Assembly: GCF_019931275.1 (NCBI RefSeq)
Contig: NZ_JAIOTY010000001.1
Location: 992,001 to 1,056,000 of the forward strand
Source: Nitratidesulfovibrio sp. SRB-5
GTDB lineage: Bacteria > Desulfobacterota > Desulfovibrionia > Desulfovibrionales > Desulfovibrionaceae
Length of the DNA stretch: 64,000 bases
Direction: 5' to 3'
The position numbers were made by a program, and so were the translations under genes. Positions 1 to 64,000 of this stretch are shown in pieces (the first letter of the stretch is position 1; the number at the start of each line of letters is the position of its first letter). A model generated the notes under the pieces. That model did no database searches, was not told the DNA's origin, and saw only the letters and a list, made by a program, of their open reading frames with translations.

Positions 1-1260
1 CATCACGCCCAGATGGCCCATGGATACGGCCATCCACCACGAGCGCAGGAAGTCGTGCGCGAACAGCGCCTCCACCAGGTAGCACAGCCAGCCGGCCAGG
101 AAGAACGCGGCCATGGTCCACATGTCGTACGGGGCGCCGGAGCGCGGGATGTTGCGGTGTATCCGCCGCAGTCCCCAGGCCAGCATGCCGAACAGGAAGA
201 CCATGGCGATGACGAAGCCCACCACGCCGGTGTCCACCAGAAACTGGATGTATACCGAATGGGGGTGCTGGATGCTCGGCGGGTTGATGACCGGTTGCAG
301 CCCCAGCGCCTTGAACGCCGGGCCGAACATGCCCATGCCCCACCCGGTCAGGGGGCGGGCCTGGATGACTTGCCACGCAAAGTCCCACAACTCGAGGCGC
401 CCGTCGCGCATGGCGGTTTCCAGGGTGATGCGCTGCGGGCCGAACAGGGCGGCCAGAATGCCGATGCCCGTGGGCACCAGAAGGTATGCGGGCTTCGGGC
501 GCGTGAACAGGTACCACAGCAGGAACAGGGCGGCGGCAACACCCAGGTAGCCGCTGCGGGCCTGGGCGAATATCCACAGGTGGATGCCCGGCGCCAGGAT
601 CAGCGCGACCACGGCGGCCCTGCGCCATGCGGAGCGGATTTGGGGCAGCATGGTCCACAGGGCGAAGGCGGGCACCAGGATCAGCGCCATGTAGTCGCCC
701 ACGCGGTAGGTGGTCATGGAGCCGGTGAGCCGACCATACATGATGGGTGTGCCCTTGATGAGGTCGTGCCCGGTGAGGTGCTGGTAGATGCCGTCCAGCC
801 CCTGGAAGATGGCCGCCAGTGCGAAGGCCCGGACCAGGCGGCGCATGTCGCGCATGTCGCGCGCACACTCCATGGCCACGAAGGGCAGGGCGAAGCCCTT
901 CCAGACGTTGGGAAGCACGTAGACCAGGCTCTGGCGCGGGTCCAGCGACAGGGCCGTCTTGACGCAGATGAGCCCGTAGAAGGCCACGAACAGCCACTTG
1001 AGCGGAAGACGGCGCAGGGTGGACTGCCGGTACCCCCAGTAATGATAGGCGAACAGGGCGATCAGGCAGAGGATGGGACCGACTTCGCGGAAGGCCTGGC
1101 CCAGCGAAAAGGTGACCACGGACAGCCAGAACAGCCAGAACAGCACCGTACGCGCCCATTCCGCCTTCTGCGGGTCCGGGGCGGCACGGAGGGTGCGCAG
1201 GGCCGTAGTCACGCGGGAGGGGGCGGTGTGGGGGCGGATGTCGGACATGTGGGGATCCAT
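1..1260 (-). CDS. O-antigen ligase family membrane protein (3' end outside the window)
   Basis: The reading frame stays open from an ATG at 1260 down to base 1 (420 codons) with no stop, so the C-terminus is missing. The protein is a string of hydrophobic segments, beginning with VLFWLFWLSVVTFSLG, as expected of a polytopic inner-membrane protein. The late loop has the Wzy_C/O-antigen-ligase pattern: RPLTGWGMGMFG followed by a PHSVYIQFLVDTGVVGF stretch, where the H and R residues are usually conserved. Members join polymerised polysaccharide to lipid A core or act as Wzy polymerases at the periplasmic face. An in-frame ATG at 1248 is an alternative start, and neither has a strong ribosome site. 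A glycosyltransferase lies 68 bp upstream on the same strand, so the two probably form a surface-polysaccharide unit. Ligase and polymerase cannot be separated from sequence alone. Confidence 0.85.
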   Translation of the reverse strand, partial: MDPHMSDIRPHTAPSRVTTALRTLRAAPDPQKAEWARTVLFWLFWLSVVTFSLGQAFREVGPILCLIALFAYHYWGYRQSTLRRLPLKWLFVAFYGLICVKTALSLDPRQSLVYVLPNVWKGFALPFVAMECARDMRDMRRLVRAFALAAIFQGLDGIYQHLTGHDLIKGTPIMYGRLTGSMTTYRVGDYMALILVPAFALWTMLPQIRSAWRRAAVVALILAPGIHLWIFAQARSGYLGVAAALFLLWYLFTRPKPAYLLVPTGIGILAALFGPQRITLETAMRDGRLELWDFAWQVIQARPLTGWGMGMFGPAFKALGLQPVINPPSIQHPHSVYIQFLVDTGVVGFVIAMVFLFGMLAWGLRRIHRNIPRSGAPYDMWTMAAFFLAGWLCYLVEALFAHDFLRSWWMAVSMGHLGVM

Positions 1261-1328
1261 AGCCTAAACGGTGGATTGCGGAAAGTATTGCATGCGCATG
1301 GCGGCGAAGGCGTGCATCGGTGAGGGGG

Positions 1329-2441
1329 TCACCGGGCCTGCCCGCCATGGTTTTTGGCTGGCAGGCTTGCATAGAAGGCCAGCAGGCGCTCCGCGTAGCG
1401 CGGCATGGTGAGTGGTTCGATCACCCGGTGCGCGGCCTCGGAAAGCCGTGCCCGCAGCGTGCCGTCGCGCAGAATGGAAAGCAGCTTGGCCGCGATGTCG
1501 CCAGGTTCGGTTTCACACACCAGCGAGGCTTCGGCCGCCACCTCCAGCGAGGGAACATGGCGCGAGACCACGCACGGCAGGCCGCAGTACAAGGCTTCCA
1601 TCTGGGCGATGGGAAAGCCTTCGAAATCCGAGGGCATGGCGAAGATGTCCGCCGCCCGGAAAAAGGCCGCCACGTCCTGGCGGAATCCCGTCAGCACCAC
1701 GTGCCCGCCAAGGCCCAGACTGTCGCGCAACGCCTCCAGGCGGGGGCGTTCCACCCCTTCGCCCACCAGCACCAACGATGCGGGTATTTGCTGGTCGTGC
1801 AGGATGCGCACGGCCCGGATGAGCAGGTCCAGGTTCTTCTGCCGCACGTACCGGCCCACCGAAAGAATGACCGGGCCGGAGACGCCGTAGGCGGCCTTCA
1901 GGTCTAGCGGGGGCATGTCGCAACGTTTCGGGTCTATGGCGTTGTAGAAGACCTGCACCGGCCGGCCCGCCCGATTGTGGTCGGCGGCGACGACGTCGGC
2001 CACGGCCTTGGATACCGCCAGATACGCGGTGGTGGCGTACGAGAGCAGCTTGTCGGAAAGCCTGCGGTGCAGCCGTCTTTCGCGCTTGACGTTGTGCAGG
2101 TGGGTGACCACGGGAACTCCCAGTCCCAGCGCGGCCAAGCGCCCGTGGTGGTTGGCGCTGATGTGCATGGTGTGGATGACGTCGGGGGCGTAGTCGCGCA
2201 GCATGGCGCGCAGACGCAACGTGGTGTCCAGCCTGTGCGACGCGATGGCGCGGACGCCGGAGCCCACGGAGCGCACGTCGAGCCCCTGTTCCACGAAGCG
2301 GTCGTGCATGTCGCCCGTGCCGGACAGGTTGAAGATGCACGCCTCGGCAAGGCCGCTGCGGCGGTATTCCGCCGCAAGGTCGCACAACCACGTTTCCACG
2401 CCGCCGAAGGGCAACCCGCCGACGATATAGGCTATCTTCAT
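1329..2441 (-). CDS. Glycosyltransferase family 4 (GT-B fold)
   Basis: 370 residues starting MKIAYIVGGLPFGG, the glycine-rich N-terminal donor/acceptor loop of GT4 enzymes. An open frame continues upstream to 2591, but GGAAG seven bases before the ATG at 2441 and the family N-terminus fix this start. The C-terminal Rossmann half shows SVGRYVRQKNLDLLIRA, then DIFAMPSDFEGFPIAQMEAL, the E-x7-E nucleotide-sugar-binding region of this family. It should transfer a sugar from a nucleotide-sugar to a growing lipid-linked glycan on the cytoplasmic side of the membrane. The sugar is unknown. It is followed by the ligase-like gene and is probably co-transcribed with it. Confidence 0.9.
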   Translation of the reverse strand: MKIAYIVGGLPFGGVETWLCDLAAEYRRSGLAEACIFNLSGTGDMHDRFVEQGLDVRSVGSGVRAIASHRLDTTLRLRAMLRDYAPDVIHTMHISANHHGRLAALGLGVPVVTHLHNVKRERRLHRRLSDKLLSYATTAYLAVSKAVADVVAADHNRAGRPVQVFYNAIDPKRCDMPPLDLKAAYGVSGPVILSVGRYVRQKNLDLLIRAVRILHDQQIPASLVLVGEGVERPRLEALRDSLGLGGHVVLTGFRQDVAAFFRAADIFAMPSDFEGFPIAQMEALYCGLPCVVSRHVPSLEVAAEASLVCETEPGDIAAKLLSILRDGTLRARLSEAAHRVIEPLTMPRYAERLLAFYASLPAKNHGGQAR

Positions 2442-2837
2442 CCTGATGCTTCCGGCTGATGGTTCCGGGGCCTTGCCGCGCCTGCCGACCATGCCCGACC
2501 GGCGTGCCGACCGGCATGTCTGCCGACGAATGTGCGCGGCACGCAACAAGTGCGTGGGCGGTGTGGCGCTTTCGCGGACGGCCCGTTTCACGGGGGGGCG
2601 AATGCTGAAAGCTCCTACCCGCAGCCTGCCGCATGGTCAAGGATAACCAGGGAGTGGGAAGGGTGCGGATGCCGTGCCGCCCCGGCGGTGTGTGCCACAC
2701 GGGGCATGGCGCCCGCACGGTGGGCGGAGGCGCACGCGGCCCCCGTGTCCGCCTGCTGCGGGAGGCGCCCCGGCGTTATCGGCGCCGCCCGTGTTCCATC
2801 AGTTGATAAAGCTTAAGGTTGCGGGTACAAGGTTCTA
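2442..2837. other. Divergent intergenic region between glycosyltransferase and sigma-54 activator
   Basis: 396 bp with no convincing gene. Both flanking genes start here, so it should hold two promoters. The last 50 bp before 2838 are relatively AT-rich, with TTGATAAAGCTTAAGG close to the start, but no clear -35/-10 pair could be assigned. The short open frames here have no ribosome sites. Confidence 0.5.
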
Positions 2838-4337
2838 ATGTCCGCCCGGCGCATACTATTCCTCGCTCCGGCCACTGCCGTGACCCGAATCTTCCCCAAG
2901 CTGCGCGATGCGGGATTCGAGGTCGGCATCGCCGAGAACCTCAAGGGTGCCTCCGCCTTCATCCGCAAGTCTGGCCCTGCCGTGATCTTTTCGCGGCCCA
3001 GCCTGCCCGGATACAAGGTGGACGACCTGCTTGCCGTGGGCGCGGACGACCCCGCGTTTCCCCCCGTCATCGTGTTTGCCGAAAAGGGCTCGGCGGAAGA
3101 GGCCGAACGGTGCCTGTCGCTGGGCGCGCGTGACTACTGGCTTGAACCGTTGCTGTTCGAGAAGGTGGTGGCCGCGTTGCCCGCGCAGCGCCGCGCCGCC
3201 GCGCCGGTGCCGCCTTCGTCCACCCTGGGCGGTCGCACGCCCGAGCAGCGCCCCGGCGTGCCGCGCATCGTGGGCGACCACCCCGCCGTGCGCCGCGTGC
3301 TGGCCCTGGCCCGCCAGGTGGCGCCCTCGCGCGCCACGGTGCTCATTTCCGGAGAATCGGGCACCGGCAAGGAAATGTTCGCGCGGTTCCTGCACGGCTG
3401 GAGCGACCGGGCCGAAGGCCCCTTCGTGGCCGTGAACTGCGCCGCCCTGCCGGAACATCTGCTGGAAAGCGAACTGTTCGGCCACGAGAAGGGATCGTTC
3501 ACCGGAGCCATTGCCCGCAAGCTGGGCAAGTTCGAACTGGCCAACGGCGGCACGATCCTGCTGGACGAAATTTCCGAGATGGACCTTGGCCTGCAAGCCA
3601 AGCTGCTGCGCGTGTTGCAGGAAAGCGAGATTGACCGCGTGGGCGGCACCGAGACCGTGAAGGTGGACGTGCGCGTGCTGGCCACCACCAACCGCGACCT
3701 GGACGACTGGGTGAAGCAGGGCAAGTTCCGGCAGGACCTGTTCTTTCGCCTGAACGTGATCCCCCTGCGCCTGCCCGCCCTGCGCGAGCGTGGCGACGAC
3801 GTGGTGGTGCTGGCCCGGCATTTTGCCGCCACCTACGTGCGCGAGTACGGCCTTGCCACCGCCGAGTTTTCGCCCGAGGCCGAGGAATGGCTGCAACACT
3901 ACGACTGGCCGGGCAACGTGCGCGAATTGCAGAACCTCATGGAACGCGCGGTGCTGCTGGCCGGTGGGCGGCCCATCACCACCCGGCACTTCCTGCTCGA
4001 CCCCGACACCTGGCCGCTGTTCGAAGAAGGCGACCTGCCCTTCGGTGCCGATGAAGGCGGAGGCGCCGTTCCGGCTGGGGCGGGAGCGGACGGGGCTGGC
4101 GATGCATTCGGCTCTTCCGGGTTTTCCGCCGATGGCGGCCAGGCTGGCGGGGCCGACGGCGGCTCCTTCCCCGGCGGGGTCATTCCCCTGCACGAGATGG
4201 AGCGCATCATGATCCTGAAGGGGCTGGAGGTCACCTCCGGCAACCGCACCCAGGCGGCGGAGCTGCTGGGCATCTCGGTGCGCACCCTGCGCAACAAGCT
4301 CAACGAATACCGCGGAATGGGCATAGAAGTTGCCTGA
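2838..4337 (+). CDS. Sigma-54-dependent transcriptional activator with degenerate receiver domain
   Basis: 499 residues in NtrC layout: receiver-like domain about 5-117, AAA+ domain about 145-375, Fis-type helix-turn-helix about 455-495. The AAA+ part has Walker A GESGTGKE (172-179), the sigma-54 contact loop as GSFTGA (219-224, usually GAFTGA) and Walker B ILLDEI (240-245). The receiver seems unable to be phosphorylated: the site that aligns with the acceptor Asp is Arg53 (FSRPSLPG), and the acidic pair expected near residue 10 is missing (LFLAPATA). The HTH contains [22 protein letters not shown] linker rich in Gly and Ala separates the AAA+ and HTH domains. There is no histidine kinase next door. 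The family activates RNA polymerase with sigma-54 by ATP hydrolysis. Target genes cannot be read from this window, although FlrC-like flagellar regulators can be similarly receiver-deficient. Confidence 0.93.
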
Positions 4338-4377
4338 CGCCCCTTGCGGGCCGCGGTGATGTGCACTACACCGGACA

Positions 4378-4415
4378 AACCGCCCGGAACCCCTCGTGCG
4401 GGTTCGCGGGCGGTT
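4378..4415 (+). terminator. GC-rich hairpin after the sigma-54 activator
   Basis: AACCGCCCG pairs with CGGGCGGTT, with an inner GAACCC/GGGTTC stem and one bulged G. It starts 41 bp after the stop codon. There is no T-run, so if it ends transcription it is not a classical intrinsic terminator. Confidence 0.4.
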
Positions 4416-4773
4416 GCGGCATGATGGCCCGGGCATCGGACACCGCCCTGTCGGCAGGTTCCGCCGTGACGTTGGCCATGGCGTTGGCAATGACGTGGTC
4501 GTGACGTGGTCGTGACGTTGGCCATGACGTCGGTCGTGATGCCTGGCGTGACGCCTGGCGGCTGGCGCGGCATTTTGCCGGATGATCCACCGGCGTCTTG
4601 CCAGACGTTCTGCATGCCGTAGAACCGATGTTTCGCGGCTGCCGGATCGGCATCCGGCCCGCAATCATGCGATGCAATGTGTCCCAGGGACCTTCGGCCC
4701 GCCGGACGAATCAGCTTACGGGCGGCGCGGGTGCGCACGCCATACCGGCAACGCCGAATCCACGAGGGGTAGC
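4416..4773. other. Intergenic region upstream of aconitase with TGACGTGGTCG repeats
   Basis: An 11-bp unit TGACGTGGTCG occurs at 4491-4501 and 4502-4512, with degenerate versions (TGACGTTGG, TGACGTCGG) on both sides. Nothing protein-coding is supported. The aconitase promoter should lie in the second half. Confidence 0.5.
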
Positions 4774-6699
4774 ATGTCCATGAACCTTACGCAGAAGATC
4801 ATCGCGGCGCATCTCGTCAGCGGAGAGATGGCCCCGGGGGCCGAAATCGGCCTGCGCATCGACCAGACCCTGACCCAGGACGCCACCGGCACCATGGCCT
4901 ATCTCCAGTTCGAGGCCATGGGCGTTGACCGCGTGCGCACCGATCTTTCGGTGAGCTACGTGGACCACAACACCCTGCAAATGGGCTTTCGCAACCCGGA
5001 CGACCATCGCTTCCTGCGCACCGTGGCCGCGAAGCACGGCGTGACCTTCTCCCCCCCCGGCACCGGCATCTGTCACCAACTGCACCTGGAAAATTTCGCG
5101 CTGCCCGGCGCAACGCTGGTCGGCTCCGACAGCCACACCCCCACGGCGGGCGGCATCGGCAGCCTGGCCATGGGCGCGGGCGGCCTTTCGGTGGCCCTGG
5201 CCATGGCGGGTGAACCGTACTTCATCTCCATGCCCCGCGTGGTCAAGGTGCGTCTGGAAGGCCGCCTGACCGGCTGGGCCTCTGCCAAGGACGTCATCCT
5301 GCACCTGCTGGGCCTGCTCACGGTCAAGGGCGGGGTGGGCAAGGTGTTCGAATTCGCCGGGCCGGGCGTGGCCACCCTGAGCGTGCCCGAACGCGCGGTG
5401 ATCACCAACATGGGGGCGGAACTGGGGGCCACGGCTTCGCTGTTCCCCAGCGACGAACGCACCCGCGCCTTCCTGGCCTCCATGGATCGCGAGGGCGACT
5501 GGAAGGAACTCTGCGCCGACGCGGACGCCGCCTACGACGACGAGATCGTCATCGACCTTTCCGCGCTGGTGCCGCTGGTGGCCCAGCCGCACATGCCCGA
5601 CCGGGTGGTGCCCGTGGCCGAACTGGCGGGCCTTTCCGTGGATCAGGTGGCCATCGGCTCGTGCACCAACTCGTCCTATGCCGACATGCGCATGGTGGCC
5701 GAGGTGCTGCGCGGCAGGATGGTGCACGTGGGCACCGACACCATGGTCTCGCCCGGCTCCAAGCAGGTGCTGAAGATGCTGGCCGCCGAAGGCCTGGTGG
5801 AACCGCTGCTGGACGCGGGCGTGCGCATCCTTGAATGTTCGTGCGGGCCGTGCATCGGCATGGGCGGATCGCCCGTGTCGGGCGGGGTCAGCGTGCGCAC
5901 CTTCAACCGCAATTTCGAAGGCCGCAGCGGCACCAAGGACGCCAAGGTGTACCTGGTTTCGCCGCTTACCGCCGCCATGGCCGCGCTGCACGGGCAGTTC
6001 ACCGATCCGGCCACCTGGGGAACGCCCCCGGCCCAGCCGGAACTGCCCGCCAAGGCCCCGTCCATCCGCCACCTGTTCGCCTTCCCGCCTGCTGACGGCA
6101 GCGGCGTGGAAGTGCTGCGCGGGCCCAACATCGTGGCCCTGGAGCAGTTCACCCCCATGGACGACACGGTGACGGCGCCGGTGGTCATCAAGCTGGGCGA
6201 CGACATCACCACCGACCACATCATGCCCGCCGGGGCGGAAATCACCTCGCTGCGCTCCAACGTGCCCGCCATCGCGCAGCACGTGTTCGGCCGGGTGGAC
6301 GCGGACTTCGTGGCCCGCGCAAGGGCGGCGGGCACCGGGGTCATCGTGGCCGGGGACAACTACGGCCAGGGCTCCAGCCGCGAGCACGCCGCGCTGGCCC
6401 CGCGCCATCTGGGCATCCGCGCGGTCATCGTGCGTTCGCTGGCGCGCATCCACCGGGCCAACCTGGTGAACTTCGGCATCCTGCCGCTGATCCTGTGCGA
6501 CCGGACGGACTACGACAAACTGGCCGTGGGCGGCACGGTGACCATTCCCGCCTCGGCCATCACCGCCGGGGGCGAAGTGGACGTGCAGGTGGAGGGCGTG
6601 GGCGCCATCCGCGTGCGGAACGATTTGACGCAGAAGGAATTGGATATTATCCGGGCAGGCGGATTGCTGAACCACGTCCGCCTTTCCAGAAAACAGTAG
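4774..6699 (+). CDS. acn: Aconitate hydratase (aconitase)
   Basis: 641 residues. It interconverts citrate and isocitrate through cis-aconitate using a [4Fe-4S] cluster in the cytoplasm. The three cluster cysteines are visible in SCTNSSYADM and in CSCGPCIGMG. The substrate-loop signature GSDSHTPTAGG lies in the N-terminal half and the swivelling C-terminal domain begins near VVIKLGDDITTDH. The open frame extends 64 codons upstream, but GAGGGG four to five bases before the ATG at 4774 and the family start MSMNLTQKIIAAH mark the real beginning. The length fits the short mitochondrial-type (AcnA_2) bacterial enzymes rather than the roughly 890-residue AcnA. In a sulfate reducer it most likely serves glutamate synthesis through a partial TCA cycle. 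Confidence 0.96.
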   Translation: MSMNLTQKIIAAHLVSGEMAPGAEIGLRIDQTLTQDATGTMAYLQFEAMGVDRVRTDLSVSYVDHNTLQMGFRNPDDHRFLRTVAAKHGVTFSPPGTGICHQLHLENFALPGATLVGSDSHTPTAGGIGSLAMGAGGLSVALAMAGEPYFISMPRVVKVRLEGRLTGWASAKDVILHLLGLLTVKGGVGKVFEFAGPGVATLSVPERAVITNMGAELGATASLFPSDERTRAFLASMDREGDWKELCADADAAYDDEIVIDLSALVPLVAQPHMPDRVVPVAELAGLSVDQVAIGSCTNSSYADMRMVAEVLRGRMVHVGTDTMVSPGSKQVLKMLAAEGLVEPLLDAGVRILECSCGPCIGMGGSPVSGGVSVRTFNRNFEGRSGTKDAKVYLVSPLTAAMAALHGQFTDPATWGTPPAQPELPAKAPSIRHLFAFPPADGSGVEVLRGPNIVALEQFTPMDDTVTAPVVIKLGDDITTDHIMPAGAEITSLRSNVPAIAQHVFGRVDADFVARARAAGTGVIVAGDNYGQGSSREHAALAPRHLGIRAVIVRSLARIHRANLVNFGILPLILCDRTDYDKLAVGGTVTIPASAITAGGEVDVQVEGVGAIRVRNDLTQKELDIIRAGGLLNHVRLSRKQ

Positions 6700-6831
6700 G
6701 GTGTCCTTGCCGGGGCTCCGCACGGAGCATCCGGCACCCCCGGCCCCCCGACGCCATCGGCGCGCACCAGCGCGACTGGCGCAGCCGGACGCACCGGGGG
6801 GCATTGGCGCACACCGCAATGGAGTTTCTCA

Positions 6832-8724
6832 ATGCTTGAACTGATCCGTGCCCACGCGCAGTCGTGGGGCGTGAAGATTGCCTTCGGCATCATCATCCTC
6901 GTGTTCGTCTTCTGGGGCGTGGGCTCCATGCACAACAGCTCGTCGGGCGCCCTCGCCACGGTGAACAAGAAGCCCATCCTGATCCAGGAGTTCGGGCGCG
7001 AATACGAGCGCCAGGTGGAAACCCTGCGCAGCCGCTACCCCGGCATCACCGCCGAGGACATGAAGCAGATGGGCCTCAAGCGTCAGGTACTGCAGGCCAT
7101 GATCACCGAACGCCTGCTGGCCGACGAGGCCGCGCGCATCGGGCTTTCGGTGTCCCCGGTGGAACTGCGCCGCTCCATCGAGTCCATAACGGCCTTCCGC
7201 AACGGCGACGGCAGGTTCGACGCCGAGGTGTACCGTTCCGTGCTCAAGGGCCAGCAGACCTCGCCCGGCCGCTTCGAGGACGGAATCCGCCGCGACATGC
7301 TGCTGCAGAAGCTGCGTGACCGGGTTGCCGCGCCGGCTTCAGTCACCGACGAGGAGGCTCGCGCCCTGTTCGACTACGGCCGCGAGCGCCGGACCATCGA
7401 ATACGTGCTGTTCCCCCTGGAAGACTACGTGCTCAAGGTGGCCCCCACCGACGAGCAGATCGCGGAACGCTACAACGAGAACATGGATGCCTGGCGCAAC
7501 CCGCAGCGCATCAGCCTTGACGCGGTCACCCTGACCCCGGCCAGCCTGGCCACCAGCGTGGAGATTCCCGAATCGGCCGTGGCCGCCTTCTACGCGGACA
7601 ATGCCGAAACGTATTTCGTGGTGCCGGAGCGCGTGCACGCCCGTCATATCCTGTTCATGGCCCAGGAAGGGGCGAGCAAGGATGAGGATGCCGCCGCCCG
7701 CGCCAAGGCCGAAGACGTCATCGCCCAGCTGAAGAAAGGCAAGGATTTCGCCTCTCTGGCCGCCAAGCTGTCCGACGACAAGGGCAGCGGCGCGCAGGGC
7801 GGCGACCTTGGCTGGTTCACCAAGGGCCAGATGGTGCCCCCCTTCGAGGAAGCCGCGTTCGCCCTGAAGCCCGGCGAGATCAGCGCCCCCGTGCGCTCCG
7901 CCTTTGGCTGGCACGTCATCAAGATGGAAGCGCACGAAACCCAGCGCACCCGCGCCCTTGACGAGGTACGCGGTGAAATCCGCCAGCGCCTGGGCGAGGA
8001 GAAGGCTTCCGAACGGATGCACGAGGCCCTGGACACCGCCCTGGAAATGGCGGGCGCCGGCAAGTCCATCGACGACATCGCCAAGGCGCTGAAGCTGGAG
8101 CACAAGCCCACCGGCCTGTTCTCGCGCGCCGATGCCGGCGTTGCCGTGGGCCTGAAGGGGCAGTCCGTGGGAACGGCCTTCTCCACCCCGGCGGGCACGG
8201 TCATCGACACCCCGCTGGAAGTCGAGGGGGGGTACATGATCGCCGCCGTGCTGGAATCGCAGCCGGAAAGCGTGACCCCGCTGGAAAAGGTGAAGGAAGA
8301 AGTGGCCGCCCAGGTGCGCCGCATCGAAGGCGCCAAGCTGGCGGTGAAGGCCGCGCAGGAAGCCGGGGCCAAGCTGGCCGACGGCGTGCCCGCAGAGCTT
8401 GCCGCCAGGGTGAAGACCGCCGAACCCTTCGGGCGCAACGGCTTCATCGCTCCCTTCGGCCAGAGCCGTGCCCTGGTGGATGCCGCCTTTGCCGCCGCCC
8501 CCGGCGCCTGGCAGCCCGCCCCGGTGGATACTTCGTCCGGTGCCGTACTGTTCCGCGTCAAGGACGTGCAGCGCCCCGGCGACGCCGAATGGTCCGCCGC
8601 GGCAGAAACCGTGCGCGCCACCGTGCTGTCCGCCAAGCGCGAGGAACTGTTCCGCGTGTTCGTGGGCGAGCTTTCCGCCGCCGCAAAGATCGAACTGCGC
8701 AACGCCAAACTGCTCGACGATTAG
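6832..8724 (+). CDS. ppiD: PpiD-like periplasmic peptidyl-prolyl cis-trans isomerase / chaperone
   Basis: 630 residues. A short cytoplasmic N-terminus precedes one membrane anchor (about 13-33, [17 protein letters not shown]), so most of the protein is periplasmic. A SurA_N-type chaperone region covers about 35-180. One PpiC/parvulin domain spans about 265-365, with [11 protein letters not shown] at its start and the [17 protein letters not shown] and FGWHVIKME motifs. A second helical region follows. PpiD proteins sit next to the Sec translocon and help outer-membrane and periplasmic proteins fold. It is 132 bp after aconitase and is closed by a strong terminator, so it may be transcribed with acn or alone. 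Confidence 0.92.
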
Positions 8725-8755
8725 CCGCTAATGGCTCGCGGCATATGTCCGCATG

Positions 8756-8788
8756 GCCGCCCTCCCGCACGGGGGGGCGGCTTTTTTT
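8756..8788 (+). terminator. Rho-independent terminator of the ppiD gene
   Basis: GCCGCCC (8756-8762) pairs with GGGCGGC (8775-8781), followed by seven T at 8782-8788, 31 bp after the ppiD stop. Confidence 0.9.
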
Positions 8789-9226
8789 ATGACCTGCCGT
8801 TTTTTGTTTTTCAAAAATGTAATTCTTTCGGCCTGCTCTGTGATTCGTAGAAAAGCAGCAGGATGTGTGAATGTGGCGTTGGATGGCGTATCGCAAGTAC
8901 GTGTTACGGCATTCATGAACCCGCAAATGGGGAATTTATGCTGTTTTCTTCTTATAAATGCAAATATGTAAAATATTAATCAGAAAAATATACAAAAATG
9001 TTATTTTAAAATGCCGCAGAACGTCGTTTTTGTGCGGTGAGAATATTTTTCTTGGAAAAGTACCACGTTGCAGCAATGGCCTGAATGATGCTTTGCAAGA
9101 TGGCGTTGTTACTTGGCGTGCATTTTCAGTAGAGAGTGCACAATTCTAAGGTTGTTCTTTACTTGTTTGCGGCATTGATTGGTGTGTGAATACACATAAT
9201 GTGCTGCATGAAGCGAGGGATGCGGG
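8789..9226. other. AT-rich region upstream of the ammonium transporter
   Basis: About 440 bp of strikingly AT-rich DNA in a GC-rich genome, with no supported gene. It must carry the amtB promoter, and a palindrome at 9183-9196 is described separately. No clear sigma-54 GG-N10-GC element was found. Confidence 0.5.
9183..9196. promoter_or_regulatory. Inverted repeat TGTGT-N4-ACACA upstream of amtB
   Basis: TGTGTGAATACACA is a perfect 5-bp inverted repeat with a four-base spacer, 30 bp before the amtB start. It overlaps a possible -10 CATAAT at 9195-9200. The spacing is shorter than a CRP/FNR site, so the binding protein is unknown. Confidence 0.35.
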
Positions 9227-10804
9227 ATGAGGAACAGAAAGTGTATCGAGCTTGTCATCATTCTTTTGTGCGTAGTGTTCGCTGCGTGTGTTTCTCATGC
9301 CGAGGATGCTCACGTTTCCGATCCGAGTGGTACGTCCATAGGCACTGCTGCTGACGTCATCGGCGCGACGGCGGGGGCGCCCACCAAGGAAGAATTCGAC
9401 GCGTTGTCCCAGAGTGAGCCGTTGGCGGCCAAGGTTGCCGATGTGGTGGGGCACAACCGTATCGCCATCAACATGGTGTGGACGTTGTTGTGCGGCTTCC
9501 TGGTCATGTTCATGCAGGCGGGCTTTGCCCTGGCGGAAACGGGGTTTACCCGCGCCAAGAACGCCGGGCACACCATGGCCATGAACATGATGATCTACGG
9601 CATCGGCATGCTGGGGTATTGGATATGCGGCTTTGCCCTGCAAATGGGCGGGGTGGGCGGCGTGCTCAGTCTGGGCGGTGCCGGGGCGCTGGCCAACGAA
9701 TTTACCGTGACCATTGCTGGCAAGGAATTCGGCCTGTTCGGCACAACCGGGTTCTTCCTGTCCGGCGATGCCTATGACGCGGTGATCTTTTCCGTCTTCC
9801 TGTTCCAGATGGTGTTCATGGACACCACCGCCACCATTCCCACAGGTTCCATGGCGGAACGCTGGACCTTCAAGTCGTTCGTCGTCTACGGCTTCTTCAT
9901 TTCCATGTTCGTGTACCCGCTGTTCGCCAACTGGGTGTGGGGCGGCGGCTGGCTCTCCGCCCTTGGCCGCAACTTCGGCCTTGGCCACGGCATGGCGGAC
10001 TTTGCCGGCTCCGCCGTGGTGCACATGACCGGCGGGGTGGCTGCGGCTGCCGGGGCCATCGTGCTGGGGCCGCGCCTTGGCAAGTTCAAGCCGGATGGCA
10101 CCCCTGTGGCCATGCCCGGTCACCACATTCCCATGGCCATTGCCGGGTGCTTCATCCTGGCCTTCGGCTGGTTCGGGTTCAATGCCGGGTCTACCCTGGC
10201 TGGCGGCGACCTGCGCATCGGAGTCATTGCCACCAACACCATGCTGGCTTCCGCCTCTGGCGCGTTCTTTTCAATGATGTACATGTGGATGCGTTACGGC
10301 AAGCCCGACGTGTCCATGGCAGCCAACGGTCTGCTGGCGGGCCTGGTGGCCATCACCTCGCCGTGTGCCTTCGTCAACTCGGTGGCTGCGGTGGGCATTG
10401 GCGCCGTGGCCGGGATACTGCTGTGCGTCAGCGTGCTGTTCGTGGAGCAGACCCTGAAGATCGACGATCCGGTGGGCGCCATTTCGGTGCACGGCGTCAA
10501 CGGCGCATGGGGCGTGCTGTCCCTGGGCCTGTTTGCCGACGGCACCTACGGCGAAGGGTTGAACGGCGTGGAAGGCGCCGTGAAGGGTCTGTTCTACGGG
10601 GATGTCTCGCAGTTCATGGCCCAGCTGGCCGGCGTGATCACCAACATCGTGTTCGTGTTTGTGGTGATGTACGTGTTCTTCAAGTTGCTGGACAAGGTCG
10701 TGCCGTTGCGCGTCGATCCGGAACTGGAGCTGGAAGGGCTGGACCAAGCCGAGGTGGCGGTTTCCGCCTACCCCGACTTCAACCTGAAAAAGGCCATGAA
10801 GTAG
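9227..10804 (+). CDS. amtB: Ammonium transporter (Amt/MEP/Rh family)
   Basis: 525 residues: a signal peptide (about 1-25), about 50 residues of periplasmic extension, then eleven predicted membrane helices. The twin pore histidines are recognisable, the first in GSAVVHMTGGVA and the second in ISVHGVNGAWGVL. The AETGFTRAKN loop after the first membrane helix is typical. The protein conducts ammonia or ammonium across the inner membrane. Ribosome site GAGGGA lies six bases before the ATG. The PII gene starts nine bases after the stop, the classic amtB-glnK pairing in which PII plugs the channel when nitrogen is plentiful. The extended N-terminus before the first pore helix is longer than in the E. 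coli protein. Confidence 0.96.
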   Translation: MRNRKCIELVIILLCVVFAACVSHAEDAHVSDPSGTSIGTAADVIGATAGAPTKEEFDALSQSEPLAAKVADVVGHNRIAINMVWTLLCGFLVMFMQAGFALAETGFTRAKNAGHTMAMNMMIYGIGMLGYWICGFALQMGGVGGVLSLGGAGALANEFTVTIAGKEFGLFGTTGFFLSGDAYDAVIFSVFLFQMVFMDTTATIPTGSMAERWTFKSFVVYGFFISMFVYPLFANWVWGGGWLSALGRNFGLGHGMADFAGSAVVHMTGGVAAAAGAIVLGPRLGKFKPDGTPVAMPGHHIPMAIAGCFILAFGWFGFNAGSTLAGGDLRIGVIATNTMLASASGAFFSMMYMWMRYGKPDVSMAANGLLAGLVAITSPCAFVNSVAAVGIGAVAGILLCVSVLFVEQTLKIDDPVGAISVHGVNGAWGVLSLGLFADGTYGEGLNGVEGAVKGLFYGDVSQFMAQLAGVITNIVFVFVVMYVFFKLLDKVVPLRVDPELELEGLDQAEVAVSAYPDFNLKKAMK

Positions 10805-11152
<348 letters not shown>

Positions 11153-11198
11153 TAGTTGCCTTGCACACCCGAACAGCCGCGAGGCAAGCAGGACCGAC

Positions 11199-11227
11199 GG
11201 GGCCGCCAGTTGTTGGCGGCCCCGCTT
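11199..11227 (+). terminator. Terminator after amtB-glnK
   Basis: GGGGCCGCCA (11199-11208) pairs perfectly with TGGCGGCCCC (11214-11223) across a five-base loop, followed by GCTTTGC. It lies 46 bp after the PII stop. Confidence 0.75.
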
Positions 11228-11462
11228 TGCGTCGGGAATGGGGGGCACGCGGGACGCAACGGGCATTCCTGCTGGTGGTGTTGGCGGTGCCGGACGTTGC
11301 CCCGGCGGCAGTGCCGGCCAGGTCGGCGTGCCGCCGTCCGGGGTAAGCGCTTGACAGCAGGGGCAGGGCAGGGCAAGGGAGGCGTCACCCGCAACGGGAG
11401 CAGGAAGATGCGCCGCAAGGCTGGCCGCATCCGCTCCGGCTCCGCAACCCGCAGGAACCCAC

Positions 11463-11954
11463 GTGCGCACCGCAGACTCCTACCGCAAGGTCTTTCCCGT
11501 CACCTGGGAACAGCTTCACCGCGACGCCAAGGCGCTGTCGTGGCGGCTGCTGGAGAAAGGGCCCTGGACCGGCATCATCGCCATCACCCGCGGGGGGTTG
11601 GTGCCCGCCGCCATCATTGCCCGTGAAGTGGGGGTGCACCTCATCGACACGGTGTGCATCACCAGCTACAAGTGGCAGGATCAGTCCAGCCGCCTGGAAG
11701 TGCTGAAGGGCGTGCAGGGCGACGGCGAAGGCTGGCTGATGGTGGACGACCTGGTGGATACCGGTCGCACGGCCAAGGCGGTGCGCGAAATGCTGCCCAA
11801 GGCCCACTTCGCCACCGTGTATGCCAAGCCCGAAGGGCGCCCCCTGGTGGACACCTACATCACCGAAGTCAGCCAGGATACATGGATTCTTTTTCCGTGG
11901 GACTCGGAGGTGCAGTACGTGCAGCCCCTTGTCAACCAGCGGGAAGCGGGCTAG
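11463..11954 (+). CDS. gpt: Xanthine/guanine phosphoribosyltransferase
   Basis: 163 residues, the length of the Gpt family. The PRPP-binding loop is [13 protein letters not shown], and [16 protein letters not shown] and [12 protein letters not shown] are family landmarks. The enzyme makes XMP or GMP from the free base and PRPP in the cytoplasm. The start is GTG at 11463 with AGGA about six bases upstream. The next gene, 134 bp on, begins a BMP-family uptake system, so the pair looks like import and salvage of purines. The 235 bp upstream after the glnK terminator show no other gene. Confidence 0.93.
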
Positions 11955-12088
11955 AAATCTCTTTTCCGCATCAGCGTCGGCCTGCCGCCAGCAAGGCGTC
12001 AGGTTGCGATCCCTTGTACATTGGCGGACGGGTGCCCCCGTTCGCAGTCGCATGCCGTTCCATTCACCAAGCCCCGAGGAGGCTCCCG

Positions 12089-13231
12089 ATGCGCAAATCC
12101 GTATCCGCGATGTTGCTGGTTGCCGCCATGCTGCTCATGGCCGCCCTGACCGGCTGCGGCGAAGACAAGAAGCCTGCCGAGGCCCCCAAGGCCGAGCAGA
12201 AGCCCGCCGCCGCCGCGCCCGCCCCTGCTGCCCCCGCAAAGGAAATGCAGGTCGGCTTCGTCTACGTTTCGCCCGTGGGCGACGTGGGCTGGTCGTGGGC
12301 CCATGACCAGGCCCGCAAGGCCATTGCGGAAATGCCCGGCGTGACCACCTCGTTCGTGGAATCGGTGCCCGAAGGCGCCGATGCCGAACGCGTCATCCAG
12401 AACATGGCGCGCAAGGGCTACGACATCATCTTCACCACCAGCTTCGGGTACATGGATCCCACGCTGAAGGTGGCGGAGCAGTTCCCCAACATCACCTTCA
12501 TGCATTGCTCGGGCTACAAGACCGCGCCCAACATGAGCAACTACTTCGGGCGCATGTACCAGGCCCGCTACCTGACCGGCATGGTGGCCGGCGCCATGAC
12601 CAAGTCGAACATCCTCGGCTACGTGGCGGCCTTCCCCATTCCCGAGGTGATTCGCGGCATCAACGCCTACACCATGGGCGCGCGCGCCATGAACCCCAAG
12701 GCCGAAGTGCGCGTGGTGTGGACCAAGACCTGGTACGACCCCGCCACCGAAAAGGAAGCCGCCAAGAGCCTGCTGGACGTGGGCGCCGACGTCATCGCCC
12801 AGCATCAGGACTCCCCCGGCCCGCAGGAAGCCGCCCAGGAACGCGGCGTGTACTCCGTGGGCTACAACTCGGACATGAGCCAGTTCGCCCCCAAGTCGCT
12901 GCTGACGTCCGCCATGTGGAACTGGACCCCGTTCTACAAGGACGTGGTGGAAAAGGTCCGCAAGGGTGAATGGAAGTCCGGCGCCTTCTGGCCCGGCATC
13001 GAAACCGGCATCGTGGGCATTGCCCCCTACGGCGACATGGTGCCGCAGGACGTGCGCTCCAAGGTGGACGCGCGCAAGGCCGAAATCGTGGCGGGCACCT
13101 ACAAGGTGTTCTCCGGCCCGGTCAAGGACCAGAACGGCGCCGTGCGCGTGCCCGAAGGCCAGGTGCTTTCCGATCAGGACATGCTGGGCATGACCTGGTT
13201 CGTGGAAGGCGTGGTCGGTTCCACCCAGTAG
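12089..13231 (+). CDS. BMP-family nucleoside-binding lipoprotein (ABC transporter)
   Basis: 380 residues. It starts with a lipoprotein signal ending in the lipobox LTGC (LMAALTGCGED), followed by an Ala/Pro/Lys linker. The mature domain begins MQVGFVYVSPVGDVGWSWAHDQARKA, the BMP/PnrA fold (PF02608), and contains FTTSFGYMDPTLKVAEQFP. Such proteins sit on the outer face of the inner membrane and deliver purine nucleosides to the permease. The ATG at 12089 follows GAGGAGG, and an upstream open frame is ignored. It heads a four-gene transporter unit (12089-16898) just after gpt. Substrate preference (guanosine, adenosine or free base) cannot be read from sequence. Confidence 0.93.
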   Translation: MRKSVSAMLLVAAMLLMAALTGCGEDKKPAEAPKAEQKPAAAAPAPAAPAKEMQVGFVYVSPVGDVGWSWAHDQARKAIAEMPGVTTSFVESVPEGADAERVIQNMARKGYDIIFTTSFGYMDPTLKVAEQFPNITFMHCSGYKTAPNMSNYFGRMYQARYLTGMVAGAMTKSNILGYVAAFPIPEVIRGINAYTMGARAMNPKAEVRVVWTKTWYDPATEKEAAKSLLDVGADVIAQHQDSPGPQEAAQERGVYSVGYNSDMSQFAPKSLLTSAMWNWTPFYKDVVEKVRKGEWKSGAFWPGIETGIVGIAPYGDMVPQDVRSKVDARKAEIVAGTYKVFSGPVKDQNGAVRVPEGQVLSDQDMLGMTWFVEGVVGSTQ

Positions 13232-13260
13232 CCGCGTCCAAGAACCGGAGCCCCCTGTCC

Positions 13261-14334
13261 ATGTTCCTACCCAGAGTCGTGAAACGGCAGGAGCCCCTTC
13301 AATGGGGCTCCTTTTTCATTTTCGCGGTGGCCCTCGTCGTATCGCTGGGGGTCAGCTGCGCGTTGCTCGCCGTGCACGGCAAGCCGCCGCTGAAGGCGCT
13401 GGCGGTATTGTGGTCGGGCGGTTTCGGCGGTCCCTTCGCGCTGGAAGACACGCTGCTGAAGTCCATCCCCATCTTCCTGTGTTCGCTGGGGGTGGCCGTG
13501 TCGTTCCGCATGCAGGTGTGGAACATCGGCGCCGAAGGGCAGTTCGCCCTGGGCGCCGTGGGCGCCACGTGGGCGGTGCTGGCCTTTCCGGGCCTGCCCA
13601 TGTGGGCCATGATGCCGGTGATGTTCCTGTGCGCCGCCATCGCGGGCGGGCTGTGGGCGGCGGTGCCCGCCGTGCTGCGCCTGCGCTTCGGCATGAACGA
13701 GATCATCTCCACGCTGATGTTCAACTACATCGGCATCCTGTTCCTGCAATTCCTGGTCTACGGGGTATGGAAGGATCCGACCAGCTTCGGCTTTCCCATG
13801 ACCCCCATCTTTCCCAAGGCCGCCATCATCGGCCCCATAGCCCCGGCCACCCTGGGCCGGGTGCACTGGGGGCTTGCGGTGTGCGCGGGCGTGGCCGTGC
13901 TGCTGGCCGTGTTCCTGAAGCGCACCCGCCTCGGCTTCGAACTGCTGGCCGGGGGCGAAAACCCTCGCGCCGCCCGCTATGCCCGCATGCCCTACAACCT
14001 GCTGGTGCTGCTGGTCATGTCGCTGTGCGGCGCACTGGCGGGCTTTGCCGGGTGCATCGAAACATCGGCCACGGTCAACCGCCTGCAACCCAGCATCATG
14101 GTGGGCTACGGCTACACCGCCATCGTGGTGGCCTGGCTGTCGCGTCTGCGCGTCAGCTCCATCGCCTGCTTCGCCTTTCTGCTGGCGGGGCTGCGCGTGG
14201 GCGTGGAACACCTGCAACTGGACTTGCAGGTGCCCGCCGCCTTCGGGGGCATTCTTGAAGGCATGATCCTGCTTTCGGTGCTGGCCGGGCAGTTCTTCGA
14301 CCGCTACCGCTTCACGCTGAAGGGGAGGAGCTAG
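13261..14334 (+). CDS. ABC transporter permease (nucleoside type, first subunit)
   Basis: 357 residues with about eight to ten hydrophobic segments, in the BPD_transp_2 family (PF02653). Landmarks are RMQVWNIGAEGQFALGAVGA and RFGMNEIISTLMFNYI, typical of the YufP/NupB permease that partners BMP lipoproteins. It begins 29 bp after the lipoprotein stop and ends one base before the next ATG, with AGGGGAGGAG just before the stop serving as the ribosome site of the second permease. It forms half of the membrane channel. Confidence 0.93.
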   Translation: MFLPRVVKRQEPLQWGSFFIFAVALVVSLGVSCALLAVHGKPPLKALAVLWSGGFGGPFALEDTLLKSIPIFLCSLGVAVSFRMQVWNIGAEGQFALGAVGATWAVLAFPGLPMWAMMPVMFLCAAIAGGLWAAVPAVLRLRFGMNEIISTLMFNYIGILFLQFLVYGVWKDPTSFGFPMTPIFPKAAIIGPIAPATLGRVHWGLAVCAGVAVLLAVFLKRTRLGFELLAGGENPRAARYARMPYNLLVLLVMSLCGALAGFAGCIETSATVNRLQPSIMVGYGYTAIVVAWLSRLRVSSIACFAFLLAGLRVGVEHLQLDLQVPAAFGGILEGMILLSVLAGQFFDRYRFTLKGRS

Positions 14335-14335
14335 C

Positions 14336-15262
14336 ATGGACATGGATACCGCGCTGCTGCTCTCCATCCTGGCCGCCACGGTGCAGTCGGGCACGCCCAT
14401 CCTGTTCGCCACCCTGGGCGAAATGTTCACCGAACGTTCCGGCGTGCTGAACCTGGGTGTGGAAGGCATGATGATCGTGGGCGCGTTCAGCGGGTTTCTG
14501 GTCACCCACATCACCGGCAATCCGTGGGCCGGGGTGCTGGCCGCCGGGCTGTGCGGGGGCGGGTTGTCCCTGCTGCACGGGGTGGTCTGCCTGATCTTTC
14601 AGGGCAACCAGGTGGTGTCCGGCCTTGCGCTGACCATCCTGGGCCTGGGGCTGGCCGACTTTCTGGGCACGCCGTACGTGGGCATCACCACCACCGGCTT
14701 CCAGGCCTTCGCCGTGCCGGTGCTGGCGGACATTCCCGTGCTGGGCGCCATATTTTTCAGGCACGATGCGCTGGTCTACCTGTCGTACCTGCTGCCGCCG
14801 CTGTTCTGGCTGTTCATGGCCCGCACCCGTCCGGGGCTGGCCCTGCGCGCTGCGGGCGAACACCCCGCCGCCGCATCCGCCGCCGGTCTTTCGCCGGTGC
14901 GCATCCGCTGGTGCGGCATATTCACCGGCGGCTTTCTGGCCGGTATCGGCGGGGCCTACCTGTCGCTGGCCTACACCCACCTGTGGACCAACAACATGAC
15001 TTCCGGGCGCGGCTGGATTGCCGTGGCGCTGGTCATCTTCGCCTTCTGGCGGCCTGGCCGCGCCGTGTTCGGCGCGTACCTGTTCGGCGGGGTGATGGCC
15101 CTGCAACTGCGTTTGCAGGCCATGGGGGCCAACCTGCCCTCGTCGCTTATGCTCATGCTGCCCTACGCGCTGACCGTGCTGGTGCTGCTGGCCTCGTCGG
15201 TGCGCGGTGGCGGGCGTGCCGCGCCCGCCGCGCTGGGCGTGAACATCGAGCCCGAGGAATGA
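14336..15262 (+). CDS. ABC transporter permease (nucleoside type, second subunit)
   Basis: 308 residues, again BPD_transp_2. LFATLGEMFTERSGVLNLGV and the EGMMIVGAF stretch are characteristic of the YufQ/NupC half. It starts one base after the upstream permease stop, implying translational coupling, and ends four bases before the ATPase start. It completes the heterodimeric channel. Confidence 0.93.
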   Translation: MDMDTALLLSILAATVQSGTPILFATLGEMFTERSGVLNLGVEGMMIVGAFSGFLVTHITGNPWAGVLAAGLCGGGLSLLHGVVCLIFQGNQVVSGLALTILGLGLADFLGTPYVGITTTGFQAFAVPVLADIPVLGAIFFRHDALVYLSYLLPPLFWLFMARTRPGLALRAAGEHPAAASAAGLSPVRIRWCGIFTGGFLAGIGGAYLSLAYTHLWTNNMTSGRGWIAVALVIFAFWRPGRAVFGAYLFGGVMALQLRLQAMGANLPSSLMLMLPYALTVLVLLASSVRGGGRAAPAALGVNIEPEE

Positions 15263-15266
15263 TGCC

Positions 15267-16898
15267 ATGAGCGATACGCCGCATACCCCCGCCGTCGTGG
15301 CGCCGGAAACGCCCCGGCGCGCCCGCGAGACCCACGCCCACCTGCCGCCCGTGGTGCGCCTGGACGGCATCTGCAAGTCGTTCGGCAAGGTGCGCGCCAA
15401 CCACGACATCACGCTGGACATCCGCCCCGGCTGCATCAAGGCCCTGCTGGGCGAGAACGGCGCGGGCAAGTCCACACTCATGTCCATTCTGGCGGGCAAG
15501 CTGCGCCAGGATGCGGGCACCATCGTGGTTGACGGCGTTCCCACGGTGTTCGCCTCGCCGCGCGATGCCCTGCGCGCGGGCATCGGCATGGTCTACCAGC
15601 ACTTCATGCTGGTGGATTCCATGACCGTGGCCGAAAACGTGCTGCTGGGCCAGTCGCCCGACATGCTGTTGCGCCCCGCGCGCATGCGCGACGAGGTGGC
15701 CGCCCTGGCCGAACGCTACGGCCTGGCCGTGGACCCGGCGGCCCGCGTGGGCGGCCTGTCCATGGGCGAGCGGCAGCGGGTGGAAATCCTGAAGCTGCTG
15801 TACCGCGACAGCCGCGTGCTGATCCTGGACGAACCCACGGCGGTGCTTACCCCGCGCGAAACCGACCAGCTGTTCGAAGCCATGTGGCGCATGGCCGACC
15901 AGGGCAAGGCGCTGGTGTTCATCAGTCACAAGTTGCAGGAAGTGCTGACCGTCGCCGACGAGATCGCCATCCTGCGCCGGGGCGAGGTGGTGGACGAGTT
16001 CAGCGAGGCCGACGTGCCCAACCAGACCGTGCTGGCCAACCGCATGGTGGGCCGCGACGTGGTGTTGCAGGTGGACGCCAAGCGGCTGACCCCGGTGGAC
16101 ACCGTGCTGTCCGTCGAGCATCTTTCCGGCGCCGGGCTTTCCGACGTCTCGCTGCAGGTGCGGCGCGGCGAGATCGTGGCCATTGCCGGGGTGGCGGGCA
16201 ACGGGCAGAAGGAGCTGGTGGAGGCCATCTGCGGCCTTGCCCGGCCCGAAGCGGGCGAGGTGCGCATTCTTGGCCGTCCGTGGCGCGAGTTTTTTGCCGG
16301 GCCTCCCGGCAGGCGTGGGCTGGCCTACATCCCCGAGGACCGGCAGGGCCTTGCCACCTGCCGCCATCTGGACCTTGTGGACAACTTTCTGCTGACCACG
16401 CGCAACCTGTTCGCCAAGGGTGTGTTTCTGGACCGCACGGAGGCCACCAATGCCGTGAAGCGGGTGGTCTGGGAGTACAACGTGCAGCCCGGCGACATCA
16501 CCGCGCCCGCGCGGGCGCTTTCGGGCGGCAACCTGCAAAAGCTGGTCATCGGGCGCGAGTTCTTCCGCAAGCCGGAAGTCATCGTGGCCGAAAACCCCAC
16601 CCAGGGGCTGGACATTTCCGCCACCGAGGAAGTGTGGGGCAGGCTGCTGGAGGCGCGTTCCACCTCCGGGGTGCTGCTGGTCACCGGCGACCTGAACGAG
16701 GCGCTGGAACTGGCGGACCGCATCGCGGTGATGTACCGGGGGCGGTTCATCGACGTGTTCGACAAGGACGACACGGCCAAGGTGCAGGCCATCGGCCTGA
16801 TGATGGCCGGGGTGCGTCCCGATGAGGCGGACGGGCCCAATGAGCCGGATGGGCCGGGTGTGGCGGACAAGGACGTGGAGGCGGAAGCGCGGACGTAG
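15267..16898 (+). CDS. ABC transporter ATP-binding protein, double ATPase domain (nucleoside type)
   Basis: 543 residues with two fused nucleotide-binding domains. The first has Walker A GENGAGKST (about 62-70), signature LSMGERQRVEILK and Walker B VLILDEPTAVL. The second, from about residue 285, has the weakened P-loop GVAGNGQKELVE usual for this sugar/nucleoside subclass, signature LSGGNLQKLVIGR and ENPTQGLD. It powers uptake by the two permeases. Here the ATPase is last (lipoprotein, permease, permease, ATPase), whereas many homologous operons place it between the lipoprotein and the permeases. The tail is a short acidic, repetitive stretch (DEADGPNEPDGPG). Confidence 0.94.
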   Translation: MSDTPHTPAVVAPETPRRARETHAHLPPVVRLDGICKSFGKVRANHDITLDIRPGCIKALLGENGAGKSTLMSILAGKLRQDAGTIVVDGVPTVFASPRDALRAGIGMVYQHFMLVDSMTVAENVLLGQSPDMLLRPARMRDEVAALAERYGLAVDPAARVGGLSMGERQRVEILKLLYRDSRVLILDEPTAVLTPRETDQLFEAMWRMADQGKALVFISHKLQEVLTVADEIAILRRGEVVDEFSEADVPNQTVLANRMVGRDVVLQVDAKRLTPVDTVLSVEHLSGAGLSDVSLQVRRGEIVAIAGVAGNGQKELVEAICGLARPEAGEVRILGRPWREFFAGPPGRRGLAYIPEDRQGLATCRHLDLVDNFLLTTRNLFAKGVFLDRTEATNAVKRVVWEYNVQPGDITAPARALSGGNLQKLVIGREFFRKPEVIVAENPTQGLDISATEEVWGRLLEARSTSGVLLVTGDLNEALELADRIAVMYRGRFIDVFDKDDTAKVQAIGLMMAGVRPDEADGPNEPDGPGVADKDVEAEART

Positions 16899-16944
16899 GC
16901 CACACTCCGCAGCGTGCGGTCAATAGCAGCATGCAGTCAGCAGC

Positions 16945-16992
16945 ATGACGAAACGGCGGGCCATCCCTGAAGATGGCCCGCCGTTTCGTCAT
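16945..16992. terminator. Bidirectional 21-bp hairpin between transporter operon and fmdB-like gene
   Basis: Bases 16945-16965 are perfectly complementary to 16972-16992 around a six-base loop CCTGAA. It lies between two convergent genes and could terminate both. Confidence 0.8.
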
Positions 16993-17032
16993 TGGCAAGG
17001 AAGAACGGGGGCTGGGCGAAGGTGGCGCAGGC

Positions 17033-17344
17033 CTAGTTGGCGCAACCGCACCCGCCGCCATTGCCGCAACCGCCCGGCTTGGGCGCGGAGCCGCTGGCGC
17101 AGGCGCAACCGGGCGCGGGAACGGGCGCGGTGCTCGCGCAGCCGCAGCCTGTGGCGGCTCCGGCCCCGGCGTTGCGCGGGGTGCTGGTGAACGGGCTGCC
17201 CGCGCGCAGCTTGGGGGTGGCGGCGGACATCATCCGGGTGCCCTGGTCGCCGCAGGCGGGGCAGGCGCAGGTTTCGGCATCACGGGCGCACAGTTCCTCG
17301 AACACTGCGCCGCACCCCTGGCAGGAAAATTCGTACATGGGCAT
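17033..17344 (-). CDS. FmdB-family zinc-ribbon protein with Cys/Gly-rich tail
   Basis: 103 residues starting MPMYEFSCQGCGAVFEEL, the FmdB/CxxC_CXXC_SSSS zinc-ribbon signature, with the second knuckle CPACGDQGTRMM. The C-terminal third is unusual: Cys, Gly, Ala and Pro with repeated CGC, CAC and GCG motifs, ending GGGCGCAN. The ribbon probably binds zinc, and the tail could bind more metal or be flexible. AAAGG lies before the ATG at 17344, and a longer open frame upstream to 17620 is rejected. The cellular role of this family is unclear. It is a single gene, convergent with the nucleoside transporter. Confidence 0.85.
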   Translation of the reverse strand: MPMYEFSCQGCGAVFEELCARDAETCACPACGDQGTRMMSAATPKLRAGSPFTSTPRNAGAGAATGCGCASTAPVPAPGCACASGSAPKPGGCGNGGGCGCAN

Positions 17345-17763
17345 GTGTGTGACCTTTGCGTGTCGGCCGGTTTTCGACCGGCACGGTGTATGGTTGCGGT
17401 TGTAAGCAGCCGCCGAACGCGCTATTGATAGAATGCGCAAACACTCCCGCGAGGGGGCGTCGGCGTCCATGGGTACGTCCCCGAACACGCCCTTGGGCAC
17501 GTCCTTGGGCATGCCGATGGGAATGTCCATGGGCCAGCCATGGAACCATCCATGGGCATCAACCATCAGCCGCCCGACGGGAACGGATTCCGCGGCGGCC
17601 CCTTTGACCAGGCATTTCAATAATCATTTCGCACCGGGACGCAAGCCGTGGCGCGAGCGTTGCGCCGCACCGGCGCCTGCATCCCATCCCAACCCCCGAC
17701 CGGCACACCCGGCGACGGTCCGAAGACTCGCCACCGCGCGCGCCGGCAGCAAAGGAGCACGAC
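17345..17763. other. Intergenic region with degenerate CATGGG/CCTTGGG repeats
   Basis: Divergent spacer of about 420 bp. Between 17465 and 17555 there are degenerate repeats built on GGGCACGTCCTTGGGCATG and related words. Both strands stay open across part of it, but no ribosome site or family match supports a gene. Confidence 0.45.
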
Positions 17764-18351
17764 ATGGCAGTGAAGAAGATTCTGTTCCTGGTGGGCGATT
17801 TCGTGGAAGACTACGAAGTCATGGTGCCGTTCCAGATGTTGCTGATGGTTGGCCACGACGTGCACGCGGTGTGCCCCGGCAAGAAGGCGGGCCAGCAGGT
17901 GCGCACGGCGGTGCACGACTTCGAGGGCGACCAGACCTACTCCGAAAAGCCGGGCCACAACTTTACCCTGAACGCCGATTTCGACGCGGTGAACACGGCG
18001 GACTATGACGCGCTGGTGATTCCCGGCGGGCGCGCCCCGGAATACATCCGTCTGAACCCGCGCGTGGTCGAGATCGTGCGCGAGATGGCGGCAGCCAAGA
18101 AGCCCATCGCCTCGGTGTGCCATGGCCAGCAGTTGCTGGTGACGGCGGGCGTGATGAAGGGGCTGACCTGCACCGCGTACCCCGCCGTGAAGCCGGACAT
18201 CGAGGGCGCGGGCGGCACGTGGTGCGAGGTGAATGACACGTTCACCAATGCCTGCGTGGATGGCAATGTGGTCACCGCGCCCGCGTGGCCCGCGCACCCC
18301 GAATGGATGCGCAAGTTCCTGGGGGTGTTGGGTTCGCGCATCGAACCTTAG
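17764..18351 (+). CDS. DJ-1/PfpI family protein (class I glutamine-amidotransferase-like fold)
   Basis: 195 residues. The nucleophile elbow is [10 protein letters not shown] with the conserved Cys, and [11 protein letters not shown] precedes it. Near the N-terminus, Glu in [13 protein letters not shown] matches the family acid. Members include the PfpI/YhbO glyoxalase-type or protein-repair hydrolases and the YajL chaperones. The exact activity here is not determinable. AGGAG lies before the ATG. A structured intergenic element begins directly after the stop. Confidence 0.9.
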
Positions 18352-18354
18352 AAC

Positions 18355-18489
18355 CGTGCCCCTATGGCCTTTTTGCCCACTGCATGCGTCGCAATGGTTT
18401 TATATTCCGGTCGGATACGCTGAGAGTGTCCTCCCTTCATGAAAACCATCCTTCCTTGGCAGAGAACAAGAATTCTCATAGCGGCAACA
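18355..18489 (+). repeat. Structured hairpin element, copy C
   Basis: One of three related elements in the window (others at 45035-45183 and 54863-55005). It starts four bases after the upstream stop codon. Outer arms GTGCCCCTAT (18356-18365) and ATAGCGGCAAC (18478-18488) pair imperfectly. The box TTTTTGCCC (from 18370) faces GAACAAGAA (18464-18472). The inner stem ATGGTTTTAT (18394-18403) pairs with ATGAAAACCAT (18439-18449). The apical core has ATAC, loop GCTGAGA, then GTGT, followed by CTCCCTTCAT. Core and boxes match the other copies, while the stems do not match in sequence. Drawn on the + strand; the orientation is inferred from the core. Confidence 0.7.
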
Positions 18490-18552
18490 GGCGCTCGCCA
18501 CTGGCTTGGCGTGTCCTTTCCCTGGAAAGGTCAGGCATCGGAAGATCGAAAT

Positions 18553-18582
18553 GCGACGTCCGGCGACACCGCCGGACGTCGC
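18553..18582. repeat. Perfect 13-bp hairpin upstream of the hydrolase gene
   Basis: GCGACGTCCGGCG pairs perfectly with CGCCGGACGTCGC around ACAC. No T-run follows. It lies 34 bp before the start at 18616, so it could affect read-through or translation of that gene. Confidence 0.5.
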
Positions 18583-18615
18583 TGCATATGGCGGCGACCG
18601 CCATGGGGAGGCCGG

Positions 18616-19470
18616 ATGGGAATGGATGCCGGAATGGGCGGGTGGAGCGGAGCCGTCGGGTTGTTCGCCAACGAGTCGCTGGAGTGGACGGGCAGGGCGG
18701 TGACCTATGCCGCGCCCGCCAGTTCCGCCGAGGGTGTGGGAACGGACGGTGATACGGTGGACTGCGAGGGGCGCCTGTTTTTGCCGGGCGGGTTCGGGGT
18801 TGCCGCTGAACAAGGGCAGCCCGGCGGCGTGCCCGGCGTATTGCTGCTGCACGAATACACCGGCCTTGGCGGCTACCTGTTCCGCAGCGCGGCGCGTCTG
18901 GTGCAGGCAGGGTATGCCGTGTTGTGCGCCGATCTGTACGGCACGGCGTTGCGCCCCACGGACGTCGGGCAGGCCCGCGCCTGTCTGCGCCCCCTGCGTG
19001 ACGACAGGGCGTTGTTGCACCTGCGCGCGCGGGCCGGGCTGGATGCGCTGGCCAGCGTGCCGGGCGTGGACGCGGACCGTCTGCTGGCCATGGGGTTTTC
19101 GCTGGGCGGCGGGGCCACGCTGGAACTGGTACGTGCCGGTGCACCCCTGCGCGGCGCCGCCAGCATGTACGGGTACCTTTCGTCGTCGCTGCCGGTGGCG
19201 CCCGGCGCGGCGCATTGCCCGGTGCTGGTGCATCTGGCCGGGCACGACCATGTCATTCCGCTGCGCGACGTCGAGCCCTTTGTCCGCGAGATGTCCGCCG
19301 CCAGCGTGGATTGCCGGGTGGTGCTGCACGCGGGTGCGGGTCACGGTTTCTGCAACGCGGCGTACGGGACGGCGTTCGACGCCGAAGCGTCCTGGCACTG
19401 CCCGCTCACGGAGGCCAGGGCCTGGGACGACGTGTTGCGTTTTTTCGCGGGGTGTCTGGAGGCCCGTTGA
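18616..19470 (+). CDS. Dienelactone hydrolase family protein (alpha/beta hydrolase)
   Basis: 284 residues. The nucleophile elbow is GFSLGGGATLEL, so the nucleophile is Ser rather than the Cys of classical dienelactone hydrolase. The acid is in HLAGHDHVIP and the catalytic His in GAGHGFCN. PGVLLLHEYTGLGGY is the oxyanion-hole region. The frame is open up to 18439, but GGGGAGG four bases before the ATG at 18616 and the position of the domain argue for this start. It is cytoplasmic with an unknown ester substrate, and convergent with the next gene. Confidence 0.85.
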   Translation: MGMDAGMGGWSGAVGLFANESLEWTGRAVTYAAPASSAEGVGTDGDTVDCEGRLFLPGGFGVAAEQGQPGGVPGVLLLHEYTGLGGYLFRSAARLVQAGYAVLCADLYGTALRPTDVGQARACLRPLRDDRALLHLRARAGLDALASVPGVDADRLLAMGFSLGGGATLELVRAGAPLRGAASMYGYLSSSLPVAPGAAHCPVLVHLAGHDHVIPLRDVEPFVREMSAASVDCRVVLHAGAGHGFCNAAYGTAFDAEASWHCPLTEARAWDDVLRFFAGCLEAR

Positions 19471-19598
19471 CCCCGTGGCCGGAAGCGTGACCCCGTGATC
19501 GGGGCCAAGGGCAGGCGCGGCGGTGCCGGGCGGTTGTTGCCGCAGGTCACGCGGCATCCTGCCGCTGCGGGGCTGCCCGTGGGAACGCGGTGCCGTGC

Positions 19599-20558
19599 CT
19601 AGAACTGCGGCATGGGCCGTTCGCGGTCGTCGGGGAACAGGCCGGGCTGGGGGGGCGTGGCCTTGCGCCGCGCGCCCAGCACGTTGGGCAGGGGTGCCGC
19701 GGCGTTGCCGCCGCTCCAGAAGTCTGCAGGGTGGCGGCCCATCCAGATGTCGGTGCGCACGGGGGTGCGCAGGTAGAGCCCGGCTTGCGGGCCGCCCTCC
19801 ACGTACATCACGTCGCGGATGTCGATGGGCAGCGCCAGCAGGATGGTGGCGAAGCGCCACGCCGTCAGCGGTTCGCGGCAGTGCAGGAACAGGATGGCCC
19901 CGGTGCCGTCCTGGCCCACGGCGGCCACCGAGTACAACGGCCCGCCCTGCGGCCACAGGATGCGCCGGTTGGCCCCGATGAGCCGGTAGTTCTGCACCGC
20001 CCCTCGGTACTGCGGCAGCAGCGTTTCCCACGGGTCGGCGGTGCGGTCCAGCAGGTCGGCCTGGGGCAGGTCGGACGAGAGCGGCCCGAACACGAAGAAC
20101 GCCCCCAGGTTGCCCCCGATGCGCGGGTTGTTCAGGTGCGCGCCGTTGCGCAGGTAGCCGGTGCTGGTGCGCGCGTCGGGCAGGTACATGCTGGCGTTGA
20201 TCACCGCGCTCAGATCGTGGCGGCGGGCCCATTCCGCCAGCGAGAGGGCGGGGGCGCCCTCTTCCGACGTGGTGTGCAGGCTGAATTCGTAGTAGGCGGG
20301 GTCGATGCGCAGGGCCACGATGCGTTCAGGGCTGTCGGGCGCGTCGGGCGCGGGAAAGATGCCCAGTTGCAGGCCGGTGTCCAGTTCCGTCCAGCCGGGG
20401 GCCTCGTCCGCCCGCGCCGTGCCCGCCGACACCAGCAGGCCCAGCACCGCCAGCACGGCAGCCGCCTTGCGCAGGGCGCGCGTGCAGCATCCCATGCGGC
20501 GGATGCCGGACGGGGCCGGGCGTGCGGACGTGGCGGGGGGCGTTGCGGTGATGGTCAT
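19599..20558 (-). CDS. Phosphodiester glycosidase (NAGPA-like) family exported protein
   Basis: About 319 residues. After an N-terminal export signal (AAAVLAVLGLLVSAGTARA, cleavage after ARA) comes a domain with SAVINASMYLPDARTSTGY, GGNLGAFFVFGP and VMYVEGGPQAGLYL. This is the pattern of PF09992, proteins related to the enzyme that uncovers mannose-6-phosphate. Bacterial members are thought to act on glycan phosphodiesters in the envelope. The start is uncertain: ATG at 20558 (used here) or ATG at 20495, which would place the signal peptide right at the N-terminus. Neither has a clear ribosome site. Confidence 0.8.
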   Translation of the reverse strand: MTITATPPATSARPAPSGIRRMGCCTRALRKAAAVLAVLGLLVSAGTARADEAPGWTELDTGLQLGIFPAPDAPDSPERIVALRIDPAYYEFSLHTTSEEGAPALSLAEWARRHDLSAVINASMYLPDARTSTGYLRNGAHLNNPRIGGNLGAFFVFGPLSSDLPQADLLDRTADPWETLLPQYRGAVQNYRLIGANRRILWPQGGPLYSVAAVGQDGTGAILFLHCREPLTAWRFATILLALPIDIRDVMYVEGGPQAGLYLRTPVRTDIWMGRHPADFWSGGNAAAPLPNVLGARRKATPPQPGLFPDDRERPMPQF

Positions 20559-20800
20559 GTCGGTATGGAGGGTGTGGCTGCGGTGGGTGGCCGGTACCAT
20601 GGCGGGTGCGTCATGGCGACATCCGGGCGTGGCAACGGTGCATGCGGCGGTGGGGGCGGCCAGCGCAAGCCGGACCAAGTCAGGCCGGGAAGGCCGACGG
20701 GACGGAAGACCCCCCTCTGTGCAGGCTGGCAGTGTAGGGGAAACCCTTGCGTGGCGCAACGGGCAGGTCAGCCCCGGCTGGCGCTGACCGCGAGGGTGGG

Positions 20801-20860
20801 GCCAGCCGGATCTGGGCCAGCCGGATCTGGGCCAGCCGGATCTGGGCCAGTCGGGGGTGG
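20801..20860. repeat. 15-bp tandem repeat, three perfect copies plus one degenerate
   Basis: GCCAGCCGGATCTGG occupies 20801-20815, 20816-20830 and 20831-20845; the fourth unit reads GCCAGTCGGGGGTGG. Confidence 0.9.
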
Positions 20861-20994
20861 GCACCACTGGGTTGGGCACGACGGGGTTGTGCGGCCCGGA
20901 CAGGACGAGCAGAAGCCGGATGCCTTGGCAACCCGTTTGGACAGTGCGGACCGGCAGTGATGGATATGTGGTGCGGCATGGTCACATTTCAATA

Positions 20995-21022
20995 TTGACA
21001 TATCAAGATAGCTTGATATAGA
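20995..21022 (+). promoter_or_regulatory. metF promoter overlapped by a SahR-like operator
   Basis: A perfect -35 TTGACA (20995-21000), a 16-bp spacer and TATAGA (21017-21022) make a strong sigma-70 promoter. The spacer is filled by the palindrome ATATCAAG-ATAG-CTTGATAT at 21000-21019. From memory this closely resembles the operator described for SahR, the ArsR-family regulator of methionine and S-adenosylhomocysteine metabolism in Desulfovibrio. Binding between -35 and -10 would repress metF. Confidence 0.75.
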
Positions 21023-21222
21023 GTCGGTCCATCACGTGAAGCGATGGGAAAAAGGGCCGGTCATGACGGGCTTGAGCAGGCCGGGTTCGGCCAACCCCAA
21101 GCTCATCCGGACCGGAGTTCATCCGGCCCCGAATTCATCCGGCCCGGTATGCGCACCCTGCGCGCCCCGCCCCCACACGACAGCACCCGCAGACGCCAGC
21201 CCCAGGCAGCAAAGGATACGCC

Positions 21223-22098
21223 GTGAAGATCAGAGACCGCATCGCCGCCAGCACCCGGCCCTTTTATTCGCTGGAATTCTTTCCCCCCAAGGAGCGGGAG
21301 AACTGGCCCGGCTTTTTCGCCACCGTGGAGCGGCTGAAGGCCTTGAACCCGCTGTTCGCCTCGGTCACCTATGGGGCGGGCGGTTCCACCCAGGACAACA
21401 CGCTGGAAATCACCTCGCACCTCAAGAACGTCATGGGCCTTGAGCCCATGGCCCACCTGACCTGCGTGGGCGCCACGCGCGAGCGCATCGCCGACTACCT
21501 GCGCCGCCTGCGCGAAGTGAACGTGGACAACGTGCTGGCCCTGCGCGGCGATGCCCCCAAGGGACAGGACATCGACTGGGGCACGGCGGAATTCCGCTAC
21601 GCCGCTGACCTGGTGCGCTTTACCCGCAACGAACAGCCCGAAATGGGCGTGGGCGTGGCCGGGTATCCGGCGGCCCACCCCGAGTCGCCCAGCTTCGCCA
21701 GCGACCTGCGCCATACGGCGGACAAGGTCAACGCCGGGGCGGACTTCATCGTCACCCAGCTGTTCTTCGATGTGCGCGAGTATTTCGACTTCGTGGAGCG
21801 GCTGCGCGCCATGGGCGTGACCGTGCCGGTGCTGCCGGGCATCCTGCCCATCCAGAGCCTGGAGTCGGTGCGGCGCATCCTTTCGCTGTGCGGGGCCAAC
21901 ATCCCCGGCAAGCTGTATCTGGAACTGGACGCCGCCAACGAGAAGGGCGGGGCGGAAGCCGTGAAGGAAGCGGGCATCGCCTTTGCCCAACAGCAGATTC
22001 GCTCGCTGCTGGACGGCGGTGCGCCGGGCATCCATCTGTACACGCTGAACCGCGCCGATACCTGCCTGCGCATCGCCGAGGCCGTGGGCATGCGGTAG
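21223..22098 (+). CDS. metF: 5,10-methylenetetrahydrofolate reductase
   Basis: 291 residues, the usual MetF size, a flavin-containing TIM barrel. Landmarks are YSLEFFPPKEREN at the N-terminus, THLTCVG-like HLTCVGATRERI, and LALRGDAPKG. It reduces methylene-THF to methyl-THF for methionine synthesis, and in anaerobes it may also connect to one-carbon pathways. The start is GTG at 21223, preceded by AAAGGA. About 200 bp upstream sits a strong promoter covered by a SahR-like palindrome, suggesting control by the methyl-cycle state. No other methionine gene is adjacent. Confidence 0.95.
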   Translation: MKIRDRIAASTRPFYSLEFFPPKERENWPGFFATVERLKALNPLFASVTYGAGGSTQDNTLEITSHLKNVMGLEPMAHLTCVGATRERIADYLRRLREVNVDNVLALRGDAPKGQDIDWGTAEFRYAADLVRFTRNEQPEMGVGVAGYPAAHPESPSFASDLRHTADKVNAGADFIVTQLFFDVREYFDFVERLRAMGVTVPVLPGILPIQSLESVRRILSLCGANIPGKLYLELDAANEKGGAEAVKEAGIAFAQQQIRSLLDGGAPGIHLYTLNRADTCLRIAEAVGMR

Positions 22099-22577
22099 TT
22101 GCCGCGTGACCTGGAACGCCGCACGGTCCGCTTGACTTTCCGGACTGCTTCGGCAATACGGAAGATGTTGGTTGATTAAACAGTTCGTATGCGCCGCAGG
22201 GCACCGAAACGGCGCGACGGACCTCACCGCACTTTCAGGCGAGGCACGGCACGGATGGCACCCGCGCCGGTCCGCGCAGGGTCGGGAACATTCGGTCATG
22301 GTACCGGCTGCGCAAGAGGGCTTGCCAGTTCCCGCCCGGCGCGACGCGCCGCCGCCAGCGGTCCAAGGCCCCCGGAGCCGCCAGGTCTCCGGGGGCTTTT
22401 TCCGTGGTCCGGGCCATGTCGGGCCGTACCGGGCCATGCACCACTCCCGCCATCCTTGCCCGGTTCTGGGGCTTCCTTTCCGGTTTTCCGCCTGCTGCCT
22501 TTCCGACCCTCCGGCCCATCAGGTTGACGCACCGTGCGCAAGGCGGTAGCACGGCACCATTCCAGACCGGAGCACCC
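22099..22577. other. Gap of about 480 bp between metF and the GT9 gene
   Basis: No supported gene. The metF-side end has TTGACT at 22132 with no good -10. A clear terminator closes the gap at 22368-22401, some 270 bp past the metF stop, so either metF has a long 3' untranslated region or an untranslated RNA is made here. Confidence 0.45.
22368..22401 (+). terminator. Rho-independent terminator
   Basis: GCCCCCGGAG (22368-22377) pairs with CTCCGGGGGC (22387-22396), followed by five T. Confidence 0.9.
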
Positions 22578-23693
22578 GTGAACAGCACCTCTTCCTCCCC
22601 CCCTCGCGAAGCCGAACAGCTTCCACCCGCCGGGTATTCCGGCCCTCCCGTCATCGCCCCGGCCAGCGTGCGGCGCATCCTGGTCTGCCAGTTGCGGCAG
22701 ATCGGCGACGTGCTGTTGGCCACCCCCTCGCTGGAACTGCTGCACCGCCACTTTCCCGACGCGGAAGTGCACGTGCTCACCGAGCGCAAGTGCACGCCCA
22801 TGCTGCAAGGCAACCCCGCCGTGCACACGGTGTGGGCCATCGACAAGAAGGACCTGGGGTCCCTTGCGCGCGAGGTGGCCTTCTACTGGCGGGTGGCGCG
22901 CTCCGGCTTTGACGTGGTGGTGGATTTTCAGCAGTTGCCGCGTTGCCGGTGGGTGGTGGCCATGTCGCGCGCGCGGGTGCGTCTGTCGTACACGCCCGCG
23001 TGGTACAACCGCTGGCTGTTCACCCACTGGGTGCGCCCGCGCGACGGGTATGCCGCCATGGCCAAGGCCAGCGTGCTGGAGCCGCTGGGCGTGCGCTGGA
23101 ACGGCGAACGTCCCCGCCTGTACCTGAGCGACACGGAACGCGACACCGCGCGCGCACTGCTGGCTTCACTGGGGCTGGCAGAGGGGCAGCGGCTGGTCAC
23201 CGTGGACCCCACGCACCGCCGCGCTACCCGGCGCTGGCCTGCCGCCCATTACGGCAGGTTGCTGTCACTGGCCGCCGCGCATGATCCCTCGTTGCGCTTC
23301 ATGCCGCTGTTCGGCCCCGGAGAGGAGGACGACGTGCGCGCCGTGGTGGACGCCTGCGACTGCCCGGAAAAGGTGCTGATGCCGGACCGCATGCTGTCGC
23401 TGCGCGAAATGGCCGCCTGCATGGCCGAGGCCGTGCTGCACGTGGGCAACTGCTCCGCGCCGTGCCATATCGCCGTGGCCGTGGGCACGCCCACCTTCGT
23501 GGTGCGCGGGGCCACCAGCAGGGCGTGGTCGTTCCCCGCGCCGGAACATTTTCACATGGCCCTGGGGCTGGACTGCCAGCCCTGCAACCGCAACGAATGC
23601 GCCAACCCCGACCAGTTGGCCTGCCTTGTGCGCCTGACGCCGGAATCGGTGTGCCGGGCCATGCTGGATCACCTGGCAGCCGTGTCGCGCTGA
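22578..23693 (+). CDS. Glycosyltransferase family 9 (ADP-heptose:LPS heptosyltransferase type)
   Basis: 371 residues. The domain starts RRILVCQLRQIGDVLLATPS, the GT9 N-terminal motif, and ends with HVGNCSAPCHIAVAVGTPT, where heptosyltransferases carry their nucleotide-sugar site. A motif with spaced cysteines (CQPCNRNECANPDQLACL) follows. The enzyme probably adds a heptose to the LPS inner core at the cytoplasmic face of the inner membrane. The start is GTG at 22578 with GGAG five bases upstream, and the longer open frame is rejected. It is a single gene with terminators or repeats on both sides. Confidence 0.88.
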   Translation: MNSTSSSPPREAEQLPPAGYSGPPVIAPASVRRILVCQLRQIGDVLLATPSLELLHRHFPDAEVHVLTERKCTPMLQGNPAVHTVWAIDKKDLGSLAREVAFYWRVARSGFDVVVDFQQLPRCRWVVAMSRARVRLSYTPAWYNRWLFTHWVRPRDGYAAMAKASVLEPLGVRWNGERPRLYLSDTERDTARALLASLGLAEGQRLVTVDPTHRRATRRWPAAHYGRLLSLAAAHDPSLRFMPLFGPGEEDDVRAVVDACDCPEKVLMPDRMLSLREMAACMAEAVLHVGNCSAPCHIAVAVGTPTFVVRGATSRAWSFPAPEHFHMALGLDCQPCNRNECANPDQLACLVRLTPESVCRAMLDHLAAVSR

Positions 23694-24200
23694 AGCGGGG
23701 GGGGGGCGCCCGCAGGCATGGCGGTCACGATGACCACGCGCAGCCATGCCATCCTGCGGATTGCGCAGCGCGGTTCCGTGGCTTCCGGTGCCGCATGCTC
23801 TTGCCCGGCGGACATTCCCTGACATTATAAGGCCAAGGGTGTGTTCGGGCTTTCGTGGCGGTGGGAAAGCGGTTACAGTGCCGGAGTTGTCCTCCGGTTC
23901 GTCCGGTTCGTCCGGTTCGGTTGTGTGAGATGGGCGGGATGGACGGGATGGGCAGGATGGGCAGGATGGGCGGGGAAGTGTGGGGTGGCGGGCGTGCCGC
24001 CCACGTCGGGTTGCGTCAGGTCCGGCGCATGGCCGTGCCCGAGCCTGCATCCGACCCTGCATTCGGCTTTGCAGGTGGCGTCTAGGCCGCGTGGAGCCGG
24101 GCCATGTTTCTGCAGTGTCATGCAACTCCGGGCTGCGTGCACGTAAACATGTGGGGAATTCATGCCGCGCCACTGTCGTTTTTGTCGCCATGCAACGCAA
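23694..24200. other. Non-coding gap with two 9-bp tandem arrays
   Basis: Roughly 500 bp between the GT9 gene and the tRNA-Lys terminator. CCGGTTCGT is repeated about three times at 23894-23919, and a GATGGGCRG unit five times at 23929-23973. Otherwise nothing is recognised. Confidence 0.6.
23929..23973. repeat. 9-bp tandem array, five copies
   Basis: Units GATGGGCGG, GATGGACGG, GATGGGCAG, GATGGGCAG, GATGGGCGG. No ribosome site supports translating it. Confidence 0.9.
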
Positions 24201-24232
24201 AAACCCCGCAGCGGGTTTCCACTGCGGGGTTT
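24201..24232 (-). terminator. Terminator of tRNA-Lys
   Basis: AAACCCCGCAG and CTGCGGGGTTT form an 11-bp stem. On the minus strand it is followed by TTTTTGCG. It lies ten bases beyond the tRNA 3' end. Confidence 0.8.
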
Positions 24233-24241
24233 CTCTTGCTC

Positions 24242-24317
<76 letters not shown>

Positions 24318-24403
24318 AGCGCCTCAACGCGAAGGGGAAACTAAAGAGAACCCGCTCTGAAGTCAAGCGGATTTTTTCAAGGTTCTTAATATTTTTCTAA
24401 AAT

Positions 24404-26599
24404 ATGAAAAAAGAAAATAAAATCATGCATTTGAATGGTGTGTTTTTTTGCTCGCGGGTGTCTTTGGCAGTGCTTGTCTGGCTGTTTTGCGCGGCCTTTT
24501 CCCTGCATGCAGCCGATCTGTCCGTTCCGGAGGGCGGTTCGACGGGTCTTGGACCCCGCCCCGAGGTGACTGTCGAGGTCTTCAGAGAGGTCCGCGCGGG
24601 CGAGGACGGCGTCCTGGCGGTGGTCTGGCTGGAAATGCCTTCCGGGTACCATGCCTATGCCAACGACATGGACGGCAGCGGCGGCAAGGGAAGCGGCGTG
24701 GGGCTGCCCACGGTGGTCACCGTGCGCGGTGCCTCGTCCCAGGCTTCCGCGCCAGCCCGGGCCGCTGCTCCCGTCGGCACGCCCGGCATTCTGTACCCGC
24801 CGGGCCGCGAGATCATGGACCCCCTGTCTCCCGGCCAGCGGGTGCTGGTGTACGAAGGCCGCGCGCCGGTGTTCGTGCGTTTGCCGCAGGACCATCTGGA
24901 CCGCGACCTGACGGCCTCGGTTTCCCTGCTGCTGTGCTCCGACCGCAACTGCCTGCCGTATCGCGGCGGGGTGGGGTTCCGCGTGGACGGTGCCGCGCTT
25001 GGCCAATTGCCCCGCGCCGACGATCAGCCCTGGATGGAACAGCTACGCACGGCGCGCCCCGGGGTGCAGGTGGCATCCGCCCGCCTGGGAGAGGACGCCG
25101 CCACGGCGGGCCAGCCTGCGCCCACGGCAGCCGGTTCGGGAGCTTTTCCCGCCGTTGCCCCGGCAGCCGTCGCGACACCGGCAAAGGGCACGCAGGATGC
25201 CCAGGGCGCGCAGGAGCAGGGGGACAGGGTAACCATTCCCTTCGGCAAGGGAGGGCGCTCCGTGCCCCTGCCGGGCATGCCAGACGCGCAGGCGGCCGCC
25301 AACGCCACGGAAGGTGCGGTGTCCGGCTCCCTGCCCGGCACCATCCACTGGAATTTCGCGCCGCGCTACCAGGTGCCCGAACTGGAGGTTTCCGGCCTGG
25401 GCAAGGCGTTGCTGCTGGGCCTGCTGGCGGGCCTGCTGCTGAACCTGATGCCCTGCGTGCTGCCGGTGATCAGCCTGAAGCTGAGCGGCTTCGTGGCCGT
25501 GGCGGGCCTGGGGGGCGACGAGGAGCGCCGGGCGCACTTCCGCGAGCACAACCTGTTGTTCGCGGCGGGGATCATGGCCTGGTTCCTGTTGCTGGCCTTC
25601 ATCCTGGGCGGTGCGGGCCTGGCCTGGGGGCAACTGTTCCAGCGGCCCGGCGTGGTCATGGGGCTGCTGATGGTGGTGTTTGGCCTTGGACTGAGCATGT
25701 TCGGGCTGTTCACTTTGCCCGTGCTGGACCTGAAGGCGGTGGGAGCGGGCGGTTCAGGCCGTGCGCAGCCGTTCTTTACCGGTCTGGTGGCTACCCTGCT
25801 GGCCACCCCGTGCAGCGGCCCGCTGCTGGGCGGCGTGCTGGGCTGGGCCTTTCAGCAGCCGCCGGAGATCATGGCCTTCGTGTTCACCTCGGTGGGCATG
25901 GGCATGGCCCTGCCGTACCTGGTGCTGGCGGCCCGTCCGGGACTGGTGCGCCATTTTCCCCGGCCCGGCGCGTGGACCGGCACGCTGGAGCAACTGGTGG
26001 GCTTTTTCCTGATGGGCACCGCGGTGTACCTGCTGACCATCCTGCCTGATGCCTGGCTGATGCCCGCGCTGGTGACCCTGCTGGCTGTGGCCTTTGCCGC
26101 GTGGATATGGGGGCGCTGGGGCGGGCTTGACGCCTCGCCGCGCCGCCGGACGATGGTACGGCTGACCGCTCCGGCGCTGGTGGCGGTGGCGGTGTGGTTG
26201 GCCTTTGCCCCTTCGGCCCCGCCTGCCCGCTGGGAACCCTTTGAACCCGCCACTTTCCGGGCCATGCTGGGGCGCGAGCCGCTCATCGTGGACTTTACCG
26301 CCGACTGGTGCCCCAACTGCAAGCTGCTGGAACAGACCACCCTGTCCAGCGGGGCGGTGTCCGAATGGTCACGCCGGTATGGCGCCCGGCTGGTGCGCGT
26401 GGACCTGACGGCGGAATCACCCGAGGCCCAGGCCCTGCTGCGCTCGCTGGGCAGCAGCAGCATTCCCGTGGTGGCGCTGTTCCCCAAGGGGCTGTTGTCT
26501 GCCTCGCCGGTGGTCTTGCGCGACCTGTTCACCACCGGACAGATGGAACAGGCCCTGTTGGAGGCCTTCGGCAAGCCGAAGCAGGAGTGGGCCGATTGA
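24404..26599 (+). CDS. dsbD: Thiol:disulfide interchange protein DsbD
   Basis: 731 residues in three parts: signal peptide and DsbD-alpha-like periplasmic domain with Cys in LLLCSDRNCLPYRGG (about 35-290), an eight-helix membrane domain with the two transfer cysteines in LNLMPCVLPV and LLATPCSGPLLGG (about 325-600), and a C-terminal thioredoxin domain with active site DWCPNCK (about 632-638). The protein carries electrons from cytoplasmic thioredoxin across the membrane to periplasmic oxidised thiol proteins. The start is uncertain: ATG at 24404 or 24425 in an AT-rich stretch without a good ribosome site. An exported MsrA elsewhere in the window (50221-50907) is a plausible client. The stop codon lies in the first copy of a 28-bp tandem duplication. 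Confidence 0.93.
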   Translation: MKKENKIMHLNGVFFCSRVSLAVLVWLFCAAFSLHAADLSVPEGGSTGLGPRPEVTVEVFREVRAGEDGVLAVVWLEMPSGYHAYANDMDGSGGKGSGVGLPTVVTVRGASSQASAPARAAAPVGTPGILYPPGREIMDPLSPGQRVLVYEGRAPVFVRLPQDHLDRDLTASVSLLLCSDRNCLPYRGGVGFRVDGAALGQLPRADDQPWMEQLRTARPGVQVASARLGEDAATAGQPAPTAAGSGAFPAVAPAAVATPAKGTQDAQGAQEQGDRVTIPFGKGGRSVPLPGMPDAQAAANATEGAVSGSLPGTIHWNFAPRYQVPELEVSGLGKALLLGLLAGLLLNLMPCVLPVISLKLSGFVAVAGLGGDEERRAHFREHNLLFAAGIMAWFLLLAFILGGAGLAWGQLFQRPGVVMGLLMVVFGLGLSMFGLFTLPVLDLKAVGAGGSGRAQPFFTGLVATLLATPCSGPLLGGVLGWAFQQPPEIMAFVFTSVGMGMALPYLVLAARPGLVRHFPRPGAWTGTLEQLVGFFLMGTAVYLLTILPDAWLMPALVTLLAVAFAAWIWGRWGGLDASPRRRTMVRLTAPALVAVAVWLAFAPSAPPARWEPFEPATFRAMLGREPLIVDFTADWCPNCKLLEQTTLSSGAVSEWSRRYGARLVRVDLTAESPEAQALLRSLGSSSIPVVALFPKGLLSASPVVLRDLFTTGQMEQALLEAFGKPKQEWAD

Positions 26600-26646
26600 G
26601 CCGTGGGCTGAGCCGTGGGCCGATTGAGCCGTGGGCTGAGCCGTGG
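26591..26646. repeat. 28-bp perfect tandem duplication spanning the dsbD stop codon
   Basis: 26591-26618 and 26619-26646 are identical. The first copy includes the last codons and TGA of dsbD (26597-26599); the second is wholly non-coding. Confidence 0.93.
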
Positions 26647-26683
26647 TTGGCCGCAGGGCCGGTGAGCAGGCCTGAATGCGATG

Positions 26684-26716
26684 CGCCGTCCGGGGAATTC
26701 CCCGGACGGCGTTTTT
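26684..26716 (+). terminator. Rho-independent terminator of dsbD
   Basis: A perfect 28-bp palindrome (26684-26711, CGCCGTCCGGGGAA and its complement) is followed by five T. The stem is uninterrupted, so it may be bidirectional for the convergent gene ending at 26782. Confidence 0.88.
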
Positions 26717-26781
26717 CGCGCGCCGCCGAGAGGAGCGGCGCGCCGGTGCGATGCGTGCGGCAGGCTGCCGTTCGGTACGGG

Positions 26782-27300
26782 CTAATCCCGGACGAAGGTG
26801 CGGTACATCAACGACATGCCCAGCATGTTCGAGGCCACCTGCACGGCGTCCACCACGTCCGACTCGCGCCAGCCCAGTTCCACCAGCGCCTCGATGTGGG
26901 CACGGGTGACCGTGGCCGGTTCGTTGACCGCCCTGGTCACGAAGGCCAGCAGGGCGCTTTCGGTTTCGTCCAGCGGGGTTTCGGCGGGCTTGCAGGACAG
27001 GCTGGCGATGTCGTCCTCGCTCATGCCCTGCATGCGCAGCAGGTCGTGGTTGAATACGGCGCACGGGGCATAGGCGAACTTTTCCGAGGCCACGTAGCGG
27101 ATGGACGCCAGCAGCGGGGGAGACACCCGGTCGTGATGGCGGAAATAGCGGATCATGTTGGCCTGACGCTCCATCAGGCCGGGGCTGACGCTCAGAAGGC
27201 GCATGGGCACGGGAATGTCGATCTGCGCGGGAACCAGGGCGTAGGTGTCTGCCACGATGCCTTCGGCCTTGTCGCGTTCCACGGTGTTCACCAGATACAT
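26782..27300 (-). CDS. Carboxymuconolactone decarboxylase (AhpD-like) family protein
   Basis: 172 residues, all-helical and AhpD-like. It carries SEKFAYAPCAVFNHDLLR at the position of the peroxidase motif, but only one of the two redox cysteines is present (Cys80). The residue three before it is Tyr, and His85 is five rather than four residues later. A second Cys (about 103) is nearby. So it may not be a disulfide peroxidase. AAAGGAG lies seven bases before the ATG at 27300. A TetR operator-like palindrome sits 33 bp upstream and recurs upstream of the neighbouring TetR gene, which is probably its regulator. Confidence 0.82.
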   Translation of the reverse strand: MYLVNTVERDKAEGIVADTYALVPAQIDIPVPMRLLSVSPGLMERQANMIRYFRHHDRVSPPLLASIRYVASEKFAYAPCAVFNHDLLRMQGMSEDDIASLSCKPAETPLDETESALLAFVTRAVNEPATVTRAHIEALVELGWRESDVVDAVQVASNMLGMSLMYRTFVRD

Positions 27301-27332
27301 GTAAGGCTCCTTTGTTTCGGCGGGTTTTGTAG

Positions 27333-27347
27333 TAGACCGGTCGTCTA
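27333..27347. promoter_or_regulatory. TetR-type operator upstream of the CMD-family gene
   Basis: TAGACCGGTCGTCTA is an inverted repeat with TAGAC and GTCTA ends. The same site with one changed base lies upstream of the tetR gene (28134-28148). Shared flanks (TAGTAGACC) strengthen the match. Confidence 0.75.
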
Positions 27348-27501
27348 TCTGGATGGCCGGATGTTCCCTGTGGGGTGGTGTCACTGTTTCAGCGGGCGGC
27401 GGTGCGGTGTGCGGTCCTGTCGCGGCAGGGGGCGTGAAGGTCGGCCACGCCAGTGTGGACGCCAGCCCGCCGGATGTGTCCGGTTGATCGTTCCTGTCGG
27501 G

Positions 27502-28122
27502 CTAACCGTGGTGATCGGGCTGATTGGGGGCGGCGTTCCGGGTATCGGTCAGAAGGCGGGCAAAAACCATGTGTTCCAGCCGCAGCAGGGGCTGGACGTT
27601 CTTTTCCGCCTTCATGCGCAGGATGGCCCCTTCCCAGGCGTCCATGACGAAGGCGGCGGTCTCGTACGGCTCCAGGCCGGGGGCCAGTTCGCCGCGTGTG
27701 GCGGCCTCGTGCAGGATGTCGCCCATGGCCCTCGACAGGCCGCCCAGCACCTCGCGCAGCTTTTCGCAGATGGCTGGCGAAAGATCGCACATTTCCTGGG
27801 CCAGGTTGCCGAAGGGGCAGCCGCGCTCGAAGCCCCATTCCTGGTAGCGTTGGCGGGCCAGTTCGAAGAACCGACGCAACCGGTCCAGCGGGGGCGTTTC
27901 GGCATCGCGCAGCACCTGGATCAGGGCCGGAGTGCGCACCTCGCGGTAGTGGTCGATGAGCGCCAGTCCGAACTCTTCCTTGCTGGGAAAGTAGAAATAG
28001 AACGAACCCTTGGGCACTTGGGCCAGGTCGAGGACTTCCTTGATGCCGGTGTTGTTGAATCCCTTGCGGTGGACCAGTTCGGCCCCGGCGTCCAGGATGG
28101 CTCTGCGTGCGTCGCGTTTCAT
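27502..28122 (-). CDS. TetR/AcrR family transcriptional repressor
   Basis: 206 residues. The N-terminal helix-turn-helix is ILDAGAELVHRKGFNNTGIKEVLDLAQVPKGSFYFYFPSKEEF, given here as landmark positions 9-51: GFNNTGI, VPKGSFYFYF. The C-terminal ligand/dimer domain has no catalytic motif, and its ligand is unknown. Start ATG at 28122. A palindromic operator occurs at 28134-28148 just upstream of its own start and again before the CMD-family gene, which suggests autorepression and control of that gene. It is transcribed in the same direction as its proposed target, with a 200-bp spacer (27301-27501) between them. Confidence 0.92.
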   Translation of the reverse strand: MKRDARRAILDAGAELVHRKGFNNTGIKEVLDLAQVPKGSFYFYFPSKEEFGLALIDHYREVRTPALIQVLRDAETPPLDRLRRFFELARQRYQEWGFERGCPFGNLAQEMCDLSPAICEKLREVLGGLSRAMGDILHEAATRGELAPGLEPYETAAFVMDAWEGAILRMKAEKNVQPLLRLEHMVFARLLTDTRNAAPNQPDHHG

Positions 28123-28133
28123 GGGTTTTCTAG

Positions 28134-28148
28134 TAGACCAGTCGTCTA
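28134..28148. promoter_or_regulatory. TetR-type operator upstream of the tetR gene (autoregulation)
   Basis: TAGACCAGTCGTCTA, identical to the site at 27333-27347 except at the central base, 12 bp upstream of the tetR start. Confidence 0.75.
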
Positions 28149-28162
28149 GTGCGGGTCAAGCG

Positions 28163-28198
28163 AAAAAAAGGTCGCCCGAACTGCATGCTCGGGCGACC
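28163..28198 (-). terminator. Rho-independent terminator of the M24 peptidase gene
   Basis: On the minus strand GGTCGCCCGA pairs with TCGGGCGACC and is followed by seven T (AAAAAAA on the plus strand at 28163-28169). Confidence 0.9.
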
Positions 28199-28301
28199 TG
28201 TAGATGACGGGCGGGATAGGTTTTGGCCAGAGCGTGGAGGGCCGGGTTGCGACCTGTCCGGGACGTGGCGGGGGACGGAGGTTCGGGCGGCGGCGCGGGC
28301 G

Positions 28302-29561
28302 CTATACGCAGACCATGTCGTAGGCCGTGCCGGTCAGGGCGCGACCACCCCCGTCGGCAACCTCGAAGGTGTTCTCCACCCCCACCATGCCCACTCCGGC
28401 AATGCCCATCTTGGGTTCCAGGGCGATGGTCATGCCTTCTTCCAGCGGCTCGTCGAAGCGGTGGGCGATGACCGGGTACTCGTCGATGGTCAGGCCGATG
28501 CCGTGCCCCAGAAAGGTGACCTTGTTGGAGCCCAGCCCCATGAACCCTTCGGACAGGCCCGCGCATTCCACGATATCCAGCGTGGACCGCCAGATGTCCG
28601 AGGGGATTTCGCCGGGGCGCAGCCGTTCCGCCGCACGGGCCTGCACCTCGATGCACAGGTCGTGGGCGCGGCGCACCGCGTCGGGGATGGAGGCCGCGTT
28701 GCCCGCCCAGTACAACTGGGTCTTGTCGGTATGGTATCCTTCGAGGCAGAAGCCGATGTCCAGCGCCAGCGGGGTGCCATGCCGCCATACCGAGCCCGCG
28801 TACCCCATGAACGGGATGGCAGGGTGCTCGCCCTTGAGCCCCAGCGGGCCGTTGAAATGGCTGGGGTAGTTGCCGTTTTCGCCAGCGGCGATGTGCCCCA
28901 GAAAGCATTCCTCGCCCGGCGCGCCCATGCGCATGAGCCCGCCGTGCCCCCGGCTGAAGAACACCTGCCATGACAGGTGCGAAATCTCGCGCTCGGTCAT
29001 GCCGGGGCGCAGCAGGCCGGGCAGCACGTCGTGCAGGCATTCGTGGTGACGGGCACCGGCCAGGCGCAGCTTGGCCAGTTCCCATTCGGTCTTGCGGGCG
29101 CGGGTACGGGTAAGCACCGCGTCGCCCGGCACGAAGGCCACCCCCGTCAGCCGCTGTTGCAGCATGGCGGCCAGCGACCACGGCAGGCCGGACATTTCCG
29201 CCGCCACCACCGGGGTCAGCGGGCTGCCCGCGTCGGCGCACAGGCCGGTCAGGTCGCCGTAGGAACGGAAGGACACGATGTTGGCCAGCGGGCTTTCCAG
29301 CCGGGCGCGTTCCTCGCCCTTGCGCACCAGCAGCACCGGTTCGCCGTTGCGGGGCAGCCACAGCACGCCGTTGCCCGCCGTGCCGGTAAGGTAATAGATG
29401 GCCACGCGCGAGAAGGCCATCAGCCCGCCCGCATCGGGGGCGTGCGCGGCAAGGATGTCCAGCGTGCGGGACTGGCGCAGGCGGGCTTCTTCGGCGGGCA
29501 GTCGTTCGGCTGCCGTGAACGGGCGGGGAGCAGGGGCGTGCGAAGCATGGGCGTGGGGCAT
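28302..29561 (-). CDS. M24 family metallopeptidase (Xaa-Pro aminopeptidase type)
   Basis: 419 residues: a creatinase-like N-terminal domain (about 30-170) and a C-terminal pita-bread metallopeptidase domain. The five metal ligands are visible as two Asp in LDIGFCLEGYHTDKTQL, His in FLGHGIGLTIDE, Glu in IALEPKMG and Glu in GVENTFEV. It should release an N-terminal residue next to proline using two Mn or Zn ions, in the cytoplasm (no signal peptide). AGGAG lies 11 bases before the ATG at 29561. A single gene closed by a terminator. Confidence 0.93.
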   Translation of the reverse strand: MPHAHASHAPAPRPFTAAERLPAEEARLRQSRTLDILAAHAPDAGGLMAFSRVAIYYLTGTAGNGVLWLPRNGEPVLLVRKGEERARLESPLANIVSFRSYGDLTGLCADAGSPLTPVVAAEMSGLPWSLAAMLQQRLTGVAFVPGDAVLTRTRARKTEWELAKLRLAGARHHECLHDVLPGLLRPGMTEREISHLSWQVFFSRGHGGLMRMGAPGEECFLGHIAAGENGNYPSHFNGPLGLKGEHPAIPFMGYAGSVWRHGTPLALDIGFCLEGYHTDKTQLYWAGNAASIPDAVRRAHDLCIEVQARAAERLRPGEIPSDIWRSTLDIVECAGLSEGFMGLGSNKVTFLGHGIGLTIDEYPVIAHRFDEPLEEGMTIALEPKMGIAGVGMVGVENTFEVADGGGRALTGTAYDMVCV

Positions 29562-29974
29562 GGGGGCGGGGACTCCTTTGCGGCTGCGGTTCCGGCGATG
29601 GGCACAGGGTAGGCCAAGGCGAAGCCGGGTGCAACAGGACGCAGCCGGGTGCAACAGGAAGACGCGGGGTGTGGCCGGTCAGGGCGGAAGAGGGCAGGCC
29701 CCCCCCTCCAGAACCTGACGGCACGCGCGGCGGCCAGTACTGGCGCTGTGCTGGCGCCTGCCGTCATCGGCGGGCGGTTTCGCACCCGTCGCCATGCAAT
29801 TGCAGTGGCAGGCGCGGCGATTGCGCTTGGCGGCAAGGCCGGGTAGAGAGGATGTTTCCGGATTGTTGCTCGCGGCCGAAGACGGCGGCGCGATTTTGAA
29901 AGAGGCAGGGGCCGCGCCAGGTTGCGGGCGTGGGCCTTCGGCTTTGTCCGTTCATGCGGTTTCAGGGGTACAGG
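29562..29974. other. Divergent promoter region between M24 peptidase and CoA-binding protein
   Basis: 413 bp without a supported gene. It contains a short repeat GGTGCAACAGGA at about 29630-29660 and no clear sigma-70 boxes. Confidence 0.45.
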
Positions 29975-30397
29975 ATGCTGCTCGACGCCAAGCTTCGCAC
30001 CATACTGCGCGAATCGCGCACCATTGCCGTCATCGGCGCCAAGGACAAGCCCGGCCAGCCCGTGGACATGGTGGGCCGTTATCTGATCGAGGCCGGATAC
30101 GACGTGCGGCCGGTGCATCCGGTGCGCCGCACCGTGTGGGGCATGCAGGCCTATCCGACCATTGGCGACGTGTCGGTGGACGTGGACATCGTCAACGTGT
30201 TTCGCGCGCCGGAACATTGCCCGGCCCACGCGGCGGAGGTGCTGGCCCTGCCGCGCCTGCCGCGCCTGTTCTGGATGCAGTCGGGCATCTCCAGCCCGGA
30301 GGCCGGGCGGATGCTTTTCGAACGCGGCGTGGCCGTGGTGGAGGATTTGTGCCTGATGGTGGAACATCGCAGGCTGATGGCCGGGGGGCTGCTGTGA
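29975..30397 (+). CDS. CoA-binding domain protein (YccU-like)
   Basis: 140 residues, a single Rossmann domain (CoA_binding_2, PF13380). RTIAVIGAKDKPGQPVDMVGR is the nucleotide loop and FWMQSGISSPEAGRML the second landmark. Family members bind CoA or its derivatives, and no enzymatic role is established. The ATG at 29975 lies just after CAGGGG. It overlaps the next gene (GTGA, 30394-30397), so the two are translationally coupled. Confidence 0.88.
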   Translation: MLLDAKLRTILRESRTIAVIGAKDKPGQPVDMVGRYLIEAGYDVRPVHPVRRTVWGMQAYPTIGDVSVDVDIVNVFRAPEHCPAHAAEVLALPRLPRLFWMQSGISSPEAGRMLFERGVAVVEDLCLMVEHRRLMAGGLL

Positions 30398-30936
30398 GCG
30401 TCAACGATACCGTGTCTTCCACATCTGACGCGCCTTCCGCATCCGGCACGTCCTCCTCTCCGTGGGACGACGCCTTCGACTGCCGCATGTGCGGCCAGTG
30501 TTGCCAGGGCGAGGGCGGCATCGTGGTCAGCCCCGCCGACCTTGCGCGCATCTGCGCCTTTCTGGGCATGACGCCCGAAGCCTTCGAGACCACCTACGGC
30601 GAACGCCGCAACGGCAAGCTGAAGGTGCGCACCGGTCCGGACGGCAACTGCGTGTTCTTTGCCGCCGGGCGCGGCTGCACCGTGCACGAGGGCAAGCCGG
30701 ACATCTGCCGGGCCTGGCCGTTCTTTCGCGGCAACCTGGTGGATGCGGACAGCCTGGGCATGGCCAAGGAATACTGTCCCGGCATCCGGCCCGACGTGCG
30801 CCACGCGGAATTTTCCGCCGCCGGACGGGCCTATCTGGCCGCGCGGGGGCTGCTGGCTTCCGACTGTACGTGCGAGGCCAACGCCCTGGTCATGGACAGG
30901 AGCATGGGCGACAGGAACAAGGACGGCGGCACGTAG
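30394..30936 (+). CDS. YkgJ-family cysteine-cluster protein
   Basis: 180 residues starting with GTG inside the upstream stop. FDCRMCGQCCQG and later GCTVHEGKPDICRAWPF and EYCPGIR give the eight-cysteine pattern of the YkgJ/CxxCxxCC family (PF03692), probably zinc or Fe-S binding. A low-complexity Ser/Thr/Ala leader occupies residues 1-25. The function of the family is unsettled. Next to the CoA-binding protein and a DnaJ-like protein it may belong to one transcription unit (29975-31990). Confidence 0.88.
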   Translation: MSVNDTVSSTSDAPSASGTSSSPWDDAFDCRMCGQCCQGEGGIVVSPADLARICAFLGMTPEAFETTYGERRNGKLKVRTGPDGNCVFFAAGRGCTVHEGKPDICRAWPFFRGNLVDADSLGMAKEYCPGIRPDVRHAEFSAAGRAYLAARGLLASDCTCEANALVMDRSMGDRNKDGGT

Positions 30937-31039
30937 CCGGTCGGCAGGCCCGCCGGTCATGAAAGACGCGGCGGCGGTAAGGTTTTCGCCAAAACAGCCG
31001 AAAGGGCTGCGGGCAGGGTAAATGAGGGGCGGAGGTCGC

Positions 31040-31990
31040 GTGACGCTGAGGGAATGCTACCGGATACTGCAAGTCGGCAACGGCGCGTCGCTTGACGAGG
31101 TCAAGAAGGCGTACCGCAAGCTGGCGTTCGAGCTGCATCCGGACCTGAACCCCGGCAGGCCCGACGCGGCCCGCCGCTTTCAGCGCCTGAACGAGGCGTA
31201 CGTACTGCTTTCGCGCACGCTGGACGCCGCCGGACCCGGCGGCAACGGCAACGGGATGGGGGCGGCTGGCGGCGCTGCGGAACGCGAATCCGCCGAGCGG
31301 GAGGCCACCCGCGCCTACGAGCAGGCCCGGCAACGCTTCGGCGATATGGGGACTGGCGGGACTGGCGGGACGGGCGGCGGCAACGGCCCTTCCGCGTCGT
31401 CGTCTTCAGGGACTGGCGGGACCGGTGGGACGGGCGCGTCATCTGCCACCGGGGCACCCGGCGGCACGGCATCGGGGGGCGCATCCGCAACGCGCGGCGC
31501 AAGCGGGGCAGACCGCAACCGCCGCAGGGCGGAGGCCACCTATCAGGGCCGACAGGACGAGGTATTGCAGGACATCCTGCGCGACCCGTTCGCCCGGCGG
31601 GTGTTCGAGGACATCTACAGCCAGATCCGCCGCGACGGCGGCGGGGGGCTGGCCGCGCGCCCGCCCAAGAAGCGCAAGCTCAGCCTGGAATGGGGCGGCA
31701 AGGCCCTGACGCTGGACCTTACCCACGGCATTGGCGGGGCGGTGAAGGGCTGGCTGCGCCGCCAGATCGACGACGAGCAGACGGTGTTCCTGCCCGCGCT
31801 CAGCATAGTGCCGGGGGCGCGGCTGCGTTTGCAGGTGACTCAGGGCCTGTCGGGAGAGGTGCGTACCGTGGAGGTGACCCTGCCCCCGGACTACGTGGTG
31901 GGGCGCCCCATCCGGCTCAAGGGGCTGGGCAAGCGCATCGGCCCGTGGCAGGGTGACCTGTATCTGCGCATTCTCGCCAAGACCGCGTAG
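31040..31990 (+). CDS. DnaJ-domain protein with glycine-rich linker and DnaJ-C-like end
   Basis: About 316 residues. The J-domain has [32 protein letters not shown] in landmark form: [12 protein letters not shown] and the essential HPD. A long Gly/Thr/Ser linker of GTGG repeats (about 95-165) follows. The end, from [10 protein letters not shown] to [10 protein letters not shown], resembles the substrate-binding C-terminal domain of CbpA/DnaJ. The zinc-finger region is absent. I prefer GTG at 31040 because GGAGG lies five bases before it; an in-frame ATG at 31022 is the alternative. It presumably stimulates DnaK ATPase, with clients unknown. Confidence 0.85.
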
Positions 31991-32032
31991 CGCTCTCAAC
32001 CGAGGGTGCGCCTTGTCGGTGCGCGCTTTCCC

Positions 32033-32105
32033 TGACGGCATCCCCCAGACGGTTCCCCCCAGACGGCATCCCCCAGACGGCTCCCCCCAGACGGCTGCCG
32101 GACGG
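32033..32105. repeat. Tandem CCCAGACGG repeats
   Basis: Repeats of about 15-18 bp built on CCCCAGACGGCATCC and CCCCAGACGGTTCCC occur four to five times between the DnaJ-like gene and its convergent neighbour. They do not code. Confidence 0.8.
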
Positions 32106-32112
32106 TTTTCGA

Positions 32113-33084
32113 TCATTCCACGGGCATGTGCCCGCGCGTGAGGCCGGTATCTTCACCGGCCTCTTCCATTTCGCGGGATTCGGCGACACCGGCGGCGCGG
32201 GACACGCCCCCGTCACGCTTGTCTTCTCCGCGCGCGCCGTCCAGCACCACGCAGAACACCGCCGCGATGACCAGCCCGGCGCCGATCCAGCCCGAGGGCG
32301 GAAACAGTTCGTCCCACAGCCAGTAGGCCAGCAGGGCAGCCAGCACCGGCTCGAAGTTGGCTACCACGGCCACGCGGGTGGGGGAAAGACGGCGCATGCC
32401 CTCGCAGTAGGCCATGTACGCGCCGTAGGTGGTCACCAGCCCCATGCCCAGCACCAGCAACGCCCAGGCCAGCGGCCCCTTGGGGACAAAGGTGACGAAG
32501 GGCAGCAGGGCCAGAGCCCCCACGGGCAGGCAGAACAGGTACAGGGTGACCGGCGAATGACGGTGCAGGAAGTGGCGGCTGAACACGTAATGCAGCGAAT
32601 AGGTGAAGCCCGCCAGCAGACCGAAGCCGATGCCCGCAGCGCTTGCTCCGCCCTGCAATCCCCCGCCCGACCGGCAGATCAGGAAGGCTCCGGTCATGGC
32701 CAGCCCCAGGGCCGCCAGCTTGGCGCGGGTCAACGGTTCGGCGAAGCACAGCCGCGAGAGCAGCGCCACCCATGCCGGGGCGGTGTACAGCAGGATGGAG
32801 GCCAGCGCCGCGCCGCCTTCGCGTACGGCCAGCTGGTACGAGCCGAAGAACAGCGCCACCCCCACCAGCCCGAAGGCCGCAAAGGTGGCCGCATCGCGCA
32901 CGGGCGCGCGCCACAGCCCGTGCCGGGCTGCGTGCAGGCCGAAGAACAGCGCCCCGAACGTGGCGCGCCAGAAGGCGATTTCCAGCGGGGTCACCCCTTC
33001 GGCAAGGCAGTAGCGGGCCAGCGGGCCGATAAGCGCCCACAACCCGGCGGCAAGCAGCACGAAGCCGTATCCGGCCAGCGGCAT
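32113..33084 (-). CDS. EamA/DMT-superfamily transporter
   Basis: 323 residues with ten hydrophobic segments in two EamA repeats (PF00892). The N-terminal copy begins LAGYGFVLLAAGLWALIGPLAR and the second begins near GIGFGLLAGFTYSLHYVFSR. Members usually export metabolites such as amino acids or drugs, and the substrate is unknown. GGGAGGA lies before the ATG at 33084. A hydrophilic C-terminal tail of about 35 residues follows the last helix. Confidence 0.9.
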   Translation of the reverse strand: MPLAGYGFVLLAAGLWALIGPLARYCLAEGVTPLEIAFWRATFGALFFGLHAARHGLWRAPVRDAATFAAFGLVGVALFFGSYQLAVREGGAALASILLYTAPAWVALLSRLCFAEPLTRAKLAALGLAMTGAFLICRSGGGLQGGASAAGIGFGLLAGFTYSLHYVFSRHFLHRHSPVTLYLFCLPVGALALLPFVTFVPKGPLAWALLVLGMGLVTTYGAYMAYCEGMRRLSPTRVAVVANFEPVLAALLAYWLWDELFPPSGWIGAGLVIAAVFCVVLDGARGEDKRDGGVSRAAGVAESREMEEAGEDTGLTRGHMPVE

Positions 33085-33370
33085 GGCATCCTCCCGTTGT
33101 TGTCGTACCGGTGTTGTGAACGATGGCGGGGGGGATGGCAAGCGGGGAACGGGCGGAAAAACGGTTGCATGGCCGCGTGATGTTTCCGCAACCCGGCGGC
33201 GACTTCACAGTGGCCTCCGGCGGTGGTACATAGCGTGGAGACATGCCCGTCGAAAACGCATGGGCATGCCGCACCGGACATGCTCACCAGTATTTCGCCC
33301 GCTCACGCCCGACCACGCAGACCAATGGAGCCCGCGCCGCAAGGCCCGCGCCCGCAGGAGGATGCCACGG

Positions 33371-34603
33371 ATGGCCCCCGATACGCCCGATCAGACTCCC
33401 GACCAGACTCCCGGCCGCGATGCCTCCGGCCCCATCCGCCCCGACCGCCCCATACGGCAGGACGGCAGCCTGCTCGACATGCCCCGCCCCCCCAAGCGCA
33501 AGCGCAGCAAGCTGGTGTGGGTATTCGTGCTGGCCGTATTGGTGGCGGGCGCGGCGCTGTGGCAACTGCGCGACCTGGTCCTGCGTGACGCCGTGCCCGA
33601 CAGGCAGGCCAACATGACCGGCACCGACGCCGCCATCCTTGGCCCCAACGCCACCAACGGCACGCTGCCGTCCATGGTGCCCATGGACGGCGACGCGGCA
33701 GCCGGTGCCGCCGATCAGTCCAACGCCACCGCCGCGACGCCGGGCGTCAACGCCACCAGCCCGGACGGGGCCTTTGCCCAGGACGACGCGGTGGTGCGCT
33801 TCGCCTTCGTGGAAGACGTGGCCAACTGGCTGGTTGAAAACTACTACCCCAAGGGCACCCACATGGAGGCGCGAACCTCCGGCTGGGTGGCGCCCAGCCT
33901 GAAGTCGGCCAACATGCGCTACGGCGTGAGCATGACCGGGCTGTCGTGGTCCGGCGACGACATTTCCGCCGGGCGCGCCAGCGTGCTGGACTACGCCTTT
34001 ACCCCCGCCATGCTCGAAGCCCTGCAACGCCTGTACGCCGATCGGTTCATGAGCGCCATGGCCGCGGCGGCCTCGCATGCCAAGGTGACGGACAAGGGCA
34101 AGGAGCGCCCCCTGACCCCCGCCGAGGTGGCGGAAATGTACACCCTGTACGCCACGCGGCTGCGCGGCCTGTCCGGCGCGCTGCGCGAGGTTGCGGGCAT
34201 GTCCGACGCGGTGGTGCGGGTCAACGCCTGGCTCACCGCGCAGCAGACCGCGCTGGAGGCCAACGCAAAGTATCAGGACGCCGTGTTCGGTTACGACACC
34301 GCGCGCGAAGGCAATTCCGCGCATCTGGCCGAGCAGGCCCGGCGCATCATGGAGCTTTCCGGCAAGGCGTACCAGCAGGCCATCATGGCCCGCGAGCGCG
34401 CCCGCGAAACCCTGGCCGAGGCCATCCGCCGCAACCCCGACGCCCGCAGGCTGGACGACGACACCCTGGTCTACGCGGCCGGGTGGGTGTACCGCCGGGC
34501 GAGCGGCAAGCCGGAAAAGATGGACGCCGTGCGCATGGCTGCCACTGTGCTGGGCGATACGGCGGCACGGTTCGACAAGGCTGCGCAGGCGGCCCGCCAG
34601 TAA
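33371..34603 (+). CDS. Single-span membrane protein of unknown function
   Basis: 410 residues. A Pro/Asp-rich cytoplasmic tail (about 1-45) is followed by one membrane anchor (48-64, LVWVFVLAVLVAGAALW). Then come about 70 residues of low-complexity Ala/Asn/Thr sequence and a helical domain with no family I recognise. Landmarks are FVEDVANWLVENYYPKGTH and AYQQAIMARERARETLAEA. The anchor should leave the long C-terminal part in the periplasm. ATG at 33371 is chosen because GGAGG lies nine bases upstream; ATG at 33362 touches that site and is unlikely. The terminator at 34646-34678 closes the gene. Confidence 0.75.
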   Translation: MAPDTPDQTPDQTPGRDASGPIRPDRPIRQDGSLLDMPRPPKRKRSKLVWVFVLAVLVAGAALWQLRDLVLRDAVPDRQANMTGTDAAILGPNATNGTLPSMVPMDGDAAAGAADQSNATAATPGVNATSPDGAFAQDDAVVRFAFVEDVANWLVENYYPKGTHMEARTSGWVAPSLKSANMRYGVSMTGLSWSGDDISAGRASVLDYAFTPAMLEALQRLYADRFMSAMAAAASHAKVTDKGKERPLTPAEVAEMYTLYATRLRGLSGALREVAGMSDAVVRVNAWLTAQQTALEANAKYQDAVFGYDTAREGNSAHLAEQARRIMELSGKAYQQAIMARERARETLAEAIRRNPDARRLDDDTLVYAAGWVYRRASGKPEKMDAVRMAATVLGDTAARFDKAAQAARQ

Positions 34604-34645
34604 CCGCGAAACGGCAAACCCGAAACGACAAACCCGAAACGACGA

Positions 34646-34678
34646 CGCCGCGAGGGGGCAACCCTTCGCGGCGTTTTT
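34646..34678 (+). terminator. Rho-independent terminator
   Basis: CGCCGCGAGGG (34646-34656) pairs with CCCTTCGCGGCG (34662-34673), then TTTTT. Immediately beyond it runs a G-rich, then AGGAAGGAGCTTTTTCAG-type sequence without a gene. Confidence 0.88.
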
Positions 34679-34835
34679 GCGTGGGAAAGCGGGGAGGGGA
34701 AGGTGCGGGGGAAGGAATCGGGGGAGGGAGGAAGGAGCTTTTTCAGAAGTTCCTTCCTCAAATGTTTCAGCGTGTTACGCGCTGGAACAGCGTTTGGGGA
34801 GCATCTGATGCCGTGATTGCCTCGGCATCTGTCCG

Positions 34836-35285
34836 TCAGAACTGGCGGTCCAGCAGCAGGTGCGAAAAATATCCCAGCACGGCGGCTGCATACCATGGCG
34901 CCGCCGCCTGCCATGCCCAGCCGTACAGCAGCACCGGGGCCAGCAGCAGGGGCAGGGGAACCAGCAGCATGGCCCACCAAGTGTGCGTCCACCCCCTGTG
35001 GCCGTCGATGGCGGGCAGCATGGCCAGCAGCCCCAGCAGCGCGGCCCACTGGTAGCGCCGGGTGGCGATGAGCGCCACGTCGGCTGCCACCAGCAGCCCG
35101 TAGAACCAGGTGCGCCCGCGCGAGTGGGTGTCCACGTCCGGGGCCAGGGCAAAGGCGGTGGACACGGCCAGCAGCGCCGCCTGGGTGGGCAGGCCGGGGG
35201 AATGCACGCGCAAGGCCTGCGCGGCGAACAGGGCCCCGGCGGCCAGCACTGTGCCGCCGATGAGATGGGTGCGGTATCCGGGCAT
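34836..35285 (-). CDS. Metal-dependent hydrolase-like inner-membrane protein (YdjM/DUF457 type)
   Basis: 149 residues starting MPGYRTHLIGG, with four hydrophobic segments. The conserved ligand-like residues of PF04307 are present: His in RTHLIGG, Asp in ALAPDVDTHSRGR, HRGWTHTWW and FSHLLLD. YdjM-type proteins are inner-membrane proteins, some in the LexA regulon, with no established reaction. The ATG at 35285 has a weak ribosome site, and the open frame upstream to 35387 cannot be excluded. Confidence 0.8.
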   Translation of the reverse strand: MPGYRTHLIGGTVLAAGALFAAQALRVHSPGLPTQAALLAVSTAFALAPDVDTHSRGRTWFYGLLVAADVALIATRRYQWAALLGLLAMLPAIDGHRGWTHTWWAMLLVPLPLLLAPVLLYGWAWQAAAPWYAAAVLGYFSHLLLDRQF

Positions 35286-35638
35286 CGGTGATGTGGATCG
35301 GGCTACGGGTTGAGGTGGGGGATGCGCATGGAAACGTGCGGCGCGGGGCAAGGGCCTTGGGGGCGCACCGCGGGCCGGAGCGACCATATGCCACCGCCCG
35401 CCCGGCGGGCAAGCAGGGTGCGCTGGCTAGGCCGGGGCGCTCCGTGTTACACGGGCGGGGCCGCATGGTCCGGACTGCACGGCCTGCTGAATGGCCGGGA
35501 CTGCATGGGGTGGGATTGCATGGGGTGGGGCGTGCGGACCGCCCTCCCGCCTGCGTGCGTGTTCCCTTTGCCCCCTTCGCGTTCTTTTTGTCGCGTGCCG
35601 TCCGGCGCAGCCTCTTCACCGCCAACCGTGGATCCGCC
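35286..35638. other. Divergent region between YdjM-like gene and cobU
   Basis: About 350 bp. TGCATGGGGTGGGAT is repeated twice at about 35503-35530. I looked for a cobalamin riboswitch and found no B12 box. No gene is seen. Confidence 0.5.
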
Positions 35639-36283
35639 ATGTCCGAATCATCGCCCGTCGCCCTTGTCAGTTCCGCCAGCCCGGTCAACGCCGAACCCGT
35701 CCGGGCCATCCTGTTCACGGGTGGATGCCGCAGCGGCAAGAGCGGCCTTGCCCAGCGCTGGGTGGAATCGCTGGGGCCGTCGCGGGTGTACATCGCCACC
35801 GGGGCCGCCCGCGATGCGGAAATGGCCGAGCGGGTGCGCCGCCATCAGGTCGCGCGGGGCGCGGGATGGCGCACGGTGGAGGAACAACTGGACGTCTGCG
35901 CGGCCCTGCGTGAGTGCATGCCGTCGTGCGCGGGCCAAGCGACCGCGCAATCCCTCCCGCAACCGCGCCCGCACGGGGTGCTGCTGGACTGCATCACCCT
36001 GTGGCTGACCAACCGCATGCTGGCCGGTCATGACGATGCGGCCATCCTGCGCGGGGTGGAGGATCTGGCGGCGCTGCTGCGCGCGGTCACCGTGCCCGTG
36101 GCCGTGGTCACCAACGAGGTGGGCTGGGGCGTGGTGCCGGAAACCCCGCTGGGCCGCCGCTTCCGCGACCTGTCCGGCGAGGCCAACCAAGCGCTGGCCA
36201 CGGCCTGCACCGACGTTATCCTTGCCGTCAGCGGGTTGCCGCTGGCCGTGAAGGGCGGGGTGCCCGCCGCCTGCGCGGGGTAG
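35639..36283 (+). CDS. cobU: Adenosylcobinamide kinase / guanylyltransferase
   Basis: 214 residues. The P-loop GGCRSGKS is at 28-35, and the family motifs VYIATGAARDAEM and VTNEVGWGVVPE are present. The enzyme phosphorylates adenosylcobinamide and transfers GMP to it, a step of nucleotide-loop assembly in cobalamin synthesis. No other cob gene is adjacent. The start at 35639 is chosen from the family N-terminus; the ribosome site is weak. The first 20 residues are a low-complexity leader. Confidence 0.92.
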   Translation: MSESSPVALVSSASPVNAEPVRAILFTGGCRSGKSGLAQRWVESLGPSRVYIATGAARDAEMAERVRRHQVARGAGWRTVEEQLDVCAALRECMPSCAGQATAQSLPQPRPHGVLLDCITLWLTNRMLAGHDDAAILRGVEDLAALLRAVTVPVAVVTNEVGWGVVPETPLGRRFRDLSGEANQALATACTDVILAVSGLPLAVKGGVPAACAG

Positions 36284-36369
36284 GGGCGCCACTGGACCCC
36301 GGCCCGTTGCTGGAGTAGAAGCCGCATGAGCCGTTCGTGCGGCCCCAACCCCCTGAACAGGAAGCCCAC

Positions 36370-37095
36370 ATGCCCGGATATTTCTGCCGTCAGATTTTGT
36401 CTTGCCTGATCCCGTCCCGTCTGATTTCGTGCCGTCAGATTTCATCCGGCCTGCTGCTGGCCGTGGCCCTGCTGTTGGCCATCGCCCCCCTTGCCGCCGC
36501 CGAGGAAACCCCGGAAGCCGCCCTGCGCCAGGTGCAGACCGCCATCGACACCAATGACGCCGCCCTGCTGGAGCGGTATGTGGACGTGGGGCGCATTGCC
36601 CAGCGCGGGGTGGATGCCTTCATGTCCGATCTGGTGGCCCGCCCGCCCAAGGCCGTTTCCGGCGGTGGCGAAACCCTGCCCCTGCTGGCCATGCTGTCCA
36701 GCGCGGTGCAGTCGGGCGCGCAGTCGCAGACCGCCCAGACCATGAAGATGCTGGTGGCGGAAGAAACCCGCAAGTTCGTGGTGTGGGGCGTGGCGTCCGG
36801 CAACTTCTCCGGCAAGCCGGTCAAGAAGGAGCGCAAGGCCACCGACGGCGGCCTGTTCTCGCCCCTGTTCTCCGACGCCTCCGTGGGCCGCAAGGAGTTG
36901 CGCGGCGTGAAGTCCGTGACCCGCGACGGCGACAAGGCCACCGCCTCGGTGACCCTGTTCGACCACGGCAGCGAACGCTCCTACCCCGTGGACCTGACCC
37001 TTTCCCGCCGTCAGGAGGGCAACTGGCAGGTCACCGACGTGACCAACGCCGCCGCGCTTATTGCCGCCATCCGCAAGGAAGCGGAGAACAGATAG
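36370..37095 (+). CDS. Exported protein of DUF2939 type
   Basis: 241 residues with an N-terminal signal (LLLAVALLLAIAPLAAAEE, about residues 29-47). The mature part has TPEAALRQVQTAIDTNDAALLERYVDV and a C-terminal NTF2/SnoaL-like pattern ending LSRRQEGNWQVTDVTNAA. I believe this is a DUF2939-like fold, but no function is known. AGGAAG lies five bases before the ATG. The sequence ISCRQISSGL just before the signal repeats LSCLIPSRL. It ends at a terminator shared with the tRNA-Leu region. Confidence 0.75.
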   Translation: MPGYFCRQILSCLIPSRLISCRQISSGLLLAVALLLAIAPLAAAEETPEAALRQVQTAIDTNDAALLERYVDVGRIAQRGVDAFMSDLVARPPKAVSGGGETLPLLAMLSSAVQSGAQSQTAQTMKMLVAEETRKFVVWGVASGNFSGKPVKKERKATDGGLFSPLFSDASVGRKELRGVKSVTRDGDKATASVTLFDHGSERSYPVDLTLSRRQEGNWQVTDVTNAAALIAAIRKEAENR

Positions 37096-37190
37096 GGCGT
37101 TGGCGTACCTAGCTGCCAGTGCAGGATGCTCTGGCCCCGTTTTTCCTGCACATTTCTGCAAGAGTGGGGCAGGAGTGGGATGGAAAGACA

Positions 37191-37238
37191 CAGCGGCCTG
37201 CGTGAGCACTTCTGGGTGCACGCGCAGGCCGCTGTTTT
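37191..37238 (+). terminator. Terminator of the 36370-37095 gene
   Basis: CAGCGGCCTGCG (37191-37202) pairs with CGCAGGCCGCTG (37223-37234), followed by TTTT. Confidence 0.8.
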
Positions 37239-37243
37239 CAATC

Positions 37244-37330
37244 TGGTACCGGGAGCGAGACTCGAACTCGCAAGGTGTTGCCACCGGCGGATTTTGAGTC
37301 CGCTGCGTCTACCAATTCCACCATCCCGGC
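37244..37330 (-). tRNA. tRNA-Leu (anticodon CAA)
   Basis: 87 nt with encoded CCA. Acceptor GCCGGGA pairs with TCCCGGT. The anticodon stem GCGGA/TCCGC encloses loop CTCAAAA with anticodon CAA. The long variable arm and T-arm GAGTTCGAGTCTC are typical of class II leucine tRNAs. It reads UUG codons. Confidence 0.95.
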
Positions 37331-37683
37331 AGGTGTAGGGAAAGGGCTATGGCATAGCGGGCATGGTCCGGTCAAGGGCAGAGTTGTTCCATGACTCGGA
37401 AGGGGCTGCTGGCGGCGGTCCGGGCGGGGCCGGTTCGCTGCCGGACAACCGGATATGGCCGGACAGGGCCGGATCGTAACCATGTCGTATGGTGCCGTGG
37501 CCGAGCGGGGCACGCCCCGATGCATGGCAGGCCCCTCAGCCGCCCAAGGGCAACTGTCGCTCACGCTGGGACGGATGCAGTTGCGCAGGCGCGTTTACCG
37601 GCCACACAGGGCCAGCCATCAACCCCTCAGGCCCGCCCGCAAGTCACGCAGACCCCCAGATTTTTCCGTCCCGCGCTGCTTTC
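37331..37683. other. Gap upstream of tRNA-Leu
   Basis: About 350 bp with no supported gene and no obvious repeat. The tRNA-Leu promoter should lie just to the right of 37330 on the minus strand. Confidence 0.45.
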
Positions 37684-38316
37684 CTACTGTCCGTCGGCGG
37701 ACAGGATCACCTTGGAAAAGGTGCTGCCGTTCCAGCGGTACATCACCTTATGGTCAAACTTCACCTGCGCAAGGCCGGTGGATGTCCACAGCAGGGCGCG
37801 AGCTTCCAGGCCGGACTCGCCAAGGCAGAGCATGACGGACGGGCTTGTGCCCGGGGGCAGCTTGTAGCCGGGGGCGAAAAAGTCGGTGATGTCGGGATCT
37901 TCCGGCGTGGCGGCGGGGGCCAGCCTGCCATCGGGCTTGCGGCGCCACAGTTCCAGCGCGCAGGCCTCGCCGTTCTTCACGCCCATGGCGGCCAGCGTGT
38001 CGCCGTTGTCGGCGCGGAACACCCGCACCGTCACGCGCGTGTCCAGCATGGGCAGGGCGCCCACCTCGTAGAGTTCCGGGGTGCTTTCGACAACCGCCCA
38101 GAAATTGGTTTCGCCCTCGTCGGCAAGCTGCTGCTTTTCTTCTTCGTTCAGCCCTTCGGCGGTATTTTCGAAGATGGTTGCGGGCAGCATCCGGAACATG
38201 TCCAGCGCGGTGACCTGTCCCCCGGCGGCATGGGCCGTTGCCGCGCCCGTTGCCGTCACCGTCAGTGCCGCCGCCAGTGTGACCAACAGGGCGACAACGC
38301 GCAGAATGCGATGCAT
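37684..38316 (-). CDS. Exported protein of unknown function
   Basis: 210 residues starting MHRILRVVALLVTLAAALTV, a standard signal peptide with cleavage near ATAHA. The mature part is acidic with two conserved-looking stretches, YEVGALPMLDTRVTVRVF and NGEACALELWRRKPDGRL. No family is recognised. AAGGAGCTC precedes the ATG at 38316. A periplasmic location is inferred. Confidence 0.75.
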   Translation of the reverse strand: MHRILRVVALLVTLAAALTVTATGAATAHAAGGQVTALDMFRMLPATIFENTAEGLNEEEKQQLADEGETNFWAVVESTPELYEVGALPMLDTRVTVRVFRADNGDTLAAMGVKNGEACALELWRRKPDGRLAPAATPEDPDITDFFAPGYKLPPGTSPSVMLCLGESGLEARALLWTSTGLAQVKFDHKVMYRWNGSTFSKVILSADGQ

Positions 38317-38697
38317 GATGAGCTCCTTCCTTCTTTCGATGCCGCCGCCAGCCTGCGGCGGCGCTGTCATGATACGCGGGCCACGGGGCCGTGTCCATTT
38401 GCAGGGTGCCAGAACCGTGGGGAATTTCCGTGAGCGGGGTCACGCCTTGGGTGGCGGCTGCGGCCTTGACCGGCAATTTCCGCGCACGCCGTCAGCGGAT
38501 GTCATGCGGCAGCATGGCGCCAGGCCGGATGCGTCTTGCATGACTGGGGGGATGGCATGTGAAAGAACCCCACCCCGTACCGCCATTGCGGCGCGCACCC
38601 GCGCAGGGTAGGGCGCCTGCTGTGAAATGGCGGGTAAAGCCGCTTCCAAGTCCCCGTGGTTTCCGGTATCACGGTGCTCCAACAAACGGAGCATATC
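38317..38697. other. Divergent gap between two genes
   Basis: About 380 bp. No clear promoter boxes, repeats or small gene are seen. Confidence 0.4.
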
Positions 38698-39384
38698 GTG
38701 AATCTTCCCGTCGGTTCATTCATCAACATGGCCGCCGTTGTCGGCGGCGGCGCGCTGGGCATGATGCTGGGCGCGCGCTTGCCCGACCGTGTGCGGGCCA
38801 TCGTGTTTCAGGGGTTGGGGCTGTGCACCATGGTCATCGGCATGCAGATGGCCTTCAAGACGGCCAATCCGCTGATCATGATCTTCAGCATCCTCAGCGG
38901 GGCCATCATCGGCGAACTGCTGCGGCTTGAAGACGCCTTCGCCCGAGCGGGCGAGGCGCTGAAGGCAAGGCTGCGTTCCGGAAACCCGCGCTTTACCGAT
39001 GGCTTCGTCACCGCCACCCTGCTGTTCTGCATCGGGTCCATGGCCATTCTGGGTCCGTTCGACGAGGGCCTGCGCGGCGACCGCACCATAGTGCTCACCA
39101 AGTCCATCCTCGATTGCTTCGCGGCCATCGCCCTGGCCTCGGCCTACGGGGTGGGCGTGCTGTTTTCCGCGCTGCCGCTGTTCATCTACCAGGGGGGGCT
39201 GACGGTGTTCGCCGGGGTGCTTCAGCCGTTGCTGGGCCCGGCGGTGATGAACGAACTGACCGCCACGGGCGGGCTGATGGTCATCGGCATCGGCATCAAC
39301 CTGCTGGAACTGAAGCGCATTCCGCTGGCCAACATGTTGCCCGCGCTGCTGACGGCGGTGCTGCTGGCCTCCATTTTCATGTAG
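38698..39384 (+). CDS. DUF554 family membrane protein (YdfK-like)
   Basis: 228 residues with six to seven hydrophobic segments. NLPVGSFINMAAVVGGGALG, FCIGSMAILGPFDEGLRGD and the SIASAYGVGVLFSALPLF type motif (LASAYGVGVLFSALPL) are DUF554 landmarks (PF04474). It sits in the inner membrane and is possibly a transporter; no function is established. The start is GTG at 38698 with GGAG six bases upstream. Confidence 0.88.
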   Translation: MNLPVGSFINMAAVVGGGALGMMLGARLPDRVRAIVFQGLGLCTMVIGMQMAFKTANPLIMIFSILSGAIIGELLRLEDAFARAGEALKARLRSGNPRFTDGFVTATLLFCIGSMAILGPFDEGLRGDRTIVLTKSILDCFAAIALASAYGVGVLFSALPLFIYQGGLTVFAGVLQPLLGPAVMNELTATGGLMVIGIGINLLELKRIPLANMLPALLTAVLLASIFM

Positions 39385-40044
39385 GGCGGCTGCGAAGCGG
39401 GCTGGCCTGGCGTGGCCGATGCGGGCAATCCGCACTGGCAAACCCTGCCTCCGCGTTGTGCACGACATGGTATTTTTCCGGCGCGTTCGCGTACCCGGCA
39501 TCACCGGGTGCACGGCGCGCCGGACGCCGTTTGGCGCGGTCTTCCGGTCGCATCCCGCAGTATCCTGCGGTCATCCTGCGGTCATCCGGGGGACGCCGGG
39601 GGACGCCGGGGGGGCCGCAGGCAGGCTCCACACTGGTCCCCGACAGCACGGTTCACGCGATGGTAACCGGACCATCTTGCGCCGGGTACTTGCCCCGAGC
39701 GCCGGATGTCGTATCTTACCCCCTGTTGCGATAAATACCCCGGTGCTGACCCGGTCCGCGCCGGTCCGCGCCGGTCCGCGCTGGTCCGCGCCGGTCCGCC
39801 CCGGTCCGCGCCGGTCCGTACCTGTTCGCACCGGACGGGCCGCAGGTCGCCCGGCAGGCGCAATGCCCGCGCATGGCGCGGTTTTTCGCCGTGCCCGTGG
39901 CCTGCTTCTGTGCCCGGAACCCGTGAGTCGGCCCCGCGACCGTCCGCTCTGGCGCCCGCGTTTCCGCATTTCCATCACACCAACCCGCGCGTCCCGCACG
40001 ACGCTTCGGCGGTTCCGCCGCCCGCCCCATACGAGACCCACCGC
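39385..40044. other. Long gap before uvrA with tandem arrays
   Basis: 660 bp. CATCCTGCGGT-type and GGGGGACGCC units repeat at about 39560-39612. The 10-bp CCGGTCCGCG array follows at 39751-39820. The frame upstream of uvrA is open across the array but has no ribosome site. No LexA box was recognised. Confidence 0.6.
39751..39820. repeat. 10-bp tandem array CCGGTCCGCG, seven copies
   Basis: Seven consecutive units (a few with one change, e.g. CTGGTCCGCG, CCGGTCCGCC, CCGGTCCGTA) followed by one decayed copy, CCTGTTCGCA. It lies 225 bp before uvrA. Confidence 0.93.
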
Positions 40045-43000
40045 ATGAGCAAGCCCTGCATCCATATCGAGGGAGCGCGCCAGCACAACCTCAAGAACGT
40101 CACCCTCGACATCCCCCGCGACGAACTGGTGGTGGTCTGCGGCCCCTCCGGCTCGGGCAAGTCCACCCTGGCCTTCGACATCGTCTACGCAGAGGGCCAG
40201 CGCCGCTACGTGGAATCGCTGTCGGCCTACGCGCGTCAGTTCCTGCCCCAGATGGACAAGCCGGAGGTGGAGAAGATCGAGGGGCTTTCCCCGGCCATTT
40301 CGCTGGAACAGCAGACGGCCACGCGCAACCCCCGCTCCACCGTGGGCACAGTGACCGAAGTGTACGACTTTCTGCGCGTGTTCTGGGCGCGGCTGGGGCG
40401 CATGTACTGCCCCCAGTGCGGCCTGCCCATCGAGGCGCGCGCGGCGGACGAGATCATCGCCGACATCCTGGCCCTGGGCGAGGGCACCCGGTGCATTGTG
40501 CTGGCCCCGCTGGTGGAATACCAGAAGGGCACCCACATCGACCGGTTCAAGAAGCTGAAGGCCGAAGGCTTCGTGCGGGTGCGGGTGAACGGGGCCATCA
40601 TGGGCATCGACGAGGTGCCCGCGCTGGACAAGAACCGCAAGCACTCCATTGATCTGGTGGTGGACCGGCTGGTCATCAAGGACGGCATCCGGGGGCGGCT
40701 GGCCGATTCGGTGGAACTGGCCCTGCGCTATGGCGACGGACGGCTGGTGGTGCATTTGCCCGCTGAAGGCGCGAACGGCAAAGACGGGAAAGACGCCGGT
40801 GACGGGAAGGGCGGCAACGCCGGGCGCGACATAGTGCATTCCACGGAATCGGTGTGCCCGGTCTGCCGCATCAGCCTGCCCGCGCCCAGCCCGCAACTGT
40901 TTTCGTTCAACAGCCCGCAGGGGGCCTGCCCGCGTTGCCTGGGCCTTGGCAGCGTGGAATACTTCGAGCCCGCGCTGGTGGCGCCCAACCGGGGGCTGTC
41001 GCTGAACACCGGCGCGCTGCTGCCGTGGAAGAACACCAAGCTGTTCGAACGCCACAGGGATGCCCTGACGGCCCTGGGCAAACGCTGGGGCTTCACCCTG
41101 TCCACGCCGCTGGCCGCCTATTCGGCGGACGCGCTGGACGCGCTGTTCCACGGCGAGACCGAGGACGGCCGCCCGGCGGGGCGCGGCGCGGGCAGCAACC
41201 TGCGCCGCAACTGGCTGGGCGGGTCCGTGGTGGTGGGCGGCAACGGCCAGAACGGGAGTACCGGCGAGAACGGGGGGAGTGGAGGCCACGACCACGGCCC
41301 GGCGCTGCCCGTGACCCCCGCAGCCGCCAACGGCGGCGCGGTCACGGCCGACCGCTGGCCCGGCGTGGTGTCCATCCTCGAACAGGGCATGCAGTACGGC
41401 GACGCTTGGCGCGAACTGCTTTCGCGCTACCGCCAGAGCATGGCCTGCCCGGTGTGCTCCGGGGCGCGCCTGCGCCCGGAATCGCTTTCCGTGCGGGTGG
41501 ACAGCCTGAACATCCACGAATTCTGCTCCATGTCCGTGGCCCGCGCGCTGGACTGGCTGCGCGAGCGCCGCTTCGAGGGGCGCCACGCGCTGGTGGCCGA
41601 GCCGCTGATGAAGGAACTGCACCACCGGCTGGAATTCATGGTCAACGTGGGGCTGGACTACATCGCCCTTGGCCGCAACATGGCCACCCTGTCCGGCGGC
41701 GAGGCGCAGCGCATCCGCCTGGCCTCGCAACTGGGGTCGGGCCTTGTGGGGGTCACCTACGTGCTGGACGAACCCTCCATCGGCCTGCACCCGCGCGACA
41801 ACGAGCGGCTCATCAAGACCCTGCGCAGCCTGCAACGGCGCGGCAACACAGTGCTGGTGGTGGAGCACGACGAGGCCACCATCCGCGAGGCGGACACCGT
41901 CATCGAGCTTGGCCCCGGTTCCGGCGCGCTGGGCGGCGAGGTGGTCTTCATCGGCCCGGTGGACACCCTGCTGTCCTCGTCGCAAAGCCTTACCGCGCAG
42001 TACCTGCGGGGCGACATGGCCATTGCCCGCCCCCGGGCGCGCCGCGCCCCGCGCGGCTGGATGACCCTGCACGGGGTGACCACCAACAACCTGCAGGGCA
42101 TCGACTGCCGGGTGCCGCTGGGCGTGCTGACCTGCGTGACCGGGGTTTCCGGCTCGGGCAAGAGTTCGCTGGTCATGGACACCCTGTACAAGCACCTTGC
42201 GCTGGCGCAGGGCATCCGGGTGGACCAGCCGGGCACCATCGAGGGCATCGAGGGCGCGGAGACCATCGAACGCATCGTGTCCATCGACCAGACGCCCATC
42301 GGCCGCACCCCGCGCTCCAACCCGGCCACCTACACCAAGATATTCGACGAGATACGCGGTATCTTCGCCATGACCCCGGATGCCCGCAAGCGTGGCTACA
42401 AGCCGGGGCGGTTTAGCTTCAACGTGCGCGGGGGCCGTTGCGAGGCCTGCGGCGGCGACGGGCAGATCCGCGTGGAAATGCACTTCCTGCCCGACGTCTA
42501 CGTGACCTGCGACGTGTGCAAGGGCCGCCGCTACAACCACGAGACGCTGGAAGTGCGCTACAAGGGGCTGAACATTGCGGAAGTGCTGGACCTTACCGTG
42601 CGCCAGGCACGCCAGTTCTTCGAAAACTACCCGGTGCTGGAGCGCCGCCTTGGGGTGCTGGAGGATGTGGGGCTGGAATACCTGCGCCTTGGTCAGCCCG
42701 CCACCACGCTGTCCGGCGGCGAGGCCCAGCGCATCAAGATATCGCGCGAGCTGGGCAAGCGCAGCCTGCCCGGCACCATGTACATCCTGGACGAACCCAC
42801 CACCGGCCTGCACATGCACGAGGTGGGCAAGCTGATCACCGTGCTGAACCAACTGGTGGACCGGGGCGCCACGGTGACGGTCATTGAGCACAACACCGAC
42901 GTCATCCTGGCCTCGGACCACGTGGTGGACCTTGGCCCCGGCGGCGGCGAGAACGGCGGGCGCATCGTTTCGGCGGGCACGCCGGAAGAGATCATGGACG

Positions 43001-43419
43001 ACCCGCACTCGGTGACCGGCAGCTTTCTGGTGCAGGAACACGCCACCCGCCACCCCGGCGTGCCCATGCCGCGCGTGCCCGTGGCCGCCGCGCCAGCGCC
43101 CATCCAGATTCCCGGCCTTGATGCCCCAAGCGCGGGTGATGCGGAGGATGGGGAGGACGCAGACTTCGACGCTTCCGATCCGGATGCTGGCGATGACATG
43201 GATGGAGCGAGCGGCACGGGTGGCTCGACGGCCTCCGCAAGGCCGGGCCGCAAGCCCAGGGCCGCCACGGTGGACAAGGGCACGGGCAAGGGCGGCACGT
43301 CCGCCAAGCCGGGCAAGGCAGGCGCGGCAGCCGTGAACACGACGGCCCCCGCCGCCCCGGCTGGACCGGATGGACCGGTTGGACCGCGCAAGCGCGGCAG
43401 GCCCCGCAAGAATCCCTAG
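40045..43419 (+). CDS. uvrA: Excinuclease ABC subunit A
   Basis: 1124 residues, about 180 longer than typical UvrA. The start ATG at 40045 matches the family N-terminus ([19 protein letters not shown]). Two ABC domains are present: Walker [10 protein letters not shown] (about 33-41) and GVSGSGKSS (about 701-709), and signature LSGGEAQR in each half. The zinc modules are CPVC...CPRC (about 271-296) and CEACGGDG...CDVC (about 799-822). UvrA scans DNA for bulky lesions and loads UvrB. The extra length comes from a low-complexity insert (about 392-434, [15 protein letters not shown]) and a Pro/Ala/Asp-rich tail of about 130 residues with Lys/Arg near the end. The core looks intact and functional. 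Confidence 0.95.
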
Positions 43420-43778
43420 GCCGGTTTGGCCGCGTCGCCTTCAGGGCGCGCCCGGCGGGTGGTGCCGGATCGGCGCAGGCGGGCAATGTCCGACCCTCGG
43501 CCCATACCGTTGCCCCCGTGCACGTGTGCACGGGGGCGTCGCGTCTCTGCAATTCTGCTTGGCCGGACCTGCCGGAGATGGCAGGGCCGCGTTCCGGTGC
43601 ATGGCATGCGACACGGGCTGATGCCTGCGTGTGAAGAAGTGTCAGGCCGTGCAGCGCATCCTTGTCCGACGTGGTAAGCGCCTACTCCGCTCCTGTCATG
43701 TTTCCGTTGCCGCATCCAGCGCATGGGTGTAAGATGCCCAGCGAATTGACCGTACGTTTTGCCCCACAGGAGATGCAC
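43420..43778. other. Gap between uvrA and the NYN-domain gene
   Basis: About 360 bp. It holds a perfect 12-bp hairpin, GCCCCCGTGCAC with its complement across a two-base loop, at 43512-43537, probably ending uvrA transcription although no T-run follows. No gene. Confidence 0.6.
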
Positions 43779-45035
43779 ATGGGCCGATTTTCCGGCTTCG
43801 ACGAAGTATATGCCGCGCTGTATGTGGATTTCGACAATATCTATTCGCGCCTGCGCGAACAGGATGAAGACATTGCCCGCGCCTTTGCCACCAACCCCCA
43901 GCGCTGGGTGAAGTGGATAGAAGGGCATGCCCTGCGCATGTTGTACGGCGACGGGGTGCGCCGCCGCATCCTGAAACGCATCTGCTACATGAACCCGCAG
44001 TGCTTTCACGAGTTCCGTCCATTCTTCATCCGTGCCGCCTTTCAGGTGGTGGACTGCCCGCCCCTGACCAATCAGGGCAAGACCAGCGCCGACATCCATC
44101 TGGTCATGGACTGCATGGACGCGCTGAACCATTCCACCCGCTTCGACGAATTCATCATCCTTTCCGGTGACGCGGACTTCACGCCGCTGCTCATCCGCTT
44201 GCAGGAACACGCCCGCCGCCCGCTGGTGCTGTCCGTGGGCTATACCTCGCCCGCGTACACCGCCGCCGCCTCGTGGCGCATCCGCGAAGACTGGTTCGTG
44301 CAGCAGGCCCTGGAAGACGAACGTCCGGCGGAACCCGTCCCCGCGCCCGCCCCGTACGCCCCGCGCGGCAACGGCGAGCGGCTGGCCCGCGTGGCCGAGG
44401 TGGTGCGTCGCACCGTGGCCGATGCCTCCGCCCCCGTGGGCGTGGCCTCGCTGGCCCAGATCCTTCAGCGAGAGGTGGATCCCGGCGCGGACTGGTTCGG
44501 CTACGGTCGCCTGCGCGACCTGCTGGACGTGCTGGACCTGAAGGGGCTGGAGTTTTCGGCGGTGCCGCCCGGCTACCTGTACGACCCGGAACGCCATGAA
44601 CAGCCCGAGGAACGCGACGCCCACGACGACTTCCGCTCGCGCTACCCCGACCTGTACGACTTTGCCCTGAAGGTGCACCGCCTGACCGACATGCCCCTGC
44701 TGCGGCCCGACCATTTCCGGCAGCTGCTGGGCATCATCGTGGAAGAGGTCAATGCCAACGGGTTCTTCATGACCACCACCTCGCGCAACGTGCGCGACCG
44801 GTGCGTGGAGGCGGGCCTGCCCATTGCGCGGGGCCACGTGAACTTCGTGCTGGTGGGCATTGCGCGCGGGGGCTACCCCCTCAACGAGCAGGACGGCGTG
44901 AACCTGCGCGAGGTGGGCAAGGCCTTTCTGCGCAACGCCTACGACCTGTGCCGCATGTCGCAGATCGACCTGACCAAGGCGGAACAGCAGATGTTGCTGG
45001 TGTGGATACTCCCCAAGGAGTCCATGGGCGATTAG
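43779..45035 (+). CDS. NYN-domain protein with LOTUS/OST-HTH-like C-terminal modules
   Basis: 418 residues. The N-terminal PIN-like NYN domain (about 1-180) has its acidic metal residues in YVDFDNI (about 15-21), KTSADIHLVMDCMDAL and SGDADFTPL (129-137). After a Pro-rich linker, two winged-helix-like modules follow (about 200-275 and 290-400), the first with GVASLAQILQREVDPGADW, resembling the OST-HTH/LOTUS RNA-binding fold. The layout suggests a ribonuclease acting on structured or small RNA. AGGAG six bases before ATG 43779 decides the start over the ATG at 43773. A structured hairpin element begins at its stop codon. Confidence 0.85.
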   Translation: MGRFSGFDEVYAALYVDFDNIYSRLREQDEDIARAFATNPQRWVKWIEGHALRMLYGDGVRRRILKRICYMNPQCFHEFRPFFIRAAFQVVDCPPLTNQGKTSADIHLVMDCMDALNHSTRFDEFIILSGDADFTPLLIRLQEHARRPLVLSVGYTSPAYTAAASWRIREDWFVQQALEDERPAEPVPAPAPYAPRGNGERLARVAEVVRRTVADASAPVGVASLAQILQREVDPGADWFGYGRLRDLLDVLDLKGLEFSAVPPGYLYDPERHEQPEERDAHDDFRSRYPDLYDFALKVHRLTDMPLLRPDHFRQLLGIIVEEVNANGFFMTTTSRNVRDRCVEAGLPIARGHVNFVLVGIARGGYPLNEQDGVNLREVGKAFLRNAYDLCRMSQIDLTKAEQQMLLVWILPKESMGD

Positions 45036-45183
45036 GGTGGCCTCGCCACTGCGTTCTTTTTGCCCTCTGGCGTCGTCAGAACGATTTTTCATTCAAGTCG
45101 AGTACGAGAAGAGTACACTCCTTTCATAAAAAATCGTTCTTCCTCGCCAGAGAACAAAAATCTCCGCAGTGACAACGCCACCC
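45035..45183 (+). repeat. Structured hairpin element, copy A
   Basis: The outer arm starting at the upstream stop codon (45035-45053, ending CCACTGCG) pairs with 45165-45183 (starting CGCAGTGACAACG). The second box TTTTTGCCCTCTGGCG (45057-45072) pairs with CGCCAGAGAACAAAAA (45145-45160) except for two adjacent C-A mismatches, also seen in copy C. The inner stem AGAACGATTTTTCAT (45078-45092) pairs with ATAAAAAATCGTTCT (45126-45140). The apical hairpin is GTAC-loop GAGAAGA-GTAC, then CTCCTTTCAT. Same architecture as 18355-18489 and 54863-55005, with unrelated arm sequence. Confidence 0.75.
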
Positions 45184-45239
45184 AAAGGCAAATGGCCTGT
45201 TTGCCTGATGGTGCGTCACGACGCAATGAAAACAACGAA

Positions 45240-45267
45240 CCGGCTCCCCTCGCGGGGAGCCGGTTTT
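45240..45267. terminator. Bidirectional terminator between NYN gene and aldehyde dehydrogenase
   Basis: CCGGCTCCCC (45240-45249) pairs perfectly with GGGGAGCCGG (45254-45263) around a TCGC loop, followed by TTTT. The minus side has TTCGTTGTTTTC. It lies between convergent genes. Confidence 0.85.
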
Positions 45268-45368
45268 CGCATTCTGGGTCAAGGGCTTCCAGCGTTCAAC
45301 AGGCAAACCCGGTGCGGTGCGGAGTCTCAGCGGTCTATCCCGCGCGGGGCAGCATGCCTGCGGCCCGC

Positions 45369-46802
45369 CTACCACTGCACGTAGCTGATGTGGGTTTGCA
45401 GGTATTCCATCAGGCCGTGCTTGCCATCGGCCCCGCCTATGCCGGACTTGCGCCACCCGGCATGGAAGCCCTGCATGGCCTCGAAGTGTTCGCGATTGAC
45501 GTACGTTTCGCCGAACTTCAGGCGGTTCATGGCGTACATGGCGCTGTTCACGTTAGTGGTGAAGATGGACGAGGTCAGGCCGTATTCGCTGTCGTTGGCC
45601 AGGTCGATTGCCTCGTCAAGGTCCGTGAAGGTCAGCACAGGCAGCACCGGCCCGAAGATTTCCTGCTGCACGATCTCCATGGCCTGGCGGCAGCCGCCCA
45701 GCAGGGTGGGCTGGTAGAAGTGGCCGGTGGGCGTGTCGGGGATGTGCCCGCCGGTGATCACGTGCGCCCCGTCCTCCACGGCGCGTTGCACCATGTCCGC
45801 CACCTTTTTCTGCTGTTCCGCACTGACCTGGCTGGACATGTCCGGAGCCGTGGTCGCCATGGGGTCGCCGAAGGTTACGGCCTTGAAGGCCTTGGCCAGC
45901 ATGTCGGTGAACTGGTCGGCAATGCGCGCGTCCACGTACAGCCGTTCGGCGCAGTTGCACACCTGCCCGCTGAAGATCACGCGCGATGCCACCACCGCCT
46001 TGGCCGCCAGTTCCAGATCGGCGTCGGCGCAGACGATGGCCGGGGCCTTGCCGCCCAGTTCCAGTGAGGTCTTGGTGATGTTTCTGGCGGAAGCGGCAAT
46101 GACCCGCTGGCCCGCCTCCACGCTGCCGGTCAGCGAGACGATGCCCGGAATGGAGCTGCGCACCAGCGCTTCGCCCAGCGTGCCGCCCGCGCCGGTGATG
46201 AAGTTGACGATGCCCTTGGGCAGGTCCAGCCCGGCCAGCAGTTCGGCAAAGGCCATGATGGTGTTGGGGGCCACGGAGCTTGGCTTGATGACCACCGCGT
46301 TGCCGGTGAGCAGTGCCGGTGCCACCTTGCGGGCCATGACGAAGAACGGGAAGTTCCACGGGCAGATGCCCACGGATACGCCCACGGGCTTGCGCATCAG
46401 GAAGATGCTTTCACGCGGGCGGTCGCTCTGGATGATCTCGCCTTCATAGATGCGCCCCCAACCAGCGTAATAGTCGAAGTATTCCGCGGTGACGTCGATT
46501 TCCACCTGTGCCAGCGGCAGCACCTTGGCCTGCTCCTCCACCAGGATATGGGCCAGTTCCACGCGGTGCTTGCGGATGAGTTCCGCCATCTTCTTCAGGT
46601 ATCCCGCACGGTCGGGGGCGCTGCGGGCCGCCCAGGCGGGCTGCGCGACGCGGGCCGCTTCCAGCGCGCGCAGGGCATCGGCCTCATTGCCGTTGGGTAC
46701 TGTGGATACGATCTTGCCGGTGAACGGGTTTTCGACCTCTATGACGTCCGTGCTGCTGGACGAAACCAGTGAACCATCAATGTATTGCTTGTAAGCCTTC
46801 AT
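45369..46802 (-). CDS. NAD(P)-dependent aldehyde dehydrogenase (lactaldehyde-dehydrogenase-like)
   Basis: 477 residues. The catalytic Cys is in FSGQVCNCAERLYV and the general-base Glu in LELGGKAPAIV. The cofactor Rossmann part includes GICPWNFPFFVMARKVAPAL and SLTGSVEAGQRV. The N-terminal YKQYIDGSLVSSSSTDVIEV fits AldA-type lactaldehyde/glycolaldehyde dehydrogenases, but other aldehydes are possible. GGAGG lies five bases before the ATG at 46802. It is cytoplasmic and could oxidise aldehydes from alcohol or sugar breakdown. It starts next to an AT-rich divergent promoter region. Confidence 0.93.
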   Translation of the reverse strand: MKAYKQYIDGSLVSSSSTDVIEVENPFTGKIVSTVPNGNEADALRALEAARVAQPAWAARSAPDRAGYLKKMAELIRKHRVELAHILVEEQAKVLPLAQVEIDVTAEYFDYYAGWGRIYEGEIIQSDRPRESIFLMRKPVGVSVGICPWNFPFFVMARKVAPALLTGNAVVIKPSSVAPNTIMAFAELLAGLDLPKGIVNFITGAGGTLGEALVRSSIPGIVSLTGSVEAGQRVIAASARNITKTSLELGGKAPAIVCADADLELAAKAVVASRVIFSGQVCNCAERLYVDARIADQFTDMLAKAFKAVTFGDPMATTAPDMSSQVSAEQQKKVADMVQRAVEDGAHVITGGHIPDTPTGHFYQPTLLGGCRQAMEIVQQEIFGPVLPVLTFTDLDEAIDLANDSEYGLTSSIFTTNVNSAMYAMNRLKFGETYVNREHFEAMQGFHAGWRKSGIGGADGKHGLMEYLQTHISYVQW

Positions 46803-47212
46803 GATGCCTCCGGATTGCAGATGGTGAAAAAGAAAAGGGTCCGGCATGTGCGGGCAGGAAATGACCTGTGGCCCCGACCATGAGAACGTGGGGGATCATG
46901 AGGAACTACATCGCCTTTTGTCGTCACAGTCAAGACATGAAACAAGGGATGCAGCGGAGGTGTGTTGCAGTGCGGCTGCAATTGAGGTGAGTGCGGAAAT
47001 TTTGCGCATGTTTTTTTGCGAATTCGTGACCGCATCCGTCGGTATCAGGCATGCCGCGCGAGTGACGAATAGCGCGAAGTGCATCATGCGTCTGACTATT
47101 TGCATAAGTTGTGTCTATCGAATCGTGTTGGTTGAATCGGCTATTCCGCTTTGTGGACCTTCCGCGCGGCGTATAGGGTGGGCGCCACTACCCATTACAC
47201 GCGGAGGTGTTC
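46803..47212. other. AT-rich divergent promoter region (aldehyde dehydrogenase / NifB-like operon)
   Basis: 410 bp, with AT-rich DNA at about 46960-47160. It should hold promoters for both directions. I found no convincing sigma-54 or sigma-70 pair. Short open frames here have no ribosome sites. Confidence 0.5.
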
Positions 47213-48073
47213 ATGCGTCAGTTGCAGGACGAGGGGCGGCGCGGGTTTCTGCGCGCCTCGCTGACCGGGGTGGCGGGGCTGGCCGCCGCTTCCCTGCCGG
47301 GGGCGGCGCAAGCCGCGCCATTCCCCGGCGGCAGGTTGCAGGTGTGGTCGTGCGGGGGGCTGGCAGAGGCCATGCAGCCCGCCCATGCGGAGTACGAACG
47401 GCGCAGCGGCGCGGCGGTGGTGTACACCGGTGCGTTTGCGGCGGCGCTGGGCAAGTCGCTGCTGGGCAGCGGCTCGACAGAGGTGTTCGCCGGGCGGGTG
47501 CTGGACCTTGCCAAGAAGCTGCGCGCGGAAGGGCGCATGACCTATTTCAAGCCGCTGTGCTTCACCAGCTATGTCATCGTCACGCCCACGGGCAATCCGG
47601 GCAACGTGCGGTCGGTGGACGACATGGCCCGCAAGGGCGTGCGGGTGGCCATGGCGCCAGAGGCGTCGCCCCCCGGCGGCGCGGCGGTGGTGGGGTTGCT
47701 CAAGAAGGCGGGGTGCCTGGATGCGGTGATGGCCAACGTGGTCAACCCCGGCACCTGCGTGCAGCGCTCGGTGGAGGCGATTACCACCGGCAAGGCCGAC
47801 GCCATGATCGTGGAACTGCGGGTCACCCGCCTGCCCCAGTTCGCGGGCAAGCTGGACATCGTGGAAATTCCCGCAGGGCTGTTTCCGCCGCCGCCGCTCA
47901 CCTTCACCGTGGGCGTCATGCAGGAGGCGCGTGACCGCGCCCTGGCCGACGACTACGTGGCATGGGTGACGTCCCCCGAGGGGCAGGCGCACTTCGAGCG
48001 GGCCGGGTTCATCCCCGCCATTTCGCCGCGCGGGCAGGAACTGGTGGAAAAGCTGGGGGTGAAGGATGTCTGA
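47213..48073 (+). CDS. Periplasmic substrate-binding protein, molybdate/oxyanion (ModA/WtpA) type, Tat signal
   Basis: 286 residues. The N-terminus has a twin-arginine signal GRRGFLRASLTGVAGLAAAS, so it is probably exported folded. The mature domain follows the ModA plan: QVWSCGGLAEAMQPAHAEY, STEVFAGRVLDLAKKL, YVIVTPTGNPGNV, VRVAMAPEASPPGG and TTGKADAMIVELRVT. Such proteins bind molybdate, tungstate or related oxyanions. GGAGG lies five bases before ATG 47213. No permease or ATPase is adjacent. It overlaps the next gene by eight bases, and the third gene encodes a NifB-like enzyme, so a metal-oxyanion role in cofactor assembly is possible but unproven. Confidence 0.85.
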   Translation: MRQLQDEGRRGFLRASLTGVAGLAAASLPGAAQAAPFPGGRLQVWSCGGLAEAMQPAHAEYERRSGAAVVYTGAFAAALGKSLLGSGSTEVFAGRVLDLAKKLRAEGRMTYFKPLCFTSYVIVTPTGNPGNVRSVDDMARKGVRVAMAPEASPPGGAAVVGLLKKAGCLDAVMANVVNPGTCVQRSVEAITTGKADAMIVELRVTRLPQFAGKLDIVEIPAGLFPPPPLTFTVGVMQEARDRALADDYVAWVTSPEGQAHFERAGFIPAISPRGQELVEKLGVKDV

Positions 48074-48893
48074 TGCGGGCGTGAGCACCGTGCATGCGGC
48101 GGGCGGCACGGCCAACCTGACGGAACTGAAGCCCCGTACCGTGCGCCAGGACGCGCGCGCCCGCGCCGTGCGCCTGTGGAACCGGGCGGCGCAGGCCGTC
48201 ATGCTGCTGCTGATCGGCCAGTGGTCGTTCTACGGCATCTTCCGCTGTCCTTTCGTGGTGCCGTACATCAGCTGCCAGAACTGTCCGGTGGTGGCCTGCC
48301 ACGGGCGGCTGTTCACCATGTTCTGGGGCGTGTGGGCCGGGTGGCTGGCGCTGGCGGCCCTGTTCGGACGCGCCTTCTGCGGGTGGGCCTGCCCCGGCGG
48401 CACGGTGAACCGCCTGCTGGGCCTGTTTGCGCCGCTGCGCCTGAAGCCCGGCGGCCTGGCCGCGCGCCTGCTGCCCTTCGGCAAGTACGGCGGGCTGGCG
48501 CTGGCACTGTGGGCCTACTTCGTGCTGGGGCAGCCGCGCGTCAACGTGCCCATCCGCACCGGGGAATTCTTCGGCGCGGTGGCCCTTACCTTCGAACACG
48601 CCATGCCGCTGTGGCTGGTGCGCACCTGGGCGGTGGCGGGCATCCTGGCGCTGGGCGTGGCGGTGTCCGCCGCGTGGTGCCGCTTCGCCTGCCCGGCGGG
48701 CGGCGTGCTGGAAGCGGTGCGCCGCTTCGCGCCGTTCTCGGTGTACAAGACCGACGCCTGCAACGGCTGCGACAGGTGCCGCAAGGCCTGCTACATGGCC
48801 ACGCGGCCCGAGGAAACCAACTGTACCAACTGCGGGGACTGCCTTGGCTCGTGCCCGCAGGACTGCATCGGCATGGGGCGGAAGCCGCGATGA
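48066..48893 (+). CDS. Membrane 4Fe-4S protein of the NapH/YccM type
   Basis: 275 residues with about four membrane spans. Conserved cysteine pairs sit beside the membrane segments: SCQNCPVVACHGR, FCGWACPGG and CRFACPAGG. A C-terminal double ferredoxin region follows, CNGCDRCRKAC and CTNCGDCLGSCPQDC (two [4Fe-4S] clusters). Relatives pass electrons from the quinone pool or cytoplasm to periplasmic or membrane enzymes. Here it overlaps the substrate-binding gene (8 bp) and the radical SAM gene (4 bp), so it may supply reducing power to the latter or act with the binding protein. Confidence 0.92.
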   Translation: MSDAGVSTVHAAGGTANLTELKPRTVRQDARARAVRLWNRAAQAVMLLLIGQWSFYGIFRCPFVVPYISCQNCPVVACHGRLFTMFWGVWAGWLALAALFGRAFCGWACPGGTVNRLLGLFAPLRLKPGGLAARLLPFGKYGGLALALWAYFVLGQPRVNVPIRTGEFFGAVALTFEHAMPLWLVRTWAVAGILALGVAVSAAWCRFACPAGGVLEAVRRFAPFSVYKTDACNGCDRCRKACYMATRPEETNCTNCGDCLGSCPQDCIGMGRKPR

Positions 48894-49822
48894 ACGCGGG
48901 CGATTCGCGCCATCCGTGCTTTACCGCCGGGGCGCACGGCACGCACGCGCGCATCCACCTGCCGGTGGCGGCGGCCTGCAACATCCGCTGCGGCTATTGC
49001 GACCGGCGGCACGACTGCGTCAACGAGTCGCGCCCCGGCGTGACCAGCCGCGTGCTGAACCCGGTGGAGGCCGCGCAACTGGTGGACCGGGCCGTGGCCG
49101 CGCTGCCGCACCTTTCGGTGGTGGGCATTGCCGGGCCGGGCGATCCGCTGGCCAGCCCCGGACCCACGCTGGAAACCCTGGCCCTGGTGCGCCGGGCGCA
49201 TCCCGGCCTGTTGCTGTGCCTGTCCACCAACGGTCTGGCCCTGCCGGACCATGTGGATGCACTGGCCGCGCTGGGCGTGGGGCACGTCACCGTGACCCTG
49301 AACGCCGTGGACCCGGAGGTGGGCGCGCGCCTGTACGCCCATGTGACCGGCGATGATGGCCTCGCGCTGCATGGCGCGGAAGGTGCGGCGCACCTGCTGG
49401 CCCGGCAGGAGGAGGGGCTGTCGCGCCTTGCGCGGGCGGGCATTGCCGTGAAGGTGAACACCGTGGTGGTGCCCGGCGTCAACGATGACCACGTGGAGGC
49501 GGTGGCCCGGCGCGCCGCCGCGCTGGGAGCATCGCTGATGAACTGCATCGGGCTGATTCCGGTTGCGGGTACGCCGCTGGGTGGCGTGGAAGCGCCGGGG
49601 CCGCGACTGATGGACGCCGTGCGCGCGACGGCGGGGCGTCATCTGCCCCAGATGCGCCACTGCGCCCGCTGCCGGGCAGACGCCGCCGGACTGCTGGGAG
49701 ACGGCGGCACGCTGGGCGGGCTGGGGCTGCTGCCCTTGCAGCCGGAGCACCCGCACCGTGGGCATGGCCTGCCGGATACGGCGGGCATGCCTCCCTGTGC
49801 CGGGCGGCGGCGCTGCGATTGA
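48890..49822 (+). CDS. NifB-like radical SAM protein
   Basis: 310 residues. It opens like NifB: HPCFTAGAHGTHARIHLPVA, then the SAM cluster triad CNIRCGYC (30-37), DCVNESRPGV (42-51) and, near the end, MNCIGLIPV and HCARCRADAAGLLGD. NifB uses SAM and two [4Fe-4S] clusters to build the carbide-centred NifB-co of nitrogenase, and the residues that hold those clusters appear conserved here. There is no NifX/NafY-like C-terminal domain, as in the short NifB forms. ATG at 48890 overlaps the upstream stop. The tail ends Pro/His/Cys-rich. No nif structural gene lies in the window, so the product could be a nitrogenase precursor made elsewhere or a different metal cluster. Confidence 0.9.
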   Translation: MNAGDSRHPCFTAGAHGTHARIHLPVAAACNIRCGYCDRRHDCVNESRPGVTSRVLNPVEAAQLVDRAVAALPHLSVVGIAGPGDPLASPGPTLETLALVRRAHPGLLLCLSTNGLALPDHVDALAALGVGHVTVTLNAVDPEVGARLYAHVTGDDGLALHGAEGAAHLLARQEEGLSRLARAGIAVKVNTVVVPGVNDDHVEAVARRAAALGASLMNCIGLIPVAGTPLGGVEAPGPRLMDAVRATAGRHLPQMRHCARCRADAAGLLGDGGTLGGLGLLPLQPEHPHRGHGLPDTAGMPPCAGRRRCD

Positions 49823-49881
49823 GACCACCGTGGTCCGGGGAATGCCCAACGCGCCTGCTGATCGAACTGCATGAAAAACAG

Positions 49882-49913
49882 AAGGACGCCGCCCCAACAC
49901 GGGCGGCGTCCTT
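49882..49913 (-). terminator. Terminator hairpin, copy 1
   Basis: AAGGACGCCGCCC pairs with GGGCGGCGTCCTT. On the minus strand it is followed by CTGTTTTTC, so it can end msrA-direction transcription. Confidence 0.7.
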
Positions 49914-50158
49914 CTGACTGCTGACAACCCCAAATTCTTCCGGGGGAGGGGCCCTTTTGGAAAAGGGTCTCCTCCCCCGGCCCCCTCCCCCCAAAACTTT
50001 CATTTGTGCTCCCTGCACATTCCGAAAGCACAAAACATGGGGCTTCCAAGGGGCGGCAGCCGCTCTGCGATCACCATCCGTAATGCTCGCAAGCTCGCAT
50101 AACGGCTGCTGTCCTTGGCCGCCGGAGTCGTCCAGAAACAGAAATTGTCAACAACCCG

Positions 50159-50186
50159 GGACGCCGCCCCATCACGGGCGGCGTCC
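50159..50186. terminator. Terminator hairpin, copy 2
   Basis: GGACGCCGCCC pairs with GGGCGGCGTCC around CATCAC. It is nearly identical to the hairpin at 49882. On the plus strand it is followed by TTTCTCG. It lies 35 bp from the msrA stop. Confidence 0.65.
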
Positions 50187-50220
50187 TTTCTCGTTTCCGG
50201 GTGGCGCCTTGCGCGCCGGA

Positions 50221-50907
50221 TCATTTTTCCGCGCCCCAGACCTGTTCCAGCCGCTTGTCGCGTCCGCAGCCGGTTCGATAGTAGGCGTAGCGGATGGGAT
50301 TCTTGCGGTAGTAGTCCTGATGGTATTCCTCGGCGGGCCAGAAGGTGGAGGCGTCTTCTATGCCGGTGGCCACCGGCTTGCCCAGGCGTGCCTCCGTCGC
50401 CTTCTTGCTGGCCTCGGCGACCTCGCGCTGCGCCGCATCGGCCACGAAGATGGCCGAGCGGTACTGGCTGCCCCGGTCGCAGAACTGGCCGCCCGCGTCC
50501 AGCGGGTCCACGTTGCGCCAGAAGACGTCCAGCAGCGTTTCGTACGTCACCCTGGCCGGGTCGTAGGTAACCCGCAGGGCTTCGGCGTGGCCGGTAAGGC
50601 CCGAGGACACCTGCTTGTAGGTGGGGGAATCCACGTTGCCCCCGGTGTAACCGGAGGTGGTTTCAAGCACGCCGTCCAGTTGGTCGAAGGGCTTTTCCAT
50701 GCACCAGAAGCAGCCCCCGGCGAACACGGCGGTGGCCGTTGCGGCGGCCTGGCGGGGGGGCGCGACTGCATCGTCCTGCGCGGCGCGGGCCGTGGCGGGC
50801 AGCAGCAGGGCGGCCAGCAACAGGGCAGAAAGAGGAAGAAGATGCGCCAGCGCGGCCAGTGCCGACGTTGCGGTCTCGATGAACGGGGACTGAAGCAGGG
50901 TGGACAT
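50221..50907 (-). CDS. msrA: Exported peptide methionine sulfoxide reductase MsrA
   Basis: 228 residues. The active site is GGCFWCMEKPF, and the rest (YTGGNVDSPTYKQV, ALRVTYDPARVTYETLL, YHQDYYRKNP) is classic MsrA. Unusually for MsrA it has an N-terminal hydrophobic signal (HLLPLSALLLAALLLPATARA), so it should work in the periplasm on methionine-S-sulfoxide of exported proteins. It needs a reductant, and the DsbD at 24404-26599 is a candidate. The ATG at 50907 is used (GGGAG ten bases upstream). The N-terminal 20 residues before the signal could belong to an alternative start. Confidence 0.93.
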   Translation of the reverse strand: MSTLLQSPFIETATSALAALAHLLPLSALLLAALLLPATARAAQDDAVAPPRQAAATATAVFAGGCFWCMEKPFDQLDGVLETTSGYTGGNVDSPTYKQVSSGLTGHAEALRVTYDPARVTYETLLDVFWRNVDPLDAGGQFCDRGSQYRSAIFVADAAQREVAEASKKATEARLGKPVATGIEDASTFWPAEEYHQDYYRKNPIRYAYYRTGCGRDKRLEQVWGAEK

Positions 50908-51088
50908 GATGCGTACTCCCTTGCCGGAGGCGGTGCGCCGGAAGTGGCGCGCCCCTTCGGGCATCATGTCAGATATAGCACGCCCGCGCCGGGAGTACAG
51001 GGGGATTGGGGCGACGTGGTGGCGGCGCGGGTGTATCGGCGGGACATGCCGGACGGTAGGCGCGGACGGCGGCGCGAACGGCGGTTGG

Positions 51089-52141
51089 CTATCCCCCGGC
51101 CCACATGTTCGCCAACCGCTGGCGGTGGTGCAGCAGGATGTCGCAGTAGTCCAGTTCCATGCCCAGCATCTCCCGGTCGCCCCTGCGCAGCCATTCCGAC
51201 AGCCAGCCGAAGCGGGATGCCAGCACCATCAGCGGCAGATGGCGCAACATATCGGCCCCCATTCCGGCAAGCTCGTACGGGGCCACGCCCTGGCGCAGCG
51301 CGGTGGTGAACCCGGCGGCAAAGCCGCGTCCAAGGCCAGAGGGGTGCTCGAAACCCACGCAGCCGATGCAGTTGGCGGCGTCGTACAGCGCGGGCTGCGC
51401 CCCGGCGAATTCCCAGTCGATGACCCCGCGCAGCGCGGCCAGCGGTTCGCAGGTCGGTGGTCCGCTGCCATCCGCCGGGGCGTCGTCGCCTTTGCCGCAG
51501 GGCGCCCAGATCAGGTTCAGGGGGTGGGCATCGCCATGGGCCAGCACCACCGGTTGGGCGGCCAGCACGTCGGGCAGGGCCTCCAGCGCGTCGCGTACCG
51601 GGTGCAGGCGGCGGGCGGCCTCCGGCAGGCGGCGGGCCACCGCCTCGTGCAGCCCGGCGATGAACGCGGGCAGCGGGGGCACCGGCGCGGGGGGCAGTCC
51701 GGCGGGCAGGTTGTCACCGGCCCGGTGCAGGGCCAGCAGCAGGGCGGCCACTGCGCGCCCGCGCCAGTCGTGGTCCAGATAGTCGGGGCGGGGCGGTTCC
51801 GCGCCGGGCACGAAGGGCGAAAGCTGCCAGTACCCGGCATGGGGCGGGGTGTCCGCCTTGAGCACATGGCGCAGGTCGCCATCCTCCACCGGCAGATACG
51901 CGGGCACCAGCGCGGCCAGTTCCGGGCCGGACACGGCAGGGTCCGCCAGTTGCGCCAGCAGGTCGCCCATGGCCTCGCGCCGGGAAACCTGCGTCGGGGC
52001 CAGCCGTTCCAGCATCCACAACCGCCCGTCGTCGCCCTGCACCGCCGTGCGGGTCAGGCAGCGTTCCGGGCTGCCGGGCAGGGGAAATTCCGTGGCCAGG
52101 CGGCGCGGGGTGATGCCGAAACGGTACAGCAGGTCGAGCAT
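51089..52141 (-). CDS. Aminoglycoside-phosphotransferase-fold (APH/choline kinase) protein
   Basis: 350 residues. The kinase catalytic loop is VVLAHGDAHPLNLIW (HGDxHxxN) and the metal motif follows as GVIDWEFAGA (DWE). The N-lobe is less conserved. This fold covers homoserine, choline, fructosamine and antibiotic kinases; substrate unknown. GGAG lies six bases before ATG 52141, and the longer open frame to 52333 is rejected. Divergent from the DEAD-box helicase. Confidence 0.85.
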   Translation of the reverse strand: MLDLLYRFGITPRRLATEFPLPGSPERCLTRTAVQGDDGRLWMLERLAPTQVSRREAMGDLLAQLADPAVSGPELAALVPAYLPVEDGDLRHVLKADTPPHAGYWQLSPFVPGAEPPRPDYLDHDWRGRAVAALLLALHRAGDNLPAGLPPAPVPPLPAFIAGLHEAVARRLPEAARRLHPVRDALEALPDVLAAQPVVLAHGDAHPLNLIWAPCGKGDDAPADGSGPPTCEPLAALRGVIDWEFAGAQPALYDAANCIGCVGFEHPSGLGRGFAAGFTTALRQGVAPYELAGMGADMLRHLPLMVLASRFGWLSEWLRRGDREMLGMELDYCDILLHHRQRLANMWAGG

Positions 52142-52433
52142 GAAAACTCCGGGGCGGTTGGCGTGGAGGCTGCGGTGGCCGGAAAACGGAAGGGCGCAGT
52201 GTTCCATGCCGGGGGCGCCGTGTCCAGTTCGGTCAGGGGCGGCAAGGAGACGGCAAGGATCTGCCAGGGCGCGGCAGAGGAAATGCGGCATACGGAGCGG
52301 ACCGCGCGTCCGGACCTTTCCCGGCATTGCCACGGTCGCCGGGGCAACGTAGTATCACCCGGCGTTGCGGTCCCGCGTTCCGCGTTCCGTGTCCGAACAG
52401 CCCGGCCCCCGGCCATTCCGGAGTGTTTCCGCC

Positions 52434-54119
52434 GTGACCTTCGCCGAACTGCCCCTTGACGCCCGCCTGCTGGCCGGGGTGGAAAGCATGGGCTACCATC
52501 TGCCCACCCCCGTGCAGCGCCGGGCCATTCCCGCCGCGCTGTCCGGGCGCGACGTGCTGGCGCTGGCCGCCACCGGCACGGGCAAGACCGCCGCCTACGC
52601 GTTGCCGCTCTTGCAACGCCTGCTGGAAGGGCCGCGCGGGCAGGTGCGGGCGCTGGTGGTGGCCCCCACGCGCGAACTGGCCGAACAGATTCACGACCAT
52701 ATCCGACGGCTGGGCTCCATGACCCGCCTGCGCTCCACCACCATCTACGGCGGGGTGGGCATCATGCCGCAGACCCTGCGGCTGCGCACCGGGGTGGAGA
52801 TCGTGGTGGCCTGTCCCGGGCGGCTGCTGGACCATCTGCGGCGCGGCCACCTGAACCTTTCCGCCCTTGACGTGCTGGTGCTGGACGAGGGCGATTCGCT
52901 GTTCGAACTGGGTTTTCTGGCCGACGTGCGGACGCTGCTGGCCGCCGTGCCCGCGCGGTGCCAGCGCATGCTGTTTTCCGCCACGTTGCCGCAGGCCGTG
53001 CAAGGCCTGGCGGGCGAGGCCCTGCGCGACCCCGTGACCGTCAGCGTGGACGCGCAGGCCCCGGCGGCCACCGTGGACCATGCCCTGTATCCGGTGCCCG
53101 CCCACCTCAAGACCCCGCTGCTGAAGGCCATGCTGCGCGCCCGGCTGCTGCCCGGCGTGGCTGCGCACGCCGGGACGGCCCATGAGCCCGGTATGCCCGG
53201 TATGCCCGATATGCCCGATATGCCCGATATGGCGGACATGCCTGATGACATCGGCGGCGGCATTGATGACGAGGGTGACGACGGCTTTGACACCGACGAA
53301 GGTGGCGCTTTCGCCGGGGATACGGCCGGCGGCCATCCGCCCCTGCATTTCGTCGAGGACGAACCCCTGGCCGGCGCGGTGCTGGTGTTCGTGCGCACCC
53401 GGCACGGGGCGCGCCGCCTGTGGCAGCAACTGGCTTCCACGGGGCTGCGCGTGGGATGCCTGCAAGGCAAGCTTTCGCAGCGGCGGCGCCAGGCGACCCT
53501 GGACGGGTTTCGCACCGGGCGCTACGCCGTGCTGGTGGCCACCGACGTGGCCGCGCGCGGGCTGGACATTTCGCGGGTGACCCACGTGGTGAATTACGAC
53601 GTGCCCGCCACGGCGGACGCCTACATCCACCGCATCGGTCGCACCGGTCGCGCCGCCCGCGCGGGCACGGCCATGACCCTGGTGGCCCCCGGCGACGAGA
53701 CGGCGGTGCGCCACATCGAGCGCGCCCTGGGCGGCCCGGTGACCCGCTGCCGCTTCGAGGGCTTCGACTACGGCGCGACGGCGCGCAGCCCGGAAGGGGC
53801 GCGCCCCGCCTTGCCGCCCCGGCAGGCCCGCCTGCCCGGCGGGCGCAAGCCGCAACTGCAACCCGCCGAGGCCCCGGAACCGCCGCGCCAGCCCGTCCGG
53901 CCCCGTCCGGCCCGCCATGCCGTGCCCCCGGCGGCCCAGGGCGGCGCGCCGCAGCCGCAGGGGCAGCAGGCGGCCAAGTCCGCCCGGCCGCAGCCCGGCC
54001 CCGGCACTTCCGGGCATGCGGGGCAGGATGGGCGCGCCAAGGCCGGTCGGGACGGCATGGGGCGCGAGGGTGGGGGACGTGGCCCTTCCGGCGGCTCCGG
54101 TTCCCACTCCGCAGGCTGA
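52434..54119 (+). CDS. DEAD-box RNA helicase (DEGD variant)
   Basis: About 561 residues. N-terminal RecA domain: TPVQRRAIP (Q motif region), AATGTGKT (45-52), PTRELAEQ, motif II as DEGD (151-154) instead of DEAD, and SATLP. C-terminal domain: ATDVAARGLDI and HRIGRTGRAAR (about 398-408). Between them is an insert (about 243-302) containing MPDMPDMPDM repeats and an acidic stretch. The C-terminal tail (about 445-561) is Pro/Gln/Arg/Gly-rich, as in RNA-binding tails. It unwinds RNA duplexes, perhaps in ribosome assembly or mRNA turnover. GTG at 52434 gives the family N-terminus TFAELPLDARLL; GTG at 52389 is an alternative. Confidence 0.9.
   Translation: MTFAELPLDARLLAGVESMGYHLPTPVQRRAIPAALSGRDVLALAATGTGKTAAYALPLLQRLLEGPRGQVRALVVAPTRELAEQIHDHIRRLGSMTRLRSTTIYGGVGIMPQTLRLRTGVEIVVACPGRLLDHLRRGHLNLSALDVLVLDEGDSLFELGFLADVRTLLAAVPARCQRMLFSATLPQAVQGLAGEALRDPVTVSVDAQAPAATVDHALYPVPAHLKTPLLKAMLRARLLPGVAAHAGTAHEPGMPGMPDMPDMPDMADMPDDIGGGIDDEGDDGFDTDEGGAFAGDTAGGHPPLHFVEDEPLAGAVLVFVRTRHGARRLWQQLASTGLRVGCLQGKLSQRRRQATLDGFRTGRYAVLVATDVAARGLDISRVTHVVNYDVPATADAYIHRIGRTGRAARAGTAMTLVAPGDETAVRHIERALGGPVTRCRFEGFDYGATARSPEGARPALPPRQARLPGGRKPQLQPAEAPEPPRQPVRPRPARHAVPPAAQGGAPQPQGQQAAKSARPQPGPGTSGHAGQDGRAKAGRDGMGREGGGRGPSGGSGSHSAG
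53188..53241. repeat. 9-bp in-frame tandem repeat in the helicase insert
   Basis: GGTATGCCC/GATATGCCC units repeat five to six times and encode MPG/MPD tripeptides. The 9-bp period keeps the frame. Confidence 0.85.
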
Positions 54120-54370
54120 CAGGCATCCCGGCCCGCGCGGAAGCGGCAGGGGGCCGGAACACGATCCGGCGACCCCGGTCCGGCACCCGGCGCATCGGCT
54201 TGAACCACGGCGCGCCCTTTGCTACATCCTGTGTCCTCATGCGGGATCGGAAGGCCGTTTCCGTGCCCGGCAGATCGTGACCGGTCCAAGCGGGCCAACG
54301 CGCACGGCCAGCCGGTCCCCAGAACACGTTTCAATCCGCGTGCCCACGCACGCTTCATCCGGAGGTTCGC

Positions 54371-54862
54371 ATGCCCTCGTTCGACGTGGTCAACAAGGTC
54401 GAGATGCAGGAACTCGACAACGCCGTGAACAACGTGAAGAAGGAAGTGGACACCCGCTACGACTTCCGCAATTCCGTCACCGAAATCGAACTGCATCGCG
54501 GTGACAAGCGCATTCACCTGCTGGCGGGCGATGAAATGAAGATGCGCGCCCTGCAGGACATGCTGCAATCCCACTGCATCCGTCGCAAGGTCGATCCCAA
54601 GTGCCTGGAGTTCAAGGATATCGAGCCGACGTCCAAGGGCCAGGTCAAGCGCGACGTGGTGATCCAGGAAGGCATCACCAAGGATGTCGCCCAGAAGATC
54701 GTCAAGAAGATCAAGGATTCTAAACTGAAAGTGCAGGCCGCCATCCAGGACGACCAGGTGCGCGTGACCGGCAAGAAGATCGACGACCTTCAGGAAGTCA
54801 TCCAGTTGCTGCGGGGGGAGGAGTTTGGCGTGCCTCTTCAGTTCGTCAACATGAAGGCCTAA
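54371..54862 (+). CDS. yajQ: YajQ family nucleotide-binding protein (UPF0234)
   Basis: 163 residues, the family length. Landmarks are [29 protein letters not shown] and [15 protein letters not shown]. Some homologues bind cyclic di-GMP or interact with RNA and tRNA; the role here is not determined. GGAGG precedes the ATG closely. The structured hairpin element B starts right after the stop codon. Confidence 0.94.
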
Positions 54863-55005
54863 GGGCTGCCTCCTGATTGTCTTTTTGTCCGTTGGCTTTG
54901 TTAAACTTCGCCTGCCATATCGGTCGAATACGATAAGAGTATACTCCCTCATGGCAGGCTCGTTTTCCTCGCCAACGAACAAAAATCCTAATCAGGAGAC
55001 AACCC
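54863..55005 (+). repeat. Structured hairpin element, copy B
   Basis: Outer arm GGGCTGCCTCCTGATT (54863-54878) pairs with AATCAGGAGACAACCC (54990-55005) with two mismatches. TTTTTGTCCGTTGGC (54882-54896) pairs with GCCAACGAACAAAAA (54971-54985). The inner stem GCCTGCCAT (54910-54918) pairs perfectly with ATGGCAGGC (54951-54959). The apical hairpin is ATAC-loop GATAAGA-GTAT, then ACTCCCTCAT. Same core as copies A and C. Confidence 0.75.
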
Positions 55006-55383
55006 TTGGCGCATCGAGCGCTCCCCGCTGACTGTGCTTCTTCGCTGGCTGCGTTGCGGCACACCCCGGCTTCCTCGACGTAGCGCTGCTACGCCGTCGT
55101 CGCCGTGGCGCACCACGCCTTGCCTTGGGGGCCGCCGCCGCGTTTCGCCATCGCAGGCCGCCCCCTCGCCCTGCCCGGTGCGTGGGCGGAGGCGGGTACT
55201 GGCCTGTGGGCGGAAGATAGTGGTGAGTGGAAGGCGTGTGCTTTCGGGCGTAACAGCCTCAACGTGGTAGATATCCAAAGACAACCGCCCGGATACTTCT
55301 CGTATCCGGGCGGTTGTCTTTGATGTTTTGCAGGCCCCGAGTTGTTTGGGGACGTTCGATGCGGTTGGACCGTTCTCTTCGTA
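55006..55383. other. Gap with imperfect long palindrome and a 20-bp terminator
   Basis: About 380 bp. At about 55040-55135 runs an imperfect palindrome centred on GTAGCGCTGCTAC with flanks GCGGCACACCCCGG and CGTGGCGCACCACG. A long perfect hairpin at 55277-55321 follows. No gene. Confidence 0.55.
55277..55321. terminator. 20-bp perfect hairpin terminator
   Basis: 55277-55296 pairs with 55302-55321 around TTCTC. The genes on both sides converge on it. It is probably bidirectional; no strong T-run. Confidence 0.8.
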
Positions 55384-55782
55384 CTACCCGGCCCGCCCTG
55401 CGCGCACGGCGGCGGCAAAGGTTTCCAGGTCGTTGGGCTGCCCGGGGGTGTGGTCTTCCGGGTAGAGCAGGGCGGACATGTAGAATACGGAATCGATGCG
55501 CAGGGCGTTGGATGCGCTGGAGGCAAAGCGCGACAGTCGGTCGGCGATGGCCTCGCGCTCGTGCCCCTCGAACTGGGGCAGCAGGTCGCGGGCACGGTCG
55601 GGCAGAGATGCCAGCAGTTGCGCCTTGCGGCGCATCAGGTCGCGGTAGGCGTCCTGGTCCTCGTTCCGGTGCAGCGCCTGTTCGGCCTCGTGTTCGATGT
55701 CGCGCACGGCGGCGGCCATTTGGTCAAGCCAGAGTCCAAGGGCTTCGCGTCCCTTGCGGGCGTCGGGTTCGGTGGCGGGCAT
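55384..55782 (-). CDS. Small alpha-helical protein of unknown function
   Basis: 132 residues. Highly helical and charged: GLWLDQMAAAVRDIEHEAE, AYRDLMRRKAQLLASLPDRA, then FASSASNALRIDSVFYMSAL. No domain is recognised. It may be a coiled-coil accessory protein. ATG 55782 is chosen because AGGAGG lies eight bases upstream; GTG 55791 abuts that site. It is downstream of the MCP gene on the same strand, separated by a hairpin at 55920-55948. Confidence 0.7.
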   Translation of the reverse strand: MPATEPDARKGREALGLWLDQMAAAVRDIEHEAEQALHRNEDQDAYRDLMRRKAQLLASLPDRARDLLPQFEGHEREAIADRLSRFASSASNALRIDSVFYMSALLYPEDHTPGQPNDLETFAAAVRAGRAG

Positions 55783-55919
55783 GGATGGCACCTCCTGTTA
55801 TGGCCTTAGTACCCTTGTGCAGGTCGGGGCGCAAGGGTTGCGTCCCGCGCCTTGGGCCGTACTCCCTGGGCCGAGGCGGGGGCAGGCTCGCGGAGAGGGA
55901 CGGCGAACCGGATTGCAAA

Positions 55920-55948
55920 GGGGCGGGGCGTTGCGTGCGCCCCGCCCC
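55920..55948. terminator. GC-rich hairpin between MCP and small gene
   Basis: GGGGCGGGGC-type arm pairs with GCCCCGCCCC across about nine bases. It probably ends MCP transcription (minus strand); the T-run is poor. Confidence 0.6.
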
Positions 55949-56014
55949 TCTTGTGTGGCTGATCTGGCTGATGGATGCACGCGGGGGCGGCGCCCCGGCG
56001 GCTTGTCGCGCGGC

Positions 56015-58036
56015 CTAGCGCCGCAGTTCCAGCCGCACGCCCCTGCCCGACGTGCCGCCCAATGCTCCGCCGGACATTTGCGAATCGTGGGCGTCGCGCC
56101 GGTAGGAAGCGCTTTTGAAGAAGTCGCACTTGGCGCAGTTGCCGATCTTCTTGGCAAAGGTTTCCTGGATGCTGCCGCCGCAGAAGGTGCCGGTAACCCC
56201 GGCACAGCTGAAGCCGTGGTCGGGCCAGGCGGGGCAGATGCCCATTTCCTTTTCCTTGGCGCCCCCCTTTTCGCGTCCGCACTTCTTGAATTCCCAGCAG
56301 GGCACGGCCTTGCCCGCCATGGCGGCTTCGGTCGCGTCGTCGGCCTCGCCGGTGGCGGTAATGCGCGCGACGGTGCGCGAAAGGTCGCTGGAACGCCCGG
56401 CCAGGCTGAAGATGTCCTGCGCGGCATGGTTCATCATGTCCATGGTGCGCCCGGCAATGCCGGTAATGGCCTCCACAGCGCGGTTGATCTCGGCGGATGT
56501 GGCCGACTGCTGCTCTGCGGCGGTGGCGATGGACTGCACCTGGATGCTGGTGTTGTCGGTAAGGGCAAGGATTTCCGACAGCGCGGTGCCGGAATCCTGG
56601 GCGCGGCGGGCGGCCTCGTTGACGGCGGCGCGGGCTCCGTCCATCTCGCGGGCGGCTGCGCGCGAGCTTTGCTGGATGCCGGTAATCACCTCGCTCACCT
56701 CGCGGGTGGCGTTCATGGTCTTTTCGGCCAGCTTGCGCACTTCGTCGGCGACGACGGCGAATCCGCGCCCGGCGTCACCGGCGCGGGCAGCTTCGATGGC
56801 GGCGTTCAGCGCCAGCAGGTTGGTCTGGTCGGCGATGTCGGAAATGACGTTCATCACCTGGCCGATGTTGCCCGCCTGCGTGTCCAGCGCGCCCACGCGT
56901 TCTGCCAGCTGGCCGATGACCTGCTCCACGCCGTCGATGTGCGCCACCAGTTCGTTCACCTGCCGGGCGCCATCCATGCTGCGGCGGCGGGTTTCGGCGG
57001 CCTGGTCGGCGGCGTGGGCCGCGTTGCGGGCCACTTCCATGACCGTGGCGTTCATCTGTTCCATGGCGGTGGCGGTTTCCGCCGTGCGCTCCTGCTGGCT
57101 GCCCGCCCCCGCGTTGGCTTCCTGGATCAGGGTGGCCAGGTCTTCCGCGGCGCGGGTCACTTCGCCAGCCGCCGACATGGAATCGGCGGCAAAGCGTTCG
57201 ATGCGCGACGACGTGCTGGCCAGGGTACACTGCGCGGCGCGCAGCCGGGTCATGTCGCGCAGCAGCACGAAGCTGCCGTGGGCGCGGCCCGCTGTGTCGG
57301 TGATGGGGCAGGCGGACACCGCAAGGTGGATCAGGCAGGATGCGCCGGGGGCCGCGCCGTTGCCCGTTGTCCCGCAGGCCAGGGGGATGACCAGTTCGCC
57401 CTTGGCGGCGCGGCACTCGCGGATGTTGCGCAGCAGTTCCGTTCCGGCTTTGTCCGTGGGGGCGGGACGCAGGCCCACGGCGTCAAGGGTTCCGGGGAGG
57501 GCGACGGGTGATGTGGTGCCTGTGTCGAGCAGGGCCAGCAGGGCCGACGAGGCGCAGGTGACCATGCCCTTGGCGTCCAGCAGCAGGTAGGGGACGGCAT
57601 CGTCCGGGTGATTGGCGGCAGTGGGGGCGGCCTGTCCACCTTGTCCGGCCTGTCCGGCCTGTCTGGCTTGCCCGGCCTGTCTGGTCTCTCCATCAAGGGC
57701 TTCCAGCATGGCCTGCCCGGCGGCGGCATTGCGCAGTGCCTCGTCGCGCAGGGCGGCTATGGCGGCGGCGGCTTCGGCCAGGGCGGCGGGTGTGCTTCCG
57801 GCGGCGGGGCCGAGGCCCTTCAGCGCTGCATCGTGCAGCAGGCGTGCGTCGGCCGCCTGTCCGCGTGCACGGCACACCAGCATGCCGACTGCGGCGATGC
57901 ACGCCACAGCCAAAGTGGCGATGCCGTGCAATACGGAAAACGTGCCGGATACAAGCGGCACCAGGGCAGCCACACTGGCCGCGAGAAGGCCGGTGGCCAT
58001 GGCACAGAACAATGCTTGTGAAGAAACGTGGCGCAT
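56015..58036 (-). CDS. Methyl-accepting chemotaxis protein with C-terminal Cys/Trp domain
   Basis: 673 residues. Two N-terminal membrane helices (about 5-50) with almost no periplasmic domain are followed by a cytoplasmic PAS-like domain (about 140-250, [20 protein letters not shown]). The MCP signalling domain (about 290-560) has the hairpin tip [16 protein letters not shown]. The C-terminus adds a Cys/Trp module: [41 protein letters not shown], a two-CW-type domain seen in Desulfovibrio receptors, possibly redox or metal sensing. HAMP is not obvious. A QAGQAGQ repeat (about 105-125) precedes the PAS part. Divergent from the ABC-F gene. Confidence 0.9.
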
Positions 58037-58359
58037 GGATACCCCATGGGATTGTGGCGTGCGCGCCATTTCCCATGGCGCTTGATGCGGCGGTAGTGCT
58101 GCGTCTATCTCTTGCCGTGCGCACATGTCAATGTTAGCACATATTTACGCATGCTTTTGTGTTGCAATGATAACATTCCGGTATCGCAGAGTTTTGTGGA
58201 CTTGTTTTGTCCGGCTTGCTCAGGGGGCGGTTGCGCGCTAGACTGATTGATTGAACGCTATATCCGGTTGTTGGCGGACTCTTTTCGGACATTTGTTCGG
58301 AGATGCGTTTTTTTGTCCGGTATTTTTGCGGAAACATATATTTCTGGTGGGATACGCGC
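58037..58359. other. Divergent AT-rich promoter region (MCP / ABC-F)
   Basis: 323 bp, AT-rich around 58130-58350. I looked for a sigma-28 motif (TAAA-N15-GCCGATAA) on the MCP side and saw none. No gene. Confidence 0.5.
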
Positions 58360-60351
58360 ATGGCATTGCTGGGCATTCAGGACGTCACGCTCAACCTCGG
58401 CACCGGCAAGCTGCTGGACGGGGCCAACCTGCACGTGGAGCAGGGCGAACGCATCTGTCTTGTGGGGCGCAACGGCGCGGGCAAATCGACGCTGTTGCGG
58501 CTGATGGCCGGTGACCTGCGCCCCGACGCGGGCGAGGTGGTGCGCACGCCGGGTTTGCGCTTTGGCAGCATGCCGCAGGAGGTGCCGGTGGACATGACCG
58601 GCCCGGTGTTCGGCATAGTGGCGGGGGGACTTGGACCCGAGGGCGAGGCGCTGGCCGCCTTTCACGTGCTGGAGGCCGCGCGCGAGGCGGGCCGCCCCGT
58701 GGATGAGGCCGCCCTGGCGGCGGCGCGGCGCGGGCTGGAATCGGGCGAAGGGTGGGAGCATTACGGCGACGTGGTGTCCGTGTGCAACCACCTGCGTCTG
58801 GACCCGGAACGAGAGTTCTCCACCCTGTCCGGCGGGCGCAAGCGCCGGGTGCTGCTGGCCCGCGCGCTGGTAGCGTCGCAGGATCTGCTGCTGGACGAAC
58901 CCACCAACCACATCGACATCGACACCATCGCCTGGCTGGAAGATTATCTGATGCGCCGCGCGCGCACGCTGGTGTTCGTCTCGCACGACCGGGCCTTCGT
59001 GCGCCGTCTGGCCACCCGCATCGTGGAGGTGGACCGGGGCAAGCTGCATTCCTATGCCTGCGGGTACGACCAGTATCAGGAGCAGCGCGAGGCCCGGCTG
59101 GAGAACGAGGAACGCCAGTTCGCCCTGTTCGACAAGAAGCTGGCCCAGGAAGAGGCCTGGGTGCGCCAGGGCATCAAGGCCCGGCGCACCCGCAACATGG
59201 GCCGGGTGCGCGCCCTGTACGCCCTGCGCGAGGAACGCGCCCGCCGCCGCGAACGGCAGGGCGGGGTGGCCATGCTGGCGCAGGAGGCGGAACGCTCTGG
59301 CAAGCTGGTCATCGAGGCGCGCAACGTGTGCTTCGCCCACGAGAACGCCAGGTCGGTGCTGCGCGACTTTTCGGCGCTGATCCAGCGCGGCGACCGGGTG
59401 GGGCTGATCGGCCCCAACGGCTCCGGCAAGACCACCCTGCTGCGCCTGCTGCTGGGCCAGCTTGTTCCCCATTCCGGCGAGGTGCGCCACGGCACCCGGC
59501 TGGAAATCGCCTATTTCGACCAGTTGCGCACGGCGCTGGACGGCGAGAAGTCGGTCATGGACAACGTGGCCGAGGGCGCGGACACCATAGAGGTCAACGG
59601 CAACCGCCGCCACGTGGCCGGGTACCTGCGCGATTTCCTGTTCGAGCCGGACCGGCTGCGCCTGCCCGCCAAGGTATTGTCCGGCGGCGAGCGCAACCGC
59701 CTGCTGCTGGCCAAGCTGTTCACCCGGCCCTCCAACCTGCTGGTGCTGGACGAACCCACCAACGACCTGGACGTGGAAACGCTGGATCTGCTGGAGGAAC
59801 TGCTGGCCGAATACCAGGGCACCGTGCTGCTGGTGAGCCATGACCGCGCGTTCCTTGACGACGTGGTGACCAGCACCCTGGCCTTCGACGACGACGGCAA
59901 CGTGCGCGAGTACGTGGGCGGCTACACCGACTGGCTGCGCCAGCGCCCGAAGCCGGTAGCCGATGCCGCCGGAAAGGATGGCGCCAGTGGCGAGGCCGCC
60001 CCCCGCAGGAACGGGGAGGGCGACGGCCCGGGCAACGGACAGGCGGACAACTCCGCTGGCCCCGGTTCCGGTACCGCCCAGATTCGCAAGCTGACCTTCA
60101 AGGAACAGCGCGAACTGGCCGGGCTGCGCGAGGAACTGGCGGCGCTGCCCGGCAATCTGGACGCGCTGGAGCGCGAACAGGCCACGCTGGAAGCCCGACT
60201 GGCCGAGCCGGACTTCTTCACCACCGATCCGGAGGGCTTCAACGCCGCCGCCGCGCGGGTCACCGCGCTGGAAGGCGAGCAGACCGCCCTGCTGGAACGC
60301 TGGGAAGTGGCGGAGGCGCGCATCGCGGAACTGGCCCAATTTCGTGAGTAG
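58360..60351 (+). CDS. uup: ABC-F family ATPase (Uup type)
   Basis: 663 residues with no membrane domain. Two ATPase domains: Walker A GRNGAGKST (about 36-44) and GPNGSGKTT (about 350-358), signatures LSGGRKRR and LSGGERNR, Walker B LLLDEPTNHID and LVLDEPTNDLD. A C-terminal coiled coil (about 585-660, QRELAGLREELAALPGNLDA) is preceded by a Gly/Ala/Asp-rich linker, which fits Uup rather than EttA. ABC-F proteins act on the ribosome; Uup also affects genome stability. The ATG at 58360 follows GGTGGGA. Confidence 0.92.
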   Translation: MALLGIQDVTLNLGTGKLLDGANLHVEQGERICLVGRNGAGKSTLLRLMAGDLRPDAGEVVRTPGLRFGSMPQEVPVDMTGPVFGIVAGGLGPEGEALAAFHVLEAAREAGRPVDEAALAAARRGLESGEGWEHYGDVVSVCNHLRLDPEREFSTLSGGRKRRVLLARALVASQDLLLDEPTNHIDIDTIAWLEDYLMRRARTLVFVSHDRAFVRRLATRIVEVDRGKLHSYACGYDQYQEQREARLENEERQFALFDKKLAQEEAWVRQGIKARRTRNMGRVRALYALREERARRRERQGGVAMLAQEAERSGKLVIEARNVCFAHENARSVLRDFSALIQRGDRVGLIGPNGSGKTTLLRLLLGQLVPHSGEVRHGTRLEIAYFDQLRTALDGEKSVMDNVAEGADTIEVNGNRRHVAGYLRDFLFEPDRLRLPAKVLSGGERNRLLLAKLFTRPSNLLVLDEPTNDLDVETLDLLEELLAEYQGTVLLVSHDRAFLDDVVTSTLAFDDDGNVREYVGGYTDWLRQRPKPVADAAGKDGASGEAAPRRNGEGDGPGNGQADNSAGPGSGTAQIRKLTFKEQRELAGLREELAALPGNLDALEREQATLEARLAEPDFFTTDPEGFNAAAARVTALEGEQTALLERWEVAEARIAELAQFRE

Positions 60352-60527
60352 CCGTGAATGACCGCGAATAAGCGGCGCGGCATGATATTCCGGGGACGCC
60401 CGCGCCAGTTCGTCTGGACACGCGGCGTCCCCGTCCCTATCTGCACGGTCCGCCGTCACGCGCAGGCCCGCGAGGCGGGCTTCCTCTCGTCCGGTCCCGG
60501 TACCCGGACACATCACACTGCATGCAT

Positions 60528-60549
60528 CGGCCCGGCAGCCGCCGGGCCG
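60528..60549 (+). promoter_or_regulatory. Hairpin in the leader of the nhaC-like gene
   Basis: CGGCCCGGC (60528-60536) pairs perfectly with GCCGGGCCG (60541-60549) around AGCC. It ends five bases before the ribosome site AAGGA (60554-60558), so it might slow translation or end upstream transcripts. Confidence 0.4.
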
Positions 60550-60565
60550 GAATAAGGATATCGCC

Positions 60566-61972
60566 ATGTCCCCGACGTCTCCAGTTGCCGCGCCCCTGCA
60601 TCAGCCCGCCCCCAACCCCGTGGCCCTGCTGCCGCTGTTCCTGTTCCTGGTTCTGTTCATTGGTGCCGGGCTGGCCCTTGGCGCCGCCGGAACGGAGATG
60701 GCCTTCTACCAGCTGTCGCCCACGGTGGCCATTCTGCCCGCCATCGCCCTGGCCCTGGTCCTGCGCGAAAAGGACCCGGCCACGGCGGCCCGGTCCGGCG
60801 GCCTGACCCGGCGGGTCAACGTCTTTCTGTCCGGCGCGGGCGAGATCAACATCGTCACCATGTGCGTCATCTACCTGCTGGCCGGTGGCTTTGCCTCGGT
60901 GGCGTCGGCCATCGGCGGGGTGGAATCCACGGTGAACCTGGGGCTGTCGCTGGTGCCGCAACGGCTGGTGCTGCCGGGGTTGTTCGTCATTTCGGCCTTC
61001 GTGGCCACGGCCATGGGCACCTCCATGGGCACCATCGCCGCCGTGGGGCCCATCGCGGCGGGCGTGGCCGCCCAGACCGGCATGGATGCCGCGCTGCTCA
61101 TGGGCGCGGTGGTGGGCGGGGCCATGTTCGGCGACAACCTGTCCATGATCTCCGACACCACCATCGCGGCCACGCGCACCCAAGGCTGCGACATGCGCGA
61201 CAAGTTCCGCATGAACTTCGCCATTGCGCTGCCCGCCGCGCTGCTGGCCGTGGCGGTGCTCTGGCTGGCGGGCGATGCGGGCCGGGCCGCCGCGCCCGGC
61301 GATTACCGCGTGATCACGGTGCTGCCCTACGTGGCCATTCTGGCCATGGCGCTTTCGGGCATGAACGTGTTCGCCGTGCTGTTCGCGGGCATCGCCCTGG
61401 CGGGCGGCGTGGGCATGGCCGTGGTGGACGGTTACACGCCGCTGAAATTCGCCCAGGACATCTACAAGGGCTTTACCGGCATGCACGAGATTCTCGTGCT
61501 GTCCATGCTCATGGGCGGCCTTGGCGAACTCATCCGCTATCAGGGCGGGGTGGCCTGGCTGCTGGCCGCCGTGCGCCGGTTCATCGACCGGCCCGGCGAA
61601 CGCGGCGGAGCCGCCGCCCGCACCGGAGAAGCGGGCATTTCCGGCCTGGTGGCCGTGGCCGACCTGTGCACCGCCAACAACACCGTGGCCATCATCCTGA
61701 CCGGGGGCATGGCCCGCGAGATCGCCGCCACCTCCGGCGTGGACCCGCGCCGCAGTGCCAGCCTGCTGGACATCTTCTCGTGCGTGGTGCAGGGGCTGGC
61801 CCCGCACGCGGCGCAGGTGCTGCTGGCCGGGTCCATCGCGGGCATCTCTCCCGTGGCGGTGCTGTCGGCCAACTATTACTGCCTGTTGCTGGGCGCGGCG
61901 GGTGTGCTGGCCATTCTTACCGGGCTGCCGCGCGCCCCGCGTACGGTGGCGTCCGGGGGCGAGCGGGCGTAG
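60566..61972 (+). CDS. nhaC: Na+/H+ antiporter NhaC-family membrane protein
   Basis: 468 residues, about 11 membrane helices. Family landmarks are MGTSMGTIAAVGPIAAGVA, GAVVGGAMFGDNLSMISDTT and VADLCTANNTVAIIL. The conserved Asp in FGDNLSMISD is the expected ion-binding residue. It exchanges sodium for protons, or perhaps malate/lactate as in MleN; the substrate cannot be settled here. AAGGA is seven bases before the ATG. It is preceded by the ABC-F gene (214-bp gap). Confidence 0.88.
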   Translation: MSPTSPVAAPLHQPAPNPVALLPLFLFLVLFIGAGLALGAAGTEMAFYQLSPTVAILPAIALALVLREKDPATAARSGGLTRRVNVFLSGAGEINIVTMCVIYLLAGGFASVASAIGGVESTVNLGLSLVPQRLVLPGLFVISAFVATAMGTSMGTIAAVGPIAAGVAAQTGMDAALLMGAVVGGAMFGDNLSMISDTTIAATRTQGCDMRDKFRMNFAIALPAALLAVAVLWLAGDAGRAAAPGDYRVITVLPYVAILAMALSGMNVFAVLFAGIALAGGVGMAVVDGYTPLKFAQDIYKGFTGMHEILVLSMLMGGLGELIRYQGGVAWLLAAVRRFIDRPGERGGAAARTGEAGISGLVAVADLCTANNTVAIILTGGMAREIAATSGVDPRRSASLLDIFSCVVQGLAPHAAQVLLAGSIAGISPVAVLSANYYCLLLGAAGVLAILTGLPRAPRTVASGGERA

Positions 61973-61973
61973 G

Positions 61974-62009
61974 CTGCCAGATCTGCCAGATCTGCCAGAT
62001 CCGCCAGTG
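61974..62009. repeat. 9-bp tandem repeat directly after the nhaC stop codon
   Basis: CTGCCAGAT occurs three times (61974-62000), then CCGCCAGTG. It starts two bases past the TAG. Confidence 0.9.
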
Positions 62010-62439
62010 AGGGCAGATCGGCAAACGGCAGAGCGGGCATTCCCCGTAGCACCCGGTCTGGTGAAGGGGGCGAAAAGGGCGGCAACGTGCGGAAGGGCAC
62101 GGACGGCAAGGGGGCCGGTGGGGGCGCGCCGGGCGTGCAACCCGCTGAATTTGCATGGCGCGTGAAGAAAATGCAAAAAAATGCACACGCCCCCCCTTTT
62201 CAACCCGCAAACCTGCCTTATTATCCAACGCGGTTGCCATGCACCGCCACCGCGTCAGCGAGCGCGGGCGCGCAACCGCATCCGGCAGACGGACCCGATG
62301 ACCAGCAGGTTCTTGCGGGTCCAGCCCCTGCCGAAAAGCCACGATACATCGGGCGAGACGAATTTCGCCCCCCGCCATGCGGCGGGAGGGCGCGCGCATG
62401 ACACCGTCATGACGCGCGGCGAGATGACCGCCCTTGCCT
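62010..62439. other. groESL upstream region
   Basis: About 430 bp with an A- and T-rich spot (TGCAAAAAAATGCACACG, about 62172-62190). No supported gene. It should carry the groESL promoter next to the CIRCE element. Confidence 0.45.
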
Positions 62440-62466
62440 TTGGCACTCGCACCCCGCGAGTGCCAA
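62440..62466. promoter_or_regulatory. CIRCE operator of groESL (HrcA binding site)
   Basis: TTGGCACTC-N9-GAGTGCCAA, the canonical 9-9-9 inverted repeat with G:C variants, located 46 bp before groES. HrcA repressor binds this site and releases it after heat shock. Confidence 0.95.
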
Positions 62467-62511
62467 AGACGGGACAAACAGCGATCACCTAAAGTTGGAG
62501 GACTAGTTGTC

Positions 62512-62799
62512 ATGAATCTGAAGCCTTTGAATGACCGCGTTCTGGTGAAGCGCCTCGAATCCGAAGAAAAGACCGCCGGCGGCCTCTTCATCCCCGACAC
62601 CGCCAAGGAAAAGCCCTCGCGCGGCGAAGTCGTCGCCGCCGGTCCCGGCAAGGTCGCGGAAGACGGCAAGCTCATCGCCATGACCGTCAAGAAGGGCGAC
62701 ATGGTGCTCTTCAGCAAGTACGCCGGCACCGAGATCAAGCTTGACGGCGTCGAGCACCTCGTCATGCGCGAAGACGACATTCTCGCCATCATCGAATAA
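62512..62799 (+). CDS. groES: Co-chaperonin GroES
   Basis: 95 residues, the classic heptameric lid of GroEL. It starts [20 protein letters not shown]; the mobile loop is [23 protein letters not shown] lies ten bases before ATG 62512, and an upstream open frame through CIRCE is rejected. The gene is the first of the groES-groEL operon. Confidence 0.97.
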
Positions 62800-62842
62800 C
62801 GCCCCGCGAACTCAGCACTTACTCCCGAGGAGGATGAATACA

Positions 62843-64000
<1,158 letters not shown>

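What the first reader, a model, noticed from the sequence alone, without database searches (positions are those of the whole stretch)
18355..55005. Three copies of a structured hairpin element with covarying stems and a conserved core
Copies at 18355-18489, 45035-45183 and 54863-55005 share three conserved spots: a left box TTTTTG(C/T)CC, a right box GAACAARAA, and an apical core of the form GTCGRRTACG..RAGAGT..CTCCYT.CAT. Around these, each copy forms an outer stem, a middle stem and an inner stem. The inner stems are AGAACGATTTTT, GCCTGCCAT and ATGGTTTTAT in copies A, B and C: unrelated words, each with its own complement at the right place. Even the apical hairpin covaries (GTAC/GTAC, ATAC/GTAT, ATAC/GTGT). 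Two adjacent non-pairing positions beside the TTTTTG box recur (CC against AA in A and C; only one of the two mispairs in B). This is the pattern of a conserved structured RNA, or of a palindromic mobile element whose arms drift while pairing is kept. I do not recognise it as a named family. All copies begin zero to four bases after a stop codon.
Basis: seen in the sequence. Interest (0 to 1): 0.82.

Follow-up and report, generated by a model that had tools for sequence, protein, structure and literature searches.

The report
Mobile hairpin repeats at stop codons
The three hairpins belong to a family of about 150-base palindromic DNA repeats, about a hundred in this Desulfovibrio-like bacterium and also found in relatives, that come and go between species and mostly sit exactly at the stop codon of a gene; what moves them is unknown.

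Summary
A covariance model from 20 copies finds 105 matches (E<=0.01) in this genome and matches in 20 of 59 genomes searched, own included: 8 of 8 in the genus, 3 families of the order. No Rfam match. Of 46 pairs, 30 changed on both sides; 92.9% of cells pair against 73.8% in shuffles.

Three results say that resident copies are mobile DNA, not a maintained RNA. (1) Of 106 alleles read at 18 sites in 7 other species, 35 hold the element; 17 of 18 sites lack an intact one somewhere. (2) The same stop codon carries different subtypes in different species. (3) G-U and A-C mismatches are about equal (56 against 63).

About 90 of 97 copies abut a gene's stop codon on the same strand (18 by eye). 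GTAG REPs are a published precedent for repeats that supply stops. This family is longer and differently built, and 6 of 8 genus genomes show no Y1 transposase.

Best reading: non-autonomous palindromic elements, moved in trans as folded DNA, target TA(R), here mostly stop codons. The enzyme and any true stop-codon targeting are open.

The parts
18352..18502 (+). Copy A (type I), directly after TAG 18349-18351 of the gene at 17764-18351
   Evidence: 103 bits; outer ends set by eye
18370..18378 (+). Copy A left box TTTTTGCCC
18410..18441 (+). Copy A apical core
18464..18472 (+). Copy A right box GAACAAGAA
45034..45183 (+). Copy B (type I), at TAG 45033-45035 of the gene at 43662-45035
   Evidence: 145 bits; outer ends set by eye
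45057..45065 (+). Copy B left box TTTTTGCCC
45097..45127 (+). Copy B apical core
45152..45160 (+). Copy B right box GAACAAAAA
54861..55007 (+). Copy C (type II), at TAA 54860-54862 of a 163-aa gene (yajQ by recall)
   Evidence: 156 bits; outer ends set by eye
54882..54890 (+). Copy C left box TTTTTGTCC
54923..54952 (+). Copy C apical core
54977..54985 (+). Copy C right box GAACAAAAA

Best explanation
This is a family of non-autonomous mobile palindromic DNA elements of about 150 bp. Each is one long hairpin of five stacked helices with short conserved internal loops (TTTTTG-CC/AA-CAAAAA, CGTC/TTCCT, and a GTCG..TAC..AAGAGTA..CTCC apex). Shown: copies appear and disappear between species, the same stop codon carries different subtypes in different species, and most copies lie in the sense orientation right behind a gene, without a consistent target-site duplication. 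Inferred: an enzyme supplied in trans recognises the folded strand and inserts it at TA(A/G), so that a stop codon is kept or remade; insertions elsewhere are mostly lost to selection; after insertion a copy drifts. The arm-matching differences between subtypes arose in the lineages that still moved, because folding is needed to move.
For: Copy number: 105 hits at E<=0.01. Pairing: 30 of 46 pairs changed on both sides, controls far lower. Polymorphism: 35 of 106 alleles in 7 other species filled (30 by model at the site; 5 more by left and right boxes; sequences). Four sites are filled only in G000, with 6 or 7 other species lacking the element and keeping alignable sequence: C1:1206966, C1:182799, C2:586345, C8:8163. 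At C1:1206966 host sequence resumes right after the element. Different subtypes sit at the copy A, B and C sites. Position: 72 of 102 by rule plus 18 by eye abut a gene's stop; 36 of 50 in other genera by a looser ORF rule without a null. No wobble preference: GU 56, AC 63, p=0.58. A second small hairpin repeat is nested in several copies.
Against: No mobilising enzyme was found: Y1 transposase and reverse transcriptase do not track the element, and no autonomous copy was seen in this genome (40 of 54 candidates scored). Polarity is ambiguous at several sites, where an unfilled allele may be a deletion remnant (C2:799007, C1:294374, C5:60493, copy C site in G005). A model in which the element splits T|RR of the stop was only weakly supported: 18 of 43 right flanks AG/AA/GA against a local 25% (p=0.012), with other offsets equally high. 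Before five pairs with fixed mismatches were set aside, raw counts for 60 copies were GU 117 and AC 94, 38 of the GU from one pair. The GU/AC result speaks for resident copies only.
Confidence: 0.66

Rival explanations
1. A cis-acting structured RNA at the 3' end of mRNAs: a sense-strand hairpin opened by the terminating ribosome, acting on mRNA stability, processing or transcription termination.
For: Sense orientation and stop adjacency; strong covariation; conserved unpaired boxes; raw GU 117 against AC 94 before fixed mismatches are set aside.
Against: GU 56 against AC 63 after setting aside 5 of 46 pairs; 71 of 106 orthologous alleles have no intact element at the stop; recombinant mispaired copy at site B in G005 (by eye).
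Confidence: 0.15
2. A classical MITE of a TA-targeting DDE transposon (IS630 or IS5 type, named from recall) with GGGGCTG/CAGCCCC inverted ends and TA duplication.
For: Type II ends are inverted repeats; some copies have TA on both sides, such as C5:60493, C1:641004 and C2:1587857 in G000 and L367, L373 and L402 in G033.
Against: Of 43 copies with a paired terminal A:T, 17 have A after the right-hand T, so 26 lack TA there; the orientation is fixed relative to the gene in copies at stops; the outer arms differ from copy to copy, while DDE enzymes usually need constant ends (recall).
Confidence: 0.2
3. A REP/BIME-type element moved by a RAYT (Y1 HUH transposase).
For: Palindromic, sense, supplies TAG stops as GTAG REPs do (PMC3733652, passages).
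Against: The left flank is not G-TAG: C, T and G all occur before TA.
Confidence: 0.1
4. Retrotransposition primed or targeted at mRNA ends.
For: Stop-codon docking in sense is what an mRNA-targeted process would give.
Against: No RVT_1 match at E<=1e-8 in 6 of 8 genus genomes; 5 of 20 carriers against 16 of 39 non-carriers have one.
Confidence: 0.04

Closest known systems
GTAG-tagged REP elements / BIMEs (PMC3733652, passages seen)
   Same: Palindromic, high copy, mostly downstream of genes; [quoted passage not shown]
   Different: REPs are 20-40 bp and tied to RAYT genes; this one is about 150 bp, multi-helix with internal boxes, has no GTAG tag and no tracking Y1 gene.
CGTC-tagged REPs (same paper, passages)
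   Same: An unpaired CGTC directly before a hairpin recurs here (inner stem), and the paper states that no dedicated transposase is apparent.
   Different: Here CGTC lies inside a longer hairpin, not at the element's end; sizes differ. Likeness only; family consensus sequences were not compared.
Bacterial MITEs (RUP, Correia/NEMIS, YPAL/RU-2; PMC2229807, passages)
   Same: Under 200 bp, non-coding, hairpin-forming, intergenic; many with TA ends; YPAL mobility inferred from empty and filled sites.
   Different: No consistent target duplication seen; fixed orientation and zero distance to stop codons in most copies. IS families with matching ends were not searched.
B. cereus bcr1 repeat (recalled; seen only as table rows and a reference in PMC2267715)
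   Same: About 150-bp mobile stem-loop repeat with a conserved fold.
   Different: Different taxon; no sequence comparison made; stop-codon docking not known to me.

Membership tests
Any Rfam RNA family | Score above the family's gathering threshold | tested here: not met
   Whole window: only two tRNAs. Copy C at E<=10: three matches of 13-18 bits, far below their gathering scores.
REP / RAYT system | Y1 (RAYT) transposase gene in the carrier genome | tested here: not met
   No match in 6 of 8 genus genomes.
REP / RAYT system | GTAG tag at the hairpin foot | tested here: not met
   TAG/TAA is common at the left end but is preceded by C, T or G.
MITE of a DDE transposon | Target-site duplication on both sides | tested here: inconclusive
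   TA follows the right end in 17 of 43 copies with paired terminal A:T; C1:1206966 shows no duplication by eye.
MITE of a DDE transposon | Autonomous IS with the same ends | tested here: inconclusive
   No split or long copy among 50 pieces in this genome (candidate cap reached); IS families not searched.
Conserved cis-regulatory RNA | Wobble pairs tolerated above A-C mismatches on the transcribed strand | tested here: not met
   GU 56, AC 63 over 60 copies and 41 pairs; 5 pairs with a fixed mismatch set aside. Raw counts with all 46 pairs: GU 117, AC 94.
Mobile palindromic element | Filled and empty orthologous sites in close relatives | tested here: met
   35 of 106 alleles filled; G000-only gains at 4 sites.

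The most novel reading that the evidence does not exclude
A mobile element that homes to stop codons as such: insertion is coupled to translation termination (for example to mRNA or DNA exposed at a terminating ribosome), not merely to the DNA word TAR, with the element handing the gene a fresh stop codon.
Probability: 0.1. Interest if true: 0.92.

Novelty: new variant of a known kind. Interest (0 to 1): 0.6.

Why it matters
This is a large repeat family, unnamed as far as I could search, in Desulfovibrionales: 105 copies here and 46, 46 and 87 in three other genera. It remodels the 3' ends of conserved genes (a nuo-type operon, glnS, mraY and yajQ by recall of their sequences). It gives natural pairs of filled and empty alleles for testing what a hairpin abutting a stop codon does to termination, mRNA decay and operon coupling, and a target for finding a new mobilising enzyme. 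It also cautions that arm covariation in palindromic DNA can pass structured-RNA tests; the GU/AC comparison helps to separate the two.

Tried and rejected
Rfam: nothing above threshold. Plasmid collection with the type II composite and phage collection with the type I composite: no match. IMG/VR pattern scan: one contig, L358 (model hit 92 bits); its ORFs were listed but not studied. Y1 transposase and reverse transcriptase as mobilisers: not supported by distribution. 'The element splits T|RR of the stop and leaves the rest on the right': weak. Integron attC sites: considered from recall because they also sit after stops and vary in sequence under a constant fold; no R-box ends were noticed by eye, no formal test. 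Three-symbol motif table: its middle symbol is too loose and was ignored; only left and right boxes were used. Literature: no report of this repeat noticed in the listings of searches of the held open-access library, nor in the passages seen of PMC3733652, PMC2817692, PMC2229807 and PMC2267715.

Limits of counts. Of 106 hits, five weak ones (C1:1217053, C2:739525, C3:248233, C1:98807, C2:899776) were not fetched. The 102 copies are the unique hits in fetched stretches plus copy A. The 18 by-eye assignments are mine and a few (C1:1416326, C1:1096659, C1:888898) are less sure. 97 = 102 minus 4 tandem second copies and 1 at a contig start. One search placed 110 of 126 possible alleles (18 sites, 7 species); 106 were fetched, 4 were not (G002:C435, G005:C2:675106, G003:C95, G006:C86). 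The copy A site's only unfilled allele (G004) has a diverged look-alike and was counted as unfilled. In one search I used 48 of the 50 genes, which are heuristic calls.
Full report
Observation. B and C fold much better than shuffles; A, the most worn, does not by itself. Rfam has no match above threshold.

Family. A pattern search in the window's genome found six copies of this kind, the three in the window and three more, plus one unrelated match. A typed composite of type I found 50 matching pieces. Twenty full copies were aligned: 46 pairs in five helices, 30 with changes on both sides; 92.9% of cells paired against 73.8% in shuffles and 40-47% when partners are slid. The model gives 105 matches at E<=0.01 in the 4.12-Mb genome. 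In a wider search 20 of 59 genomes (own included) match: 8 of 8 in the genus with 46 or more hits each (51 scored at most per genome), and patchily other genera and two more families of the order. Three other genera have 46, 46 and 87 matches at E<=1e-6.

Anatomy. From outside in: a copy-specific outer stem of up to about 20 bp starting at the stop codon; TTTTTG/CAAAAA with a CC/AA internal loop; a middle stem (CTCTGCC/GGCAGAG in type I, CGTTGGC/GCCAACG in type II); a loop with CGTC against TTCCT; an inner stem; and the apical core. Copies A and B are type I, C is type II. Some copies carry a second, 50-60-base hairpin repeat in one of three unpaired places, and that repeat also occurs elsewhere (50 matches, 40 of 88 candidates scored). 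The palindrome is symmetric enough that many copies also match the model on the other strand, at lower score.

Position. In 72 of 102 copies the stop codon of a gene with coding-like third positions lies within -6 to +12 of the model start, on the same strand (TAG 54, TAA 13, TGA 5). For 18 of the other 30 I see the gene stop at the true left arm by eye, mostly once the nested insert is allowed for. Four are tandem second copies, seven are elsewhere, and one is at a contig start. In other genera 36 of 50 copies fall at an ORF stop by a looser rule without a null: G048 only 1 of 4, G033 6 of 10, G051 5 of 7, G015 9 of 12, G026 9 of 11. Is that more than a TAR target? In the window TAR stops number 33-34 against 125 non-coding TAR triplets on both strands, but only 8 to 18 sense TARs lie within 50 to 200 bases downstream of genes. 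Against those nulls 90 of 97 has p from 6e-4 (50 bases) to 1e-51 (all non-coding). So a plain TAR target plus loss of harmful insertions explains most of the bias, and true stop specificity is possible but not shown.

Mobility. Eighteen sites were looked for in seven other species (110 of 126 alleles placed; 106 fetched; read). Of 106 alleles, 35 are filled: 30 found by the model at the site (two further model hits there lie downstream on the other strand and were not counted) and five with nested inserts recognised by their boxes. Only the copy B site is filled in all species read. At yajQ (name recalled), Desulfovibrio sp. A2 has no element and a MAG of the same genus has another subtype at the same codon. 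At the copy A site the species carry type I, type II, or type II with nests, and G004 a diverged look-alike. Four sites are filled only in G000 while 6 or 7 relatives keep alignable unfilled sequence (C1:1206966, C1:182799, C2:586345, C8:8163), which I read as gains. At C1:1206966 host sequence continues right after the element with no duplication; at C1:182799 and C2:425718 about 8-15 bases after the stop are missing (by eye). Some alleles are remnants: a fused pair of outer arms at C2:799007, left arms only at C5:60493, a truncated copy at yajQ in G005.

RNA or DNA. If the transcript had to fold, G-U cells should exceed A-C cells. Over 60 copies and 41 pairs (5 pairs with a fixed mismatch set aside) GU is 56 and AC 63; inner helices alone give 23 and 28. 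Raw counts over all 46 pairs are GU 117 and AC 94, 38 of the GU from one pair. At the copy B site G005 carries what looks like a recombinant of two lineages with a mispaired inner stem. Resident copies therefore do not look held by RNA folding. The matched differences between subtypes show that folding mattered in the lineages that gave rise to copies, or that arms are copied onto each other in DNA; I cannot separate these.

Enzyme. Y1 transposases and reverse transcriptases each give no match in six of eight genus genomes. No autonomous copy was seen in this genome. The type II composite has no match in the plasmid set and the type I composite none in the phage set.

Known relatives. GTAG REPs supply TAG stops and lie downstream of genes; CGTC REPs lack an apparent transposase (PMC3733652, passages). 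Small MITEs, many with TA ends, are reviewed in PMC2229807 (passages). The present family resembles their lifestyle but fails two defining tests of the REP/RAYT class and is unresolved for DDE MITEs. I file it as a new variant of mobile palindromic repeats.

Noticed in passing
window 50061-50108 and 49 other matches in the genome: A second, 50-60-base hairpin repeat (CATCCGTAAGGTTCGC..GCTCGCCTAACGGCTG) that also nests at three unpaired places inside the main element.
   Followed up: partly
window, 50 heuristically called genes: TAG is the commonest stop codon (30 of 50), which is unusual for a bacterium (recalled).
   Followed up: no
L125 (G000:C1:347417-347796), L130, L132: Tandem runs of two or three elements behind one gene, with only the first at the stop codon.
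   Followed up: no
L358 6287-6439 (IMG/VR contig): One copy on a contig classed as viral (92 bits); may be host-derived.
   Followed up: partly
L116 (G000:C2:263637): An upstream reading frame without a stop before the element seems to run into it, which would give the protein an element-encoded tail (by eye).
   Followed up: no
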